From contig NZ_CP076456.1 of NCBI RefSeq assembly GCF_018866305.1, positions 1,116,001 to 1,180,000 of the forward strand: a DNA stretch of 64,000 bases. Reading direction: 5' to 3'. Below, piece after piece: positions 1 to 64,000 of the stretch. Position 1 is the first letter of the stretch, and every line of letters begins with the position of its first letter. The position numbers and the translations under genes are program-made. Below the pieces are notes generated by a model that was not told the origin of the DNA, searched no databases, and saw only the letters and a program-made list of their open reading frames with translations. The stretch is from Arthrobacter sunyaminii (GTDB taxonomy: Bacteria > Actinomycetota > Actinomycetes > Actinomycetales > Micrococcaceae).

Positions 1-597
1 CCTGCCGACAGCTACGGTTTCTCCACGGATGACCGCATGACATACGGCTCCTATGCCGTGGACTATCTGCTGAACTTCTCCGGTGCCCGCTACCTCGGTG
101 ACCTGGTGATGGCCAGCGGTGAACCGCTGTATCTGGAAAGCGAAGTCAGCCATATGGCGGACGTCAAAACCGTGTTGACCGTTGCCTTCGTGACGGCCCT
201 CGCCATGGCGGTGCTGAGTCTTTTGGCCTGCATCTACCTGGCGAAGCGCAGCCCCGGCGGAATCCGGCGTGCACTGTTCTCCGGTTCAGTGGTGACGCTG
301 GTCCTGGTCGGTGCGCTGATTGTGACGGCCGTGCTGGGCTGGGAAAGCTTCTTCACCCAGGTGCACACCATCTTCTTTGCCAACGGCAACTGGACGTTCC
401 GCATGGATGACACCCTGATCCGCCTCTTCCCCGCCCAGTTCTGGATGGACGCCGGCATCGCCATTGCCGGACTGGTGCTGCTGACCTGCATCGTGGTGCT
501 GATCGCAGCCTGGCCCACCAAGGCCCGCCGGGAACGCTCCCGCCGCAAGCAGGAAGAGGCCCGCCGCCGCTACCTCGAGTCGCTGGAAGCGGTTTAG
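1..597 (+). CDS. DUF1461 (TIGR01906-type) integral membrane protein, 5' end missing
   Basis: The reading frame is open from base 1, so the visible 198 residues are the C-terminal part of a longer protein that starts before the window. It has about three hydrophobic segments (near visible residues 55-75, 90-110 and 145-170) and a basic, Arg-rich tail. The stretch with HMADVK just before the first segment fits the DUF1461/TIGR01906 family of actinobacterial and firmicute membrane proteins, whose function is unknown. A strong hairpin terminator follows the stop. The family call comes from remembered motifs, not a search. Confidence 0.75.
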   Translation, partial: PADSYGFSTDDRMTYGSYAVDYLLNFSGARYLGDLVMASGEPLYLESEVSHMADVKTVLTVAFVTALAMAVLSLLACIYLAKRSPGGIRRALFSGSVVTLVLVGALIVTAVLGWESFFTQVHTIFFANGNWTFRMDDTLIRLFPAQFWMDAGIAIAGLVLLTCIVVLIAAWPTKARRERSRRKQEEARRRYLESLEAV

Positions 598-624
598 CAG
601 ACCGGCGGTACTTCGGACACCGAA

Positions 625-667
625 TAAAAAAGCTGCACGTCTCCTTCCGGAGGCGTGCAGCTTTTTT
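625..667. terminator. Bidirectional rho-independent terminator
   Basis: A-run, then GCTGCACGTCTCC, a TTCC loop, and GGAGGCGTGCAGC followed by TTTTTT. The stem has one G-T pair and is otherwise complete. A-runs and T-runs on both sides let it serve both converging genes, the DUF1461 gene and the acyl-CoA ligase. Confidence 0.9.
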
Positions 668-685
668 GGTGAGCGGCGTGCAGGC

Positions 686-2500
686 TTACTTCTGGTAAAG
701 CTTCTCCACCTCGGCAGAGTAATCCGCAATCACGGCATTGCGCCGCAGTTTCAGGGTTGCCGTCAGGTGACCGGACTCGAGCGAGAAGTCCTGCGGCAAA
801 ACGGTGAACTTACGGATCTGCTCGGCCTGGGAAACCGTTGCGTTGGCCGCATCCACGGCTTCCTGCAGCGAGGCGCGGACCCGGGGGTCATCGGCAGCCG
901 TAGCGGCAACCGCCGACACGCCGTTCTCGCGGCCCCAGGCCGCCAGCGCCTCGTCGTCCAGGGTCAGCAGCGCTGACACAAACGGCCGGCCTTCGCCCAC
1001 CACGATTGCCTGTGACACCAAACGGTGCTCACGGATTTTCTCCTCCATCGGTCCGGGGGCAATGTTCTTGCCGCCGGCGGTTACGAGGATGTCCTTTTTC
1101 CGGCCGGTGATGGTCAGGAAACCGTCGTCGTCCAGGGAACCCGTGTCCCCGGAATGGAACCATTCGCCGCTGAAGGCGGCAGCGTTGGCCTCGGGGTTGT
1201 TGTGGTAGCCCTTGAAGACGCCGGCCCCGGCGATCAGGACCTCGCCGTCGTCCGCAATCCGGATCCTGCTGCCCGGCAGCGCCAGGCCCACCGAACCGAC
1301 CCGGGCCAGCGGGACGGTGTTCACGGTGGCCGGAGCCGTTGTTTCCGTCAGGCCGTAGCCCTCGAGGACCATGACCCCGGCACCGCGGAAGAAGTGAGCC
1401 AGTTGCGGGCTCAGCGCGGACGCACCGCTGATGGCGTGGGTCAGCTTGCCGCCAAAGACGTTGCGGACCTTCGGGTAGAGGGTCTTGTCGAAGAACTTGT
1501 GGCGTGCCTTCAGCGCAAGGGAGGGTCCCTTGCCGCCGCGGGCTGCGGCATCCAGTGCGGTGGAATAGGCGACGGCGGTGTCCGCTGCGGCGGTGAACAG
1601 CTTGCCCTTGCCGGCGGCCTCCGCGGACTGCTGCGCTCCTGCATAGATCTTTTCGAAGATCCGGGGCACGGCGAGCAGGAAGGTCGGCTGGAAGGACTTC
1701 AGGTCGCCCATGAGGTCCGCGGCGCTGCCGGAGTGGCCTACGCGCACCCCGGCGGCAAGGCAGCCCACCTGCACGGCGCGTGCCAGTACATGGGCCAGCG
1801 GCAGGAACATCAGCGTGCTGACGTCCTTGTGCTTGAGCATTTCCGGCAGGAACTCCACAATGTTGACGCCGAACAGCGCAAAGTTGCCGTGCGTGATTTC
1901 GCAGCCCTTGGGACGGCCGGTGGTGCCGGAGGTGTAAACCATGGAGGCCACGGATTCCAGGTTTGCGGTGGTCCGGGCGGTTTCCAGCCGGTCATCGTCC
2001 ACCGAAGCGCCCGCGGCGATGAGCTCCTCAAACGTTCCCTCGCCGCCGTCGGCCTTCATCTGCCACAGCGCAATGTCGAGGTCTCCCGAGGCCACTGCGG
2101 CGGATACCACCGCCGCTTTCCGCGCATCTTCGACGAAGACGTGTGCGGCGCCGGAATCCTGGATGATCCACTCCACCTGGGAGGGGGAGGACGTTTCGTA
2201 AATGGGCACCGTGACCGCGCCGGCAAACCACACAGCGAGGTCAACCAGGGTCCACTCGTAGCAGGTCTTGGACATGACGGCCACGCTGTCGCCGGGGCGC
2301 ACACCGAGGCCGATCAGCCCCTTGGCCAGTTCGCTGACCTGCGTCAGGAATTCGTCGGCAGTGACGTTCTTCCAGCCGGTGCCGTTCTTCAGCGAAAACA
2401 GGGGGTGGTTGGGGGTCTTCGCATGGAGTCCCACCAGGATGTCGGTGATGTTCGACTTCTCGGGGAGATGGACCAGTAAATCAGTGGCGGATTCGCGCAC
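686..2500 (-). CDS. Long-chain fatty acid--CoA ligase (AMP-forming, FadD15-like)
   Basis: This is an acyl-adenylate-forming enzyme that activates fatty acids with ATP and CoA. The P-loop-like signature YTSGTTGRPKG lies near residue 190. GYGLTETT follows further on, and GRKKDILVTAGGKNIAP marks the hinge into the C-terminal domain. At about 600 residues it matches the usual FadD15 length. An ATG at 2530 would add ten residues. I prefer the GTG at 2500 because AGAGAGG lies six bases before it, while the ATG at 2530 has no ribosome site and lies just below a possible -10 (TAGTCT). The gene is 42 bp from the mannosyltransferase stop on the same strand. Substrate chain length cannot be read from the sequence. 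Confidence 0.9.
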   Translation of the reverse strand: MRESATDLLVHLPEKSNITDILVGLHAKTPNHPLFSLKNGTGWKNVTADEFLTQVSELAKGLIGLGVRPGDSVAVMSKTCYEWTLVDLAVWFAGAVTVPIYETSSPSQVEWIIQDSGAAHVFVEDARKAAVVSAAVASGDLDIALWQMKADGGEGTFEELIAAGASVDDDRLETARTTANLESVASMVYTSGTTGRPKGCEITHGNFALFGVNIVEFLPEMLKHKDVSTLMFLPLAHVLARAVQVGCLAAGVRVGHSGSAADLMGDLKSFQPTFLLAVPRIFEKIYAGAQQSAEAAGKGKLFTAAADTAVAYSTALDAAARGGKGPSLALKARHKFFDKTLYPKVRNVFGGKLTHAISGASALSPQLAHFFRGAGVMVLEGYGLTETTAPATVNTVPLARVGSVGLALPGSRIRIADDGEVLIAGAGVFKGYHNNPEANAAAFSGEWFHSGDTGSLDDDGFLTITGRKKDILVTAGGKNIAPGPMEEKIREHRLVSQAIVVGEGRPFVSALLTLDDEALAAWGRENGVSAVAATAADDPRVRASLQEAVDAANATVSQAEQIRKFTVLPQDFSLESGHLTATLKLRRNAVIADYSAEVEKLYQK

Positions 2501-2542
2501 CGTTGGCCTCTCTTTCTGTGCTGCGCACATGGGTAAATGAGA

Positions 2543-4180
2543 CTAAATCCAGCTGGGCATCCACATACGCAGCCGCCAGTCAGAATACGGGATAGTTTCG
2601 GCCGTCCAGACCGGCAGGAAGAACGCGGAGACCAGAACCGCGGCGAGAAGGAACACGGCCACCGCCAAACCGGCTGTCCTCCTGCGCGCCGGCGGATCAG
2701 TACTCCGGCCCAGGGCCAGGCCCAGCACGTAGGTCAGCGCCAGGATCAGGAACGGTTCAAAGGACACCGAATAGAAGAAGAACGTGGTGCGCTCCGGATA
2801 GGCGAACCAGGGCAGATAGCCCGCGGCAACTCCGGCCAGGATGGCGCCGGCGCGCCAATCCCGGCGGCCGAGCCAGCAAAAGAGCAGGACCAGCAGGGAC
2901 AGTGCAGCGGACCACCAGATCACCGGGTTGCCGACGGAGGAGATGGCCGTGGAGCAGCTGTCCGCGGTGCAGCCGCCGGCTCCCATGGTTGATGATTCGT
3001 AGAAAAAGGACGTGGGCCGGCCCATGAACAGCCAGGTCCAGGCACTGGATTCGTACGCATGTTCCGAGCTGAGATTGTTATGGAAGGCGTATGCGCTGCG
3101 GTGGTATTCCGCCAGCGACCGCAGCCAGTCCGGCAGCCAGCCCCACGTTTCGGAGGGGTTGTCCTGCGCCCAGTTGCGGTCGTAGGCATTCGCCGAGCGC
3201 AGCCAGCCCGTCCATGAGGCCAGATAGGTGAGGGCTGCCGCCGGGATGACGGTGAAGAATGCCGGCACGCCGTCCTTGAGCAGTCCTGCCGCTGGCCAGG
3301 CACGGATGCCGGCGACGCGGCGCGCGTTGACATCCCACAGCACGGTCATCAGGCCAAAAACGGCGACAAAGGCCAGCGCAGACCACTTGGTGCCCACCGC
3401 CAACCCGAGGCAGACGCCGGCGGCCAGTCGCCAGGGCCGCCACAGCAGCCACGGACCGTACAGCAGGGCGGCTGCCGGGGGTGCACTGCCGCCGGCCGCC
3501 GCCGACAGCCGGCGGGCCAGGCGCCGCCGCCCGTCGTCGCGGTCCAGCAGCAGGGCGCCGAAAGCCGCCACCACCCAGAACGTCAGGAAAACATCCAGCA
3601 GCGAGGTGCGGGACATCACCAAGTGGTGGCCGTCAACGGCCAGCAGCAGCCCCGCGATGCCGCCCAGCAGCGGGGAGCGGAACAGCCGGACGGCAATGAG
3701 TCCCACCAGCAGCACGGTGAGCGTGCCGGTCAGCGCGGCGCCGAAACGCCAGCCAAAACTGTTGTCCGCACCGAAAAGCGCCATCCCGGCAGCGATCATC
3801 CATTTCCCCACGGGCGGATGCACCACGTATTCCGGGTCGGCGAGCAGCACGCCCGGGATGCCCGCGTTGAAGGACGCGTTCGCGTCTTCGGGCCACTGCC
3901 GTTCATAACCCGAGATCAGGTACGAATAAGCGTCTTTGACGTAATAGGTCTCGTCGAATACCAGCGAATGCGGTTCGTCCAGCCGGACAAAACGCAGCAC
4001 CGCCCCGATCACCGTGGACACCAGGGGCAGGATCCAGCCCCAGACGCCCAGGGTGAACGAGGTGCCCGGCGCCCAGCCCAGCAGCCGGTTCCGCAGCTGG
4101 GTACCGCTGTACGCGCGGCGGGGATCCTGCACCAGCGGTGCTGCTCCGGGGGCTGGGGTCTCGGTCACGGTCGGGCTCAC
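2543..4180 (-). CDS. Dolichyl-phosphate-mannose--protein mannosyltransferase (Pmt, GT39)
   Basis: This multi-spanning membrane enzyme transfers mannose from polyprenyl-phosphate-mannose to secreted proteins. The first extracellular loop has FDETYYVKDAYSY, which holds the Asp-Glu pair typical of GT39. VHPPVGKW, also a family hallmark, follows. There are about ten hydrophobic segments, and the 545-residue length is normal for actinobacterial Pmt. It is divergent from rsmI, the usual arrangement in this group. GTG codons also lie at 4189 and 4186. I chose 4180 because TAGAGT (4188-4193 on the minus strand) sits seven bases upstream, which suits a leaderless transcript. Confidence 0.93.
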   Translation of the reverse strand: MSPTVTETPAPGAAPLVQDPRRAYSGTQLRNRLLGWAPGTSFTLGVWGWILPLVSTVIGAVLRFVRLDEPHSLVFDETYYVKDAYSYLISGYERQWPEDANASFNAGIPGVLLADPEYVVHPPVGKWMIAAGMALFGADNSFGWRFGAALTGTLTVLLVGLIAVRLFRSPLLGGIAGLLLAVDGHHLVMSRTSLLDVFLTFWVVAAFGALLLDRDDGRRRLARRLSAAAGGSAPPAAALLYGPWLLWRPWRLAAGVCLGLAVGTKWSALAFVAVFGLMTVLWDVNARRVAGIRAWPAAGLLKDGVPAFFTVIPAAALTYLASWTGWLRSANAYDRNWAQDNPSETWGWLPDWLRSLAEYHRSAYAFHNNLSSEHAYESSAWTWLFMGRPTSFFYESSTMGAGGCTADSCSTAISSVGNPVIWWSAALSLLVLLFCWLGRRDWRAGAILAGVAAGYLPWFAYPERTTFFFYSVSFEPFLILALTYVLGLALGRSTDPPARRRTAGLAVAVFLLAAVLVSAFFLPVWTAETIPYSDWRLRMWMPSWI

Positions 4181-4187
4181 CCGCACC

Positions 4188-4193
4188 ACTCTA
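4188..4193 (-). promoter_or_regulatory. Leaderless -10 element of the pmt gene
   Basis: TAGAGT on the minus strand (TANNNT), then seven bases, then the GTG start at 4180. No Shine-Dalgarno sequence lies between them. The rsmI element at 4230-4235 points the other way. Confidence 0.5.
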
Positions 4194-4229
4194 TAGGTGC
4201 CGGGGGGCGTCCAATGTTCCCAACTCGCG

Positions 4230-4235
4230 TAGGGT
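4230..4235 (+). promoter_or_regulatory. Leaderless -10 element of rsmI
   Basis: TAGGGT followed by six bases and the GTG at 4242. The same hexamer precedes tatD. The alternative reading is that AGGG at 4231-4234 is a weak ribosome site. Confidence 0.5.
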
Positions 4236-4241
4236 TAGATG

Positions 4242-5165
4242 GTGAATTCCAGCAAGCAGACCACCGGCCCCGGCACCTCCCAAAACACGCAGAACGACGG
4301 CGGTTCGGCCGCCGCTGCCGCCCGCACCGGCGGCGGGCAGATCGTTTTGGCCGCCACTCCCATCGGCAATATGGGAGACGCCACGAACCGGCTCATCGGG
4401 CTGCTGGAGACCGCCGATGTCATCGCCGCGGAAGACACCCGCCGCCTGCACCGGCTGGTGTCCGCCCTGAAGATCACCACCAGCGGCCGGATCATCAGCT
4501 ACCACGAGCACAACGAGGCCACCCGCACGGCGGACCTGCTGGAGATGGTGCGAGGCGGCGCCACCCTGCTGATGGTGACCGACGCCGGCATGCCCGCGGT
4601 CTCCGATCCGGGTTTCCGGCTGGTGGAGGCCGCAGCCCGCGAGGGCCTCACCGTCACCGCAGCTCCCGGTCCGTCCGCGGTCCTGACCGCCCTGGCGCTT
4701 TCCGGCCTGCCGACCGACCGGTTCTGTTTCGAAGGGTTCCTGCCCCGCAAGGCCGGCGAACGCAGTGCACGGCTGGCCGAGCTGGCAGGAGAACGGCGCA
4801 CCATGGTGTTCTTTGAGGCGCCGCACCGTCTGGAACCGATGCTCCGCGCGCTGGACGCAGCGTTCGGCGGAGACCGGCGGGCCGCCGTCGCCCGCGAGCT
4901 GACCAAGCTGCACGAGCAGGTGCTCCGTGCCCCGCTGCGTGAACTGCTGGAATGGGCTGAGGCCTCCGAGGTGCGCGGGGAGATCGCCGTCGTCGTCGCC
5001 GGAGCCGGCGAGGCTGCCCCCGAGCTGCCCGAAGACCACGTTGCGGCGGTCAACGGCCTGGTGGCCCAGGGCGCACGCCTGAAGGACGCCGTGGCCACCG
5101 TCGCGGAGGACGCCCGGATCAGCAAGCGGGAGCTGTACTCGGCGGTGCTGGCCGCCCGCGGCTAG
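4242..5165 (+). CDS. rsmI: 16S rRNA (cytidine(1402)-2'-O)-methyltransferase RsmI
   Basis: This tetrapyrrole-methylase-fold enzyme 2'-O-methylates C1402 of 16S rRNA. An acidic, Ala/Gly-rich head of about 27 residues precedes the fold, which opens with LAATPIGNMGD. The family motifs AAEDTR, SYHEHNE, TDAGMPAVSDPG and APGPSAVLTAL follow in order, then FFEAPHR. The C-terminal third is a small helical domain ending in KRELYSAVLAARG. An ATG at 4239 is directly upstream in frame and would add one residue. The GTG at 4242 has better spacing from the -10 element. The gene is divergent from the mannosyltransferase, as in other Micrococcaceae. Confidence 0.96.
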   Translation: MNSSKQTTGPGTSQNTQNDGGSAAAAARTGGGQIVLAATPIGNMGDATNRLIGLLETADVIAAEDTRRLHRLVSALKITTSGRIISYHEHNEATRTADLLEMVRGGATLLMVTDAGMPAVSDPGFRLVEAAAREGLTVTAAPGPSAVLTALALSGLPTDRFCFEGFLPRKAGERSARLAELAGERRTMVFFEAPHRLEPMLRALDAAFGGDRRAAVARELTKLHEQVLRAPLRELLEWAEASEVRGEIAVVVAGAGEAAPELPEDHVAAVNGLVAQGARLKDAVATVAEDARISKRELYSAVLAARG

Positions 5166-5190
5166 GACTGCAGCCGTCCGGTCTTTGGCC

Positions 5191-5226
5191 AAGTGCACAG
5201 CGTCACGGTAACTCCATGGTGCACTT
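5191..5226. repeat. Inverted repeat AAGTGCAC...GTGCACTT between rsmI and gabD
   Basis: A perfect 8-bp inverted repeat (5191-5198 and 5219-5226) with a 20-bp spacer and no T-run. It could be an operator for the downstream dehydrogenase or a weak hairpin. The remaining ~90 bp before gabD holds nothing else that I recognise. Confidence 0.4.
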
Positions 5227-5319
5227 CCGCATTTACAGCCGCAACGGCACCCGCATACGGTGAACACAGATGACGGGTCTTCCGGCCCGGGCAACGACGT
5301 CGAATCTTGGAGGCATTCC

Positions 5320-6801
5320 ATGGGTATTACTGCTGACCGCGAAGCCGAACTGCTGGCTCAGGTCCCCACCGGCCTGTTGATCAACGGCGAGTGGAGGGAT
5401 GCCGAGGGCGGCAGGACCTTCGACGTCGAGGATCCGGCCACCGGGAAGGTGCTGCTGAGCATCGCCGACGCCAGTGCCGGGGACGGCGCCCTCGCCATGG
5501 ACGCCGCCGCTGCCGCGCAGGACTCCTGGGCCAAAACCGCACCGCGGGAACGCGGGGAAATCCTGCGCCGCGCCTTTGAACTGGTAACCGAGCGGGCTGA
5601 GGACTTTGCCCTGCTGATGACCCTGGAAATGGGCAAGCCTCTGGCCGAAGCCCGAGGCGAGGTCACCTACGGCGCCGAGTTCCTGCGCTGGTTCTCCGAG
5701 GAAGCCGTCCGCATCTCGGGACGCTACGGCACCTCCCCGGACGGCAAGTCCCGCCTGATGGTGAACAAGAAACCCGTGGGACCGTGCCTGCTGATCACCC
5801 CGTGGAATTTCCCGCTGGCCATGGCCACCCGCAAGATCGCCCCCGCCGTTGCCGCAGGCTGCACCATGGTGCTCAAGCCCGCCAAGCTCACCCCGCTGAC
5901 CTCCCAGCTCTTTGCAGCGGTGATGATGGAGGCAGGGCTGCCGGCCGGCGTCCTCAACGTGGTCTCCACTACGTCCGCAGGCGACGTCACCGGCCCGATC
6001 ATGAAGGACGAGCGGCTGCGCAAGGTCTCCTTCACCGGCTCCACCCCCGTGGGCCAGGGCCTGATCCGCGACGCCGCGGACCGGGTGCTGCGCACCTCCA
6101 TGGAACTCGGCGGCAACGCCCCGTTCGTGGTCTTCGAGGATGCTGACATGGACAAGGCCGTGGCCGGCGCCATGGCCGCCAAGCTGCGCAACATGGGCGA
6201 GGCCTGCACGGCGGCGAACCGCTTCATTGTGCACGAGTCCGTTGCCGACGAGTTCGCGGAGAAGTTCGCGGCGAAGGTGGGCGCCATGACCACTGCCCGC
6301 GGTACCGAGGACGAGTCCAAGATCGGCCCGCTGATTGATGCCAAGTCCCGCGACAAGGTCCACGCCCTGGTGTCGGACGCGGTCGACGGCGGCGCCTCCG
6401 CCGTAGTGGGCGGCGCACCGGTGGACGGCCCGGGTTACTTCTACCAGCCGACCGTGCTGAAGAACGTGGCTCCTGATGCGCGCATCCTGCGGGAAGAAAT
6501 CTTCGGTCCGGTGGCCCCGATCGTCACCTTCTCCACTGAGGATGAAGCAGTGGCACTCGCCAACAACACGGAGTACGGCCTGGTGGCCTACGTCTTCACC
6601 GAGGATCTGAACCGCGGGCTGCGGATCGGGGAGAAGCTGGAAACCGGGATGCTCGGACTCAACGCGGGCGTGGTCTCCAACGCCGCCGCTCCCTTTGGCG
6701 GGGTAAAGCAGTCCGGGCTCGGCCGTGAAGGCGGCGCCGAGGGCATCGAGGAGTACCTGTACACGCAGTACATCGGCATCGCTGACCCCACCGCGGTCTA
6801 G
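5320..6801 (+). CDS. gabD: NAD(P)-dependent succinate-semialdehyde dehydrogenase
   Basis: This aldehyde dehydrogenase superfamily enzyme oxidises succinate semialdehyde to succinate, the last step of the GABA shunt. The catalytic Glu is in MELGGNAPF and the catalytic Cys in GEACTAANRF. PWNFPLAM and SFTGSTPVG form the cofactor site, and EEIFGPVAPI lies near the C-terminus. The 493-residue length is typical. An upstream in-frame ATG at 5260 would add 20 polar residues. The ATG at 5320 is preferred because TTGGAGG lies directly upstream at 5308-5314. Succinate semialdehyde is the best guess from family resemblance; other aldehydes are possible. Confidence 0.9.
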   Translation: MGITADREAELLAQVPTGLLINGEWRDAEGGRTFDVEDPATGKVLLSIADASAGDGALAMDAAAAAQDSWAKTAPRERGEILRRAFELVTERAEDFALLMTLEMGKPLAEARGEVTYGAEFLRWFSEEAVRISGRYGTSPDGKSRLMVNKKPVGPCLLITPWNFPLAMATRKIAPAVAAGCTMVLKPAKLTPLTSQLFAAVMMEAGLPAGVLNVVSTTSAGDVTGPIMKDERLRKVSFTGSTPVGQGLIRDAADRVLRTSMELGGNAPFVVFEDADMDKAVAGAMAAKLRNMGEACTAANRFIVHESVADEFAEKFAAKVGAMTTARGTEDESKIGPLIDAKSRDKVHALVSDAVDGGASAVVGGAPVDGPGYFYQPTVLKNVAPDARILREEIFGPVAPIVTFSTEDEAVALANNTEYGLVAYVFTEDLNRGLRIGEKLETGMLGLNAGVVSNAAAPFGGVKQSGLGREGGAEGIEEYLYTQYIGIADPTAV

Positions 6802-6818
6802 CCCGGACTGTCCGGGCT
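6800..6818. terminator. Perfect 8-bp hairpin after gabD
   Basis: AGCCCGGA, a CTG loop, then TCCGGGCT. It starts inside the gabD stop codon and lies between two convergent genes. It lacks a clear T-run, so termination is plausible but not certain. Confidence 0.5.
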
Positions 6819-6861
6819 CCCGGTCTCCCGTACCGTACTGCCGGTCAGTGCAGCCTGTCCG

Positions 6862-9309
6862 TCAGCGCTGGAACCGGGAGGCCAGGGAGGCCGGGAAGAA
6901 GCGGGCCCGCAGTTTTGCGCCCCAAGTGGCGGATTCCTGAAGCCCCTGCCGGACAGCGGTGACATCGGACCAGAGCCCTGCTCCGGGGTCCGGCGGCAGG
7001 TCTCGGGCTGCTCCGGACGCGCCCTGCGGCCGTGCAGCCGGTGCGGCATACACTTCGTGTTCATAAGCGGCCCGAAGCCGCTCCAGCGCTGCCGCGGAGT
7101 TGTCCGCCAGTCCGGCCTCGTGCGCCAGCCGCAGGGCGTAGGCGCGGGGAGATTCGGCCTTCTGCGGGACATGGCCGTAGTCCACTCCGGTGTCCGCCGC
7201 TTCTTCCCAGGCCAGGGTTGCGGGCCCGGTGAGGCTGTGCCCGTGCCCCGCCCCGCCGGCTCCGGAAGCACCCGCGCGGCCGCGTGCCGGTTGTCCGGGT
7301 CCGAGGAGGCGCCGGCGGATGCTGCGCCTGCGCCGGCGCAGCAGCCAGGGGCTCAGCAGTGCACCGGCGGCTGCCGCCAGGCCAAATCCAACTCCGGCGA
7401 ACCTCCCGGCATGGGTCTCTTCCGGCTGCGGCGGGGCGGCAGCCTCAGGGGCGGCCGCGCTGGTTGAGGTTTCGGGAAGGGGCTCGGGAAGTACCGGGTT
7501 TCCCGCTTCCAGGTCCCGCTCGTCGTCGCGGACCTGGGTGGGGTTCGAGCGGGGCTCCACCGCGTAGGCAGGCACTGATCCCCGGGACGGGGTCGGCTCA
7601 AACCGCACCCAGCCCAGCCCTTCGAAATACAGTTCCGGCCACGCGTGCGCATCGCGGGAATCCACTTCGAACTCCCGAAGCTCCTGGCCGTCGTTGCCCG
7701 GGAAGGAATTACCGGTGGACCGCCCCGGAGCGAAGCCCAGCGCCATGCGGCTGGGAATGCCGGCCTCTCTGGCCATGACGGCCATGGCAGCGGCGAAATG
7801 AGTGCAGTAGCCGGATTTTTCCTGCAGGAACCGGTCAAGGACATCAATACCGTTCCCGTCGTATCCGCCCTCAACCGGAGCATCGAGCGAGTAGCTGAAC
7901 GCCGGCCCGCGGAGGTAGGCCTGGATGGCCATGGCCTGTTCATAGGGTCCGGAGGTTCCCTCCGTGGCAGCCGCCGCGGCGTCCCGGATACTTGCGGGCA
8001 GGTCCTCGGGCAGCGAGGTGAAAACGGGGTCCACGGCGTCTTTGGATGCCGGAGCCAGGCCCTGCAGGTCAGCCTGGGACAAGTTGGGCGCCAAGCTTTG
8101 GACCTCGTAGTCCAACTTCCCGCGCTCCGTGTTGTCCCCGGAGATGACGGTCATGGTTTTGGGATCCCAGCTGAACGGTCCGAGGGCTCCGGACACGCGC
8201 TGGGGAGCGTAGGGGGCGAGCAGCCAGGGACTGACATAGGTCTCGGAGCTGACCCGTGTGGTTACCACTGACATGGCGGGCGCCCGATCGTTCACCTCGG
8301 CCGGTGACATGTCCTGCAGGCCCCGCCGTCGGGTGTCCTCCCGAAGATCCGGTGCCCAGCGCCGGCCCGAGAAGTCCTCCAAAGTGGTAGATCGCAGATA
8401 GAGCGAAGTAGGAGAATCCGTGGCATACCGGATCCGGCCGGAGGCTGAGGGCTGTCGCAGGTCATTGCCCAGCGCCACCACCGGGTTGAGGCCGGATTGG
8501 CCGGTCCAGATGTTCAGTCGTGAGCCCTGCGGAAACGTGCCCTGGTTAAAGCCCGGAAGCGCTGCGGGCAGGCACAGGGCGAGGATCATGGCACCGGCGC
8601 CGATGCCGGCCGCCGTGCCCACCTGGCTGCGCGGCGGGCGCCGCATGGCGTCCCCCGGCCGGTGCGGCCGCTCCTGCCAGGCCCCGGTGGCCAGGATGAG
8701 CAGGTATCCGGCTGCGGCAAGGATGAAGGGGAGCGCGCCGATGCTCTCCGGCTTCAGGACGGCCGGCACGATCAGCAGGGACAGCAGCCCCAGGCCGCTG
8801 GCTGCAGGCATGCGCAGGGTAGTGGCCAGTGTGTCCACCAGCAGTGCAATCAGTCCGGTGCCCAAACAGGCAATGAAAACGATCCCGGAGTCGGCGAGCA
8901 CCGGCGGAACCTGGTTCATGATGGTCGCTTGGGCTTCGGTGAGCAGCTGTCTGCCCCGCCCCAGCGTCGCCCCGGTGGGCAGCAGCCCGAGCAGCGCCGT
9001 CGAGGCGGCAAACAACCAGGTCAGGACGACGGCGAGCGCTGCCAGACCTGCCGCCGGCACCAGTGCGGTGGGAAACCGGAACCTGCGTGCCGCAGCCATG
9101 GCGGCGATCACCGCGGCCGTGGTGAGGGTCAGCGGCGGCAACCAGCTCCAGCCGTCCAGGACTCCGTGCAGACTGAGGCTGCAGAGCAGGACGGCTGCGG
9201 CACTTGCTCCGGCGGCGGTCCACTCCCACGGCGGCCGGATCTTGGCCCGCGGCGGCGGGGGAGGCCCGGCCGGGGCGTTGGCCGCGGGGCGGGACAGCAC
9301 ATCAGTCAT
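6862..9309 (-). CDS. TgpA-like transglutaminase-domain membrane protein
   Basis: An 815-residue membrane protein with about seven N-terminal transmembrane segments (DUF3488-like), then an exported transglutaminase-like domain. KSGYCTHFA carries the catalytic Cys, RDAHAWPELYF the His, and WVRFEPTPS completes the core. A further membrane segment and a basic cytoplasmic tail follow. In this family the protein travels with DUF58 and MoxR proteins, as here, and is thought to act at the cell envelope; the substrate is unknown. The start overlaps the DUF58 stop by four bases (ATGA), and GGGAGG provides a ribosome site. Confidence 0.92.
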   Translation of the reverse strand: MTDVLSRPAANAPAGPPPPPRAKIRPPWEWTAAGASAAAVLLCSLSLHGVLDGWSWLPPLTLTTAAVIAAMAAARRFRFPTALVPAAGLAALAVVLTWLFAASTALLGLLPTGATLGRGRQLLTEAQATIMNQVPPVLADSGIVFIACLGTGLIALLVDTLATTLRMPAASGLGLLSLLIVPAVLKPESIGALPFILAAAGYLLILATGAWQERPHRPGDAMRRPPRSQVGTAAGIGAGAMILALCLPAALPGFNQGTFPQGSRLNIWTGQSGLNPVVALGNDLRQPSASGRIRYATDSPTSLYLRSTTLEDFSGRRWAPDLREDTRRRGLQDMSPAEVNDRAPAMSVVTTRVSSETYVSPWLLAPYAPQRVSGALGPFSWDPKTMTVISGDNTERGKLDYEVQSLAPNLSQADLQGLAPASKDAVDPVFTSLPEDLPASIRDAAAAATEGTSGPYEQAMAIQAYLRGPAFSYSLDAPVEGGYDGNGIDVLDRFLQEKSGYCTHFAAAMAVMAREAGIPSRMALGFAPGRSTGNSFPGNDGQELREFEVDSRDAHAWPELYFEGLGWVRFEPTPSRGSVPAYAVEPRSNPTQVRDDERDLEAGNPVLPEPLPETSTSAAAPEAAAPPQPEETHAGRFAGVGFGLAAAAGALLSPWLLRRRRRSIRRRLLGPGQPARGRAGASGAGGAGHGHSLTGPATLAWEEAADTGVDYGHVPQKAESPRAYALRLAHEAGLADNSAAALERLRAAYEHEVYAAPAARPQGASGAARDLPPDPGAGLWSDVTAVRQGLQESATWGAKLRARFFPASLASRFQR

Positions 9310-10793
9310 GGGCGGTCCTCCCGACCGGGGGATGAAGTTACCGGCTGGGCGGCGGAAGCGAAGGCCGCCCAGCAGCGCGCGAGATCGGATTCGGGGGTAG
9401 CAGCAACGGCTTGCCAGCCGGCGGCGTGCAGGACGGCCAGCGCCGGCCCCGCCTCCTGGAGCCGGTCCGTGACCAGGACGGCGCAGGCCAGGGTGGCATA
9501 GTCTGCCGCCGGAGCCAGCCGGGCGGCGTCGTCGGCCGTGAGCCTGCCCAGAACCGCAACGAGGGGGCCGCGTCGGCGCTGGGCCAAAGTGTCCGCCAGC
9601 CCGGAACCGAAGGCGCGGCGGTTTTCGGCCGGTGACGGGTCCGCTCCCTTTGGGCTGGCCGTGCCGGCGCTGTGGGCGCCGCGGACCGCGCGAATTCCCC
9701 GGAACCGGGCTGCGGGCACGGACCCGGGGACCGCCGCCTTGCCCGTGTCCGCCTGCCGTTCAAACGGCCGCGCCTCAAGTTCCAGCGCTGCCAGGCCCTC
9801 TGCGATGTCCTGCAGCCCTGCGGCGCCGCTGAAATCGCACTGCAGGGGATCGGGGGTGGAAGGGGAACGGCCGAGACCGGGCCGTGCGTACGCATCCAGC
9901 AGATGTAGCGAGTAGCCGTTGTCGAGCAGGAAGGCGGCAGCTGAAACGGATGCTGTGACCGCCCATTCAAAGGACTCGGAGGTGGACAGCCCGTTTCCGG
10001 CGGCGGGGTCCGTCCACAGCGGCGTTCCAAGGCCGCCCGCAAAGCAGGACTGCCGCGAATCGAGAAGCAGCGTGGCGCTGGGGGAGGTGACGGGTTCCTC
10101 CTGCCGGACCATCAGTTCGCCGTGACGGGCAGTCGCCGCCCAGTGGACCCGCCGCATGGGATCGCCCGCGCGGTATTCGCGGGTGGAGACGTCATCTTCG
10201 CTGGGGCTGCCGCGGCGGGGATTGGAAACGGATCCCTCCGTCCCCCGGGGGCCGCCCAGCGACGCGGCCGGCAGCTCCTGGGGTGCCGGGGACACCACCA
10301 GCGGATCTGTGGCACCGAGGGTGTGCAGCCTCCGGGAGAGGCCAAATAGGTCGGTGAACTCCGCCGTCACCGGTCCGATCGGAAACATGCCGCGCCGGGC
10401 GGAGCGCAGCTGGTACTCGTAGGTGCTGGCGCCGTCGGCATCCGGAAAACGGGCCGGAAAACGGAACACCGGACTCTGTCCGAAGCGCAGCGGGAGGCCT
10501 TCGCGCATGGAGGCGCTCTGCCGGACCGGGCGGGGAGTGCGCAGCGAGAGCATCACCCGGGCGGGGACACCGGTCTCCACGGTGGCCGGACTGAAGGTGC
10601 GTTCAACCAGGAACACCGGCTTGACCAGCCGCAGCGCCAGCGCCGAAAGCAGCGGCAGGGCGAGCAGGAACAGGCCCAGGATGAGTGCGTCCCGGCGGCC
10701 CATAATGTGGGCGGTCAGGAGGGCGGCGGCCCCGGCCGCGACAAGACCCCAGCCGCGCGCCGTCAGCAGCCGTGCTGCGCTTGCAAAGTCCAT
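9306..10793 (-). CDS. DUF58 domain-containing protein
   Basis: A 495-residue protein with two closely spaced N-terminal membrane segments (about residues 12-60), a beta-rich middle, and the DUF58 signature at about residues 205-235 (REYRAGDPMRRVHWAATAR). DUF58 proteins accompany MoxR AAA ATPases and are proposed to be their client or adaptor. GGGAAGG lies four bases before the ATG. It is the middle gene of a moxR-DUF58-tgpA operon, 57 bp after moxR and overlapping the transglutaminase gene. Confidence 0.92.
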   Translation of the reverse strand: MDFASAARLLTARGWGLVAAGAAALLTAHIMGRRDALILGLFLLALPLLSALALRLVKPVFLVERTFSPATVETGVPARVMLSLRTPRPVRQSASMREGLPLRFGQSPVFRFPARFPDADGASTYEYQLRSARRGMFPIGPVTAEFTDLFGLSRRLHTLGATDPLVVSPAPQELPAASLGGPRGTEGSVSNPRRGSPSEDDVSTREYRAGDPMRRVHWAATARHGELMVRQEEPVTSPSATLLLDSRQSCFAGGLGTPLWTDPAAGNGLSTSESFEWAVTASVSAAAFLLDNGYSLHLLDAYARPGLGRSPSTPDPLQCDFSGAAGLQDIAEGLAALELEARPFERQADTGKAAVPGSVPAARFRGIRAVRGAHSAGTASPKGADPSPAENRRAFGSGLADTLAQRRRGPLVAVLGRLTADDAARLAPAADYATLACAVLVTDRLQEAGPALAVLHAAGWQAVAATPESDLARCWAAFASAAQPVTSSPGREDRP

Positions 10794-10850
10794 GGAGCCT
10801 TCCCGCTGGTGGTGTACCGGTGGTGCTGCCTCAGCCGTCCCGCCGCGCCC

Positions 10851-11927
10851 CTACCGCCTCAGGCGCTCGCCGGCGGGACTGCGCGGAACGGGAACGCGTG
10901 CGAGCAGGTGTGAGAGCAGGCCCGACGGCGTATCGCCGGAACTGGTGGCTTTGCGGTCCAGGATGATGCGGTGGGCCAGCACGGGATCAGCGAGGCGGGA
11001 AATGTCATCGGGCAGGACAAAGTCACGCCCCGCCAGCGCGGCGTGGGCCTTGGCGGCGCGCAGCAGTTGCAGCAGGGCGCGGGGACTGGCACCGAGGCGC
11101 AGATGGGGATGCTCCCGGGTCGCCTGGCCAATGGCAACCGTGTACTCCTTTACGGCGGAGGAGACAAAGATATCCCGCACCCGGGCCGTCATGGCCGCAA
11201 TTTCACCGACGTCGACCACTGCCGAGACCGCGTCCAGCGGCGACGTGGACTGGTGGCTTTCGAGCATCTCAATTTCGGACCGCGTGTCCGGATAACCCAT
11301 GGAAATGCGGGCCATGAACCGGTCCCGCTGGGCTTCGGGCAGGGGATAGGTCCCTTCCATTTCGATCGGGTTCTGGGTGGCCACCACCATGAAGGGCTCG
11401 GCCAGCCGGTAGGTCCCGCCGTCGACGGTCACCTGCCGCTCCTCCATGCACTCCAGCAGCGCGGACTGGGTCTTCGCGGAAGCGCGGTTGATCTCGTCTC
11501 CGATCACGATGTTGGCGAAGATGGGGCCCTGGCGGAACTCGAACCGGTGGGCGTCCTGGTTGTAGATGGACACGCCGGTGACGTCGGACGGCAGCAGGTC
11601 CGGGGTGAACTGGATCCGCGTCACCGAACAGTCAATGGTCCGGGCGAGCGTCTTGGCCAGGAGCGTTTTTCCGACGCCGGGCACGTCCTCCAGCAGGACA
11701 TGGCCCTGGGCCAGCAGCACGGTCAGGACCAGTGAGGCTGCTTCCTTCTTGCCGTCAATGACAGTATTGACTGCGGCGAGGATGCTGGACGCCGCGGTGT
11801 GAAATGCGTCGGCACTGTATCCCGCTCCTGCGGCCCGGTTCCATCCAGCCGTAGGCCCGGGAACCTCCGTTCCCGGTGAATCACCGGCAAAGGGAGCGGC
11901 GGCTGCAGCTGGAGTTCGAGCGTCCAT
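10851..11927 (-). CDS. MoxR-family AAA+ ATPase
   Basis: A chaperone-like ATPase of the MoxR family. After a proline/alanine-rich head it has Walker A in EDVPGVGKTLLAKTLA and Walker B plus catalytic Glu in IGDEINRASAKTQSALLE. A sensor-1 Asn is in VATQNPIEMEGTYPLPEAQ, and the lid domain lies at the C-terminus. It probably remodels the DUF58/transglutaminase partners encoded downstream. The frame is open to 11957, but GGAAGG placed just before the ATG at 11927 fixes the start. It is divergent from tatD. Confidence 0.93.
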   Translation of the reverse strand: MDARTPAAAAAPFAGDSPGTEVPGPTAGWNRAAGAGYSADAFHTAASSILAAVNTVIDGKKEAASLVLTVLLAQGHVLLEDVPGVGKTLLAKTLARTIDCSVTRIQFTPDLLPSDVTGVSIYNQDAHRFEFRQGPIFANIVIGDEINRASAKTQSALLECMEERQVTVDGGTYRLAEPFMVVATQNPIEMEGTYPLPEAQRDRFMARISMGYPDTRSEIEMLESHQSTSPLDAVSAVVDVGEIAAMTARVRDIFVSSAVKEYTVAIGQATREHPHLRLGASPRALLQLLRAAKAHAALAGRDFVLPDDISRLADPVLAHRIILDRKATSSGDTPSGLLSHLLARVPVPRSPAGERLRR

Positions 11928-12052
11928 GGATACCTTCCAAGCCTCGGGAAATCGCACTCCGGTGCCCTGACCAGGGGGATCCGGTGTGCGACGCTACAGG
12001 CCCTCCGCCGGTTCGGCAGCGGCCTCATGTGAATACAGGTTACAAGCTCACT

Positions 12053-12058
12053 TAGGGT
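12053..12058 (+). promoter_or_regulatory. Leaderless -10 element of tatD
   Basis: TAGGGT, seven bases, then the ATG at 12066. There is no ribosome site. The upstream TGTGAATACAGGTTACAAGC stretch offers no good -35. Confidence 0.55.
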
Positions 12059-12065
12059 TAAAGAC

Positions 12066-12968
12066 ATGTGCAATGACAGTGGTTATGTTCCGGGCGAAAT
12101 CCCTGCGGCCTATCTGGACTTTGCGTCCGGCACCGGGAAACCTTATCCTCCCGGGCCGGAGCCCCTGCCGGTGCCCGTGATTGACAACCATACCCATTTG
12201 GACTTTGCCCCCGGCGGGGCCGGCACCGCGGAAGTGGGGGCGGCCATGGACGCCGCCGCCGCGGCGGGAGTCCGGGGTGCTGTTCAGGTAGGCACGGATC
12301 TGGAATCTTCGCGGTTCACTGTCCGGATCCTGGATGAGGAACCGCGGCTGCTGGGAGCGGTGGCCATTCACCCCAACGATGCCCCCGTACTGGCGGGGGA
12401 GGGGACCCTGGACGCGGCGCTCGAGGAAATTGAAGCACTGGCCGGCCATCCCCGGGTCCGGGGCATCGGCGAAACCGGACTGGATTACTTCCGCACCGGC
12501 CCGGACGGCGTTGAGCGGCAGCAGTATTCCTTCCGCCGGCACATCGACATTGCCAAGCGGTTGGGGCTGGCCCTGCAGATCCATGACCGCGACGCACACG
12601 CGGACGTTGTCCGTGTGCTGTTGGAAGAGGGGGCCCCGGAGAAAGTGGTCTTCCACTGCTTTTCCGGTGATGCGGATCTGGCCAGAACCTGCAATGAGCA
12701 TGGCTGGAGCATGTCCTTTGCCGGCACCGTCACCTTTAAGAACGCGGGGAATCTCCGGGAGGCGCTCGCCGTGGCCGACCGGAGGCTGCTGCTCGTGGAA
12801 ACCGATTCCCCCTTCCTGACGCCGCACCCCTTCCGCGGCCGGCCCAATGCCAGCTACATGGTGCCCTACACCGTCCGGTTCATGGCCGCAGAACTCGGAG
12901 CGGACCTGGCTGAACTGGGAACGCAGTTGGTGGAAAACACGGTCCGTACCTACGGTTCATGGGCCTAG
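12066..12968 (+). CDS. tatD: TatD-family metal-dependent hydrolase (DNase)
   Basis: A TIM-barrel metallohydrolase of 300 residues. The HxH metal ligands are in DNHTHLDF near residue 41, the bridging Glu is in GIGETGLDYF, and the later ligands are in QIHDRDAH, FHCFSGD and VETDSPFL. An N-terminal extension of about 35 residues precedes the barrel. Proteins of this family are 3'-5' exonucleases or D-tyrosyl-tRNA-type hydrolases; the exact role here is not visible. tatD upstream of an Rpf gene and rsmA is a standard actinobacterial order. Confidence 0.93.
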   Translation: MCNDSGYVPGEIPAAYLDFASGTGKPYPPGPEPLPVPVIDNHTHLDFAPGGAGTAEVGAAMDAAAAAGVRGAVQVGTDLESSRFTVRILDEEPRLLGAVAIHPNDAPVLAGEGTLDAALEEIEALAGHPRVRGIGETGLDYFRTGPDGVERQQYSFRRHIDIAKRLGLALQIHDRDAHADVVRVLLEEGAPEKVVFHCFSGDADLARTCNEHGWSMSFAGTVTFKNAGNLREALAVADRRLLLVETDSPFLTPHPFRGRPNASYMVPYTVRFMAAELGADLAELGTQLVENTVRTYGSWA

Positions 12969-13039
12969 CCCCGGTAGGGAAGTTTCCACGTACGGCACAG
13001 GTATCACTTGGACCGGCCAAAACTTCGGTTTGCCCTCAG

Positions 13040-13058
13040 GTCACGGTTCGGTTACGGT
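13040..13058 (+). promoter_or_regulatory. Candidate MtrA box and promoter of rpfB
   Basis: GTCAC at 13040-13044 and GTTAC at 13051-13055 form a direct repeat with an 11-bp period, the spacing described for the response regulator MtrA (GTNAC repeats), which is known to control Rpf genes in mycobacteria and corynebacteria. TACGGT at 13053-13058 could be the -10. The assignment is by motif only. Confidence 0.4.
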
Positions 13059-13267
13059 GGGGACCTATTAGCCGGGGTCGGGGAAGGCGCCGGAACTGAT
13101 ATCGAACCACACACCGTCCTGTGAACAGGTGTGCGCACGCTTCAGCCGAAGCGCCGCGCCACATCTGTGCCTGGTTGCGGCAGAGGTTCCTTGCCTGCGC
13201 ACAGAGTCGCCCCGTGAGACCCGGGGACATCGGCTGCCACGCGCCCTGATCCCCGTGCCCGGAAACT
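13059..13267 (+). other. Structured 5' leader of rpfB
   Basis: About 200 nt without a gene. It holds two clear hairpins: CACACC(13110-13115)/GGTGTG(13128-13133), nested with CCTGTGAACAGG, and CGCTTC-AGCC-GAAGCG (13138-13153). Some actinobacterial rpf genes carry a c-di-AMP (ydaO) riboswitch in this position. I could not match the conserved ydaO blocks here, so this is only described as a structured leader. Confidence 0.35.
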
Positions 13268-14452
13268 ATGAACGTTTGGGATTCCGTGGCACATGCACTC
13301 GTGAGGCGTGGGGTAAAACTAACCGGGCAGGCCGTTGTTATGGTCGCCCTCATTCTGGGGCTGGTGGCCTTTGTAGGCACCAACAAGTCAGTGGTACTAA
13401 GCGTCGACGGCCAGACCAGCGACGTCAAGACGTTCGGCGGCACAGTCGCTGAAGTTCTCCAAAAAGCAGATGTCCAGGTCACCGAGGCAGACCGGGTGAG
13501 CCCCGACCTGGCCAGCGAGGTCAGCGACGGAACCCGGATTGAAGTCTCCAAGGCCAAGTCCGTGGACGTAACCCTGGACGGCCAGGGCCACACAGTAAGC
13601 ACCACCGGCCAGACCGTTGCGGATCTGGTGTCGGAACTTCGGGTAGCTTCCAACTCTGCAGTGTCCGCCTCCCTGGACACGGCCCTCTCCGGACTTCAGG
13701 ATCCGCTGTCGATCTCCACTCCGAAGACAGTCACCATGGTGATGGACGGCAAGTCCTACAACCGCCCCACCACAGCGGAGACGGTGGAGGAGCTGCTGGA
13801 CGAAGCGGGCATTGAACTCGCGGCAACGGACCGCCTCTCGGCTCCTGAGTCCGCCGCACTGGTGGACGGCATGGCGTTGAAGATTACCCGCGTCACGGCC
13901 GGCGAAAAGGTCACAGTCACCGAAGCCCTGCCGTTTGAAACCGCTGAAGTGCCGGACCCCAACCTTTACGAGGGCGAAGAAAAGGTGACGGTCAAGGGAA
14001 CGCCGGGCGAGAAGGCCGCAGTTTTCGCGATCAAACTCGTTGACGGCCGTGAGGTCAGCCGGACCCTGGTGAGTGAAACCGTCTCCGTGCAGCCGGTTGA
14101 CGCGAAGATCGCAGTCGGTACCAAGAAGAAGGAAACCCCGCCCGCACCGGCACCCGCGGCCGCGGCACCGGCCCCGGCTGCCTCTCCGGGCGGCGCCGCT
14201 CCCTCCGGCGGAACCTGGGCGGCTCTGGCCCAGTGTGAATCCGGCGGAGACTGGCACATCAACACCGGCAATGGTTATTCCGGCGGCCTGCAGTTCAGTG
14301 TCTCCAGCTGGCTTGGTGCCGGTGGCGGCCAGTACGCGCCCATCGCGGCCGGGGCCACCCCGGATCAGCAGATTGCCGTAGCAGAAAAGCTTCGCGCCAA
14401 CGGCGGCTGGGGCCACTGGCCGTCCTGCGCCGCCAAGCTGGGCCTGCTCTAA
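13268..14452 (+). CDS. rpfB: Resuscitation-promoting factor RpfB-like
   Basis: A secreted or anchored muralytic growth factor that cleaves peptidoglycan to wake resting cells. One membrane segment or uncleaved signal lies at about residues 18-40. Three DUF348 repeats follow (roughly 42-85, 98-140, 155-200), then a G5 domain (about 205-285), an Ala/Pro linker, and a C-terminal Rpf lysozyme-like domain from about residue 318. The catalytic Glu is in ALAQCESGGDW, and two Cys (CESGG and the late PSCAAK) are placed for the family disulphide. This is the full RpfB layout. The ATG follows GGAAA closely. A bidirectional hairpin terminator lies downstream. Confidence 0.94.
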   Translation: MNVWDSVAHALVRRGVKLTGQAVVMVALILGLVAFVGTNKSVVLSVDGQTSDVKTFGGTVAEVLQKADVQVTEADRVSPDLASEVSDGTRIEVSKAKSVDVTLDGQGHTVSTTGQTVADLVSELRVASNSAVSASLDTALSGLQDPLSISTPKTVTMVMDGKSYNRPTTAETVEELLDEAGIELAATDRLSAPESAALVDGMALKITRVTAGEKVTVTEALPFETAEVPDPNLYEGEEKVTVKGTPGEKAAVFAIKLVDGREVSRTLVSETVSVQPVDAKIAVGTKKKETPPAPAPAAAAPAPAASPGGAAPSGGTWAALAQCESGGDWHINTGNGYSGGLQFSVSSWLGAGGGQYAPIAAGATPDQQIAVAEKLRANGGWGHWPSCAAKLGLL

Positions 14453-14525
14453 CCGGGCGGGAGTTCCCCCGCCTGTTGTGCCCGCCCGGGCTAAGGGCTA
14501 AGGGCACAGAGCGCTGCCAGTTCCC

Positions 14526-14561
14526 CGAGGACCGGAACCTGTTATCAGGTTCCGGTCCTCG
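14526..14561. terminator. 16-bp perfect hairpin shared by rpfB and the XRE-TPR gene
   Basis: Arms 14526-14541 and 14546-14561 pair perfectly around a TTAT loop. The right arm encodes the last codons and stop of the minus-strand regulator, so the hairpin ends two convergent genes. It lacks long T-runs. Confidence 0.65.
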
Positions 14562-15798
14562 CGGTTAACCCGACAGGGGCTCCGGCCCGCGCCTGGCTCG
14601 CCAACCGGGCTGCGTGGTCTGCCCGGTCCAGGGCTCCGGCGTTGAAAAAGGCCTTCGCGCTGTCCTCCAGCATTTGCACCGCAGTGCTCATTTCTCCGAG
14701 GGCAGCCCGGCTCAAGCCCAGGTGCAGGGCCACCTCGGCGGCACCCTGGGGGGAGAGCGCCGCCCGCCGGGCGTACACATCGGTAAGGATCTGCACGGCT
14801 GATTGATGGTTGCCGGAGAGCTGATGCCACCGGCCCCTGCTGTGCAGGTTCTCCAGAAGGTCTTCCTCGGTGCCGCCCAGCACTGAGAGGGCAGTCTCGG
14901 CATGGTCCATGAGCCGGCTGGTAGCGGTGTCGTGCAGTCCCTCGGCAAGACGCATGGCTGCCGAAGAGCGGTTAAACGCAGCCCAGGCTTCCAGATCCGT
15001 GTCGGGATTGAGGAGGAAACCGGCTCTGGCATGGTACCGGAGGCCGGCGGCTGTATCGCCCCGGCGGAACGCGACGTTGCCCACCGCCCAAAACCCCTTT
15101 CCCGCCGTCTGGGCATCCGACGCTGCCTCCAGCAGCGGAAGCAGCAATGCCTGGCAGTGGCCCCACGCTTCCTCCTGCAGACCGCTTTCGGAAAGGGCAG
15201 CGATGAGTGCCTGATATACCTCGATGAGCTGATCAGCGTTCAGCCGCAGCAGCACGCCAATGTCCAGTGCGCGTCTGGCATGGCTGACAGCCTCGGGCAG
15301 CCGTCCGGCTCCCTGGCAGGCGGTTGCCAGCAAGGCCTCAGCCTGCGGGCGCAGCGGTTGCCCCTCCGCTGCCAGGGGGTGCTGTGCCAGCCGTTCCGCC
15401 TCTGCGATGCAGGCCGGATAGTCGTGCAGCCGGCGCAGGCACGCAGCCGCCATAAAGGACAGTTCCCACCATCCGGTAGGGTCCTGCTCCACCAGCGCCG
15501 CATCCGCCGCCAGCTGGGACAACCTTCGTGCGGCCTGGTAATTCCGCTCATCCCACGCCTGTGCTGCAGAGAACTCCAGGAAGAGGCGGCTGTCCCCGCC
15601 TGCCCTCGGGTGCGGATAGCCCGGCACCGCGGTCAACCGTTCCGCCAGAAACCGGATGGCCCCGCCGGACGGCTCCCGCCGGCCCTTTTCAAGCATCGAC
15701 ACATCGCGAGCCAGGAACACGTCGCCGCTCAACTCTTCCTGGGTCAGCAGGCGTTCCGTGCGCGCCAATTGAAGTCGGTTTCCGAAGGTTTTGCCCAT
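14545..15798 (-). CDS. XRE-type HTH regulator with TPR-like C-terminal domain (RRNPP/Rgg-like layout)
   Basis: A 417-residue protein with an N-terminal lambda-repressor-type helix-turn-helix (about residues 5-60: NRLQLARTERLLTQEELS and later SMLEKGRREPS). About 330 residues of alpha-helical, Ala/Leu-rich repeats follow, including LLATACQGAGRLPEAVSHAR, that look like TPR units. This HTH plus TPR layout is that of RRNPP/Rgg-type peptide-sensing regulators, though many orphan actinobacterial XRE-TPR proteins exist. No obvious ribosome site precedes the ATG. It interrupts the common rpfB-rsmA order and is divergent from a 19-codon ORF at 15913. Its ligand and targets are unknown. Confidence 0.8.
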   Translation of the reverse strand: MGKTFGNRLQLARTERLLTQEELSGDVFLARDVSMLEKGRREPSGGAIRFLAERLTAVPGYPHPRAGGDSRLFLEFSAAQAWDERNYQAARRLSQLAADAALVEQDPTGWWELSFMAAACLRRLHDYPACIAEAERLAQHPLAAEGQPLRPQAEALLATACQGAGRLPEAVSHARRALDIGVLLRLNADQLIEVYQALIAALSESGLQEEAWGHCQALLLPLLEAASDAQTAGKGFWAVGNVAFRRGDTAAGLRYHARAGFLLNPDTDLEAWAAFNRSSAAMRLAEGLHDTATSRLMDHAETALSVLGGTEEDLLENLHSRGRWHQLSGNHQSAVQILTDVYARRAALSPQGAAEVALHLGLSRAALGEMSTAVQMLEDSAKAFFNAGALDRADHAARLASQARAGAPVGLTARTGT

Positions 15799-15876
15799 AT
15801 GTCATTACCGCCGTTCCGGGGCTGGGGGACACTGGAAGAGTGCCTCGGCTGGAATGCTACCGACCGATTTTTGGCG

Positions 15877-15894
15877 GGGGCAGGGTGGTGCCCC
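15877..15894. promoter_or_regulatory. Inverted repeat GGGGCA-N6-TGCCCC, candidate operator
   Basis: A perfect 6-bp inverted repeat between the XRE-TPR gene and the small divergent ORF, 18 bp before that ORF. It is well placed for binding by the neighbouring regulator. Function is inferred from position only. Confidence 0.35.
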
Positions 15895-15912
15895 ATTCTG
15901 GAAGGAAACACG

Positions 15913-15972
15913 ATGAAGAGGAATGAATTCCGCCTGCGGGCAGGCGCCGCGGTGGGTAACTGGCCTGACTAG
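15913..15972 (+). CDS. Small ORF, candidate 19-residue signalling peptide
   Basis: ATG to TAG encodes MKRNEFRLRAGAAVGNWPD. A strong ribosome site, GGAAGGAAA (15900-15908), is well spaced from the ATG. The peptide has a basic N-terminal half (K2, R3, R7, R9) and a small, weakly hydrophobic C-terminal part ending NWPD. It is divergent from the XRE-TPR regulator, as in Rgg/SHP-like systems. It ends 42 bp before rsmA and is on the same strand. It could instead be a chance ORF, a leader peptide or an unrelated microprotein; no export signal of classical length is present. Confidence 0.45.
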   Translation: MKRNEFRLRAGAAVGNWPD

Positions 15973-16002
15973 CGCCCCATCGGTAGGAACACGGTGCTCG
16001 GC

Positions 16003-16008
16003 TAGTAT
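16003..16008 (+). promoter_or_regulatory. Leaderless -10 element of rsmA
   Basis: TAGTAT, six bases, then the GTG start at 16015. There is no ribosome site before the GTG. Confidence 0.55.
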
Positions 16009-16014
16009 TGCTAG

Positions 16015-16959
16015 GTGACTGAATCCGCCTCCGCTTCCCGTCCTCCGGTCAAACCGCTGCTGGGTGCCACTGACATCCGCGCCCTGGCCGACGAGCTGGG
16101 CGTGCGCCCCACCAAGACCCTGGGCCAGAACTTCGTCATTGACGGCAACACCATCCGGCGCATCGTCGCCGCCGCCGGCGTCGGACCGGAAGAAACCGTG
16201 CTGGAGGTGGGGCCCGGCCTGGGATCCCTCACGCTGGGACTGCTGGATGCAGCGAAGGCCGTGGTCGCCGTCGAAATTGATCCTGTGCTTGCCGGACGGC
16301 TGCCCGCAACGGTGAAGGCATGGCGGCCCGAGAAGGCGGACCAGCTGCACGTGGTCCTCGGCGATGCCATGCGGATCACCGAGCTTCCCGTTGAGCCCAC
16401 GGCACTGGTGGCCAATCTTCCGTACAACGTGGCCGTTCCCGTGGTGCTGCATCTGCTGGAGCGCTTCCCGTCCCTGCAGCACGGTCTGGTCATGGTTCAG
16501 GACGAAGTTGCGGACCGGCTGGCTGCGGTCCCCGGATCCAAGGTTTACGGCGTGCCGTCAGTGAAGGCCGCCTGGTACACCACCATGCGCAAGGCCGGCG
16601 TGATCGGCATGAACGTGTTCTGGCCCGCGCCCAAGATCGCTTCCGGGCTGGTGGGCTTCACCCGGCACGATCCGCTGCCCACCACTGCCACCCGCGAAGA
16701 GGTCTTCGCCGTAATCGACGCCGCCTTTGCCCAGCGCCGCAAGACGCTGCGCGCTGCTCTGTCCGGTTGGGCAGGGAGCCCGGCCCAGGCCGAAAACGCG
16801 CTTGTTGCGGCCGGGGTGGACCCGCGTGCCCGGGGCGAAGTCATCGACATCCATGCCTTTGCCCGGATTGCGGAGGCCAAGGGGGCGCAGGCGCCGGCGA
16901 ACGCCGGGGATCCGTCCGGACCGGAGACCGAAGCACTGCCCGACGGCGAAGCGTCCTAA
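16015..16959 (+). CDS. rsmA: 16S rRNA (adenine(1518)-N6/adenine(1519)-N6)-dimethyltransferase
   Basis: RsmA (KsgA) dimethylates two adjacent adenines in helix 45 of 16S rRNA during small-subunit maturation. GQNFVID opens the Rossmann-type methyltransferase fold, [11 protein letters not shown] is the S-adenosylmethionine motif I, and [11 protein letters not shown] contains the NLPY catalytic motif. A C-terminal helical domain follows and the last 30 residues are a low-complexity tail. At 314 residues it is slightly longer than E. coli KsgA because of that tail. The start is GTG, set by the leaderless -10 element. Confidence 0.96.
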
Positions 16960-17004
16960 CGCTGGCTCCGGCGGGCGCATTAACGGCGCGGCCCGCCCTT
17001 CCTC

Positions 17005-17010
17005 TAAGTT
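17005..17010 (+). promoter_or_regulatory. Possible leaderless -10 element of ispE
   Basis: TAAGTT then GGAAGAT (seven bases) then ATG at 17018. GGAAG in the spacer could equally be a ribosome site used by readthrough from rsmA, so the two readings compete. Confidence 0.35.
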
Positions 17011-17017
17011 GGAAGAT

Positions 17018-17998
17018 ATGAGCGCAGCGAAGTTTTCACCCGCACAGCCCCCCACGGCAGCCCCGGCGTCCGTGTGCGTCCGCGCCCCCGGGAAGATCAA
17101 CGTATCCCTGCGCGTCGGCCCGCTCCGGCCCGACGGCTACCACAGCGTCGCCAGCGTGTATCTGGCCGTTTCGCTGTTCGAAGAGGTCCGGGCCACGGTG
17201 ACCGAGGGACCCGGAATCACCGTCACCGTGGACAGCGACGGTGCCCTGCAGGTCCCCGTGAAGGACATTCCCCTCGGGCCGGATAACCTCGCGGTCCGCG
17301 CGGCCCAGGCACTGGCGGCCTTCGCGGAGAACCCCACCGGGGTGCACCTGCACATCACCAAGCGGGTGCCGGTTGCCGGCGGCATGGGCGGAGGCTCGGC
17401 CGATGCCGCGGCGGCGCTGGTCGCCTGTGACGCCCTGTGGAACACGCATCTTTCCCGCGAAGAGCTGGCCGGCATCGCCGCCGGGCTCGGCGCTGACGTT
17501 CCCTTTTCGCTGCTCGGCGGCACCGCCGTCGGCCTGGGTGTGGGGGACCGGCTGACCCCGGCCATATCCAAGACGCCCCTGCACTGGGTGCTCGTCGCCT
17601 CCGACTTCGGGCTGTCCACCCCGGGTGTCTACGGCGCCCTGGATTCCCTCCGCGAGGAGGGCCAGCTGCAGGCAGAGGAACCGGAGGAAGTTGACCCGGC
17701 AATCCTTGCCGCCATGCGCTCCGGGAATGCTCAGGACCTGGCATCCGTTATGTCCAATGACCTGCAGGCGGCCGCGCTGCATCTGGCGCCGGGCCTGGCG
17801 GACGTCCTGAGCGCCGGCGAGCGGCTGGGCGCACTGGCCGGCATGGTTTCCGGCTCCGGGCCCACCGTGGCCTTTTTGGCCCAGAACGCGCCCGCGGCTG
17901 CGGAGCTTGCGGCGGCCCTGCGCGCAGCCGGCCACCGCGCCCTCGCCGTCGAGGGGCCGGTTTCCGGCGCCCGGCTGGCCTCCGCCGTCGCCGGCTAG
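17018..17998 (+). CDS. ispE: 4-diphosphocytidyl-2-C-methyl-D-erythritol kinase
   Basis: IspE phosphorylates CDP-methylerythritol in the MEP isoprenoid pathway. GHMP-kinase features are visible: APGKINVSL near residue 24, the glycine-rich ATP loop VAGGMGGGSADAAAAL at about 120, and the C-terminal SGSGPTVAFL motif. The frame is open from 16727, inside rsmA. The ATG at 17018 gives 326 residues, close to the usual length, and has GGAAG seven bases upstream. It follows rsmA by 58 bp. Confidence 0.95.
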   Translation: MSAAKFSPAQPPTAAPASVCVRAPGKINVSLRVGPLRPDGYHSVASVYLAVSLFEEVRATVTEGPGITVTVDSDGALQVPVKDIPLGPDNLAVRAAQALAAFAENPTGVHLHITKRVPVAGGMGGGSADAAAALVACDALWNTHLSREELAGIAAGLGADVPFSLLGGTAVGLGVGDRLTPAISKTPLHWVLVASDFGLSTPGVYGALDSLREEGQLQAEEPEEVDPAILAAMRSGNAQDLASVMSNDLQAAALHLAPGLADVLSAGERLGALAGMVSGSGPTVAFLAQNAPAAAELAAALRAAGHRALAVEGPVSGARLASAVAG

Positions 17999-18047
17999 GT
18001 TTTTTATCTTTTCCAACATTTCCAACCCCGGAAGAAAGTAGTACCGA

Positions 18048-19913
18048 TTGGCACACCTGCTTGGTGCTGAGAACCTCAGCATTTCCTTTGGCACCCGCAC
18101 CATCCTGGACGGGGTTTCCCTGGGCCTGGAGGAGGGGGACCGGATTGGCGTCGTCGGGCGCAACGGTGACGGCAAGTCCACCCTGATGCGCCTGCTGGCC
18201 GAGCGGCAGACGCCCGACGACGGCCGCGTCACCCGCCGCCGCGACGTCACCGTGGGTTACCTGGACCAGTCCGATGTGCTCGACGGGGACCTGACCGTAG
18301 GCCAGGCCATCGTTGGCGATGCGGCGGACTACGAATGGGCCTCCAACGCCCGCATCCGCGATGTCATGAGCGGACTGATCCAGGAAGTGGACTGGAACGC
18401 CTCCGTCTCCTCCCTCTCCGGCGGACAGAAACGCCGCGTGGCGCTGGCCAAGCTCCTGACCGGGGACGACGACGTCGTCATGCTGGATGAGCCCACCAAC
18501 CACCTGGATGTGGAAGGCGTGGCGTGGCTGGCCCAGCACCTGAAGAACCGCTGGCGCACCGACGCCGGCGGCCTGCTGGTGGTCACCCACGACCGGTGGT
18601 TCCTGGACGAAATCTGCACCCGTACGTGGGAAGTCCACGATGCCGTCATTGATCCGTTCGACGGCGGTTACGCAGCCTATGTGCTGGCCCGCGCCGAGCG
18701 TGACCGCATGGCCAACGTGGTGGAGGGCAAGCGCCAGCAGCTGGTCAAGAAGGAACTGGCCTGGCTGCGCCGCGGCGCTCCGGCCCGCACCGCCAAGCCC
18801 AAGTTCCGCATCGAGGCGGCCAACAACCTCATTGCGGATGTGCCCGAGCCCCGCGACACCCTCTCACTGAACAAGATGGCCACCGCCCGCCTGGGCAAGG
18901 ACGTACTGGATCTTGAGGAAGTGTCCCTGACCCTGGGCGACACCGAACTGTTCAAGAACGTCACCCTGCGCCTGGCGCCGGGGGAGCGGCTCGGCCTGGT
19001 GGGCATCAACGGCGCCGGCAAGACCACGCTGCTGCGTCTGCTCAACGGCGAAATCGAGCCGACGAAGGGCCGGCTGAAGCGCGGCACCACCGTGCAGACC
19101 GCCGTGCTGACCCAGGAAGTCAAGGAACTCGACGAGGTGGCGGACATGCGCGTCATCGAGGTCATTGAGAACGAGAAGCGGGTCTTCAGCGTGGGCGGCC
19201 GCGAACTCTCCGCCGGCCAGCTGGTGGAGCAGCTGGGCTTCAACGCCCAGCGCCAGTGGACCCCGGTGAAGGAACTGTCGGGTGGTGAGCGCCGCCGGCT
19301 GCAGCTGCTGCGCCTGCTCGTGGGCGAACCCAACGTGCTGATGCTCGATGAGCCCACCAATGACCTGGACACGGACACCCTGGCTGCCGTGGAGGACGTC
19401 CTGGACGGCTGGCCCGGCACGCTCGTGGTGGTCTCGCACGACCGGTACCTGCTTGAGCGCGTCACCGACCACCAGATGGCACTGCTGGGCGACGGCAAGC
19501 TGCGCGGACTGCCCGGCGGCGTGGACCAGTACCTTGAGCTGCGCAACGCGGCTCTGGTGGCGAACTCTTCGGCATCGACGGCGGCCCGCGGATCCTCGCA
19601 GGCGGCGCGTGCCGCAGCGGCTGGATCCTCACGGCCCGGCTCAGGCGGCGGGGTGGCGACGGCGGTGGCCTCCGGCTCTTCCGAAGCCGAGAAGCGGATC
19701 GCCAAGAAGGACCTGACCCGGATCGATCGGCAGATGACCAAGCTGAAGCAGCAGGTGGAAAAGGTCAACGCGCAGATGACGGCCGCCACGGAGAAATCCG
19801 GCGGAGCGGACTTTGAACAGCTGGCCGAGCTGAACAAGAAGCTGCAGTCACTGGCAGCGGACCAGGAGGACCTGGAAATGCAGTGGCTCGAGGCGTCGGA
19901 GAAGCTCGACTAG
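18048..19913 (+). CDS. ABC-F family ATP-binding protein (Uup/EttA-like)
   Basis: A soluble protein of 621 residues with two ABC ATPase cassettes and no membrane domain. The first has VGRNGDGKST, LSGGQKRRVALAKLL and MLDEPTNHLD; the second has VGINGAGKTT, LSGGERRRLQLL and MLDEPTNDLD. A Ser/Ala linker and a C-terminal coiled coil of about 75 charged residues follow, as in Uup. ABC-F proteins act on the ribosome, in translation or antibiotic protection. The start is TTG, with GGAAGAAAG nine bases upstream. A T-rich stretch lies between ispE and this gene. Confidence 0.93.
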   Translation: MAHLLGAENLSISFGTRTILDGVSLGLEEGDRIGVVGRNGDGKSTLMRLLAERQTPDDGRVTRRRDVTVGYLDQSDVLDGDLTVGQAIVGDAADYEWASNARIRDVMSGLIQEVDWNASVSSLSGGQKRRVALAKLLTGDDDVVMLDEPTNHLDVEGVAWLAQHLKNRWRTDAGGLLVVTHDRWFLDEICTRTWEVHDAVIDPFDGGYAAYVLARAERDRMANVVEGKRQQLVKKELAWLRRGAPARTAKPKFRIEAANNLIADVPEPRDTLSLNKMATARLGKDVLDLEEVSLTLGDTELFKNVTLRLAPGERLGLVGINGAGKTTLLRLLNGEIEPTKGRLKRGTTVQTAVLTQEVKELDEVADMRVIEVIENEKRVFSVGGRELSAGQLVEQLGFNAQRQWTPVKELSGGERRRLQLLRLLVGEPNVLMLDEPTNDLDTDTLAAVEDVLDGWPGTLVVVSHDRYLLERVTDHQMALLGDGKLRGLPGGVDQYLELRNAALVANSSASTAARGSSQAARAAAAGSSRPGSGGGVATAVASGSSEAEKRIAKKDLTRIDRQMTKLKQQVEKVNAQMTAATEKSGGADFEQLAELNKKLQSLAADQEDLEMQWLEASEKLD

Positions 19914-19945
19914 CCTTCGGGGCGAAAAAGGGCTAAAAAGGCAAC

Positions 19946-19995
19946 CGTTTTGGGAATTTACTGCCGGGGCGTACCGGCAGTAAGTTCCCAAAACG
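19946..19995. terminator. 22-bp near-perfect palindrome after the ABC-F gene
   Basis: Arms 19946-19967 and 19974-19995 pair over 22 bp with one G-T pair and a six-base loop. They begin and end with CGTTTTGGGAA/TTCCCAAAACG. A third partial copy (CCCAAAACGG) follows at about 20006-20015. It separates two convergent genes and could be a terminator or a dispersed palindromic repeat. Confidence 0.65.
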
Positions 19996-20018
19996 GAGGG
20001 GAATGCCCAAAACGGCGG

Positions 20019-21083
20019 TCAGGCGCCGGCAAGCATGTGCGGCAGGATGTGCTCGCGCAGCAGCGGGGAAATGTCCTCGCGTTCCAGCGCCTGCGCCGGA
20101 TCCATCCAGAGCAGTTCCTCGATTTCGGCAGCGGCTGCGGGTTCCCGGGAGGGATCACCGTTGGACGCCGGCAGCGTGTACGCGAACAACCCGGCATCAA
20201 TGAAGGTGTTTTCCTCGTTCGCGGCGGGGCCGTACCAGTCGCCCAGGACTTCCAGCTCGGATTCCGCGACAGAGAGGCCCAGTTCCTCCTGCATTTCCCG
20301 GGCCGCCGCAGCGCTGAATGATTCGCCGGGCTCCAGCTTGCCGCCCGGTTGCATGAACTTGCTGGTTCCGCGCTTGCGGACCAGCAGGATCCGTCCGCCG
20401 GCGTCGCGGACCAGGACGGCGGAGAGGGTGAGGACCACCGGGTCATCCGTGCGCATGTGGCGGAGTTCGGGATCCTTTTGCAGCCCGGTCAGGCCGTTCC
20501 AGGACAGGTTGACCAGATGCGCCGCAACCGTTGCCTTGTCCGGGGTGCGGGCATCCAGCCACCACTGGCCGGTCATAGCCACCATGCCCACCAGCATCTG
20601 CGCGTACATGCCGCCCACCTCGGCGCTGAGGCCGCGGTTGCTGAACTCCTTGGAGAGGATGTGCTCCACATGGCTGGTGACCCGGGAGAGCAGGGTGGCA
20701 AAGGTGCCTTCGGGCTGCGACGGCGGGGCGTCCCGGACCAGGATGCGGAAACCGTCAGTGTGATTTTCGATATAGTCCAGCAATGCATAGGCAACACGTT
20801 CAATCAGGATCCGCGGACCGGCGTCGGCGCCCAGCGCTTCGGTAATGACGGCGAGCAGCCGGTTGAACTCGGCCTCAACCACCTCGGTGTAGAGCGCCTC
20901 TTTGGACCCGAAGTGTTCATACACCACCGGTTTGGAGACACCGGCCGCAGCGGCAATGTCCTCGATGGTTGCTCCGTCGAGCCCCCGCAGGGCAAACAGC
21001 CCCCGGGCCACCTCAATAAGCTGTGCGCGCCGCTGCACGCCGGTCATGCGCAGGCGGGCGCCGCCAGCCGGATTTCTTGCCAC
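20019..21083 (-). CDS. TetR-family regulator fused to a Nudix hydrolase domain
   Basis: One uninterrupted frame joins two domains. Residues about 10-210 are a TetR-type regulator, with the helix-turn-helix in TIEDIAAAAGVSKPVVYEHF and a helical ligand domain after it. Residues about 215-354 are a Nudix domain with a complete Nudix box (GKLEPGESFSAAAAREMQEE then LGL). The join contains MRTDDPVVLTLSAVLV, so an internal ATG could also yield a free Nudix protein. The frame extends to 21089. I chose GTG 21083 from the leaderless -10 at 21090-21095; ATG at 21047 is another option. The Nudix part may sense or hydrolyse a nucleotide. Confidence 0.85.
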   Translation of the reverse strand: MARNPAGGARLRMTGVQRRAQLIEVARGLFALRGLDGATIEDIAAAAGVSKPVVYEHFGSKEALYTEVVEAEFNRLLAVITEALGADAGPRILIERVAYALLDYIENHTDGFRILVRDAPPSQPEGTFATLLSRVTSHVEHILSKEFSNRGLSAEVGGMYAQMLVGMVAMTGQWWLDARTPDKATVAAHLVNLSWNGLTGLQKDPELRHMRTDDPVVLTLSAVLVRDAGGRILLVRKRGTSKFMQPGGKLEPGESFSAAAAREMQEELGLSVAESELEVLGDWYGPAANEENTFIDAGLFAYTLPASNGDPSREPAAAAEIEELLWMDPAQALEREDISPLLREHILPHMLAGA

Positions 21084-21089
21084 CTCCAC

Positions 21090-21095
21090 AGTCTA
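21090..21095 (-). promoter_or_regulatory. Leaderless -10 element of the TetR-Nudix gene
   Basis: TAGACT on the minus strand, six bases, then GTG at 21083. This is the same layout as for pmt, rsmI, tatD and rsmA. Confidence 0.45.
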
Positions 21096-21225
21096 AGCCT
21101 TGTCTCCGGGCCGCGTTCGGATGTGTCCGGAAGCGGCGCTGCGTGACACTCCGCCGCCCCAAGTCGCGCCGACATCGGCAGACATGGCAAACTAAACTCT
21201 TGTGTGCGGGGCAACCTGTACATTT

Positions 21226-21296
21226 TCCGCCCTGGTGTAATGGCAGCACCCCGGCCTTTGGAGCCGTGGAGTATAGGTTCGAATCCTATGGGCGGA
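21226..21296 (+). tRNA. tRNA-Gln (anticodon TTG)
   Basis: TCCGCCC pairs with GGGCGGA as a full 7-bp acceptor stem. The D arm is GTGT...GCAC, the anticodon loop CTTTGGA carries TTG at 21258-21260, and the T arm is ATAGG-TTCGAAT-CCTAT. The variable loop is five bases. CCA is not encoded. The first anticodon-stem pair is mismatched (C-T). It lies directly upstream of glmU. Confidence 0.93.
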
Positions 21297-21374
21297 ACGG
21301 TAGGAGCACCGGCCAGGTCCGGTGGCCCGCCCCTCCAAACCCCGAGGCCGTACCACCCCCAGGAGCGCTACTTC

Positions 21375-22898
21375 GTGACCATGCAGGATGCAAAATCCAC
21401 CGAAAGCGCCGAGACCGGCGGACCCGCGGCTGTCATAGTTCTCGCTGCCGGAGCCGGCACCCGGATGAAGTCCCGGACACCCAAAATCCTGCATCCCGTT
21501 GGCGGAACGTCCATGGTGGGCCATGCCCTGGCGGCCGCGCAGGCACTGGCGCCCCGCGCCCTGGCAGTGGTGGTCCGGCATGAGCGGGACCGGGTGGCAG
21601 AGCACGTTGCCGCCGCCGCCCCGCAGGCCGTGATCGTGGATCAGGATGACATTCCCGGCACCGGACGCGCCGTGCAGGTGGCGCTGGACGCACTGGACAC
21701 CTTCGCGCCGCTGGAGGGCACCGTCGTCGTGACCTACGGAGACGTGCCGCTGCTGGAAGCGGATACGCTGCGGCAGCTGGTGGCCGTGCACCAAATCGAC
21801 GCCAACGCCGTCACCGTGCTCACCGCCCGGCTCGATGATCCCACCGGCTACGGCCGGATCCTGCGCGCTGAAGACGGCACCGTCACCGCCATCGTGGAGC
21901 ACAAGGACGCCGACGACGCCCAGCGCGCCATCACCGAAATCAACTCCGGCATCTACGCGTTCGACGCTGCCGTGCTGCGCAGCGCCCTGGCCGAGGTCAC
22001 GTCGGACAACTCCCAGGGTGAGATGTACCTCACCGACGTGCTCGGCCTGGCCCGGGCGAAAGGCGGCCGCGTTGCCGCCGTCGTCACCGATGACTTCTGG
22101 CAGGTGGAGGGCGCCAATGACCGCGTCCAGCTGGCAGCTCTGAACGCCGAGCACAACCGCCGCAACCTCGTTCGCTGGATGCGGGCCGGCGTCACCGTCG
22201 TTGACCCCGCCACCACGTGGATCGACGCCGGCGTCACGCTCGCCGAGGACGTCACCATCCTGCCCGGCACCCAGCTGCACGGCTCCACCGTGGTGGAGTG
22301 CGACGCCGTCGTCGGCCCGGACACCACCCTCACCAACGTGGTGGTGGGGGAGGGCGCCAAGGTGGTCCGCACCCACGGTTCCGAGGCCCGCCTGGGAGCT
22401 GGTGCCGACGTCGGACCCTTCGCCTACCTGCGACCGGGCACCGTCCTGGGCGCCAAGGGTAAGATCGGCACCTTCGTGGAAACCAAGAACGCGGACATCG
22501 GTGCCGGGTCCAAGGTTCCCCACCTTTCCTATGTGGGGGACGCCACCATCGGCGAGCAGTCCAACATCGGCGCCGCCTCGGTTTTCGTGAACTACGACGG
22601 CGTCAACAAGCACCACACGACCATCGGTTCACACGTGCGGATGGGCAGCGACAATATGTATGTGGCCCCCGTCACGGTGGGCGACGGCGCGTACAGTGGA
22701 GCTGGAACCGTGGTCCGCAAGGACGTTCCGGCCGGCTCCCTGGCCATCAACGTGGCGCCTCAGCGCAACCTCGACGGCTGGGTGCTGACCAACCGTCCGG
22801 GCACCGCCGCAGCCAATGCGGCAGCCGCCGCTGCAGACACCGCTTCCACAGCCTCTTCCTCAACAACTGATTCCCCCACGCGAGAAAGCGATCATTAA
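21375..22898 (+). CDS. glmU: Bifunctional N-acetylglucosamine-1-phosphate uridyltransferase / glucosamine-1-phosphate acetyltransferase
   Basis: GlmU makes UDP-N-acetylglucosamine for peptidoglycan. The N-terminal uridyltransferase has [19 protein letters not shown], and the C-terminal left-handed beta-helix acetyltransferase has hexapeptide repeats, [19 protein letters not shown] and [17 protein letters not shown] disordered Ala/Ser/Thr tail of about 35 residues ends the 507-residue protein. The open frame runs back through the tRNA gene, so the long upstream ORF is not real. AGGAG at 21361-21365 supports GTG 21375; ATG 21381 is next. It overlaps prs by one base (TAATG), implying co-transcription. 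Confidence 0.96.
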
Positions 22899-23881
22899 TG
22901 AGCAGCGAGATCACCGCCCAAGGTGAAAAGAAGCTTGTCCTTGCCACCGGCCGTGCACACCCGGAACTGGCCGAGGAAATCGCACGCTGTCTCGACACGG
23001 ACCTGCTGCCGCTGGCTTCCTATGACTTCGCCAACGGCGAGATCTATGTCCGTCCCGGCGAAAGCGTCCGCGGCACTGATGCCTTCGTCATCCAGGCCCA
23101 CCCGGCGCCCATGAACAACTGGCTGATGGAACAGCTGATCACGGTTGACGCCCTGAAGCGCGCCTCCGCCAAGCGCATCACCGTTGTGTCCCCGTTCTAC
23201 CCGTACGCACGCCAGGACAAGAAGGGCCGCGGCCGCGAACCGATTTCGGCACGCCTGGTGGCTGACCTGTACAAGACCGCCGGCGCGGACCGCATCATGA
23301 GCGTTGATCTGCACACCTCGCAGATCCAGGGCTTCTTTGACGGCCCCGTGGACCACCTGATGGCCATTCCGCTGCTGGCCGATTACATCCGCACCCGAGT
23401 GGATGTTTCCAACGTCACCGTGGTGTCTCCGGACACAGGCCGCGTCCGCGTCGCCGAACAGTGGGCCGAACGTCTGGGCGGATCCCCGCTGGCGTTCGTG
23501 CACAAGAGCCGTGACCTCACAGTGCCCAACCAGGCTGTGTCCAAGCAGGTTGTGGGCCAGGTTGAAGGCCGCACCTGCGTGCTCATCGATGACATGATCG
23601 ACACCGGCGGAACCATCGCAGGCGCCGTGCGTGTGCTGAAGGAAGCCGGTGCAAAGGACGTCATCATCGCTGCGACGCACGCCGTGTTCTCCGACCCGGC
23701 GGCCCGCACGCTGGCCGAGTCCGGTGCCCGCGAAGTGGTGGTCACCAACACGCTTCCGATTCCGGCCGCCAAGCGCTTCGACCAGCTGACCGTCCTCTCG
23801 ATCGCTCCGCTGATTGCCCGGGCGATCAAGGAAGTTTTCGAAGACGGCTCCGTCACCAGCCTCTTCGACGGCAAGGCCTAG
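22898..23881 (+). CDS. prs: Ribose-phosphate diphosphokinase (PRPP synthetase)
   Basis: Prs makes phosphoribosyl pyrophosphate for nucleotides, histidine and tryptophan. Visible motifs are FANGEIYVRPGESVRGTD, the catalytic flexible loop region RQDKKGRGREPISARL, and the PRPP-binding loop CVLIDDMIDTGGTIAG. The 327 residues fit the bacterial class I enzyme. It is translationally coupled to glmU, a conserved actinobacterial pairing. Confidence 0.97.
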   Translation: MSSEITAQGEKKLVLATGRAHPELAEEIARCLDTDLLPLASYDFANGEIYVRPGESVRGTDAFVIQAHPAPMNNWLMEQLITVDALKRASAKRITVVSPFYPYARQDKKGRGREPISARLVADLYKTAGADRIMSVDLHTSQIQGFFDGPVDHLMAIPLLADYIRTRVDVSNVTVVSPDTGRVRVAEQWAERLGGSPLAFVHKSRDLTVPNQAVSKQVVGQVEGRTCVLIDDMIDTGGTIAGAVRVLKEAGAKDVIIAATHAVFSDPAARTLAESGAREVVVTNTLPIPAAKRFDQLTVLSIAPLIARAIKEVFEDGSVTSLFDGKA

Positions 23882-23965
23882 GTCCTTCCGCGACAGCGGC
23901 TTCATAAATTAATCACTGCAACATCCGCGCTGCCCGTTCAACCTCCGGCTCCCTTGGGGCCGCGG

Positions 23966-23995
23966 TTCGGACGGGCAGCGTGCTGCTGGTAGGAT
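23966..23995 (+). promoter_or_regulatory. Candidate promoter of rplY
   Basis: TTCGGA (23966-23971), an 18-bp spacer and TAGGAT (23990-23995) resemble a housekeeping sigma promoter. Transcription would start near 24002 and leave a leader of about 170 nt. Confidence 0.4.
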
Positions 23996-24076
23996 GGACT
24001 GCGATGCCTAGGCGAGGGAGAGGCCCGGATACATTCGGGCAATACTCCGTTATCGACGGTGGCTGGCAACTTCTGA

Positions 24077-24110
24077 CTGCATCCGCGGACGTTTGATCCG
24101 CGGGATGCAG
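24077..24110 (+). other. Stable hairpin in the rplY leader
   Basis: CTGCATCCGCGGA pairs with TCCGCGGGATGCAG with one bulged base and a 7-nt loop. There is no T-run. It sits about 65 nt before the rplY start and could take part in leader regulation of a ribosomal protein. Confidence 0.4.
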
Positions 24111-24174
24111 CGCTGTTCCCATACCGGCGCCTTCGTCCCGGCAACCACGGAACATCCATTATCAGGAGTTTGAA

Positions 24175-24783
24175 ATGTCTGAGCAGAAGCTCGCAGGAAC
24201 CGTCCGCACCGAATTCGGCAAGGGCGCGGCCCGCAAGGCACGCGTTGCCAACCAGATCCCCGCCGTCATCTACGGCCACGGCGAAGATGTCATGCACATC
24301 CTGCTGCCCGCCAAGGCAACCACCCTGGCAGTCCGCACGGCCAACGCCCTGCTGGAAATCGACGTCGACGGCGAATCCCACCTGGCCCTGGCCAAGGACA
24401 TCCAGCGCGACCCGATCAAGCAGATCATCGAGCACATCGACCTGCTGACCGTCCGCAAGGGCGAAAAGGTTGAGGTTGAGGTCAGCGTCCACGTTGACGG
24501 CGAACTGGCTCCGGGCACCGACGTCTACAACCAGGAAGCCAACACGGTTCTGGTTTCGGCCGACGCCACCAACCTGCCGGAAACCATCGTGGTCAGCATC
24601 GAAGGCCGCGTCGCCGGCGAGCACATCTACGCCAAGGATCTGGAACTGCCGGCCGGCGTTGAGCTGCTGCTGGATCCCGAAACCATGATCATCAACATCT
24701 CCGAAGCCGTCGTTCAGGACCTGGGCGCGCCGTCGGATGAGCAGATCGCCGTTGCAGCTGCCGAAGTTGACGCAGAGGTCTAA
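24175..24783 (+). CDS. rplY: 50S ribosomal protein L25 / general stress protein Ctc
   Basis: A 5S rRNA-binding ribosomal protein. The N-terminal half has the L25 fold (RTEFGKGAARKARVANQIPA, then IYGHGE), and the C-terminal half is the TL5/Ctc beta domain with a very acidic end. The 202 residues match the two-domain Ctc form. AGGAG lies seven bases before the ATG. pth follows at 66 bp, the usual pairing. Confidence 0.96.
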   Translation: MSEQKLAGTVRTEFGKGAARKARVANQIPAVIYGHGEDVMHILLPAKATTLAVRTANALLEIDVDGESHLALAKDIQRDPIKQIIEHIDLLTVRKGEKVEVEVSVHVDGELAPGTDVYNQEANTVLVSADATNLPETIVVSIEGRVAGEHIYAKDLELPAGVELLLDPETMIINISEAVVQDLGAPSDEQIAVAAAEVDAEV

Positions 24784-24849
24784 TTCATCTCCGGGGTCCG
24801 CTCCCCGCAACGGAGCCGTCCGGTTCTTGTCGAAGGAGCAGTACCCGCA

Positions 24850-25434
24850 GTGAACAGCAACACCTGGCTTGTAGTCGGGCTCGGTAACCCCGGGCCCGGC
24901 TACAGCCGCAACCGGCACAATATTGGCCAGATGGTCCTGGATGACCTGGCCTCCCGCGTGGGCGGGAACTTCAAGTCCCACAAATCCCGGGCGCAGATCC
25001 TGGAGGGCCGGCTGGGCATTGGGGGACCGCGCGTCATCCTGGCAAAACCCCAGACCTACATGAACCTCTCCGGCGGCCCCGTATCGGCGCTGGCCAAGTT
25101 CTTCGATATTCCGGCAGACCACGTAGTGGCCGTGCACGACGAGATCGACATCCCCTTCAACACCATCAAACTGAAGTCCGGCGGCGGCGAAGGCGGCCAC
25201 AACGGGCTCCGCGACATGAGCCGCGCCCTGGGCACAAAGGACTACTACCGGGTCCGCGTAGGGGTGGGGCGGCCGCTCGGACGCATGGACACCGCGGATT
25301 ACGTCCTCAAGGATTTTCCCTCAGTCGAAGCCAAGGAACTGCCGTTCCTCATTGGCGACGCGGCGGATGCCGTGGAGCTGCTGCTGACGGAGGGCCTTAC
25401 GGCGGCGCAGCAGAAATTCCACTCAGCGGCCTAA
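24850..25434 (+). CDS. pth: Peptidyl-tRNA hydrolase
   Basis: Pth releases tRNA from stalled peptidyl-tRNA. The active site is complete: GLGNPGPGYSRNRHNIG with the catalytic His, YMNLSGG with the Asn, and the Asp in HDEIDIP followed by GGGEGGHNGLRD. The 194 residues are typical. The GTG start follows GAAGGAGC. In relatives mfd or suf genes follow; here about 37 kb of accessory genes intervene before sufS. Confidence 0.97.
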   Translation: MNSNTWLVVGLGNPGPGYSRNRHNIGQMVLDDLASRVGGNFKSHKSRAQILEGRLGIGGPRVILAKPQTYMNLSGGPVSALAKFFDIPADHVVAVHDEIDIPFNTIKLKSGGGEGGHNGLRDMSRALGTKDYYRVRVGVGRPLGRMDTADYVLKDFPSVEAKELPFLIGDAADAVELLLTEGLTAAQQKFHSAA

Positions 25435-25974
25435 TCCCGGCGGGCGTTCGGTCTTCTTTGCACGTGTTCGCACGTGCGGGGCGGCCAAGCAGGTAGTTGG
25501 CCAGCAAAAACGGGTACTGATCCCGTCAGGGCAAACAGGCCGGCACCCATTGTTGGGGGCATACCCCGGGCCTAGAATCGAATCATGCCTTCGGGCACTA
25601 TTAGCTGGGGCCGGCGTCGGGAGGCCTCCGAGACTGGGCCACCCCCATCCCGGCGCCGGTCCCTTTGACAGAATATCCGGGTGTTCGGCAGTTTTTCTGC
25701 CGGGCGCCCGGGTTTTTGCGTTTACCGCCCGGGTTTTTGCGTTTAAGGGATGTCCACCGTTTTGCTGATTGTCTCGATCCAATAAAACCGCCACGCCCAA
25801 AACTCATGCCTTTGTATGTAGACGAAACCAGGGCATGTCGCGTACTGTCGCTCCAGTAACCGCCGCTTTTTCCGCAGCGATCTGAAAATTCAGGCGCCGG
25901 CAGTCTAGTTGCCGCCGGACTCGGTGTGTGCGGTTGCAATAGTCGTGGGGGGCCGCGGGGGCGTGGACAATAAT
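25435..25974. other. Intergenic region between pth and the first LAL regulator
   Basis: About 540 bp without a convincing gene. It contains the hairpin GCACGTG-TTCG-CACGTGC (25460-25477), CGGGTACTGATCCCG (25511-25525), whose left half matches the motif seen before LAL3, a GGGG-GCATA-CCCC repeat near 25555-25567, a stem CGGCAG-TTTTT-CTGCCG (25686-25702), and the two direct repeats listed separately. I found no clear promoter for the first regulator. Confidence 0.5.
25706..25745. repeat. Two direct copies of a 19-bp repeat
   Basis: GCCCGGGTTTTTGCGTTTA occurs at 25706-25724 and again at 25727-25745 (21-bp period). Each copy has a short GC palindrome plus T-run, so the pair might act as tandem weak terminators. 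Confidence 0.7.
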
Positions 25975-28602
25975 ATGTTGCTTGAGGATACTGGTGTAGC
26001 GCACTGCGCGCTAATTGGCAGGGCAAAAGAGCTTGAAGTGCTGGCTGAGGCGCTGCAGGCCGGCCACGGCGGTGCCGTTGTGGTGGGACCGGTGGGCATT
26101 GGCAAGACTGTCCTGGTTCATGCCGCGGCGGCCGATCCGGCTTTTTATTCGGTAACCATCCGCGGCAGCCGCGAATCCGGCAAGACGCCTTTCGGCGCTC
26201 TGGCCTGGCTGATCTCGGACCTTCCCGACGGGCTGGGATCCCGTCCCGCCCACCTGCTGCAGGAACTTGAACAGCTGTTGCTGAAACGGGCTGCAGGAAA
26301 ACGCATTCTGCTGCTGCTGGACGGCGTGGAGCACCTGGACGAACTGACCGCCATGGTGGTCTCCCAACTGGTACGGCGCTCCGTTGTCACTGTGCTGGCC
26401 ACGGCCGAAAGCCTGTTTCGGTCAGCTGCCGAGTTTCAGGCACTCTGGACTGAAGGGCTGCTTCTCCGAGTGGACCTGGCTCCCTTTGACCTGGATGACA
26501 CCCGTGAACTCATGCAGGCTATCCTGCGGGGGCCGGTGTCCTCGGCCGCGGCCCGTGCCTTGCAGCGGCATACCGGCGGGAACCCCCACCTGATCACGCT
26601 CCTCACCAGGGAACAGACGGACGAAGGAGTCCTGAAGGAGCAGAACGATGTGTGGGTGCTGGCCGAACCGCTGGTGTCTTCAGGTCAGGTTGCCGAAGTG
26701 ATGACCGTTCGGCTGAAACGGCGTCCCCCGGCGGAGCGCTCCGTCATTCAACTGCTTGCCCTCTCCGGTGAGCTGCCGTTGTCCGTTGTCCTGCAGCTGG
26801 TTCCCGCGGAAACCGTGGATACGCTGGAAGAGGAGCGGCTGCTGGAAGTGACCGCCTCCGGGACCATCCGTCTTGGACCGGAGACCTCCGCCGAGGCAAT
26901 CGCCGCAAGCATACCCCCGGGAAGAAGCCGCGAGCTCTGGGAGGAAGTGTCCGCCATCCTTGATCCGGCGCTGCTGCCGTCTTCGGCGCTTCCGGGTTTT
27001 TGCCGCTGGACCCTGGCATGCGACGGCACCTTGGACCCGCAAAGCGCACAGCGTGCAGCCAGCCTGGCCACGGCGTCGGGGAATTTTGGCCAGGCCCTGC
27101 AATTTGTCCAGTCCGTTGAGGCCGGGCAGCGTACCCAGGCCATGGTGGTGGAGGAGGTGCGCGCGCTCACGGCGCAGGGCGAGTACAGCGATGCACTGGA
27201 GTCGCTTCAGAGGTTGGTTGGGGCGGAAGGCCCCGCAGACGTGGACTCGTGGGCGGATCTTCTCCGCCATCAGGTCCTCCTGCTGAGACTCCTCGGACGA
27301 GGAAACCCGGTGGAAGTGCTGGAGAAGGCCCGGGCAGCGGTCCTGCCGGATGAACCGGAACCTGTTCGCCGGAAGAGAGAGGCCCTGCTGCTGATGGTGC
27401 GCGGCGCCCTGGCCATTGACTCCGGGTGCCTGGCCGATGTGCCGCCGGAGCTCGCGGACATCAGGTCGGATCCGGCGCTCCCGCCCGTAGTCCGTGCCGG
27501 TGCGGGTGCCCTGCAGGCACAGTTCCTGGCGCTCTCCGGCCGGGCCGGCCAGGCGATGACACTGCTCGATGCCGTGATGGAGGATGTCCGCGGCGTGTCC
27601 ATTCCAAGCATCCTGGACACTGTGCATGTCCGGGTTTTTCAGGCCCTCACCGCGGCCGGCGAGTATGCGCGTGCCGCGGCGCTGACAAATGAACTGGTGG
27701 ACGGCAGGAGCCCGCGTGCTTTCTGCTGCAACTCGGGTGAAATTGCTTCCGGGATGGTGCATGCCCTCTCGGGAAGAGCTGACAAGGCGCTCAGGTCGCT
27801 GGCTTCGGCCATGAGCCAACTGCAGCTGCGTGATTCCATCGATCTGCTGCCGACGGCGCAGTCACTGGCTGCCTACGCACACCTTCTGCTGGAAAACACG
27901 GATGAGGCCGCGCGTCTGTCCGAAAACAGTGCCGGATATCGGTGGCGGCCTACTGCCCAGCTGGAATCAGTGGCACAGCTGCTGCGTGTACAGGTGGTGC
28001 TGGCCGGTGAACCGCAGCGGCTTTGCGTCGAACTGCGTTCCATGGCGCGCCGTTGCCTGGACCAGTCAATGGTGGCGCCGGCCCTGGAATGCCTGGCCGC
28101 GGCAACGCGGTACGGAGATGCAAAAGCAGCAATCGAGCTGGCCGAGGCTGCTGCCCAAGCTAGCGGCCGCTGGGCCCGGGCGTTGTACTGCTTTGGCGCC
28201 GGCATGGACGGCAATGACCCCGCCCTGCTGGTGGAAGCGGCGGAGACCGCCCTTGAACTGGGCAACGTCCTTCTGGCCAACACAGCGGCGCGTTCTGCAC
28301 TCCGGCTTCTGGACGGCCGTTCGGACTCCGCAGACCGGGTCCATGCCCGGGACGCGCTCAGGCTCGAACATCTGAGCTTCCGCGAACTCCGCGCATCCAA
28401 CACCATCACGGAACGGATGAAGACCCTGACGCCGTTTGAAGCTGAAATTGCCCTTCGTGCGGCAGGAGAGGCCACGCGGGCGGAGATTAGCGGCGCGTTG
28501 AAACTGTCACCGCGCACCATTGACTGGCACCTGGGTAAGATCTTCGACAAGCTGCACGTTTCGGGGCGCTCGGAACTTGGCGAGGTTCTGGGGCAGCGCT
28601 GA
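25975..28602 (+). CDS. LAL-type LuxR-family ATPase regulator 1 (type A)
   Basis: A large STAND-type regulator of about 875 residues. An AAA/NB-ARC-like ATPase starts with Walker A GPVGIGKT (residues 38-45), and a Walker B-like strand RILLLLDGVEHLDE follows at about 125. A long helical, TPR-like sensor region fills the middle. A C-terminal LuxR-type HTH (about 812-870) ends in SPRTIDWHLGKIF. The HTH is unusual: the canonical Arg-Glu is Phe-Glu (LTPFEAEIAL) and TVEGHL is TIDWHL. The open frame begins at 25909, but the ATG at 25975 is a better start. It shares RGS...TPFGALAWLISDL with LAL3 and LAL4. LAL2 follows after 27 bp. Confidence 0.88.
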   Translation: MLLEDTGVAHCALIGRAKELEVLAEALQAGHGGAVVVGPVGIGKTVLVHAAAADPAFYSVTIRGSRESGKTPFGALAWLISDLPDGLGSRPAHLLQELEQLLLKRAAGKRILLLLDGVEHLDELTAMVVSQLVRRSVVTVLATAESLFRSAAEFQALWTEGLLLRVDLAPFDLDDTRELMQAILRGPVSSAAARALQRHTGGNPHLITLLTREQTDEGVLKEQNDVWVLAEPLVSSGQVAEVMTVRLKRRPPAERSVIQLLALSGELPLSVVLQLVPAETVDTLEEERLLEVTASGTIRLGPETSAEAIAASIPPGRSRELWEEVSAILDPALLPSSALPGFCRWTLACDGTLDPQSAQRAASLATASGNFGQALQFVQSVEAGQRTQAMVVEEVRALTAQGEYSDALESLQRLVGAEGPADVDSWADLLRHQVLLLRLLGRGNPVEVLEKARAAVLPDEPEPVRRKREALLLMVRGALAIDSGCLADVPPELADIRSDPALPPVVRAGAGALQAQFLALSGRAGQAMTLLDAVMEDVRGVSIPSILDTVHVRVFQALTAAGEYARAAALTNELVDGRSPRAFCCNSGEIASGMVHALSGRADKALRSLASAMSQLQLRDSIDLLPTAQSLAAYAHLLLENTDEAARLSENSAGYRWRPTAQLESVAQLLRVQVVLAGEPQRLCVELRSMARRCLDQSMVAPALECLAAATRYGDAKAAIELAEAAAQASGRWARALYCFGAGMDGNDPALLVEAAETALELGNVLLANTAARSALRLLDGRSDSADRVHARDALRLEHLSFRELRASNTITERMKTLTPFEAEIALRAAGEATRAEISGALKLSPRTIDWHLGKIFDKLHVSGRSELGEVLGQR

Positions 28603-28629
28603 ACAGGTACGGAAGTCAGGGGGTGACTG

Positions 28630-31320
28630 GTGCGACAGGGCTTTAACGTGCGGCCGCCGGTGGGCCGGGATACGGTCCTTGAGGCTGTGATGGAGAGTCT
28701 CCGCCGGCCGGGCGGGCACGGAGCGGTGGTGGTGGCTGACGCGGGCACAGGCAAGAGTTCGCTGGCAACGGCCGTTGCCGGAAAACTGAAGGGCCGGGTG
28801 GAGGTGCATCGCATCCACACGAGTTCTTCCCTTTCAACCGTTCCCTACGGTGCACTGGCACCGCTCATTTCCGATTTGGATCCACGCGAGACCGATTCTC
28901 CGCTCGCTGTGATGCGGTCGCTGATGGGCCGGTTGTTCCCGGATGCCCGCTACGAATCTGCCACCGCACCCCTGCTGATCGTGGATGATGCCGACTCGCT
29001 GGATGAGGCGTCCGGGGACCTCGTGATGCAGCTGGTGGCCTCCGGCCGCATACGTGTCCTGCTGCTCACCCGGCGGATCGCCGGTCTTCCCGCCGGGCTG
29101 TCCAACTTGGTGTGGGAGGGTGTACTGTCCCGGCACGACCTGCCCCCGCTGACCGAGGCCCAGGTTCATGAGCTCTGCGTCCAGGTCCTTGACGGACCGG
29201 TTCTGACCAGCACCAGCACCGACCTCGCCCGGGTCAGCGGCGGTAATCCCATGCTGGTCCTGGCGCTTCTCGCCGAGACTGTGAGGGCCGAAAGCCTGGT
29301 GTTCCGGCACGGCGTCTGGCTGCTGCATGAACAGATGCTTCCGCCGGAGGGGCGGCTGGGTGACCTGCTCCGGGCACAGATGTCAGGATTGTCCACCGAG
29401 GAACGGGACGCGCTGGAGATCATCGCGCTGGCGGAGCCGCTGCCGGCCGCCGCAGCGTTCAGCCTGGGCCTGCACCGCGCGGTGGACTCGCTGACCGAAG
29501 CCAAGCTTGTGGTCCTTTCCGGGGATCCGGTTCGGCTTCTGCAGCTGAAACATCCGCTGTACGGTGACGTTGTTCGCCGGCTCGTCCCCGCCGCCCGCAG
29601 TGCGCGCCTGCGCCGGCGGCTGCTCACTGTCTCCGATCCCGGGGCTGACGCGGGAGAGAACCTGCTGCGGTGGGTGTCATGGTCCCTTGACTGTGGAGCG
29701 GATGTGCCGGATTCGAGTCTGGTTGCAGCCGCGTACCGTGCCAACAACCTCTTCGACAGTTCGTCAGCGTTTCGGCTGGCTTCCGCCGTCAAGGATCCGG
29801 CGTATGCCATGGCCGCGCGGGTTCAGGCCGCCCGCGCCCGTTTCCAGGACGGTAAACCGGAGGCGGCCCGTGAACTGATTGACGGAGTGAGTGCCGCCGC
29901 TGCGGACCTCACCACGCTCAAGATGGCAATACTGATCCGGGTGGAACTTTTTCGGTTGCAGCAGACGGATGACGGCGGGCTGTCCGCCATAGCTGCGGAT
30001 TGGCTTGCCGGCGTGGATCGGATCGAAGAGTCCGCGGGAGAAAACGCGGACAGCGAGCTGGCGGCGGACATCCTGTCATCACGCCGCGGCGGACGGCTGC
30101 TGGATCTGACGGGAAGGATACTCGAGGGCAGGTTCGGATCCGCCGAGGAGGAGCTCCGCACCATCCTCGCTGCAGGGCTGCGGGCGCACGACGACGAAGC
30201 GGTCCTCATCGCAAAGACCCTCCTTGCCGAGATCCTGACCGAAACCGGCCGGCTCCAGGCCGCCTACAGTCTTTCGCAGGATGCGGTCACGATGCTGGAC
30301 CTGGGCGGGCACCGCTTCATGGCCTACTACCAGTTTGTTCTGTACCGCCATTTGACGGTGCTCCTCTGGCTGGGGAAGTGGGATGAAATCCACTCCACCA
30401 TCCAAATCGGCGTCTCAGGGGTCTTCGGCGCGCTGGTCCACGTTGCCGGTGTCGTGGATTTGACCAAAGCCGTCACGCACCTGCGGACAAACGACACTAA
30501 GGAGGCGATGGTTCGTCTCTCCGCCGCCGTCGAGGGGCTGCGCACCAGCGATTCGGAAGGACTGCTGACTCTCGCCCTGGGGCTTGGCGCCTTCGTCGCA
30601 GCCTCGAGCGGGCAGCCGATCCTCGCTGAAGAACTGCTTGCCGACGCTGATTCCCGTAAACCCCGGGGAGCCGCAACGTACCGTTTACTGGCGAAGGGCT
30701 ACGAGACGGCAGCCCGCTCGATCCTGTCCCCGGAGCGGCAGGCGGCGAAGACGCTCAGCGAGCTCGCCGATGAGGCGGAGAACGCCGGGTTTGTTTCCGT
30801 TGAGCTGGAACTGCGGTTCCTGTCCCTGTCCCTCGGCGACATGGAGGGGCTCAACCGTTTGCAGAAAATCGCAGAGGATTTTGAGGGACCGCAGGCATCG
30901 GTCCTGGGCCGTTTCGCCCGGGCAATCCTGGACGACGACGCCGATGAGCTGCTCCTGATGGGATCCGATCCCGTGGAACCGGGCTGGGAGCGTCTGGCCG
31001 GTCAATGCACCGCCGCAGCGCACCGGATTGCCAAGGCCAGAGGCGACCACGCTCTGCTCCAGCGCGTCCAGCGGGTCCTCAGCAAGCAGCGTGGGGGGAC
31101 GGGGTCAAGGACCAAGGCCGGGATTCCACTGCTGACCCGCCGGGAACGCGACGTCGCAGCGCTGGTGATGCAGGGCTACCGTAACGCGGAAATAGCCGAG
31201 CGGCTTTTCCTTTCCGTGCGAACAGTTGAAGGACATATCTACCGGACCTTCGAAAAACTTGGAATCAGCAAGCGGGAAGAGCTGAAACAGGAGCTTCTGG
31301 CCCGGGACGGCTCGGCCTGA
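28630..31320 (+). CDS. LAL-type LuxR-family ATPase regulator 2 (type B)
   Basis: An 896-residue paralogue with Walker A ADAGTGKS (residues 36-43), Walker B APLLIVDDADSLDE, a long helical middle and a canonical C-terminal LuxR HTH (LTRRERDVAALVMQG ... VRTVEGHIYRTFEKLGIS). It resembles LAL5 most: both have IH.S..LS..PYG and ESPLAV/DSPLAV after the P-loop, and a WSLDCG/WALDCG motif mid-protein. The GTG start follows AGGGGGTG. The 27-bp gap to LAL1 indicates one transcript. The signal sensed is unknown. Confidence 0.9.
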   Translation: MRQGFNVRPPVGRDTVLEAVMESLRRPGGHGAVVVADAGTGKSSLATAVAGKLKGRVEVHRIHTSSSLSTVPYGALAPLISDLDPRETDSPLAVMRSLMGRLFPDARYESATAPLLIVDDADSLDEASGDLVMQLVASGRIRVLLLTRRIAGLPAGLSNLVWEGVLSRHDLPPLTEAQVHELCVQVLDGPVLTSTSTDLARVSGGNPMLVLALLAETVRAESLVFRHGVWLLHEQMLPPEGRLGDLLRAQMSGLSTEERDALEIIALAEPLPAAAAFSLGLHRAVDSLTEAKLVVLSGDPVRLLQLKHPLYGDVVRRLVPAARSARLRRRLLTVSDPGADAGENLLRWVSWSLDCGADVPDSSLVAAAYRANNLFDSSSAFRLASAVKDPAYAMAARVQAARARFQDGKPEAARELIDGVSAAAADLTTLKMAILIRVELFRLQQTDDGGLSAIAADWLAGVDRIEESAGENADSELAADILSSRRGGRLLDLTGRILEGRFGSAEEELRTILAAGLRAHDDEAVLIAKTLLAEILTETGRLQAAYSLSQDAVTMLDLGGHRFMAYYQFVLYRHLTVLLWLGKWDEIHSTIQIGVSGVFGALVHVAGVVDLTKAVTHLRTNDTKEAMVRLSAAVEGLRTSDSEGLLTLALGLGAFVAASSGQPILAEELLADADSRKPRGAATYRLLAKGYETAARSILSPERQAAKTLSELADEAENAGFVSVELELRFLSLSLGDMEGLNRLQKIAEDFEGPQASVLGRFARAILDDDADELLLMGSDPVEPGWERLAGQCTAAAHRIAKARGDHALLQRVQRVLSKQRGGTGSRTKAGIPLLTRRERDVAALVMQGYRNAEIAERLFLSVRTVEGHIYRTFEKLGISKREELKQELLARDGSA

Positions 31321-31375
31321 CCCAGTACTCCGTATGTGGCCTGGCAGTAAATCCAAGCGGTCAGGGACCGCTATT

Positions 31376-31420
31376 CGGGTATGCCTTACCCGTGCAGGGT
31401 TCAGCCCCGTGACTTAATCT
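31376..31420 (+). promoter_or_regulatory. Shared palindromic operator and -10 before LAL3
   Basis: CGGGTA-TGCCT-TACCCG (31376-31392) is a perfect 6-bp inverted repeat with a 5-bp spacer. It is followed by TGC and, after 22 nt, by TAATCT (31415-31420). The same layout and spacing occurs before wbaP-like 40486 (CGAGTA-GGCAT-TACTCG, TAGTCT). Confidence 0.6.
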
Positions 31421-31524
31421 GGCCGTGATCCTTGGTGAGCAATTGTTGTCCGGGGCCAATGAGGCCCCCGGAAAATTCGGCGGTCCCCCACCAGCCGCAC
31501 TCCGCACTTGTTTAGAGGTCCCTG

Positions 31525-34233
31525 ATGAGCACGCTCCTGCAGTCCGGTCCGCCCGGCGACCCCGCGACCCCGGACGGCCGGGTGCCTGGATCCCTGTCCC
31601 CGGCCGGTACCCCGTACCACCGGTCACCCGTCCCGTCTCGATCCGCCGACGCCCGGGGGAGCGCCCGCATGGCTGTGCGGGACGCCTTGGATGGATCCGG
31701 TGCAGTTATCCTGGGCCCCCCGGGCATCGGAAAAACCACGCTGGCACGGGAGGCGGTGGACCTCTGCGAGGACGGGTTTCGGGTGCACCTTCGCGGCAGC
31801 CCCCTGTCAGCACAGACCCCCTACGGAGCCATGGCCTGGCTGCTCAGCGATTTGCCCCCGCAGGATCTCGTCAATCCGGTTCAGGTCCTGCGGGCGTTGG
31901 AATCACTGCTGATCCGGCTGGCCGGCGGCCGGAGAATTATCCTGGTGATCGACAACGCCGAGGGAATTGATGATCTGGGCGTCCTCGTGACGTCGGAACT
32001 GTGCCGCCGGGGGACCGTGGCACTGCTGCTCATCTGCGGTGACCTGCTCGGCTGCCACCAGGACTACGTGCGGCTGTGGACCGACGGAACCCTGAAACGG
32101 ATTGACCTGGCACCGATGGACCTGCCGGAAACCGCGGAGCTGCTCGCCGCCGCCGCCGGAGGCCCGCTGACCACGCTGGCGCAGGAGAAGCTGTGGCAGC
32201 AAAGCAGGGGGAATCCGCTTCTGGCGGCCCTGTTGTGCAGGGACCACAAAGCGGCCAAGGCGCTGGTGCTTCGACGCGGCTACTGGACGTGGACCGGTCC
32301 GCTGGTTCATTCCGGTGAGCTTCCGGACCGCGTGGAAACAGTACTGCGCCGCTTCACCCCCGGTGAACGGCACGCCGTGGAAATTCTTGCGCTCTGCGGC
32401 GGGCTGCCGCTGGAGACTCTCCTGCAGCTGCTGCCGGCCCACACCGTGGATGCACTGGAGGAGGGATCGCTGGTGACCATTGGCGGCGGACCGGGCCAGC
32501 CGGTGCGCCTTGCCTGGAACCTGCAGCCGGCAACCATTGCAGCGAGAATCCCCTTCGGCCGCAGCCGGGATCTCTGGACCGAAGTAACCCGGGTCGTGAA
32601 TCCGCAACTGCTGAGCGGAGACGCTGCTGCCGGCATGGCCGCCTGGTCCCTCTCGGTGGGCGTTTCCCTCGACCCGGATGAAGCTCTGGCAGCCGCACGC
32701 TGGTCCAACGAAACCGGGGACGTTGACGCCGCCCTGCGGTATTCCCGTGCGGTTCCGTCCCCGCGGCCGCTGCCTCTGGTGCTGGAAGAAGCGGCCGCAC
32801 TGCGGTCCATCGGAAACCATGCACAGGCGCACCGGTGTCTTGCAGCGGCACAAACCGGCAGCGAGGCATCGCATGACCGGCACATCAGCCTCCTGACCCA
32901 GCGTGCGCTGGCAGCGGCCCGGATCCTGGACTCAACCGATGATCCGCCGGCCCTGCTGCAGCAGGCCGAACGGCTGCTCCCCGAAGACGAAGGCGCCAAT
33001 CCCGGGCCCGGCCTGAGGCTAACACTGGCACGGGCGGAGATCCTTTCGCTGGACGGCAGGCTCGGGGACTTGCCGGCGTCCCTGGGGGACGACTTTGCCG
33101 ACCCCGCTGCTCCGTCCGACCTCAGGCTGATGGCCGGTATCCGCCGGGGACAGCAGGATGCAGCTGCCGGCCGTTTTGACGAAGCACTGGAACTTGTGGC
33201 GCTGATTCGGTCCCGTCTGGCAGGAGGCATCTCGGCAGACGTGCGCACCCGGGAACAGCTCTTCCACCATCTGTTCTTCCTATTGATCCGCTGCGGCGAG
33301 CTGGGCCAGGCGCTGGCAATGACCGAACTGGTTGCCCGCCCGGGAAATGGAACAGGGCTGCGGGCCGCCGCAGGGACCGAATTGCCCGCCGGCCTGGTGC
33401 ACGCGTATGCCGGCCGCGGCGACATCGCCATGGATTTCCTGAATCCGGCCCTGGCACAGCTGGAATCGCGCGACCCGGACAACATGCTGCCGCTGGCATC
33501 CGCGGCAGCTGCCTACTCGGACTTCCTCGGTCCGGAACCCGGACGGCAGCCGGACCGGGAAGCATACGCCGAATCCGGGTACCGCACGGATCCATATCTT
33601 GAAACAGCGGTGCGGTACTTTCGGATCCTGAGTACCCCTGCCGGCACCGGCCGTACGGCGGAGCAGCTTCATACCCGTGCCGGACATGCCCGAGCTGAGG
33701 GAAACCTCCCGGATGCCCTCCTCTGCTACGGTGCGGCAGCGCTGCGGGGCAGCCGGGCGGCGGCAGCGGACCTTTCCGCTGCGGCGTCATCGGCCAACGG
33801 CATCCCCGGGCTCCTTTACCGCAATCTGGCTGACGGACTCCTGGAGAAGGACGCGGCAACGCTGATCCGGGCCGGGGAAACGGCTCTGGAGCAGTCAAAC
33901 ACCCTGCTGGCCTATGAAGCTGCCGGTGCTGCCCGCAGTTTCGCGGCCGACGGCGGCGGCCGCGCCTTGTCGCGGCGGGCCCGGCAGCTGGAGCACGTGA
34001 CCTTCCGTGAACTGTCGCCGGCCAACAGTATTGAGCACGGCCTGTCCCGGCTGGGACACTTTGAGCGGGAGCTTGCCCTGCTTGCCGCCGCAGGGGAGAC
34101 CAGCGCCCGGCTTGGGGAACGGTTCCATCTGTCAGCCCGGACTGTTGACTGGCATCTGGGCCGCATTTTCGCCCGGTTGAGTGTCTCGGGCAGAAGCGAC
34201 CTTCGAGCGGCTCTCAGCGGGAAAACTACGTAG
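31525..34233 (+). CDS. LAL-type LuxR-family ATPase regulator 3 (type A)
   Basis: A 902-residue protein. A Pro/Ser-rich head of about 50 residues precedes Walker A GPPGIGKT (64-71), and RRIILVIDNAEGIDD is the Walker B-like strand. The helical middle is followed by an HTH of the same unusual type as LAL1: HFERELALLAAAG in place of the usual Arg-Glu, and SARTVDWHLGRIF. The ATG has AGAGG eight bases upstream. It lies 204 bp after LAL2 and has its own promoter with the shared operator. It is the only regulator in the row not followed at once by a type B gene. Confidence 0.9.
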   Translation: MSTLLQSGPPGDPATPDGRVPGSLSPAGTPYHRSPVPSRSADARGSARMAVRDALDGSGAVILGPPGIGKTTLAREAVDLCEDGFRVHLRGSPLSAQTPYGAMAWLLSDLPPQDLVNPVQVLRALESLLIRLAGGRRIILVIDNAEGIDDLGVLVTSELCRRGTVALLLICGDLLGCHQDYVRLWTDGTLKRIDLAPMDLPETAELLAAAAGGPLTTLAQEKLWQQSRGNPLLAALLCRDHKAAKALVLRRGYWTWTGPLVHSGELPDRVETVLRRFTPGERHAVEILALCGGLPLETLLQLLPAHTVDALEEGSLVTIGGGPGQPVRLAWNLQPATIAARIPFGRSRDLWTEVTRVVNPQLLSGDAAAGMAAWSLSVGVSLDPDEALAAARWSNETGDVDAALRYSRAVPSPRPLPLVLEEAAALRSIGNHAQAHRCLAAAQTGSEASHDRHISLLTQRALAAARILDSTDDPPALLQQAERLLPEDEGANPGPGLRLTLARAEILSLDGRLGDLPASLGDDFADPAAPSDLRLMAGIRRGQQDAAAGRFDEALELVALIRSRLAGGISADVRTREQLFHHLFFLLIRCGELGQALAMTELVARPGNGTGLRAAAGTELPAGLVHAYAGRGDIAMDFLNPALAQLESRDPDNMLPLASAAAAYSDFLGPEPGRQPDREAYAESGYRTDPYLETAVRYFRILSTPAGTGRTAEQLHTRAGHARAEGNLPDALLCYGAAALRGSRAAAADLSAAASSANGIPGLLYRNLADGLLEKDAATLIRAGETALEQSNTLLAYEAAGAARSFAADGGGRALSRRARQLEHVTFRELSPANSIEHGLSRLGHFERELALLAAAGETSARLGERFHLSARTVDWHLGRIFARLSVSGRSDLRAALSGKTT

Positions 34234-34312
34234 ACACACGCCGCAACTTACCCTCAAACCAAGTGGTGTCCGGGCCGGATGCGGGACGAACCTGAGTAGT
34301 TGGCGCGCGTGA

Positions 34313-34357
34313 CTGGTGAACGGTACTCGTGTTTGTACTTTCTCCGGCTTCTACTCT
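34313..34357 (+). promoter_or_regulatory. Shared operator (degenerate left half) and -10 before LAL4
   Basis: CTGGTG-AACGG-TACTCG (34313-34329), then TG, then TACTCT (34352-34357) exactly 22 nt after the site. The right half and spacing match the sites at 31376 and 40210; the left half is weak. It places transcription start upstream of the GTG at 34434. Confidence 0.45.
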
Positions 34358-34433
34358 GGCCGCAGGTATAGAACGCAGCCTGTGTCCCTCGAACGCCGTC
34401 GGGTGCAGGCAATCGGAAGAATCGGGTCTCACC

Positions 34434-37298
34434 GTGCAAAACAGTCTCTCCCAGTCCTATGTGCGTCCCCAGTCAGCTGCCGGGCCGAACTCCCTGAGTC
34501 CTGTCGCATCCCTCGCCAGCGCTCCCAGGCCGGATACGGCTGGCCCTGAAGAGCGGACGCCATCCTACTTTGTGGGCCGCAGCAACGTCACCCGCACCAT
34601 TCTCGGCCGCCTGGCATCCGGCGGAGGAGCAGGATGCATCTTGGTGGGGGAAGCAGGAAGCGGCAAGACCGCACTGATCCACCACGTACTGCGCCAGTGC
34701 AGCCCCGACACGTATGTGGTCCATGTCCGCGGATCGGCCTTCTCCGGCCGGACCCCCTTCGGCGCCCTCACCTTCCTCCTCTCGGACCTGGAACCGGAGA
34801 TTGCCACGCACCCGGTACTGATCCTTCGCGGACTCACCCGGTTGATCCAGGAACGTGCTCAGGGACGTGCCGTCCTGCTGGCCGTGGACAACGGGGAAGA
34901 CCTGGATGAGTTCTCCGCCATGGCACTTAGCCAAATGGTCCTTAGCCGCACGGCAGGACTCCTGGCCTGTTTCCGCGACTTCAGCCGGGCACCGGCCGAA
35001 TTCGCCGGGCTCTGGCGCGAGGGCATCCTGTCACGGGTCGATCTGGACCCCCTGAATCTGGCGGAGACGGCGGAACTGATGTCGGCTGCACTGGACGGCC
35101 CCGTCTCGGGTTCCGCCGTCGCCCACCTGCACCGTTCCACCGGCGGCAACCCCCATCTGCTCCAGCTGGGCTGCGAGGACTACCGTGACTCGGGCAAGCT
35201 CCGCCTCAGCGGAAGCGTCTGGGTTCTTGACCGCGCCAAGGCGGCACCCGCGGGCCGTGTGGCTGAAACAGTGCTCAACCAGCTGGGCACGCTGACGGAC
35301 AGCCAGCTGGCACTGGTGCAAACGGTCGCGCTGGCAGGGTCCCTGCCCCTGGCAGCAGCACTGCACAGCGTCGCGTCCGATGAAGTGGACACCCTGCAGG
35401 AACGGGGAATTCTTGCCCTCGAACAGGGGAGCATCCCGCGGATCATGATCTCCGACAAGGTACTGGTCTCCGCCCTGCGCTCTTCAGCGGACACAGCCAC
35501 ACGGGCGAAACTGCTGCATCAGTTGCGGGACGTTGCCGCGGCTGCGGTGCCGGCCGGCGAAACCCCGGCCGCCGGTACGGACCCGCTGGCGGCGGTTCTG
35601 GACCCTGCACGGCTGGCATTGTGGCGGCTCGACGCCGGAGAGTCCCCCGACCTGGAGTCCGCTGTGGAGGCGGCACAAAGTGCCAACGCTGCGGGGGACT
35701 TCCGGGGCGCCATCCGCATCATCACCGCCTGTGAGAATTACGCCAACAGCCCGGGAGCCGTCCTTGAGCTGATGTCTGCCCACATGGCACTGGAAGACTA
35801 CGCTGCGGCGGTCGCAGTATTGGGTGCCTGCCGGGCCCGCAGCGGCGGCGCGGCACCGCGGGAAGAGGTGCTGCTGCTGATTGCGGAGAACAGGGTACTC
35901 TGCATGGCTGCCACCGGCGCGTTGTCCGCCACGGTGTCCGCAGCAGTGCTTCCTTCCGGGGCTGCCAAGAAACACGAAGAGCTGCTGGCCAAAGCCGAAC
36001 AGCGGGTGGCCGCGATCAGCAGTGCCGGAACCGTCAGCCGCAGCGAGGCCGCAGAGCTGAAGCGCAGGCTGGTCCTGGCACGGGCCGAGTGCAACTCCAC
36101 ACACGGGCGGTTCCTCGAAAACGCCGCCTTCCTCGCACCGCTGCAAGCTGAGGCAGCTTCCCAGGACAAGACCTACCGCGTCCTCACAGGCTCCTGGCTC
36201 TGCGAGGCGCTGGGGATGACAAACCGGCAGGATGAGGCAGCCGAAGTCTCCCGGGAGGTGGAGCGGCTGCTGGGCGATTCCGGAATCAGCATGGCCCACC
36301 GTACCCGTGCCTTCGCCCGGATTGTCCACGTCCACCTGGCCATTGGAGCGTTGGACAGCGCCCGCCGCCTGCTGCAGCAGCCGTCCGCGAACGGCCAGGC
36401 AGAGTTGTTTCCGGGGCTGCTCGGCGAAATTTCCGAGGGCATACTGCACGCCTATGCCGGAGAGCCGGCGCCCGCGCTGCGCTGTCTGGTCCCCGCCGTC
36501 GCGCAGCTGCGGCTGAGCGGACCGGCATCCCTGCTGCCGCTGGCCACGTCCGCAGCCGCCTATTGCCTTGCCCTGCAAAAGGACCGCGAGAATGCCGAGG
36601 CCTACCTGCAGCTCCGAGCCAAGGCGGGCGACGGCGGTCCCTGGAGCTTGCGCCGCGCCGCACGTCATTTCGCTGCCCTCGCCAACGGTGCGCTTGGCTC
36701 CCCGCAGGCTGCCGGCCGGTTCCTTGAGCTGGCCGGCCACGACCATCGAAGGGGAGCGTACTCATACGAGCTGCTGTCGCTGCTCAACGCCGCCCGGCTG
36801 GGGGATCTGGAGAACCTTGACCGGATTCTGACCGTTGCCGCACATCAGCAGGGTTCGTTTCCCCGGATGTGCGAGGTCTATGCCAAAGGCGTGGGTTGTT
36901 TCGACGCTCAGCTGCTGATCCAGGCCAGTGAGCTGGGGAAGGCCGCCGGGCATGTGCTCTTCGCCTCCGAGGCGTCGGAACGTGCGCTCGCCGTGGCGTC
37001 GGGAGCGGGAGACCGTGCAACGGTGAGGCTGATTCACCGCAGCCGCCGCGGGCCCGACGTCGCCGCCTTTGAAGGTTCCGACTCCGCCGACGAGTACCTC
37101 AGCGCCCTGACCTTCCGGGAACGGTCGATCGCCCGGATGGCCGCCGCGGGAACGAGCAATAAAGCCATTGCCGCTGATTTGAACATCTCGGTGCGAACCG
37201 TGGAGGGTCACTTGTACCAGGTCTATTCCAAGCTCCACGTCGGCAGCAGGCGTGAACTGGCCAAAGTCATCGCTGAAAAATCGGCGGTACGGCCATGA
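34434..37298 (+). CDS. LAL-type LuxR-family ATPase regulator 4 (type A)
   Basis: About 954 residues. A Ser/Pro-rich head precedes Walker A GEAGSGKT (72-79); RAVLLAVDNGEDLDE follows. The segment RGSAFSGRTPFGAL groups it with LAL1 and LAL3, yet its C-terminal HTH is canonical (LTFRERSIARMAAAGTSNKAIAA, VRTVEGHLYQVYSKLHV). The frame is open from a GTG at 34329, but the putative -10 at 34352-34357 lies inside that extension, so GTG 34434 is preferred; the spacing from GGAAGA is long, so the start is uncertain. Its stop overlaps the LAL5 start by four bases. Confidence 0.88.
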   Translation: MQNSLSQSYVRPQSAAGPNSLSPVASLASAPRPDTAGPEERTPSYFVGRSNVTRTILGRLASGGGAGCILVGEAGSGKTALIHHVLRQCSPDTYVVHVRGSAFSGRTPFGALTFLLSDLEPEIATHPVLILRGLTRLIQERAQGRAVLLAVDNGEDLDEFSAMALSQMVLSRTAGLLACFRDFSRAPAEFAGLWREGILSRVDLDPLNLAETAELMSAALDGPVSGSAVAHLHRSTGGNPHLLQLGCEDYRDSGKLRLSGSVWVLDRAKAAPAGRVAETVLNQLGTLTDSQLALVQTVALAGSLPLAAALHSVASDEVDTLQERGILALEQGSIPRIMISDKVLVSALRSSADTATRAKLLHQLRDVAAAAVPAGETPAAGTDPLAAVLDPARLALWRLDAGESPDLESAVEAAQSANAAGDFRGAIRIITACENYANSPGAVLELMSAHMALEDYAAAVAVLGACRARSGGAAPREEVLLLIAENRVLCMAATGALSATVSAAVLPSGAAKKHEELLAKAEQRVAAISSAGTVSRSEAAELKRRLVLARAECNSTHGRFLENAAFLAPLQAEAASQDKTYRVLTGSWLCEALGMTNRQDEAAEVSREVERLLGDSGISMAHRTRAFARIVHVHLAIGALDSARRLLQQPSANGQAELFPGLLGEISEGILHAYAGEPAPALRCLVPAVAQLRLSGPASLLPLATSAAAYCLALQKDRENAEAYLQLRAKAGDGGPWSLRRAARHFAALANGALGSPQAAGRFLELAGHDHRRGAYSYELLSLLNAARLGDLENLDRILTVAAHQQGSFPRMCEVYAKGVGCFDAQLLIQASELGKAAGHVLFASEASERALAVASGAGDRATVRLIHRSRRGPDVAAFEGSDSADEYLSALTFRERSIARMAAAGTSNKAIAADLNISVRTVEGHLYQVYSKLHVGSRRELAKVIAEKSAVRP

Positions 37299-40063
37299 TC
37301 CCCGGAGCGATTCCCGGACCAGGGCGGGCACCGGCGCTGTTCGGCAGGGACCGCGAGCTTGCGGAAATCACTTCCCGGCTGCTCGAGCCGGGGCTGCGCG
37401 GCGCCGTGGTTATTGGAGAAGGGGGAATGGGAAAGTCTGCACTGGCAGATCAGGTCCTGGAACGGTTGAACGGAATCGTCACGCCGTCCTTCATCCACGG
37501 CAGCCCCGTTTTGTCCCGGTTGCCCTACGGGGTGCTCTCCGCGTATCTCGAAACCGCCGGACCGGAGGATATGGAGTCACCGCTTGCAGTGCTTCGGACC
37601 ATCCGCCGCCATTTCCGCAAGCTCAGCGAGGTGGGAAGCGGGCAGCCGCTGCTGGTCATCGACGACGCCCAGTTCCTCGATGAAGCCAGCGCCCACGTGG
37701 TGACGCAGCTGGCCATGTCCGGGGAGCTGAGGCTCCTGATCCTTGCGCAGCCGCGTGCCCGACACATCCATGAACTGCTGTCCCTGGCCCGGGACGGGCT
37801 GCTGGCGCGCATTGACCTGGGGGCACTGTCCCGGGACGCGGTTCACGAAGTCTGTGAAGGTGTCCTTGACGGACCCGTGCTCCGGGCCTCCAGTGCCGTG
37901 CTGGCAACGTTATCCGGCGGTAATCCCCTCTATCTCAAGGCGTTGCTCGCCCAGTCACGCCGGCTCGGCCACCTCGCCGAAGGCAACGGCGCATGGTTCC
38001 TGCGCCGCGAACCGGACGGACTGGACTCCGCCGTGATTGACCGGGTGAAGAGCCAACTGCTTACCCGGAGTCCTGAAGAGCGCGACACCCTGGAGACCCT
38101 CGCCCTGGCCCAGCCCCTGCAGCGTTCGGTGCTGGCGGCAGTCTGCGGCCCGGCCCCGGTCCACGCCCTGCTGGCTGACGGGATTCTGTGCGCCGTGCAG
38201 GGGCCGGCTGAAATGCTCCGGCTGGCCCAGCCCCTTCACGCTGACGTGATCCGGTCCCTGGTGCCGGCTGTGCGCAGTGCGGCAATCCGTACAAAGGTGC
38301 TGGACTGCCTGCCGGACCGCGAGGGGGCAGAGGCCGGTGATCCGTCCGTAAAGACGGCCTGGCTGCGCCGGCTGGAATGGGCCCTTGACTGCGGTGAAGG
38401 GATCCCCGACGCGGAGCTGCTGCAGGCGGCACGGGCAGCGAACGACGACGGCCAGTGGCCTTTGGCGGTCCGCTTCGGCTCCGCCGTCCGCGACGGCTCC
38501 TGCCTCGCGGCGGCACGGGTGGAAACCGCAGCTGCGTTGATGGAAACCGGGGGCTTCGCCCAGGCCGGTGACCTGCTGGAAGGCATGCTGGAACCGGGAC
38601 AACCAACCCTGGCCCAGGATGAAGAAACCCTCACCCGTGCGGTGCTGGCCACCGTCCGTCTGGACAACCGGTCGGGGCTGAACGAAGGGGAGCTGATGGC
38701 TCTTGCTTCCACCTGGGTTGCGGCCGCCGGCGAATTGTCAGCCAGGCTCGGCGGTACCGGGAAGCCGCCGGCTTCGGTTGAGGACGGGGCTGAGGTGCTT
38801 CGCGTTCTGGCGCTCATGGCGGCGGGGAACTATCCCGAGGCACGGGACCGGCTCACCGAACTAACGAAAGCTCCGCAGCCTCAGGCCTCCGGGCTGCCGG
38901 CACTGGTGGCCGCGGTCTCCCACGGGCTGCTGGCGGAACTCCTGGTGTCGGAAGGGCGGATCAGCAGCGCGCTGGTGCACTCGGGCACGGCGCTGGATCT
39001 GATCAAACGCCTGGGTGGTCTGCTGCAGGCATACTGCGGTGCCATGCTGGTGCGTCACGCCCAGGCACTGCTGCACGGAGGACGCTTCAGTGAACTCGAA
39101 CGCGTTCTGGCGGCCAAGCTGGAGGGCACCACCAAGCACCTGATCGCGCACGGCGGCACCCTGGGCGTCTTCGAGGGAGCGTTGGAGATTCACCAGGGCC
39201 GGTTGCGGGAAGGGCTTCAAAGCCTGCATCCGGCAGTGGAAGCCCTGCGGATTTCCGACCCGGAAAAACTCCTGCCCTATGCCCTGGGGCTTGCCGGCTA
39301 TGCCTCCACCGTGGTGGGGGACCAGGACCAGACAGCCCGGTATGCCAAGGAACTTAGCAGCCTTGCCAGCACCGGGTCCCGGCCGCTGTGGCTGGTGAGC
39401 CAGGCATATGCGGCTGCGGCGTTGGCGTCATCCGAACCGGATGCCCGCGTTCCGGCAACACTGGCGGAAATCGCTGAACAGGCCCGGACTGAGGGTCTGC
39501 TGGCGGCGGAAAAGGACATCCTGGCACTGTGCCTCGCCGTGGGGGACCTGTCCCAGGCATCCCGGCTGCAGGAGGTCAGTGCGGCCTTTGAAGGCGGTGA
39601 GGCGCAGGCATTGAACGCCTATGCCGGTGCGGTGGCTTCCGGCAACCCGGATCTCATGGTTGCGGCAGCGGATGAAGCAGTGCGCCACCGCAAATACCTC
39701 CTTGCCGTGGAGAGCATCGGGCACGCCATCAGGTTCTACGGCACGCACGGCAACCTGCGCCGGCAACGGGCCCTGATCCAGCAACTGAGAAGGCGGCGCG
39801 GGGAGCTGGCGGGCGTGACCGTGTCCTACCTGAGCCCGTCCCTGCACCTGGTCCGGCTGACCCGCCGCGAGCATGAAATTGTCGATTTGCTGCTCGCCGG
39901 GGCCAGCACCCGGGACGTGGCGGCACACTTCACTCTCTCGCAGCGAACGGTCGAAGGCCATGTGTACCGCATCTACGTGAAGCTGGGTATCAGCCGCCGC
40001 GCAGATCTTGAAGCCGCCTACCGTGCACTGGAGCCGGGAACGAGTTCGGCGGCCCACGAATAG
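37295..40063 (+). CDS. LAL-type LuxR-family ATPase regulator 5 (type B)
   Basis: A 922-residue protein with Walker A GEGGMGKS (41-48), Walker B PLLVIDDAQFLDE, a helical middle and a canonical LuxR HTH (LTRREHEIVDLLLAGAS, QRTVEGHVYRIYVKLGIS). It is closest to LAL2. The ATG overlaps the LAL4 stop (ATGA), so the two are translationally coupled. A strong terminator follows, which separates the regulator row from the exopolysaccharide operon. Confidence 0.9.
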   Translation: MIPGAIPGPGRAPALFGRDRELAEITSRLLEPGLRGAVVIGEGGMGKSALADQVLERLNGIVTPSFIHGSPVLSRLPYGVLSAYLETAGPEDMESPLAVLRTIRRHFRKLSEVGSGQPLLVIDDAQFLDEASAHVVTQLAMSGELRLLILAQPRARHIHELLSLARDGLLARIDLGALSRDAVHEVCEGVLDGPVLRASSAVLATLSGGNPLYLKALLAQSRRLGHLAEGNGAWFLRREPDGLDSAVIDRVKSQLLTRSPEERDTLETLALAQPLQRSVLAAVCGPAPVHALLADGILCAVQGPAEMLRLAQPLHADVIRSLVPAVRSAAIRTKVLDCLPDREGAEAGDPSVKTAWLRRLEWALDCGEGIPDAELLQAARAANDDGQWPLAVRFGSAVRDGSCLAAARVETAAALMETGGFAQAGDLLEGMLEPGQPTLAQDEETLTRAVLATVRLDNRSGLNEGELMALASTWVAAAGELSARLGGTGKPPASVEDGAEVLRVLALMAAGNYPEARDRLTELTKAPQPQASGLPALVAAVSHGLLAELLVSEGRISSALVHSGTALDLIKRLGGLLQAYCGAMLVRHAQALLHGGRFSELERVLAAKLEGTTKHLIAHGGTLGVFEGALEIHQGRLREGLQSLHPAVEALRISDPEKLLPYALGLAGYASTVVGDQDQTARYAKELSSLASTGSRPLWLVSQAYAAAALASSEPDARVPATLAEIAEQARTEGLLAAEKDILALCLAVGDLSQASRLQEVSAAFEGGEAQALNAYAGAVASGNPDLMVAAADEAVRHRKYLLAVESIGHAIRFYGTHGNLRRQRALIQQLRRRRGELAGVTVSYLSPSLHLVRLTRREHEIVDLLLAGASTRDVAAHFTLSQRTVEGHVYRIYVKLGISRRADLEAAYRALEPGTSSAAHE

Positions 40064-40091
40064 CTGCACCCGCAGACAGACGGACATCCTG

Positions 40092-40125
40092 CCGGCCCCG
40101 GATTCGCACTACCGGGGCCGGTTTT
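40092..40125 (+). terminator. Rho-independent terminator after LAL5
   Basis: CCGGCCCCGG, a ten-base loop, then CCGGGGCCGG followed by TTTT. The 10-bp stem is perfect. Confidence 0.85.
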
Positions 40126-40209
40126 CTGCGTCCCCGGAACCATCCCCGGGCGTCCCTCCAAGTAGTGCTAGGTAAAGCTCCCGCAGAGGGCGAAGTCGCG
40201 CTGCGGACT

Positions 40210-40254
40210 CGAGTAGGCATTACTCGTGCCCGCCATTTGAGCCGCTCCTAGTCT
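40210..40254 (+). promoter_or_regulatory. Shared palindromic operator and -10 before the exopolysaccharide operon
   Basis: CGAGTA-GGCAT-TACTCG (40210-40226), then TGC, then after 22 nt TAGTCT (40249-40254). No good -35 is present: that region lies directly below the palindrome, as expected for an activator-dependent promoter. The arrangement is the same as before LAL3. Confidence 0.6.
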
Positions 40255-40485
40255 TGGTTTTGTTGATTGGTTGTTGTTACCGGCTGCGCCTCTCTCAGCG
40301 CAGGTAGTGCGGATATTCCCAGCGGATACTGCCCACCTCCAGGCCCGTCTTGAACCAGTCATCCGGCGCCCCAGGCGCCGGCCCCCGAGCGGGGCCGACG
40401 GCGTCGAAGCCTCTTGAGACCAAGGCTTCCCCCCAGCCGCCGTCGGCCCTTTCGGAAGATTTCGCAGCGTCTAGGAGAGTCTCGG

Positions 40486-42021
40486 ATGACAGATGTCAAA
40501 GTTGCTGGGCCGAGACCGATCCAGGCCCCGCCTGCACCCTTCACCTTCCCCAGTTACAAGAGCTCCGGCGCCACGGCCCTGGCCACCGGTGACAGAGCCC
40601 GCTGGGTTAGCAGGTACCGCAGAATCCTCTTGGCCTTTGACCTGGCGGCTGTAACGCTGGCCGTGGCAGTGGCCCACCTGGCGCGGTTCGGGGTGGCACC
40701 GGAATTCATGTCCGGCGGCGGCCCCAGCGTCAACATCTCCTACGTCGCCGTGTCCGCCGGCATCTGGGCGGCCTGGCTGCTGGCCCTGGCGGTCTACCGG
40801 ACCCGTGACCCGCGGATACTCGGAACCGGGGTGGACGAGTACAAGCGTGTCATCAACTCCACGGTCATCCTGATGGGGCTGATTGCTGTGTTCTGCCTCG
40901 TGTTCCAGGTGGACATCTCCCGCGGGTACTTCGCACTCGCCTTCCCTATTGGTTTGGGCGGCCTGATCCTTTGTCGATTCATCCTCCGGCTGTGGCTGGC
41001 AGACCAGCGGGCCAAAGGCCGGTACCTGTCCACAGTCATCATTCTGGGACGGCCCAAGGACGTCAGATATGTGGCAGCACAGATTCAACGCCAGAAAGGA
41101 TCGGGATACCGGGTCATCGGTGCAGCGCTAACCAGTCCCGGGCACTGCGAGGTGGGAGGCAGCGGCAACCAGATCCCCGTGATCGCCGACCGGAACACCG
41201 TAGTGGACGCCGTGCGGCGCCTGCGGGCGGACGCCGTCATTGTGGCAGGCCGTATGAAGGGCCACAGCGCCTACGTGCAGGAACTGGGCTGGCAGCTGGA
41301 GGAATCGGCCACCCAGCTGATTCTCACTACCGGCCTGACCAACGTGGCGGGTCCGCGAATCCATACCCGCCCCGTTGAAGGCCTTCCCCTGATGCATGTG
41401 GAACTGCCGCAGTACGCCGGCGGAAAGCATGTCCTCAAGCGCGGACTGGACATGCTGCTTTCCGGTGCCGCGCTGCTGGTGCTGATTCCGGTCTTCGCGG
41501 TGTTGGCCCTGCTCATCCACAGGGACAGCCCCGGGCCCGTGATTTTTCGGCAGGAGCGGGTGGGCCGCGGCGGCGAACCGTTCGAAATGCTCAAGTTCCG
41601 GTCCATGGTGCAGACAGCCGAGGATGACCTGGCCGGACTCCTGGACCGCAACGAAGGCGCCGGCCTGCTCTTCAAAATGCAGCACGATCCACGCGTTACC
41701 AGCGTTGGGCGGTGGATGCGGAAGTACTCCCTCGATGAGCTGCCGCAGCTGTGGAACGTCTTCCTGGGACACATGTCCCTGGTCGGTCCCCGGCCGCCGC
41801 TCCCGCGTGAAGTGGCCCAGTACGACGGCGCCGTCCGCCGGCGGCTCTACATCAAGCCCGGCCTGACCGGCATGTGGCAGATCAACGGACGGTCGGAACT
41901 CGACTGGAAGGACGGAGTGCGGCTGGACCTGTACTACGTCGAAAACTGGTCGCTTGCCGGCGACCTCATCATTCTCTGGCGCACGGTGCAAATGCTCCGC
42001 CGCCCAGTGGGCGCATATTAG
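40486..42021 (+). CDS. Exopolysaccharide polyprenyl glycosylphosphotransferase (WbaP/CpsE-like)
   Basis: The priming enzyme of a Wzx/Wzy polysaccharide pathway. It moves a sugar-1-phosphate from a nucleotide sugar to undecaprenyl phosphate. Four or five membrane segments and a CoA-binding-like central region precede the C-terminal bacterial sugar transferase domain: KRGLDMLLSG, a membrane segment, PVIFRQERVGRGGEPF, FKMQHDPRVTSVG, SLDELPQLWNV, GPRPPLPREV and KPGLTGMWQINGRSEL. The ATG at 40486 has AGGAGAG before it; the frame is open from 40414. At 511 residues it is a normal length. It is the first gene of the operon and comes right after the operator. Confidence 0.93.
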   Translation: MTDVKVAGPRPIQAPPAPFTFPSYKSSGATALATGDRARWVSRYRRILLAFDLAAVTLAVAVAHLARFGVAPEFMSGGGPSVNISYVAVSAGIWAAWLLALAVYRTRDPRILGTGVDEYKRVINSTVILMGLIAVFCLVFQVDISRGYFALAFPIGLGGLILCRFILRLWLADQRAKGRYLSTVIILGRPKDVRYVAAQIQRQKGSGYRVIGAALTSPGHCEVGGSGNQIPVIADRNTVVDAVRRLRADAVIVAGRMKGHSAYVQELGWQLEESATQLILTTGLTNVAGPRIHTRPVEGLPLMHVELPQYAGGKHVLKRGLDMLLSGAALLVLIPVFAVLALLIHRDSPGPVIFRQERVGRGGEPFEMLKFRSMVQTAEDDLAGLLDRNEGAGLLFKMQHDPRVTSVGRWMRKYSLDELPQLWNVFLGHMSLVGPRPPLPREVAQYDGAVRRRLYIKPGLTGMWQINGRSELDWKDGVRLDLYYVENWSLAGDLIILWRTVQMLRRPVGAY

Positions 42022-42072
42022 CCCGATCCGATCCGGCTTCGGCTGGTCTCATCTCTACAGAAAGCGGTAATC

Positions 42073-43041
42073 ATGAAATCTCTAGTCACAGGCGCCGGCG
42101 GGTTTATTGGCGGTCATCTCGTAGCCAAACTGATTAGCGAGGGTCACGAGGTGCGTGCTGTCGACTGCAAGCCGCTGGATGAGTGGTACCAGATCCATGA
42201 GGGTGCCGAGAATATCCAGGGGGACTGTTCACTGCTTGAGACAGCCCGAGAAGTCGCGAGTGGAATGCAGCACGTCTACAACCTGGCAGCAGACATGGGT
42301 GGAATGGGGTTCATCGAGAACAACAAGGCACTGTGCATGCTCACTGTGCTGACCAGCACCCACATGCTGATGGCCGCCCGTGATGCCGGCGCGGAACGTT
42401 TCTTCTACAGCAGCTCGGCGTGCGTCTACGCAGCGGACCACCAGACAAGTGCCGACGTCGTGGCGCTCAAGGAAGAAGACGCCTATCCGGCGCAGCCGGA
42501 AGACGGCTACGGCTGGGAGAAGCTCTTCACCGAGCGTATGTGCCGTCACTTCCAGGAGGACTACGGCCTCCAGACCCGGGTGGCTCGCTTCCACAATGTT
42601 TACGGCCCTGAGGGCACCTGGGAAGGCGGGCGGGAAAAGGCCCCGGCCGCGCTGTGCCGGAAGTTCGCCATGGCCTCGCTCACCGGTGATTTGGATCTGG
42701 AGATTTGGGGTGACGGCGAGCAGACGCGCAGCTTCATGTACATCGACGACTGCGTGCGCGGAATCCTCGAAATCATGAATGGCGATTCGTCGGAACCGGT
42801 AAACCTGGGATCGGCGGAACTGGTTTCCATTAACGAGATGGCGGACCTGCTGGAACAGATCTCCGGGACCGTCGTTGACCGCCGGTACAAACTGGATGCA
42901 CCGCAGGGAGTCCGCGGCCGCAACAGTGACAACACCCTGTTCCACTCCATCTACGGATGGGAGCCGTCCATTTCCCTGCATGAAGGGCTGGAACGGACCT
43001 ACGAGTGGATTCAGGATCAAGTCAAAGCACAAAGGGCCTAA
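42073..43041 (+). CDS. NAD-dependent sugar-nucleotide epimerase, GDP-mannose 3,5-epimerase-like
   Basis: A short-chain dehydrogenase-type epimerase of 322 residues. GAGGFIG (7-13) binds NAD and GYGWEK holds the YxxxK catalytic pair. Several stretches closely recall plant GDP-mannose 3,5-epimerase: ADMGGMGF, RFHNVYGPEGTWEGGREK and WGDGEQTRSFMYIDD. That enzyme makes GDP-L-galactose, so this polysaccharide may contain L-galactose or a related sugar; other GDP-sugar epimerisations are possible. It follows the priming transferase by 51 bp. Confidence 0.85.
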   Translation: MKSLVTGAGGFIGGHLVAKLISEGHEVRAVDCKPLDEWYQIHEGAENIQGDCSLLETAREVASGMQHVYNLAADMGGMGFIENNKALCMLTVLTSTHMLMAARDAGAERFFYSSSACVYAADHQTSADVVALKEEDAYPAQPEDGYGWEKLFTERMCRHFQEDYGLQTRVARFHNVYGPEGTWEGGREKAPAALCRKFAMASLTGDLDLEIWGDGEQTRSFMYIDDCVRGILEIMNGDSSEPVNLGSAELVSINEMADLLEQISGTVVDRRYKLDAPQGVRGRNSDNTLFHSIYGWEPSISLHEGLERTYEWIQDQVKAQRA

Positions 43042-43044
43042 GCC

Positions 43045-44328
43045 ATGCGGATCCAGGTTCATGACTTCTCCGGTCATCCGTTCCAGGCGGAGCTCTCCCG
43101 GGAGCTGGCTGCGCGCGGACACAACGTAGACCACGTGTACTCCACCCAGTACGGCAGCGGGAAAGGCCTGCTGGAACGTACGGCGGCGGATCCAGAACAG
43201 CTGGGTTTTTCACCTCTCACGACAAAACGGCCGTTCCAAAAGTACAGTGCGGCGGGCCGCATCCGTTTTGAACGGGCTTATGCGGCAACCTGGCTGGAAC
43301 ACACTGAACAGACGGCCCCGGATTGTGTGGTCGCCTGCAACGTGCCGCTCTTCGCTTTGGCCGCTTTCAAGCGCGCAGCTGCCCGCCGAAAGCAGCCCTG
43401 GCTGCTCTGGCACCAGGATCTGTTCAGCAACGCCATCTCCGAGGAGCTTGGCCGCAGGCTCCCCGCACCGGCTGCGCTGGTCGGGCGTGCCGCCGTGCGC
43501 AGGATTGAGGCCGGCGTCGTCATCGGGGCCAGACAGGTCGTGGCGATTGGGGAGGAGTTCCGTCAGGCCTACCGGGAGTGGGGGCTAACCACTGATCACG
43601 TCACGGTGATTCCCAACTGGGCTCCCATCGACGAAATCACGCCCCGGGCCCGGGACAACGAGTGGGCAGGCCTGCACCTGCCGGCCGGTGAGGAGCTGCG
43701 CCTCCTGTACGCGGGCACCCTGGGCCGGAAGCACAATCCGCTGCTCTTGGCCGCGCTCCTGCGGGAAGCGCTTGCAGCAGGCTTGCCGGCACGGCTCATT
43801 GTGGCGTCCGAGGGCGAGGGCATTGACATGCTGAGGGAGGACCTTGCCCGGGAACCGGAGCTTCCCGTCACCCTGCTGCCGTTCCAGGCTGCGGCAGACC
43901 TGCCGGACATGCTGGGATCGGCTGATGTTCTCGTGACCATTTTGGAACCGGAAGCCTCCCGATTCTCCATCCCCAGCAAGGTGCTCTCCTCCCTGGCCGC
44001 CGGTCGTCCGGTGCTGGGGTTAATGCCTGAAGACAACCCGGCGGCAGCTGACATCTTGGCTGCTGCAGGGTTTGTTGGCCCGCCCACGGACTTCGGAGTA
44101 GCGGCAGCGGTGGGCTGGCTTCGCCGTCTTCATGCCGACCCTGCAGCCGCACGGGCTGCGGGAATGCAGGGACGGAAGCTGGCGGAAAGCCGTTTCGGCA
44201 TCGGACCCATTGCGGACCGCTTCGAAACCGTTCTCCGCAAAGTGGTTCCCGGACCCTCGGCGCTGTCCAGGGTACGGCCGGCGCACGCCGCTGCCGGCTT
44301 CCGCGTTTTCCCGGGAAAGGCTTCCTGA
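43045..44328 (+). CDS. Glycosyltransferase family 4 (WbuB-like)
   Basis: A GT-B fold glycosyltransferase of 427 residues. The N-terminal half has HDFSGHPFQAELSRELAARGH. The C-terminal half has VIPNWAPIDEI, LLYAGTLGRKHNP and the sugar-nucleotide motif region around EPEASRFSIPSKVLSSLAAG. It begins three bases after the epimerase stop and overlaps the acetyltransferase start by one base. The sugar and linkage are unknown. Confidence 0.88.
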   Translation: MRIQVHDFSGHPFQAELSRELAARGHNVDHVYSTQYGSGKGLLERTAADPEQLGFSPLTTKRPFQKYSAAGRIRFERAYAATWLEHTEQTAPDCVVACNVPLFALAAFKRAAARRKQPWLLWHQDLFSNAISEELGRRLPAPAALVGRAAVRRIEAGVVIGARQVVAIGEEFRQAYREWGLTTDHVTVIPNWAPIDEITPRARDNEWAGLHLPAGEELRLLYAGTLGRKHNPLLLAALLREALAAGLPARLIVASEGEGIDMLREDLAREPELPVTLLPFQAAADLPDMLGSADVLVTILEPEASRFSIPSKVLSSLAAGRPVLGLMPEDNPAAADILAAAGFVGPPTDFGVAAAVGWLRRLHADPAAARAAGMQGRKLAESRFGIGPIADRFETVLRKVVPGPSALSRVRPAHAAAGFRVFPGKAS

Positions 44329-45017
44329 TGCTGCAGCACGATCGGAGTACGGCGCCGCGAACGGGGAAGCAGCAGATCGGCAATTCACCGGGGGACGTTC
44401 CGCAGCCAACCCGCCGGCGTCGTCCTCCGGTGATCGACTTGTCACGCGCCCCGGGTGCCGGGGAAGCGTGGGGCAGGCCACGCGCCGTGGTGTATCTGTG
44501 GTCAGCCTGCGAACTCCTGTTCGTCACCAACCCGTGGCAGATCAGTTCGCGGCTGCGGGTGTCCGTGCTCCGTGCCTTCGGTGCTGAGATCGCCGAGGGC
44601 GTCATCTTTCGGCCGCGGACCCGGGTGAAGTCGCCGTGGAAGCTGCACATCGGTGAGCGCACCTGGATAGGCGAGGGCGTCTGGTTCCACAACCAGGACC
44701 ATGTCTATGTGGGAGCGGACGTCGTGATCTCGCAGGAAACCTTCCTGACAACGGGCAGCCACCGGGTGCGGACGGACATGGGCCTGATTACCAGTCCCAT
44801 CCGGATTGGCGACGGGGCATGGCTCACCTCCCGGTGCATGGTGCTGGGAGGATCGCAGATCGGAGAGTCTGCCGTGGTGCAGCCGATGACCGTTGTTAAG
44901 GGCACCATCGAACCTAACCGCGTGTATGGAAACCCGGTGCAGCCCGGGGAGCTGGGGGAGCGGTTCACTGAGGAAACGGGTGGCACCGGCGCTGACGGGT
45001 CCGGGCCGCAGGGATGA
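44328..45017 (+). CDS. WcaF/colanic-acid-type hexapeptide acetyltransferase
   Basis: A left-handed beta-helix acyltransferase of 229 residues, likely O-acetylating the polysaccharide repeat unit. After a basic, proline-rich head, the core has FVTNPWQISSRLRVSVLRAFGAEI, then hexapeptide repeats around WIGEGVWFHNQDHVYVG and IRIGDGAWLTSRCMVLGG. It overlaps the preceding gene by one base (TGATG), so the two are coupled. An SGNH hydrolase gene converges from the other strand 20 bp away. Confidence 0.85.
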   Translation: MLQHDRSTAPRTGKQQIGNSPGDVPQPTRRRRPPVIDLSRAPGAGEAWGRPRAVVYLWSACELLFVTNPWQISSRLRVSVLRAFGAEIAEGVIFRPRTRVKSPWKLHIGERTWIGEGVWFHNQDHVYVGADVVISQETFLTTGSHRVRTDMGLITSPIRIGDGAWLTSRCMVLGGSQIGESAVVQPMTVVKGTIEPNRVYGNPVQPGELGERFTEETGGTGADGSGPQG

Positions 45018-45037
45018 ATCCGGTGCCGTGCCCCGGC

Positions 45038-45826
45038 CTACCCCGCTGGGGTGAGGCCCTTGATCTTCTCATCCAGCATGGGAAGCAGCTTGGCGGCAAG
45101 GTACGCGTGCCCGGCGTCGGTTGGGTGGATGCCGTCAGCGCCGATCAATCCTTCTTCCGGTCCGGCAAACCAGCCTTCCTCAAGGGCGTCGATGTACTGC
45201 ACGTTTTCTTCCTCCGCGGCCCGGGCCATGATCACGTTGTTAGCCGCGATGAAATCCGGAACATCTGCATCCACCCATACCGGTCCAATCACCACTACCT
45301 GAGCCTGCGGGGCGATGTTCTGGATGTCGGAGTACAGCGACTTGGCAGCCTGGTACATGGCCGCCTCAGTCTGCCGACCGTCGTTGCGGCTGCCGAAGAC
45401 CACCACCACGTCAGCCGTGGGGCGCAGGCGGAGGGTTGCCGTTTCACGGAAGACCAGATCCGTGGAACCACGGGCCAGATAGCCCGAGCCCGGGAGGGCC
45501 ATGACATTCATGTCCACCTGCTGTCCGCGGGCGTTGAAACGGCTGCCAATCAGCTTGGTCCAGTTGGTCGCCCCTTTGCCGCCCTGGGCCGAACCGGCAA
45601 CGTAGGAGTCTCCCACGATGTCGATCTGCGGAACCTTTGCGGTGAGGGTGGCGCCCGTCGAGTTCGTGTCGGTCGGCCGTTGAGATCCGTTCGCTTCAGC
45701 CGACTGGGAGAGCGCGTAGACCGTGAGCAGGCCGGCTGCGGCAAGCAGGGCAAGAAAACCCAGTACTGTGGGCCACCTGCGGCGGGAACGGGAGGTGCGG
45801 CGAACTTCGCGGCGATGTGTGGGCAT
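45038..45826 (-). CDS. Secreted or membrane-anchored SGNH/GDSL hydrolase
   Basis: A 262-residue esterase-like protein with a basic N-terminus and one membrane segment or signal anchor (about 18-40). SGNH blocks are visible: VGDSYVAG with the nucleophile Ser, a Gly in ALPGSGY, VFGSRND with the Asn, and ADGIHPTDAGH with the Asp-His pair. Such enzymes often remove or add acetyl groups on polysaccharides, which fits the acetyltransferase next door. It is the only minus-strand gene inside the cluster. The frame is open to 45853, but ATG 45826 is placed six bases after TATCCT. Confidence 0.85.
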   Translation of the reverse strand: MPTHRREVRRTSRSRRRWPTVLGFLALLAAAGLLTVYALSQSAEANGSQRPTDTNSTGATLTAKVPQIDIVGDSYVAGSAQGGKGATNWTKLIGSRFNARGQQVDMNVMALPGSGYLARGSTDLVFRETATLRLRPTADVVVVFGSRNDGRQTEAAMYQAAKSLYSDIQNIAPQAQVVVIGPVWVDADVPDFIAANNVIMARAAEEENVQYIDALEEGWFAGPEEGLIGADGIHPTDAGHAYLAAKLLPMLDEKIKGLTPAG

Positions 45827-45832
45827 TAACAA

Positions 45833-45838
45833 AGGATA
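45833..45838 (-). promoter_or_regulatory. Leaderless -10 element of the SGNH hydrolase gene
   Basis: TATCCT on the minus strand, six bases (TTGTTA), then ATG at 45826, with no ribosome site. Confidence 0.5.
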
Positions 45839-45905
45839 ACCGAGCGGTCTCAAATTGAATGCTCTGCCAAAACAATAAGATTACCTGCTTCAGGGGGGAA
45901 AGTAC

Positions 45906-46766
45906 GTGAACAAAATACCTGTTTCCGTGTTGATTCAAACAAAGAACGAGGAAAAAGGAATTACCAGCTGTCTGGCTGCTTTGACGGAATTTGACGAGGT
46001 AATTGTTGTTGATTCCAATAGCACAGACCGCACAGCGGAACTCGCAAGGGAAGCCGGTGCCACGGTCATCAACTTCACCTGGAACGGCAAGTTCCCGCAG
46101 AAGAAGCAATGGCAGCTTGAACAGGTGCAGACCCGCAACGAGTGGCTGCTCATGCTTGACGCCGATGAGTTTCCCACTCCGGAGTTGGTTCGGGAACTCA
46201 GGAGCATTGCGGAGGATTCCGCAGAGGAACGGGTGGCCTTCGACCTTCCAGTGGCCTATCACTTCGCCGGAACCGGCCTCAGGTACGGGCACCGGGTGGT
46301 CAAGCGCTCGTTCTTGCGCCGCGGGCGCAACGCCTTCCGCAACATCGACCTGCTCCATCTGCCCGGCATGGGCGAGGTGGAGGCACATTACCAGCCTGAA
46401 CCGTCCGGTCCCGTGGGACGAACATCGGCACTCTTGGTTCACAATGACATGGACCCGGTGCGGACCTGGTTCGACCGCCATAACCGCTACTCCGATTGGG
46501 AGGCGTACATCCGGACGCATCCGGAAACCCGCGGCAGCGTCCGAGAGTCCAAGAGCAGTCAGGGCAGGCGCTTCGACGCCGTCCCGTTGAAACCGCTGGT
46601 GTTCTTCCTCTACAGCTATGTGCTGCGCAGGGGGTTCCTGGACGGGAGGGCGGGCTTTGACTACGCGCTGGCGCTGTCTGCGTACTACTGGCAGATCGGC
46701 CTGAAGAGCAGGGAACTGCAGCGGGTGCAGATCAGCAGCGGGGCAGCGGGCGAAGACCGTGGCTAG
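45906..46766 (+). CDS. Glycosyltransferase family 2 (WaaE/KdtX-like)
   Basis: A GT-A fold glycosyltransferase of 286 residues. VSVLIQTKNEEKGI opens the fold, VVDSNSTDRT follows, and LMLDADEF is the DxD-type metal site. An amphipathic or hydrophobic C-terminal stretch (FFLYSYVLRRGFLDG) is typical of the family. The GTG start follows AGGGGGGAAAG. A possible promoter (TTGAAT 45855, TAAGAT 45876, 15-bp spacer) lies upstream, so a second transcript may begin here. It overlaps the next gene by eight bases. Confidence 0.88.
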   Translation: MNKIPVSVLIQTKNEEKGITSCLAALTEFDEVIVVDSNSTDRTAELAREAGATVINFTWNGKFPQKKQWQLEQVQTRNEWLLMLDADEFPTPELVRELRSIAEDSAEERVAFDLPVAYHFAGTGLRYGHRVVKRSFLRRGRNAFRNIDLLHLPGMGEVEAHYQPEPSGPVGRTSALLVHNDMDPVRTWFDRHNRYSDWEAYIRTHPETRGSVRESKSSQGRRFDAVPLKPLVFFLYSYVLRRGFLDGRAGFDYALALSAYYWQIGLKSRELQRVQISSGAAGEDRG

Positions 46767-47991
46767 GGCTCCGAAACCGGTCTCAGTGCCGCGCCCCCGC
46801 GACACCGGGCAGCCGGGCAGCTTGAAGGTCCTCCAGGTGGGTGGTTTGGCCGGTCCCGGCGCGGCCGCCGGCGGTGTCTGGGCCGTGGCGGGCATGCAGA
46901 GCGCCGCGCTGCGGCGCAGCGGTGCGGCGGTGGAACTCCTGGGCGGATGGCTGGGCGCGCTGCCTTCCGGTGCTCCCGGTGCTGTGTCCTCAGACCCTGA
47001 CACAGCTGCCGGATGCGCGGACAGCGAGGCACAGGAACAGGCCCGCCTGTTCCGCGTGCGGCGGCCGCTTCCCGGAGCCAAGCTCCGCGGCTTGGTAAGC
47101 CTGAGCCTGCCGCGCTACGTGGCCATGCGCGCCGCTTCCGCGGACGTGGTACAGATTCATCTTTCCCGCGATTTCATCACCACCGTCTCCACGGCCATGC
47201 TTCGGCGGGCCAAAACCCCCGTGGTGGCACAGTCCCACGGCATGCTGGTTCCATCCGCCGCGTTGTCCGTGCGCCTGTTCGACGCCGTGATCACCCGATG
47301 GCTGGTGCGCATACCCAGGCTCTGGCTGACCCTCACCGAAGACGAGGAACGCGGCCTCCGGGAGCTGGGGGTGGACCGTGCCCGCATGCGCCGGGTGGTC
47401 AACGCCAGCGCAGATTCCGCTCTTGCCTGGTCTGATCCGGAGCAGCAGGTGTTTCTGTTTGCCGCCCGGCTCTCCGCCCGGAAGCAGCCCGCCGTCTTTG
47501 TTGAGGCAGCCCTTGTTGCGCTCGACGCCGGGCTGGACGCCCGGTTTGTCCTTGCCGGTCCCGATCAGGGGGAGGGCAGCCGAGTCCGGGATCTGATAGC
47601 TGCCTCTGCGCACTCCGGCCGGTTCCACCTGCCCGGGGAGTTGACCCCCCGGCAGGTGCAGGCGGCCATGGCAGACTGCACGGCATACGTCCTGCCGGCA
47701 CGCAATGAGCCTTACCCCATGTCCGTCCTGGAGGCCGCGGCGGCGGGAACTCCGCTGATCGTCACAGAAGAGTGCGGACTGGCCGGAGCCCTTGGTGCAG
47801 CGGATGCCGCAGTGCTGACGGAGCCAACCGCCGGCGCCCTGTGTGAAGCCATGCTCAAGCTGGCGGCGGATCCCCAGCGCCGGGCAGATTTGGGTGCGAA
47901 TGCGCGCCGGCTGCACCAAGAGCTCTGGTCCACGGAGCGGCTTGCCGAAAACCTTACCGCGCACTATCTGGAGGCATCCCGTGAACGCTGA
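46759..47991 (+). CDS. Glycosyltransferase family 1/4
   Basis: A GT-B fold glycosyltransferase of 410 residues. The acceptor half opens with LKVLQVGGLAGPGAAAGGVW. The donor half has FLFAARLSARKQPAVFVEA, VLAGPDQGEG and the family motif region YVLPARNEPYPMSVLEAAAAG with its conserved Glu residues. A Pro/Arg-rich head precedes the fold. Both ends overlap their neighbours (8 bp and 11 bp), indicating coupled translation. Confidence 0.88.
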   Translation: MARAPKPVSVPRPRDTGQPGSLKVLQVGGLAGPGAAAGGVWAVAGMQSAALRRSGAAVELLGGWLGALPSGAPGAVSSDPDTAAGCADSEAQEQARLFRVRRPLPGAKLRGLVSLSLPRYVAMRAASADVVQIHLSRDFITTVSTAMLRRAKTPVVAQSHGMLVPSAALSVRLFDAVITRWLVRIPRLWLTLTEDEERGLRELGVDRARMRRVVNASADSALAWSDPEQQVFLFAARLSARKQPAVFVEAALVALDAGLDARFVLAGPDQGEGSRVRDLIAASAHSGRFHLPGELTPRQVQAAMADCTAYVLPARNEPYPMSVLEAAAAGTPLIVTEECGLAGALGAADAAVLTEPTAGALCEAMLKLAADPQRRADLGANARRLHQELWSTERLAENLTAHYLEASRER

Positions 47992-49459
47992 ACTCGTGCC
48001 GCACAGGATCACCCCCGGCGGGCCCGGCCCTGCAGGTGCTGAGAAAGCCGCAGATTCGCGGCGGTCCGGTCCCCGCACCGCCGTCGCGCTGGTTGCCCTC
48101 CTAGTGTTCGCCCTGGTCCTGCCGCTGCAGATCCGCGGTGCAGGCTCCGTCTTTTACACCGACACCAATTTCCTCATCCGATATGCCGTGGCGCTGTATG
48201 CCGCAATCAAGCTGGCCACTTTGCTGTGGCAGACGGACATCCGCCCGGTGGCGGGCGTGTTCTGGATCTTTGTCTACACCGGCATGGGTCTGGCTCCGCT
48301 GGCCCAGCTCGCTACCGGCCGGTCCACAGCCTTGGCGATTCAAGTGACGGAGGACCTGCTGACCATGGCAAGCCTGCTCACGCTGGTCGGCTGCGTGTGC
48401 TTTGACCTTGCCTATCACGTGCGGCTGCGGCGTCGGGGCCTCATCCGTCCGCGGCTGCGGTTCAGGACGCTGCGCAGCTTGGACGTGCTGCGTATTTTTT
48501 CGGTTGGTGCAGTGGTGGCGGCGTTGGTGTATATCGTCCAGGTGGGCGGGCCGGCCGTGTTCTTCCTCAGCCGCCAGGAAACCAGCGAGGCGCTGGACGC
48601 AATCAGCCCGGACAGCGGACAGGCACTGCGCGCCATTGTCTCTGCCGCAGGATCGGTTGCCTGTCTCACGGCACTGATTTTCTATATTCACGTCTGGCGC
48701 ACCCGAGACCGAAAGCTGGCGGCCGTTGACGGATTCCTGATCGCCGCCCTGGTGATCATGAACGTGATCGTCAACAACCCGGTTTCCAATTCGCGCTATT
48801 GGACGCTGGCGGTCGTCTTCGGGGTACTGCTGCCGCTGATCCGCGGCCGAAAGGCTTTGTTCAACGCCGCCGTAGCCGGTGGAGTGATCGCGTCCGTGGT
48901 CATCTTCCCGCTCTCCGACATCACCCGCCGTGCTGCCGGTGCCGGCGTGCCTGTGCGGTCAGATTCCATTTGGGTCACCATCGCCACCAAGGATTATGAC
49001 CAGTTCACCATGCTGTCCAACACCCTGGGGTACACGATGGATCACGGCCTTTCCTGGGGTATGCAGGCCCTGGGCCCGCTGCTGTTCTGGGTGCCTCGCG
49101 TCGCCTGGCCGGAGAAACCGCTGGACACCGGAGTTGAAGTGGGGATGTGGATGAACAGCACTAACCTCAACCTGTCAGCCCCGCTCTGGGCCGAGGCATG
49201 GATTAATTTCGGGCTGCTGGGCCTCATTCTCGTCTTTGCGGCTCTGGGCCTGCTGGCCCGCAGGCTGGACGCGGGGTTCCGGGCAGAAATCCTGAGCAAG
49301 GGCTCCGTAGGGTATCTGGGGATCTCCATCTTCGCCGGCTACCTGTTTATCATCCTGCGGGGATCGCTGCTGCAGTCCATGGGACGGCTGATGATCCTAG
49401 TGCTGTCCATCCTTATCCTCACCGCTGTCACCAACCGTCAAGAAAGGCTGGAACGATGA
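47981..49459 (+). CDS. Oligosaccharide repeat-unit polymerase (Wzy-like)
   Basis: A hydrophobic 492-residue membrane protein with about ten to twelve segments and a large loop (around PVSNSRYWTLAVVFG onward), consistent with the O-antigen polymerase group that joins repeat units outside the membrane. GGAGG lies six bases before GTG 47981; the frame itself is open from 47843. Wzy proteins share little sequence, so the call rests on topology, the loop and the position between glycosyltransferases and the flippase. Confidence 0.78.
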   Translation: MNAELVPHRITPGGPGPAGAEKAADSRRSGPRTAVALVALLVFALVLPLQIRGAGSVFYTDTNFLIRYAVALYAAIKLATLLWQTDIRPVAGVFWIFVYTGMGLAPLAQLATGRSTALAIQVTEDLLTMASLLTLVGCVCFDLAYHVRLRRRGLIRPRLRFRTLRSLDVLRIFSVGAVVAALVYIVQVGGPAVFFLSRQETSEALDAISPDSGQALRAIVSAAGSVACLTALIFYIHVWRTRDRKLAAVDGFLIAALVIMNVIVNNPVSNSRYWTLAVVFGVLLPLIRGRKALFNAAVAGGVIASVVIFPLSDITRRAAGAGVPVRSDSIWVTIATKDYDQFTMLSNTLGYTMDHGLSWGMQALGPLLFWVPRVAWPEKPLDTGVEVGMWMNSTNLNLSAPLWAEAWINFGLLGLILVFAALGLLARRLDAGFRAEILSKGSVGYLGISIFAGYLFIILRGSLLQSMGRLMILVLSILILTAVTNRQERLER

Positions 49460-50259
49460 GTCGGACCCTGCCTCAGCCGTCCTCCCGGGCTACCTTCCAG
49501 GAGTCTTTCAACCAGCTCAAGCAAGCACAGAAGACCCGCAAGGGGGTTCCCCTGTACCTGTTGTACGTGAACAGGCCTGCAGGACGCGCCGTGGCCGCAG
49601 CACTGCGCAACACCCGGCTGACGCCAAACCACGTCACGATGACGGGGGCGGTCTTCACCTACGGAGCGCTGCTGTGGCTGGCTTTCGCTGCCCAGCCAAA
49701 CCTGGTGTCCGCGCTTGTGGGTCTCCTGCTGGCCCTGGGCTACGTACTGGATTCAGCCGACGGGCAGCTTTCCCGTCTTCAGGGCTCCAGCTCAGCGTTC
49801 GGAGAATGGCTGGACCATGCCCTCGACAACGGGCGCATAACGGTGATGCACGTAGCGGTCTTCTGTTACCTTTCCCGGACCACGGACTATGACCCGGTAC
49901 TCCTCGCGGCGGGCTGTGGAATTTTCCTGCTGGCCAGCTCCACCATCTTCTTCGGCGGAGCGCTGGTGGACCAGCTGCGCCGCAATGTCCGTCCAGATCC
50001 GTCCGGCACACCAACACCAACATTAACGACGACGGCGTCCGGGGATTCCGAGGCGGCTGATCGGGCCAATAACCGCCGCATGCTGCGGCGGTCCGTTGTA
50101 ACCCTGCCCGTGGACTACGGGGTGACCTGTTTGTCGTTCCTGCTGCTGCCCTGGCCCGGCCTGTTTTTGACCGCCTACGCCGTCCTGGCTGTGGCCCATG
50201 TACTGATGTGTCTGGCCTTCCTGCCCAAGTGGCGCTCCGAACTCCTGGCGCTGGGCTAG
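49456..50259 (+). CDS. CDP-alcohol phosphatidyltransferase family protein
   Basis: A 267-residue membrane enzyme. The family signature is present as DSADGQLSR, then GEWLDHALD: the four Asp residues that bind metal and the CDP group are kept, and the usual Ala before Arg is Ser. It transfers a phospho-alcohol from a CDP-alcohol to an acceptor alcohol. With a glycerol-3-phosphate cytidylyltransferase-like gene at 57348, it may handle CDP-glycerol for phosphoglycerol decoration of the polymer, but lipid synthesis is also possible. The start overlaps the polymerase stop by four bases. Confidence 0.85.
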   Translation: MSRTLPQPSSRATFQESFNQLKQAQKTRKGVPLYLLYVNRPAGRAVAAALRNTRLTPNHVTMTGAVFTYGALLWLAFAAQPNLVSALVGLLLALGYVLDSADGQLSRLQGSSSAFGEWLDHALDNGRITVMHVAVFCYLSRTTDYDPVLLAAGCGIFLLASSTIFFGGALVDQLRRNVRPDPSGTPTPTLTTTASGDSEAADRANNRRMLRRSVVTLPVDYGVTCLSFLLLPWPGLFLTAYAVLAVAHVLMCLAFLPKWRSELLALG

Positions 50260-51495
50260 GTGAGCGGTTTCCGCCGGCTCGTTACCTTCACTGACCAGGG
50301 CGTCTCGAGCATCTCCAACTTTGTGGCCGTGGCGGTTGCCGCAAACGTGGCAACCACCCATGACTTCGGCCAATTCTCCCTGGCGTACGCGGGACTGCTG
50401 CTGTTCCTGGGCGGGCAGCGGGCGCTGGTGGGGGAAACGCTCCTGGTTCGCTACTCGCGCACGGGGGAACTGACCCGCCGGATTGCCGGTGCCGGCTTGG
50501 GGGCCACGGTCCTGGTTGCCGTGCCCGCGGCCCTGCTGTTGCTGGGTGCGGCACTGCTCGCAGGGCCGGAGGACGCCGGTCTGTGGCTGGTCATGGCAGC
50601 TGTTTCGCCTTTTGTGCTGCTGCAGGACAGTATCCGTTACCTGTTCATTTGCCAGGCACGCCCGGCCAGGGCCCTCCTGATTGACAGTATCTGGGCGGTT
50701 GGTTCCATCACCGCGATGATACTGACCGCCCGGGCGGGCGGGGATTTAATGCTCGTCCTGATCTGGTGGGGTGCCGGCGCAGCTGTTGCCCTCACCCTTG
50801 GACTGGTCTTGGCACGGACCGTTCCCGGCGTCGTTCCGGGGGCACGCTGGCTATGGCTGAACCGGGACTTCGCCTTCCGCTATCTGGCGGAGTTTCTCAC
50901 CCTGAATGCCTCCACCTTTGCGGTGCTGTACCTGTTGGTGTTTCCGTTGGGGGCGGCCGGAGTCGGAGCACTTCGGGCCGCCCAGCTGCTCTTTTCACCG
51001 CTGAACACCGTGTTCAGTGCCATCAAGACCGCCGTCATCCCGGAGCTCGTCCGCACCCGCGGGACTGCAGCCTTCCGAAAGCGGCTGTTGGAGACGCTGG
51101 GCATTGTGCTGGCACTGTCTCTGAGCTGGGGGACAGCCGTGCTGCTCCTGCCGGCCTCAGCCGGTGAGTTTGTCCTCGGAGACACCTGGCGGAACGCCGC
51201 CGAACTGCGCTGGCCCTATGCCCTGCAGTATCTGGCGATGGTTCCGTACACCGTTCTGCTGGCGTATTTCCGGGCCGCCCAGGCCAACCGGCTTTCGACC
51301 CTGATGCGCGGTATTCTTGCTGCCCTGACGCTGGCCCTGCCCCTGGGCCTGGCACTCACCGGTTCTGCGGTGGCTTCCGCCTGGGGATTTGCCGCAGCGG
51401 TGGCTGTGGCTGCTGTCTGCGGGCTCCTTGCCGTCCGGGCGGGCCGCCTCCGCTCCGGGCGGACGGCGGACGCCGCGCTGGCACCGGTGGATTGA
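50260..51495 (+). CDS. Polysaccharide flippase (Wzx-like, MOP superfamily)
   Basis: A 411-residue membrane protein with about twelve segments. It would flip lipid-linked repeat units across the membrane. The pattern AYAGLLLFLGGQRALVGETLLVRY and the FRAAQANRL loop suit polysaccharide transporters of the MOP superfamily. The GTG start follows the preceding stop with no gap. It is the last gene of the plus-strand operon and a bidirectional terminator follows. Confidence 0.82.
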   Translation: MSGFRRLVTFTDQGVSSISNFVAVAVAANVATTHDFGQFSLAYAGLLLFLGGQRALVGETLLVRYSRTGELTRRIAGAGLGATVLVAVPAALLLLGAALLAGPEDAGLWLVMAAVSPFVLLQDSIRYLFICQARPARALLIDSIWAVGSITAMILTARAGGDLMLVLIWWGAGAAVALTLGLVLARTVPGVVPGARWLWLNRDFAFRYLAEFLTLNASTFAVLYLLVFPLGAAGVGALRAAQLLFSPLNTVFSAIKTAVIPELVRTRGTAAFRKRLLETLGIVLALSLSWGTAVLLLPASAGEFVLGDTWRNAAELRWPYALQYLAMVPYTVLLAYFRAAQANRLSTLMRGILAALTLALPLGLALTGSAVASAWGFAAAVAVAAVCGLLAVRAGRLRSGRTADAALAPVD

Positions 51496-51501
51496 GCACA
51501 C

Positions 51502-51556
51502 GAAAAAACCCTTCGGGGAATGTGCGTCATGCTGCACATCTCCCGAAGGGTTTTCG
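51502..51556. terminator. Bidirectional rho-independent terminator
   Basis: AAAACCCTTCGGGGAATGTGC pairs with GCACATCTCCCGAAGGGTTTT around a short loop. A- and T-runs on both flanks serve the converging flippase and tyrosine-kinase genes. Confidence 0.9.
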
Positions 51557-51570
51557 CGTAAACCGATGTC

Positions 51571-53055
51571 CTAGTTGTAGTGGGCTCCGCTGCGAATCGG
51601 CTGTCCCTTGTTCCAGCGAGTGCCCTCGCTGTCCCGGATGATGGCCGCTTCCGCCTCTGCCACCGGGGATGCCGGCCCGGCGTCCATGTCCGCCGGGACG
51701 GGCAGGGGAGTGACGCCGTAATCCGCCAGATATGCCGAGTTGGCGTCCGGCCCGGAGCGGGGGATGCGGTTGAGGACCACACCCACCACGTTGGCGTTTA
51801 CCAGGCTCAGTTGTTCCACGGCCTTGGAGAGGTTGTGCTGACTGACGCGGGTGGCGCCCACCACCAACAGGATGCCGTCAGTGTTGCGCGTCAGGATGGT
51901 GGCGTCGGCGACCGGAAGGACGGGGGGAGCATCCAAAATGATGGTGTCGTACTCGCCTTCCAGTGCCGTGATCAAGTCCTGCATGGCTTGTGAGCCGAGC
52001 AGTTCTGTGGGATTGGGCGGCAGCGGCCCGGAAGTCAGGACGGACAGTCTGCCGGATCCCCAGTGCTGTGTGGCATCCGCCAGGGTGGACCGGCCGATCA
52101 GGACGGTGGTCAACCCCACGTTGCCCTCAAGTCCGGTGGCGGAGGCCACCGTGGGAAGCCGCAGGTCGGCATCCACGAGAATCACCTTCTGCCCGCTCTG
52201 CGCAATGCTCAGGGCCAGGTTCAGGGCGACAGTGCTCTTGCCTTCGCCTGCCTGCGATGAAGTCACCACCAGGGACTTCATCTGCTGGCTGACGGCGGCA
52301 AACTCAAGATTGGTCCGCAGCTGGCGGAAGGCATCCGTTCCCGAGCCGCCCAGAACGACCGGCCGGGACGTGTTCCGCTGTCCCTGGGATTCAGCGATCC
52401 CGCCCAGCAGCGGCAGCGCCGTGGACTTGCGGACATCAGCTTCGCTGCGCACGTGCCGGTCCAGCACATGGCGCAGGATGGCTACGACCAAACCAAGTGC
52501 CAGCCCGTACAGCAGGCCCAGCATCAGGTTCAGCGAGGTTTGCGGGCTGGACGGTACCGCGGGGGGCTGCGCCGTATCCACGGAACTGAGCCGGACCGGG
52601 GACGGCAGCCCGTTAGTGGGCCGCTCCAAATCCGCTACCGAAGAAATGAGGTTGGCCACCACTCCGTTGGCAATCTCAGCCGCCCGCTCGGGCGAGGAAT
52701 CGACCGCTTCGATATCAATGATGACGGTGTTCCGGGAGGTCGAAGCCTTGACCTTGGTGGCGAGTTCCTGGGCGGACATGTCCAGGTCCAGGGCCTCAAT
52801 GACAGGGTCCAGGACCTGCGGTTTGCTCACCAGATCCACATAGGACTGCACCCGGGCGAGGGCAAAAACGCTGCCCTGCTGGAGTTCTGCCGAAGTTTCC
52901 ACATTCTGCGTGGAAACAAACAGGCTGCTGGTTGCGGTATAGGTTTTTTGCATCAGAACGGACACAACGCCCGCGGTGATGACGCCGATGAGTGCAAATG
53001 AGACTATGAGCATCCAATTACGGCGAAGGATGAGTATTTGCTCGCGCATATCCAT
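51571..53055 (-). CDS. Wzz-domain polysaccharide co-polymerase fused to BY-kinase (tyrosine autokinase)
   Basis: A 494-residue chain-length regulator with its kinase domain fused. Two membrane segments (about 15-35 and 175-200) enclose the periplasmic Wzz domain. The cytoplasmic kinase has Walker A SSQAGEGKST, Walker A' VILVDADLRLP and Walker B TIILDAPP. The C-terminal tail has only scattered tyrosines (AYLADYG and the final HYN), not the dense Tyr cluster seen in many BY-kinases. GGAAGGGG precedes the ATG. It controls polymer length and export together with the Wzx/Wzy pair. Confidence 0.92.
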   Translation of the reverse strand: MDMREQILILRRNWMLIVSFALIGVITAGVVSVLMQKTYTATSSLFVSTQNVETSAELQQGSVFALARVQSYVDLVSKPQVLDPVIEALDLDMSAQELATKVKASTSRNTVIIDIEAVDSSPERAAEIANGVVANLISSVADLERPTNGLPSPVRLSSVDTAQPPAVPSSPQTSLNLMLGLLYGLALGLVVAILRHVLDRHVRSEADVRKSTALPLLGGIAESQGQRNTSRPVVLGGSGTDAFRQLRTNLEFAAVSQQMKSLVVTSSQAGEGKSTVALNLALSIAQSGQKVILVDADLRLPTVASATGLEGNVGLTTVLIGRSTLADATQHWGSGRLSVLTSGPLPPNPTELLGSQAMQDLITALEGEYDTIILDAPPVLPVADATILTRNTDGILLVVGATRVSQHNLSKAVEQLSLVNANVVGVVLNRIPRSGPDANSAYLADYGVTPLPVPADMDAGPASPVAEAEAAIIRDSEGTRWNKGQPIRSGAHYN

Positions 53056-53132
53056 TGGTTACCCCTTCCCTTGGATAGGCAGATGAATGTGCAATGAAAT
53101 GAAGTACAAAACTGAATTTGCGGGCGTGGACG

Positions 53133-53879
53133 TCATGCCCTGAACCACGAGTAGCACTGGTCCGATTCCACTCGGGCCGCCACCGCGTCGATAACCACCG
53201 GAGCTGAACCGTCGTAGGAGCCGATCAGCTCACCACCGCCGGCGTACACCGATATGGTGCAGTCCGCAGGTGCGCCGTAAGCCCGGTAGGTTCCCGGTTC
53301 CACTGAGGGCTCGTCGCTGTGCGGAGCCGCTGCGCCAACCGAAAACACACCATCCGGGAAGCCCCGGCCGGCCGCCTCGAGAGCAGGCAGGAGCTCGGGG
53401 CACAGTGCCGCAATGGCATCGGCGGTGTCCGGGGCAGGGTTCATGATCAGTTCACTGATCACGGAGTCTGCATCCACGGCGTTGGCGCTGGTCAGCTGGT
53501 CACAGCGTTCCTGCCCCACCTGCAGTACGGCGTTGGGATCGGTGCCCTCGGGAACCTTGCCTGCTAGGAACTGTTCCTGGGGGGCGTCGAAGGTGGGTTC
53601 CGGGGCGGGCTGCGGTGACTGAACCACGGCCCCGGGATCTGCCGGCAGGCTTTCTTCCGGGCCAGGCGCGGCAGCGGAGGGGTCCGAAGCGGAGCCGGTG
53701 TTCCCGTCCGCTGCGGATGACGAGGAGGACGGTGTTGACGGTTTTGCGGCGGATGATGACTGTGACGCGGCGTCCGGGGCCGCTGGGGAAGAAGCATCCG
53801 GGGAGCTGCAGCTTGTTGCCGCACCCAGCAGCGGCAACAACAGTATTCCCAGGGTCGCTCTTTTGAGACCAGATTTCAT
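53133..53879 (-). CDS. Putative lipoprotein of unknown function
   Basis: A 248-residue protein with a lipoprotein signal (basic start, hydrophobic core, lipobox ending ATSC at residue 24). A Ser/Pro/Ala-rich linker of about 75 residues follows, then a globular part of about 150 residues with three or four Cys (ERCDQL, ALCPEL, ADCTIS, DQCYSW). I do not recognise a family. It lies 77 bp upstream of the tyrosine kinase gene on the same strand and may belong to the same transcript. It probably sits on the outer face of the membrane. Confidence 0.7.
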   Translation of the reverse strand: MKSGLKRATLGILLLPLLGAATSCSSPDASSPAAPDAASQSSSAAKPSTPSSSSSAADGNTGSASDPSAAAPGPEESLPADPGAVVQSPQPAPEPTFDAPQEQFLAGKVPEGTDPNAVLQVGQERCDQLTSANAVDADSVISELIMNPAPDTADAIAALCPELLPALEAAGRGFPDGVFSVGAAAPHSDEPSVEPGTYRAYGAPADCTISVYAGGGELIGSYDGSAPVVIDAVAARVESDQCYSWFRA

Positions 53880-53991
53880 GACGTGTGCTTTCTGTGCGTT
53901 GGAACATTCAGAGATTGACTGCGCCCCTCCTTCAGGCGATTCACGGTTGGCGGTGCAACTATGCTGTGTTGCCGGTGCAGCCCGTCCCGGC

Positions 53992-56900
53992 CTAGGGACC
54001 GAAGACGAGGGTCAGCACCGGGCGGCGGGTGGAGGAGGCTTCTTTGGTGTAGAACCACGCGTTGTCCGAGCCCACACTGGTGATGCCCAGGTCAACGGAC
54101 TGGGACAGCATGGCGGACACGGCGGCGGGATCCAGGTCAACGGTGTACGGACTGTTCGCCGCAACCGGGGAGAGGGTGCCCAGCGCCCCGGAACCCAGGG
54201 AGGGCCGGGTGTTGTAGGTGGTTCCGGCTTCCGTCCAGCTGCCGGTCACTCCCTGAACGGTGTGCTGGTCCGCCGACCCGCCGTAGGACTCCGAGGTGGT
54301 GTACAGGCGCAGAGTGGCCGAGAGCAGGCGCATGCCGGCCGGCACCTCGGTGCCCGGGGTGAACCGCAGGTAGGAGGTGTAGGCCAGGCTTCCGCGGGAG
54401 GCCATGGAGACGGCGCTTCCGTGAGTGCTGTTGGGAGCGCCCTGGTTTACGTAGGTGTCAGCATCCGGTGTCAGGGACAACGTCACCGGCTCGGCCGGCG
54501 GCGCGCCGGCCACGGTTGCGGTCACCTGGTCCGAGGCGGTGCCGGTGTTGCCTGCAGCATCGATCGCCACCACCCGGTAGTAATAGGTTCCCGCCGCCAG
54601 ATCGGCGTCGCTGTGGGAGAGGACGGAAGCTGCGGTGGTGGTCAGCAAGGTGGCGTCCGACGGCGTGAAGCCTTCAGCAGTGGACCGGTGCACGCGGTAG
54701 CCGGTCACGGCAACGTTGTCCGCGGAGGCGTTCCAGCTCAACGTGGTTGTTGCCCCGCTGACAGCAGCCGCCGCACCGGTGACCTTGTCCGGAGCCGCCG
54801 TGTCCGGCACGGGTACCGGCGCGGGAATTCCGCCGCCGGCCGTGAAGTGCTGCTCCACCTGTCCGGCGCTGAGGGCCGTGGGGTACGCGGAGAACTCGTC
54901 TATGGCGCCGGCAAAATAGTTGGGGACGGTCCGGGCCGGAAAACCGGGAATCGTCGGGTTCGCCGCGACAGCTGGGAGACTGTCTCCGCCTACCCGCCAC
55001 GAGCCGATATAGGTTTGCGCCGCAGCCGTCCGGCTGGACCCCACAGCCTTGCCGTCCACGTACAGGGTGGCCCCTGCCGGTGTTTGGGTTACGACGGCGT
55101 GATGCCAGGCATTGTTGTTGAAGGTCCCGGCGGTGGTCACGGCAACCCGCTCATTGGCGTCATCAAGGACGGCGTAGACGAGGGCGCCCGTTGTCGTCAT
55201 GTACAAATGGCGGTCCACGGTGCCCGTGCTGTTTCGGGTGCCTTTGCGGTCGGGCTGGCCGGAAGCGAAGCCCATAATCTGGCCGCCCTTCACGGTGTCG
55301 GTCTTGAACCAGACCTCGGCACTGAAGGTGGTGGGCGCCGGATAGCGCTGCTGTCCGGAAACCTGGTCGTCAACGCCGTCAAACAGGCCCGCGGTGCTTC
55401 CCTGCACTGCACCGGGGGCGCCGGCGAGCAGGGGGCCGCCGAAGGCCACGCCCCGGTTGTTGCCCGGTGAGCTGTCTGCCGGAGCGGTGGCCCTGCTGTC
55501 ATCCAGGCGCCAGTAGGTGCTGGCGCCGTCGTCGAGGACGGCCTTCGGATAGGCCTGCGTGGTGGTGGCCGTAGTGAGGTGGACCTGGCCGGAAAGCGCG
55601 CTGGTGTTGGTTCCGTCGCTTGCCTGCACCCGGTAGCTGTACGCGGTGCCCGGGGATGCCGTGCGGTCAGTGAAGGAGAGCTGGGGGGTGTCGAACCAGG
55701 TGGAGTTCCCGGAGACGGTGCCCAGGGCGGTGGAGCTGCCGTTGCGGTACACACTGTAGGTCAGACCCGAGTCGTCATTGTCCACGCCCTGCGTCCAGCG
55801 GATCTGGTTCTGGCCCGCGGCCAGGCTCACGGCGCTCACGTTTGCCGGTGTCCCGGGGGCTGCCGAGGCGGGGCCGGGACCGAAGCGGGTCAGCCCCTGC
55901 TGCGCAGTGCCGTTGGTGGTGGTGAACTCGCCGGCAACCCACAGCACGTCGCCGGTGCCCTTGTCGGTGACGGCCAGGGCGCGCGGGCCCAGACCCTCGC
56001 CGGTGCCGTCATTGGTGTCCGGGCTCCAACCGAGGAACGGATAGGGATTGTCGATGTCTTGTGCGGAGAGGTGCTTGCGGGTGCCGTCGGCAAAGCCGTT
56101 CATTCCGGAGCAATCGTGCACGTGGTGGCCGGAGTAGAGCACATCCTTGTATGGCAGCACCGCCTGGGTGGCTCCTTGGCAGCTGTCTTTCCAGATCTGT
56201 TCGTAATTGCCGCTCAGGGACAGCCGGGCCCGGCCGTCGAAGGACCGCCCGCCCATGCCTTCGCCGGCCACGTAGAAGCTGGTGCCGTCGCTGGTGATGT
56301 CCTTGACCACGGCCGAGGTGGGGATGTAATCGGCGGCGGGGTAGGCGCGCATCGTGGCGCCGGAACTTTTGTCCACCACGGCCATGGCCCGTGATTCGGT
56401 GCCGTTGACCGTGCTGAAGTCGCCTGCCAGCAGGACCTCGCTGCGGCCGTCCGGCACGTCCAGTGCCCGGCCCACACCGTCGGCCGCCGGTGCCCAGGGC
56501 AGGAGGGTTCCGGCGGTGTTCACGGCGGCGAACCGACTGCGGGACGTGCCGTTGACAGTGTTGAAGTCACCGCCGAAGTAGACCGCGTCGGCGGTGGCGG
56601 CGATGGCGCGGACCGTGCTGCTGACCGTGCCGGGGCGGAAGGTGGTGTCCACCGTGCAGCCGGGAAGGTTGATGGCGGCCAGGCGGTTGGCGGTGACACC
56701 GTTCACCGAGGTGAAGTTGCCGCCCACGTACAGCTTGCTGCCGTCAGGAGAAACATCCATGGCACGCACGGTGGCGCCGGTTCCGCCGGTGAAGGACAGG
56801 GCGCAGGAGGTGGGGGAGCCGGTGTAGGCGTCAAAGGCGGCAAAGTTCACCGCTGCCTGCGATTGGCTGCTGCCTGCGGTGGTTCCGGGCGGACGGACCT

Positions 56901-57099
56901 GCGTGAAGGTGCCGCCGACGTACATGACGCCGTTGGCTTCCGCCATGGCCCAGGCGATGCCGTTGGTTTGCCAAGTGGGAAGCGCAACGGCGGAAAAGGC
57001 TACGCCCGGCGACAGTGCCGAAGCAGGAGCGGCGAGGGCAATCAGGGCAGCTGCGGCGAGACCCGCAGCCGAACACATCGCCGCAATTTTTTTATGCAC
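53992..57099 (-). CDS. Secreted beta-propeller/FN3/LamG protein 1
   Basis: A 1035-residue secreted protein. The signal peptide is about residues 1-28 (ending APASA). The N-terminal ~370 residues hold delta-60/DUF5122-like propeller repeats with motifs such as LYVGGNFTSVNG and VYFGGDFNTVNG. A fibronectin III domain (about 405-505), a LamG/concanavalin-like domain (about 510-740, FDGVDDQVSGQQR), a second FN3 (about 760-855) and a C-terminal DNRLRE-like beta domain follow. No sortase motif or anchor is visible. The GTG at 57099 is preferred over 57111 because AGGTGG sits nine bases upstream. It probably binds glycans at the surface. Confidence 0.85.
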   Translation of the reverse strand: MHKKIAAMCSAAGLAAAALIALAAPASALSPGVAFSAVALPTWQTNGIAWAMAEANGVMYVGGTFTQVRPPGTTAGSSQSQAAVNFAAFDAYTGSPTSCALSFTGGTGATVRAMDVSPDGSKLYVGGNFTSVNGVTANRLAAINLPGCTVDTTFRPGTVSSTVRAIAATADAVYFGGDFNTVNGTSRSRFAAVNTAGTLLPWAPAADGVGRALDVPDGRSEVLLAGDFSTVNGTESRAMAVVDKSSGATMRAYPAADYIPTSAVVKDITSDGTSFYVAGEGMGGRSFDGRARLSLSGNYEQIWKDSCQGATQAVLPYKDVLYSGHHVHDCSGMNGFADGTRKHLSAQDIDNPYPFLGWSPDTNDGTGEGLGPRALAVTDKGTGDVLWVAGEFTTTNGTAQQGLTRFGPGPASAAPGTPANVSAVSLAAGQNQIRWTQGVDNDDSGLTYSVYRNGSSTALGTVSGNSTWFDTPQLSFTDRTASPGTAYSYRVQASDGTNTSALSGQVHLTTATTTQAYPKAVLDDGASTYWRLDDSRATAPADSSPGNNRGVAFGGPLLAGAPGAVQGSTAGLFDGVDDQVSGQQRYPAPTTFSAEVWFKTDTVKGGQIMGFASGQPDRKGTRNSTGTVDRHLYMTTTGALVYAVLDDANERVAVTTAGTFNNNAWHHAVVTQTPAGATLYVDGKAVGSSRTAAAQTYIGSWRVGGDSLPAVAANPTIPGFPARTVPNYFAGAIDEFSAYPTALSAGQVEQHFTAGGGIPAPVPVPDTAAPDKVTGAAAAVSGATTTLSWNASADNVAVTGYRVHRSTAEGFTPSDATLLTTTAASVLSHSDADLAAGTYYYRVVAIDAAGNTGTASDQVTATVAGAPPAEPVTLSLTPDADTYVNQGAPNSTHGSAVSMASRGSLAYTSYLRFTPGTEVPAGMRLLSATLRLYTTSESYGGSADQHTVQGVTGSWTEAGTTYNTRPSLGSGALGTLSPVAANSPYTVDLDPAAVSAMLSQSVDLGITSVGSDNAWFYTKEASSTRRPVLTLVFGP

Positions 57100-57111
57100 G
57101 GCTAAAACCAC

Positions 57112-57347
57112 CTATTAACTGGGGACAGGCCCGCGGCCCGAAACTGAATGGAAGCGTATCGCCGCCCGGCTGCGCGTCCCACGGTGGCCTTTACTCGAGT
57201 TCCCCGGTCGGTTACCCGCCAGTATCTTCTCTCTACTCATGTTCTGCCGGCAGCTACTTGAATAGGCCCAAATCGCTTTACTGGCTCCGGGACTGCACCC
57301 ACGATGGACAAGTATTTGAATGGTCGACAAGCAGGAGTTGAAAAAAC
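57112..57347. other. Divergent promoter region between LamG protein 1 and the cytidylyltransferase gene
   Basis: It has three right-half copies of the shared motif on the plus strand: TTACTCG (57191-57197), TTACCCG (57212-57218) and TACTCATG (57234-57241). The last is followed after 23 nt by TAGGCC. No full palindrome is present, so this is a weak candidate member of the same control group. Confidence 0.3.
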
Positions 57348-57800
57348 ATGGCGGTACGGATTGGTTATGCATCGGGTGCCTATGACCTCTTCCATATCGG
57401 CCACCTGAACCTGCTCAAACATGCCCGGAGTCAGTGCGACTACCTCATTGCAGGCGTGGCTTCCACTGAGATGACGCAGCGCCTGAAGGGCACCACGCCC
57501 GTCATTCCGCTCGCGGAGCGGCTGGAGATAGTCCGCAGCGTGCGCTATGTGGACGCAGTGGTGGTGGACACCCATGTGAACAAGGCGGACACCTGGCAGG
57601 AAGTCGGGTTCAACATCTTCTTCAAGGGCGATGACTGGAAAGGCACCGAGAAGGGCGAGCGCCTGGAACAGGATATGGCCCGGATAGGAGTGGAAGTGGT
57701 CTACTTCCCGTATACCGTGAGCACGTCGTCAACAGTCCTTCGCCGTGCCCTGACCCTGCTTGACGGCGGGCGTGCCCCGGACACCGCGCTCAAGGCATGA
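57348..57800 (+). CDS. Glycerol-3-phosphate cytidylyltransferase-like protein (TagD family)
   Basis: A 150-residue nucleotidyltransferase. GAYDLFHIGHLNLLKHA carries the HxGH motif that binds CTP, and FFKGDDWKGTEKG follows. The usual C-terminal RTxGISTT motif is altered to YTVSTSSTVLRR. It is likely to make CDP-glycerol (or another CDP-alcohol), which the CDP-alcohol phosphatidyltransferase at 49456 could use. AGGAG lies eleven bases before the ATG. Its stop overlaps the next start (ATGA), so it is coupled to the GDPD gene. Confidence 0.85.
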   Translation: MAVRIGYASGAYDLFHIGHLNLLKHARSQCDYLIAGVASTEMTQRLKGTTPVIPLAERLEIVRSVRYVDAVVVDTHVNKADTWQEVGFNIFFKGDDWKGTEKGERLEQDMARIGVEVVYFPYTVSTSSTVLRRALTLLDGGRAPDTALKA

Positions 57801-59284
57801 AGCGTCTTCCGCCTTTCGAGCCGATGGCGTCTCGAACCCTTTCCGGATTGTCGCGGCGGAACCTGCTTGCCCTGGGAGCAGCCGGAGTGGTCCTCGCCGG
57901 TTGTAGCATCGAAGCGGAAGCGGACCAGGACACCCAGCCCGCCGAGGCCCCCGCACCGGTTCACACCATCGAATCCATGCTGGCTTCGGCCCCGTTCCTG
58001 GTGGCGCACCGCGGTTCCTGGGACAACTGGCCCGAGCACACCATGACGGCCTACCGGGAATCGGTCAACGCCGGAGCAGTGGCGCTGGAGATTTCCGTCA
58101 GTGCCACGAAGGACGGCCAACTCATTTGCCACCATGACCTGAACACAGAGCGCACCACCGGCACCAAACTGGTCATCGAGGATTCCACGTATGCCCAGCT
58201 GTCCGAGCTGAGAGTGGATGCCCGTGCATGGCTGGGACCGCAGGCGGAGCCGGAGAAGATCCCTCTGCTCAAGGAAGTACTGGATGCGTTCGCCGGCACA
58301 CACGTGCTGTTCATCGAAGACAAACAGGGCACCAATGCCCGGGCGTTGCTGGACCTGATGGACTCGTATCCGGAGTCACGCAGCCGTCTCATCTGGAAGC
58401 AGTCGGCCGAAGCCGCGCAGATTGCTGCCGTTACCGAGCGCGGTTATGTGAGCTGGGGATATTTCACCACGGAGCAGTTGGAGCTCGTACCAGACCTCGC
58501 TGACCAGTTCACGCTCCTGGGGGTGCACCATTCAGCTTCCGACGAGGAGGTGGCCGCAGTAGTGGCTACCGGCAAACCCGTTATCTGCTGGGAAGTCCAC
58601 ACCCGGGTGCTGCGCGACCGCTTGGTAAAACTTGGTGTGGCAGGCCAAATGGCAGCCAACTTTCCGTACCTCGCGTCGGACGTGCCGGCGGCGACCGCGG
58701 ACAGTTTCGCGGACGGCGTGCGCGCAGCCGGAGACCTGCCCTATCTGGTGGGCGCAGGCTGGGACGTGCAGCCGCAGCTGAGCGCTTCCACGGGAACCCT
58801 GCTGATGGCTGCCCAGGCCAACAGCAGCTACCGCATGGGGTCCATGAGTCCGGTTCAGCGTGAGGTCTACAGCATCCATTTCGAAATGCGCTGGCCCACG
58901 GACCTTCCGGCAGACACCACCCTGCATGCCGGAATTGCGTTTGGGCAGGAAGATGACCGCCCCTACCGGGTGCTGATTCCCAGCGAAGTGGGCGGCTATC
59001 ACCTGGTAATCCGACCCACCGGCGAAATGTCGCTGCTGCTGCGCAGCCCCGGCGAGCCCGGTGGCCTGCGCCTCAGCTCCCAGAAGACGGACCCGGTGAA
59101 GGCAGGCAGTTGGATGTCCTTCAAAATTGACATTGCTCCGGACAGTGTCCGGTATTCACGTCTGGACGGCGCAGGCTGGGCGGGCATTGCATCGGACCGC
59201 AAGTACCGGGGCGGCTACTTCAGCCTCTGCCGCAACTACCCCGAGGACGCTCCCGTGGAGTTCCGCGGCATCAAGGTCATCTAG
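57797..59284 (+). CDS. Glycerophosphodiester phosphodiesterase-like lipoprotein with C-terminal extension
   Basis: A 495-residue protein. SRRNLLALGAAGVVLAGC is a twin-arginine-type lipoprotein signal. The GDPD barrel (about 70-300) has FLVAHRGSW, WPEHTM, TKDGQLICHHD and LFIEDKQ. The ExD metal pair normally found before TKDG reads EIS here, so one metal-ligand Asp is replaced by Ser. A C-terminal region of about 190 residues (around SIHFEMRWPTDLP to the end) looks like a beta-sandwich of unknown role. It may cleave or only bind glycerophosphodiesters on the cell surface, and is coupled to the TagD-like gene. Confidence 0.85.
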   Translation: MKRLPPFEPMASRTLSGLSRRNLLALGAAGVVLAGCSIEAEADQDTQPAEAPAPVHTIESMLASAPFLVAHRGSWDNWPEHTMTAYRESVNAGAVALEISVSATKDGQLICHHDLNTERTTGTKLVIEDSTYAQLSELRVDARAWLGPQAEPEKIPLLKEVLDAFAGTHVLFIEDKQGTNARALLDLMDSYPESRSRLIWKQSAEAAQIAAVTERGYVSWGYFTTEQLELVPDLADQFTLLGVHHSASDEEVAAVVATGKPVICWEVHTRVLRDRLVKLGVAGQMAANFPYLASDVPAATADSFADGVRAAGDLPYLVGAGWDVQPQLSASTGTLLMAAQANSSYRMGSMSPVQREVYSIHFEMRWPTDLPADTTLHAGIAFGQEDDRPYRVLIPSEVGGYHLVIRPTGEMSLLLRSPGEPGGLRLSSQKTDPVKAGSWMSFKIDIAPDSVRYSRLDGAGWAGIASDRKYRGGYFSLCRNYPEDAPVEFRGIKVI

Positions 59285-59305
59285 AACCGTCCCGGGACAC
59301 TGGGG

Positions 59306-59857
59306 TCAACCGGAAACGCTTCGTGTCCGCCGTCGGGCAGTGAAGGCACGACGACGTCGGCGCCGGACGGCGGTGAGCCACCTCGCCGCCGCCGCGGCTG
59401 CCGCGCCCAGCAACGCACCGCAGGAGTTCAGCAGCACGTCCCGGACATCCCCCTGCCTGCCGGGCAGAAACAGATCCTGGAACCCCTCCACCCCGGCAGT
59501 GAGCGCGGCGCACAAAAGCACCGCCAGCCACCACCGCCGCACCGGCAGGAGCGCTGCCGCCAGCATGCCCAGCGGGATGTAGAGCAGCACATTCGCCAAG
59601 GATTCCACTGCCTGATAGTCCACCCAGACGGGGAGTCCGTGGCCCTGCAGGCGGCGGATCAGCCGCAGAATGGTGCCGTATAACTCTCTGTCGACCGGCG
59701 CAGGCCACAGCAGCACAGCCCCCATCCCGGCCAGGACAACGGCGGCGGCCGCGAGGAGGGCGGTGCGGCGCCAGCCGGGGTGCCCGTTACCCACAGTGGT
59801 GCCCGGGACAGGACTCAGGCGGCAACTACCGGCGTCCCTGCTGGTTGTGGTTGGCAA
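59306..59857 (-). CDS. VanZ-family membrane protein
   Basis: A 183-residue protein with four membrane segments. ANVLLYIPLGMLAAALL and GVEGFQDLFLPGRQGDVRDV fit the VanZ fold (VanZ proteins confer low-level teicoplanin resistance in some hosts). The last 20 residues are strongly basic. Its start lies 32 bp inside the end of the LamG 2 gene on the same strand, so it is probably co-transcribed. The role in this cluster is unknown. Confidence 0.82.
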   Translation of the reverse strand: MPTTTSRDAGSCRLSPVPGTTVGNGHPGWRRTALLAAAAVVLAGMGAVLLWPAPVDRELYGTILRLIRRLQGHGLPVWVDYQAVESLANVLLYIPLGMLAAALLPVRRWWLAVLLCAALTAGVEGFQDLFLPGRQGDVRDVLLNSCGALLGAAAAAAARWLTAVRRRRRRAFTARRRTRSVSG

Positions 59858-62072
59858 CTTGAGCCGGGGTCAGAGCGGTGGGATAGATCGCGAATTCGTC
59901 AATGGCGCCCTTGAAGTGCCGGCTGGTCGGAGCACTGGGCCAGGTGGACGGAATCGAATCTCCGCCGATCCGCCAGGATCCAAGACTGACGGTGTTCGCC
60001 GAGACTGTGTTGGAGGCAACCCGCACGCCGTCAACGTAGAGCACCATGCCGCCCGGACCCTGGGTGGCCACCACATGGTGCCACGCGTTGTCGTTGTAGC
60101 TCGCGGGGGAGGTCACCACCACCCGGGTGCCGGTCCAGACGCCGAAGACGAGCTTGCCGGCGTCGCTCATGTACACGTGGCGGTCATAGACGTTGCTGTA
60201 GCCAAGGAGGTTTCCGTTGCGGCGGGGCTGCGCGTTGCCGAAGCCCAGGATCTTTCCGCCGGTGGTGGTGTCGGTCTTGAACCAGGCTTCGGCGCTGAAC
60301 ACGGTCGGAGCACTGACGCGCTGCTGGCCGTAAATCATGTCATCAACGCCGTCAAAGGTGGCCGCGCGGTTGCTGTCGCTGCGCAGCGCCGAGGTGGTTC
60401 CCCCAATGGCGGCACCGAGGTTGGGCAGGCCCATCTTGTTTCCGTTGGAGGAGTCGGCGGCCGCGGCCTGGGAGTCGCCCAGCCGCCAGTAGGTGGTGGC
60501 GCCGTCGGCCCGCACCATGGCCGGATAGGGGGCAGCCGTACTGGCGGTGGTGATCTGTGCCTGAGCGGACAGGGGGCCGGTGCGGCCGCTGGGATCGCTG
60601 GCCTGCACCCGGTAGGTGTAGGTGGTGCCCGGCACCGCTGTGGTGTCGGTGAAGGAGGCCTGGGGCAGGTCCCACCAGCGCGACGACGAGTTCACAGTGG
60701 CCAGCGGGGTGGCGGAACCGTTGCGGTAGATACGGTAGGTGAGCTCGGAATCGTCGGGGTCGGAGGTGGACTGCCACCGGATGGTGTTCTGGCCGGAGGC
60801 GCGGGACTCGGCGCTGACAAACCGCGGCGTTCCGGGGCCGGCGGTGCCGGGGCCGGGACCGAACCGGGTCAGGCTCTGCTGCGCGGCACCGTTGACGGTG
60901 GTGAATTCCCCGCCGGTCCACAGGATGTCCGTGCCGTTGCCGGCGGTGGTGTGGGTCAGAGTGCGCGGCCCGATGCCTTCACCCTGGCCGTCATTGGTGA
61001 CGGGGTTCCACTGCAGCATGGGCGAAGGGTTATTGATGCTCTGTGCGCTGAGGTGCACCCGCGGTCCGTCGGGAAAGGAGTTCATGCTGGAGCAGTCGTG
61101 TGCGTGGTGCGCAGCATAGAGGGTCGCGCCGTAGACGGAGACCGCCTGCGTGGCGCCGAGGCAGGTGTCCCGCCAGACCTGGTTGTAGGTGGTCAGATCC
61201 AACCGGGCGCGGCCGTCAAACACGCCGCCGCCGGTGCCCTCGTTGCCGATGTAGAAGCTGGTGGCGTCGGAGTCGATGGACTTGACGCTGGAGGTGCGCG
61301 GAATGAAGAAGTTGGGGTAGGTGCGCACGTTGGCGCCGGAGGTGCCGTCCAGCACTGCCAGGGCCTTGGAATCGGCGCCGTTCATGGTGAGGAAATCACC
61401 GCCGGCCAGCACGGTGCCCCGGCCGGCCGGAGCGTGCAGCGCCCGCACGGGCTGGTCCGCGGCCGGAGCCCACGGCAGCAGTGTTCCGGTGGAGGATACT
61501 GCCGCCAGCATGCTGCGCGTTGCGCTGCCCGCTGTCTTGAAATCGCCGCCCAGGTAAATGGCGCTCGACGTGGCTTCGATGGCCCGGACGGTGGCGGACA
61601 AGCCCGGCGGCCGGAAGTTGGTGTTCACGGTGCAGCCGGGCAGGTTGATGGCCGCGATGCGGCTGGTGCCGACGCCGTTGACGGTGCTGAAGTTCCCACC
61701 GATGTAGAGGGTGCGGCCGTCGGGGGAGACATCCATGGCCCGCACCGTGGCGCTGCCGCCGGTCACGGACAGGGAACAGTTGATCGGGTTGCCGGTGTAG
61801 GCGTCAAAGGCGGCAAAGTTCACCGCGCTTCGGGTTCCGGCGCCCCCGGCGGCTACCCCGGGCGGACGAATGGCGGTGAAGGTGCCGCCCACGTAGACCA
61901 CGCCGTTGGATTCGGCCATGGCCCAGACAATGCCGTTGGTCTGCCAGGTGGGCAGGTTGGTGGCGGAGAAGGCCACTCCCGGTGACAGGGCGGCCGACGG
62001 CGGGGCCAGACCAATCAGTGAGGCTGCCGCGAGCAGAATGCCGGCCAGAACAGCTGTAATCTTCTTGCGCAT
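59826..62072 (-). CDS. Secreted beta-propeller/FN3/LamG protein 2
   Basis: A 748-residue paralogue of the protein at 53992. The signal peptide is about residues 1-28 (ending PPSAA). The mature start LSPGVAFSA and the sequence LPTWQTNGI.WAMAE.NGV are nearly shared with protein 1. Propeller repeats (YVGGTFT, YIGGNFSTVNG), one FN3 (about 405-500) and a LamG domain (about 505-745) follow. It lacks the second FN3 and the DNRLRE end of protein 1. The open frame extends to 62219, but GGGAG before the double ATG fixes the start at 62075 or 62072. A member of the shared operator group lies about 115 bp upstream. Confidence 0.85.
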   Translation of the reverse strand: MRKKITAVLAGILLAAASLIGLAPPSAALSPGVAFSATNLPTWQTNGIVWAMAESNGVVYVGGTFTAIRPPGVAAGGAGTRSAVNFAAFDAYTGNPINCSLSVTGGSATVRAMDVSPDGRTLYIGGNFSTVNGVGTSRIAAINLPGCTVNTNFRPPGLSATVRAIEATSSAIYLGGDFKTAGSATRSMLAAVSSTGTLLPWAPAADQPVRALHAPAGRGTVLAGGDFLTMNGADSKALAVLDGTSGANVRTYPNFFIPRTSSVKSIDSDATSFYIGNEGTGGGVFDGRARLDLTTYNQVWRDTCLGATQAVSVYGATLYAAHHAHDCSSMNSFPDGPRVHLSAQSINNPSPMLQWNPVTNDGQGEGIGPRTLTHTTAGNGTDILWTGGEFTTVNGAAQQSLTRFGPGPGTAGPGTPRFVSAESRASGQNTIRWQSTSDPDDSELTYRIYRNGSATPLATVNSSSRWWDLPQASFTDTTAVPGTTYTYRVQASDPSGRTGPLSAQAQITTASTAAPYPAMVRADGATTYWRLGDSQAAAADSSNGNKMGLPNLGAAIGGTTSALRSDSNRAATFDGVDDMIYGQQRVSAPTVFSAEAWFKTDTTTGGKILGFGNAQPRRNGNLLGYSNVYDRHVYMSDAGKLVFGVWTGTRVVVTSPASYNDNAWHHVVATQGPGGMVLYVDGVRVASNTVSANTVSLGSWRIGGDSIPSTWPSAPTSRHFKGAIDEFAIYPTALTPAQVANHNQQGRR

Positions 62073-62155
62073 CATGATCTCCCGCCTGGGTGCCCCCAGC
62101 ACCATGTGTGTGCCCCAGCGGCACCTGCGGGTGCAGAGAGCGCCCGCTAAGAAAA

Positions 62156-62201
62156 GGTTTAGCCGCTGCGCCCGGGGGAGAGCATGAGTAGGGGTTACTT
62201 G
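62156..62201 (-). promoter_or_regulatory. Shared operator before LamG protein 2
   Basis: On the minus strand CAAGTA-ACCCC-TACTCA (62201-62185) is followed by TGC and, after 23 nt, by TAAACC (62161-62156). The palindrome matches the sites at 31376 and 40210 in length, spacer and downstream TGC. The -10-like hexamer is poorer and one base further away. Confidence 0.45.
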
Positions 62202-62356
62202 TCTTCCGCCGGACTCCACTCAGCCCTCCACCCGCGTGCCAACTAAGGCCCAACTCACGTGCGCTCGCGGGCGTGCAGTGGGATGATTAGCACAGACTTA
62301 TGTGGCGTAATGCAGATTACCCGCGCACACCGACGGCCAGCCAAGGAGTTTTTCCC

Positions 62357-63673
62357 GTGCCTGTGGTTTCCACCCCCGCTACCCTCAAGCCCGCACCGGA
62401 GCTGATGGACAACGCCGAGGTCCTGCGCATCCGCAATGACTTCCCCATCCTGGACCAGCAGGTCAACGGCCATCCGCTGGTCTACCTGGACTCCGGCGCC
62501 ACCTCGCAGAACCCGCTCAGCGTGATCGAGGCCGAACAGGAGTTCTACGAACAGCGCAACTCCGCCGTGCACCGCGGCGCGCACACCCTCGCCGTCGCCG
62601 CCACGGACGTGTACGAGGACGCCCGCGCCAAGGTGGCCGCGTTCATCAACGCCCGGCCCAATGAGATTGTCTGGACCTCCAACGCCACCGAGGCGCTGAA
62701 CCTGGTGGCCTACGCGTTCTCCAACGCCGCCGCCGGCCGCGGGGGAGAGGCCGCCCGCCGCTTCGCGCTGGGCGAGGGCGACGACATTGTGGTCACCGAA
62801 ATGGAGCACCACGCCAACCTGATTCCCTGGCAGGAGCTGGCCGCGCGCACCGGCGCCACGCTGAAGTTCATTCCGGTGGACGACGACGGCGCGCTGCAGC
62901 TGGAGGAGGCCGAGCGGCTGATCACCGGGCGCACCAAAATCGTGGCATTCACGCACGCCTCCAACGTGCTCGGCACCATCAACCCGGTGGAAACCCTGGT
63001 GACCCTGGCGCACAACGCGGGGGCGCTCGTCGTCCTCGATGCCTGCCAGTCCGTGCCCCACCTGCCGGTGGACGTGAAGGCGCTGGATGTGGATTTCGCT
63101 GCGTTCTCCGGGCACAAGATGCTCGGCCCCACCGGCATCGGCGTGCTCTACGGGAAGGCCGAGCTGCTCAACGCCATGCCGCCGTTCCTCACCGGCGGCT
63201 CCATGATCACCACGGTGACCATGGAAAAGGCCGAGTACCTGCCCGCACCGCAGCGTTTCGAGGCCGGCACGCAGCGCATTTCCCAGGCCATGGCGCTGGG
63301 CACCGCGGTGGACTACCTGAGCGAGACCGGCATGGACCGAATCCACGCATGGGAGGCCACGCTGGGCCAGCGGCTGGTGTCCGGCCTGGAAGCGATCGAG
63401 GGCATCCGCGTGCTCGGTCCCCGCGCCGGCGTGGAGCGGATCGGGTTGGCGGCGTTCGACGTCGACGGCGTCCACTCCCACGACGTGGGCCAGTTCCTGG
63501 ATGACAAGGGCATTGCCGTGCGCGTGGGCCACCACTGCGCGCAGCCGCTGCACCGCCGGCTCGGCCTGATCTCCACCACCCGCGCCAGCACCTACCTGTA
63601 CAACACCACTGACGACGTCGACGCGTTCCTGAACGCGGTGGCCGGCGTGCGTCCGTTTTTTGGAGTGAAGTAA
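62357..63673 (+). CDS. sufS: Cysteine desulfurase SufS
   Basis: A PLP-dependent enzyme that takes sulfur from cysteine for iron-sulfur cluster assembly. The PLP-binding Lys is in SGHKMLGPTG, the early SGATSQNP and TNATEAL-like (TSNATEALNL) motifs are present, and the active-site Cys is in VRVGHHCAQPLHRR. The 438 residues fit SufS group II desulfurases. The open frame begins at 62300, but AAGGAG eight bases before GTG 62357 sets the start. sufU begins right after the stop. Confidence 0.95.
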   Translation: MPVVSTPATLKPAPELMDNAEVLRIRNDFPILDQQVNGHPLVYLDSGATSQNPLSVIEAEQEFYEQRNSAVHRGAHTLAVAATDVYEDARAKVAAFINARPNEIVWTSNATEALNLVAYAFSNAAAGRGGEAARRFALGEGDDIVVTEMEHHANLIPWQELAARTGATLKFIPVDDDGALQLEEAERLITGRTKIVAFTHASNVLGTINPVETLVTLAHNAGALVVLDACQSVPHLPVDVKALDVDFAAFSGHKMLGPTGIGVLYGKAELLNAMPPFLTGGSMITTVTMEKAEYLPAPQRFEAGTQRISQAMALGTAVDYLSETGMDRIHAWEATLGQRLVSGLEAIEGIRVLGPRAGVERIGLAAFDVDGVHSHDVGQFLDDKGIAVRVGHHCAQPLHRRLGLISTTRASTYLYNTTDDVDAFLNAVAGVRPFFGVK

Positions 63674-64000
63674 ATGAGCGCCGAGCTGCAGCAGTTGTAC
63701 CAGCAGATCATCCTTGACCATGCCAAGGCCCGTCACGGCGCCGGGCTGGCGGAGGTGCCGGCCGGGGCGAAGTCGGGGGAGAGCCACCAACTGAACCCCA
63801 CCTGCGGTGACGAGATTACGCTGCGCGCGGTGATGGGTGCCGCAGCGGAGAACGACGGCGGTTCCGCGGTTGAGGGCATCAGCTGGGAAGGGCAGGGGTG
63901 CTCCATTTCCATGGCGTCGGCCTCGGTCCTGACCGATCTGGCCGCCGGCATGTCCCGGGACGAAGTGATGGACCTGGTGGAGAACTTCCGTGAGGTGATG
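63674..64000 (+). CDS. sufU: Iron-sulfur cluster assembly protein SufU, 3' end beyond window
   Basis: The ATG follows the sufS stop directly. The visible 109 residues match SufU: YQQIILDHAKARHG, NPTCGDEITL with the first metal-binding Cys and Asp, and GQGCSISMASASVL with the second Cys. SufU accepts sulfur from SufS. The third conserved Cys would lie past the window edge. Confidence 0.94.
   Translation, partial: MSAELQQLYQQIILDHAKARHGAGLAEVPAGAKSGESHQLNPTCGDEITLRAVMGAAAENDGGSAVEGISWEGQGCSISMASASVLTDLAAGMSRDEVMDLVENFREVM

Follow-up and report, generated by a model that had tools for sequence, protein, structure and literature searches.

Five large LAL genes in tandem, followed by a polysaccharide operon and two LamG genes, raise the question of whether these genes answer to one regulatory system, and which protein would read its sites. 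The DNA examined, referred to here as the window, is the 64-kb stretch G000:C1:1116001-1180000 of a single-contig 3.91-Mb genome, and its features are listed in Table 1. LAL1 to LAL5 (896-989 aa) each contain AAA_16 or AAA_22 plus GerE (5/5), displaying the layout of LAL or STAND-LuxR proteins: an N-terminal AAA/NB domain, a C-terminal GerE HTH and a length of ~900 aa. Named records retrieved from GTDB genomes with LAL5 are mostly from the soil bacterium Arthrobacter (11/14), including A. gandavensis, A. citreus, A. luteolus and A. koreensis.

Table 1. Genes, predicted operators, half-sites and putative -10 elements in the window (window positions).
Feature	Position	Strand	Remarks
LAL1	25909..28602	+	AAA + GerE; HTH RTIDWH
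LAL2	28630..31320	+	HTH RTVEGH
LAL3 palindromic operator, predicted	31376..31392	+	CGGGTATGCCTTACCCG CGGGTA-N5-TACCCG; before LAL3
LAL3 putative -10	31415..31420	+	TAATCT; 22 nt past 31376 site
LAL3	31525..34233	+	HTH RTVDWH
LAL4 upstream half-site	34294..34298	+	GAGTA
LAL4-LAL5 asymmetric operator, predicted	34313..34329	+	CTGGTGAACGGTACTCG CTGGTGA-N4-TACTCG; before LAL4-LAL5
LAL4 putative -10	34352..34357	+	TACTCT; 22 nt past 34313 site
LAL4 open frame	34329..37298	+	HTH RTVEGH
LAL5	37295..40063	+	HTH RTVEGH; overlaps LAL4 end
Operon upstream half-sites	40160..40174	+	AAGTA, AGGTA; 51 and 41 bp upstream of site's own half
Operon palindromic operator, predicted	40210..40226	+	CGAGTAGGCATTACTCG CGAGTA-N5-TACTCG; before polysaccharide operon
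Operon putative -10	40249..40254	+	TAGTCT; 22 nt past 40210 site
Polysaccharide operon	40486..51495	+	polyprenyl glycosylphosphotransferase, epimerase, glycosyltransferases, Wzy-like, CDP-alcohol transferase, Wzx-like
LamG1	53992..57111	-	Laminin_G_3, fn3, CBM96 protein
LamG1 putative -10	57153..57158	-	TACGCT; 22 nt past 17-mer
LamG1 promoter-proximal 17-mer	57181..57197	-	CGAGTA-N5-CACCGT
LamG1 array	57192..57259	-	AAGTA, GAGTA, GGGTA, GAGTA; starts 57259, 57238, 57217, 57196; 21-bp steps
LamG2 open frame	59826..62219	-	Laminin_G_3 protein
LamG2 putative -10	62156..62161	-	TAAACC; 23 nt past site; does not fit TANNNT
LamG2 site	62185..62201	-	CAAGTAACCCCTACTCA CAAGTA-N5-TACTCA; weakest case
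SufS-type cysteine-desulfurase gene	62300-63673		cassette lies between LAL5 and this gene

An earlier note on this DNA had described four sites sharing a palindrome, and their positions, letters and spacings all agree with the window sequence. TG directly follows each site (31376, 34313, 40210 and 62201; 4/4), and the operator stands at a conserved 22-23 nt from the putative -10, overlapping the presumptive -35 region. Good -35 boxes had been described as missing, and none is seen at these promoters. Taking TANNNT as the -10, the 17-mer occupies about -51 to -35 with its centre near -43, a placement that, if TANNNT is the -10, would suggest class II-like activation. The site position and the missing -35 box together fit activator-dependent promoters. 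If the promoter is right, the true start of LAL4 must be downstream of 34357. The LamG2 open frame spans its own site, and its true start is probably near 62076.

The pattern CRRGTA-N5-TACYYG occurs twice in the window, against a mean of 0.003 in 300 dinucleotide shuffles of the window in 1-kb blocks, and the composite pattern of the earlier note three times, against a mean of 0; in neither case did a shuffle reach the observed count (0/300 each). Across 3.91 Mb, RRGTA-N5-TACYY occurs at 11 places, 3/11 inside the 64-kb window, and a reversed-pattern control gave 36 places, with different letters and hence a different expectation. At none of the eight other places do the printed flanks combine TG with TANNNT at 21-23 nt. 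RAGTA-N5-TACTY occurs at 4 places. Counts of these two patterns were rejected as proof in themselves, suggesting clustering without deciding the matter, and a held-out model is the better test. This sequence-only model spans 49 positions and was trained on 37 sites of relatives, chosen from 45 non-duplicate ones with scores of 12.9 or higher; all sites of the window's genome (G000) and its nearest relative (G021) were excluded, together with one site from G015 and two from G026. Over the 3.9-Mb genome it ranks the operon site (40210) first with E 4.2e-8, the LAL4 site (34313) second with E 0.002 and the LAL3 site (31376) third with E 0.045, followed by matches at E 0.63 and 0.86. These are the only five matches at E<=10, and the LamG2 site (62201) is absent from them. 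Instead of equal matches scattered over the genome, the best three all lie in this locus.

Extended to 79 genomes, the model yields 64 matches at E<=0.02, where about 1.6 are expected by chance. Same-genus genomes (29) account for 59 of these, with 57/59 in the LAL-cassette locus, counting the second site of G026 and one within the G012 cassette; the two off the locus are G020:3063759 and G013:232439. At E<=0.001 all same-genus matches (44/44, from 24/29 genomes) are in the locus. Many of the same-genus matches are training sites, so that these counts speak for confinement rather than independent discovery. No match at E<=0.02 was obtained in the congeners G009, G017, G022 and G023, in a scan whose stricter filters can lose weak matches. 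Matches in other genera at this threshold number one in G029, one in G032 and three in G046; only G046:C9 falls in a LAL cluster, with those in G029, G032:C18, G046:C3 and G046:C13 lying outside LAL loci. Two hits apart from these model matches, in G032:C8 and G034:C2, have no LAL or cassette-protein homologues around them at E<=1e-8.

Relatives keep the LAL4, operon and LAL3 sites, and the LamG2 site weakly. The LAL4 site is present in 29/29 genomes as TACTCG or TACTCA with TANNNT at 22-23 nt. With a score of 13 or more defining a strong site, the operon site is strong in 21/27 genomes having a PgT gene after LAL5, and the LAL3 site in 19/24 scored, with TANNNT 22-23 nt past all 19. The best operon site is degenerate in G005, G017 and G024, where TTGACT or TTTACT replaces TANNNT. 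LAL homologues were found in 28/28 congeners searched, with 5 to 10 matches per genome, and LAL3-LAL4-LAL5 are adjacent in all 28. The LAL1-LAL2 pair is located away from this trio in G016, G017, G022 and G023, and G021 has it on a different contig. The cassette between LAL5 and the cysteine-desulfurase gene varies among species: the window's type, with Wzy/Wzx-like, Wzz and LamG1 genes, occurs in 12/29 genomes, other layouts in 13/29, a PgT gene only in 2/29 (G017, G023), and the cassette is empty in 2/29 (G019, G020). Sites persist although the downstream cassette is swapped between species. Even G019, lacking a cassette, has a perfect palindrome, complete with TGC and, at 22 nt, TATGCT, in the stretch separating LAL5 from the desulfurase gene; no such palindrome lies there in G020, also without a cassette. 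Searched with the half-site pattern, LAL clusters of other genera contain composite sites (two in G032, one each in G035 and G046); at the G034 locus the LAL genes are accompanied by a palindrome, with no composite site found by that pattern.

That the LAL proteins control themselves, as had been proposed, agrees with the predicted sites before LAL3 and LAL4-LAL5 and finds nothing to match before LAL1. Among the gaps listed there, none of the 24 scored holds a matching site, the best composite scores being 9.4-11.7 with nothing shared, so that this control does not visibly extend to the LAL1-LAL2 unit. Comparison of promoters revealed no consistent composite before Wzz, the 53133 gene, CTPtr or GDPD.

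The shared palindrome had been taken as the unit of recognition; the sites are real, but the whole operator also has upstream same-strand RRGTA half-sites. Over 77 promoters of five classes, the sense form [AG][ACG]GTA occurs upstream 173 times versus about 53 in shuffles, and its antisense form 37 times versus about 33. These statistics omit the near-duplicates G015, G021, G026, G027 and G028, sites scoring under 10.9 (G005 and G023 operon, G009 LAL3) and the G018 LamG2 promoter, which the selecting pattern did not pick up; the promoters share descent, so the counts are not independent and no probability is attached to them. Distances recur at 20/21 bp (in 24/24 LAL4 promoters analysed), 53-55 and 86 bp for LAL4, 41-43 and 51-55 bp for the operon, 21, 42/43 and 63/64 bp for LamG1, 22 and 33 bp for LAL3, and 21/22 bp for LamG2. 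Within the window, upstream copies at the LAL3 promoter are limited to CAGTA and CCGTA (32, 47 and 54 bp), and the LamG2 promoter has no upstream half-sites. The phase vector measures 0.42 for 10.0 bp per turn, 0.67 for 10.5, and 0.73 for both 10.75 and 11.0, a period of 10.75-11 bp fitting slightly better than 10.5, and the upstream half-sites appear to be largely in helical phase. Throughout 1.16 Mb of locus sequence there are 116 direct half-site pairs spaced 21 bp apart, and any other spacing between 8 and 39 bp yields 8-49. Spacings of 20-22 bp form 26 triples; 12 LamG1 promoters contribute 24 of these, each with an overlapping two. The control spacings gave 1 triple at 15-17 bp and 0 at 25-27 bp.

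A LamG protein had been named as a target through the 62201 site. The LamG link is supported, but that site, belonging to LamG2, is the least conserved and LamG1 is the better target. LamG1, absent from the earlier note, has the most clear-cut array in front of it, with four copies spaced by exactly 21 bp, and this promoter array is present in 12/12 genomes with the window's cassette type. The GTA half of the LamG2 site is kept in 9/9 aligned promoters, and its palindrome occurs only in G000, G021 and G003. The central proposal, one regulatory system for the LAL genes, the polysaccharide operon and LamG, is well supported by genome-wide specificity, conserved synteny and the LAL clusters of other genera; its treatment of the palindrome as the unit, its choice of LamG target and its inclusion of LAL1-LAL2 needed revision.

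Sites, spacing, conservation, confinement to the locus and half-site arrays are read directly from the DNA, and we infer from them that a LAL protein binds these sites. The recognition-helix region comes in two kinds, RTVEGH in LAL2, LAL4 and LAL5, and RT-V/I-D/E-WH in LAL1 and LAL3. LAL C-termini in the G032, G034, G035 and G046 loci (n=15) comprise 13 RTVEGH, one RTIEGH and one RTIESH. Composite sites occur in 3 of those 4 loci, with no WH-type LAL among the C-termini read there, which makes the RTVEGH kind the better candidate binder; the activator would most likely be one or more of LAL2, LAL4 and LAL5.

With a probability of about 0.72, we favour a locus-dedicated activator, most likely one or more LALs of the RTVEGH type, acting in a MalT-like manner on promoter-proximal and upstream half-sites; binder identity, activation, transcription starts and signal are here what we infer from sequence. 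A promoter-proximal half-site (TACYCG then TG) would lie just upstream of the would-be -35, with TANNNT serving as the -10 a fixed 22-23 nt past it, and the operator would be completed by one or more same-orientation RRGTA half-sites upstream, mostly whole helical turns away. Once a signal is sensed, LAL2, LAL4 and/or LAL5 would oligomerise like MalT and bind the half-sites cooperatively, activating LAL3 and LAL4-LAL5 (self-control), the polysaccharide operon and LamG1, perhaps also LamG2. Several results speak against this reading: the four congeners lacking model matches, the degenerate operon sites of G005, G017 and G024, the missing LAL1 site, the poor conservation at LamG2, the G034 locus lacking a composite site, the matches outside LAL loci and the slightly better phase fit at 10.75-11 bp.

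It is unlikely that the sites are bound by some other regulator, GerE-type or not, whose gene lies elsewhere and which controls LALs and cassette alike. Nothing ties the dyad to one protein, and its type is common among LuxR/NarL-type proteins according to PMC9628970; such a regulator would, however, be expected to have targets elsewhere as well, whereas the sites are confined to the LAL locus and recur in the LAL clusters of G032, G035 and G046. Quite unlikely, too, is a LAL binding over the -35 as repressor or mixed repressor-activator. The overlap with the -35 region would suit it, as would the Streptomyces LAL SCO6993, which represses and also binds its own promoter (PMC9628970), but the missing -35 box, the fixed 22-23 nt spacing and the phased upstream half-sites fit activation better. 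An alternative sigma factor could also recognise two conserved blocks at a fixed distance as its -35 and -10. This reading is very improbable: one block is frequently a palindrome and recurs upstream, and the first bases of TACTCG and TANNNT are separated by 28-29 nt, versus about 23 nt for the usual -35/-10 pair. Only four sites lie in the window, yet chance resemblance is scarcely credible given 0/300 shuffles, the held-out ranking and the LAL4 site in 29/29 genomes, and shuffles, ranking and conservation refute it for the LAL3, LAL4 and operon sites; the LamG2 palindrome may still be a chance match.

Lux-box promoters of LuxR-type activators carry a GTA...TAC dyad centred near -42 and overlapping the -35. 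The present promoters share such a dyad, overlapping the presumptive -35, and differ in the N5 core, the 17-bp length and the upstream direct half-sites; the likeness implies no acyl-homoserine-lactone system. MalT, which as a STAND protein activates the maltose regulon of E. coli, is like the LALs a large NB-domain protein with a C-terminal GerE HTH, and its multimerisation is described as the decisive step for occupying several MalT boxes cooperatively (PMC4381067, PMC10427625). The operators predicted here likewise hold several same-strand half-sites upstream of the promoter. They differ from those of MalT in the half-site, RRGTA here versus the MalT box GGA[TG]GA (as quoted in PMC9628970), in the inverted promoter-proximal pair, and in serving five tandem paralogues and a surface-glycan target locus. 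IniR of mycobacterial iniBAC is similarly an actinobacterial STAND-LuxR regulator for one envelope-related operon, but a single one, unlike LAL1-LAL5; its paper (PMC5760070) uses none of the words palindrome, direct repeat or binding site. SCO6993, a LAL of Streptomyces coelicolor, also binds short palindromes, own promoter included, yet unlike the proposed LAL activator is a repressor, and the available extract of PMC9628970 describes no phased array and states that no consensus could be predicted. By NCBIfam cut-offs, none of LAL1-LAL5 qualifies as MalT, IniR or AbsR2: against MalT (537 bits) LAL2 scores 34.6, LAL4 25.5 and LAL5 25.0, with LAL1 and LAL3 unlisted, and against IniR (750 bits) LAL2 scores 37.6 and LAL5 29.9. 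Searches of an open-access library brought up no paper about this locus or its motif.

The locus appears to house a system of several LALs and half-site arrays that is linked with an exchangeable surface-glycan cassette and uses an operator code that differs from the MalT box. DNA recognition by actinobacterial LAL/STAND proteins is poorly defined, and one operator code with arrays is now set by conservation over 29 genomes, tied to one locus and with held-out support in the window's genome. The sites offer ready DNA targets for five tandem LALs, making it testable why five STAND regulators stand at one surface-glycan locus and how control survives cassette exchange. A further reading, possible but doubtful, is that the five tandem STAND proteins with their two HTH kinds, possibly as mixed oligomers on phased arrays, form a fixed reader of a plug-in surface-glycan cassette. 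If so, any cassette inserted between LAL5 and the cysteine-desulfurase gene would fall under one DNA code, so that regulators and operators would outlive the sugar they control, and the locus would be a serotype-like switching locus run by a STAND ATPase array. G026 carries an additional PgT gene just past the desulfurase gene, and this copy has a site of its own.

The surface-polysaccharide cassette that lies between LAL5, the fifth of the neighbouring LAL/STAND-LuxR regulator genes, and the cysteine-desulfurase gene is exchanged among species, as seen on comparing the window with the matching regions of 28 congeners. A cassette of the window's type occurs in 12 of the 29 genomes and other layouts in 13, with the polyprenyl glycosylphosphotransferase (PgT) gene standing alone in two and nothing between the two flanking genes in a further two. 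An extra PgT gene, located immediately past the desulfurase gene in G026 (G026:C6:513754), carries its own copy of the dyad site (sequence-only model, E 3.4e-7).

Seven genomes (G004, G005, G016, G017, G023, G024, and G025) display a degenerate half-dyad followed by TGC or TGT after LAL5, with TTGACT, TTAACT, or TTTACT replacing TANNNT at 22 nt, and this may be a promoter version of different arrangement. In G013 (L068, L108), the homologues of LAL1, LAL3, LAL4, LAL5, PgT, and GDPD are each split into several pieces, indicating either decay or sequencing error.

The u420 protein beside LAL1 has no match in Pfam or NCBIfam, and its homologues adjoin LAL clusters in further genera as well. The gap between u420 and LAL1 contains a block, CGAGACTGGGCCACCCC-CAT, recurring in at least seven genomes, which does not resemble the sites under study.

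Window coordinates of the cassette, u420, and the adjacent gap
Feature	Position	Strand	Remark
u420	23938-25200	minus	420 aa; adjoins LAL1, divergent
u420-LAL1 gap	25200-25909		upstream of LAL1
Polysaccharide cassette	40414-62219
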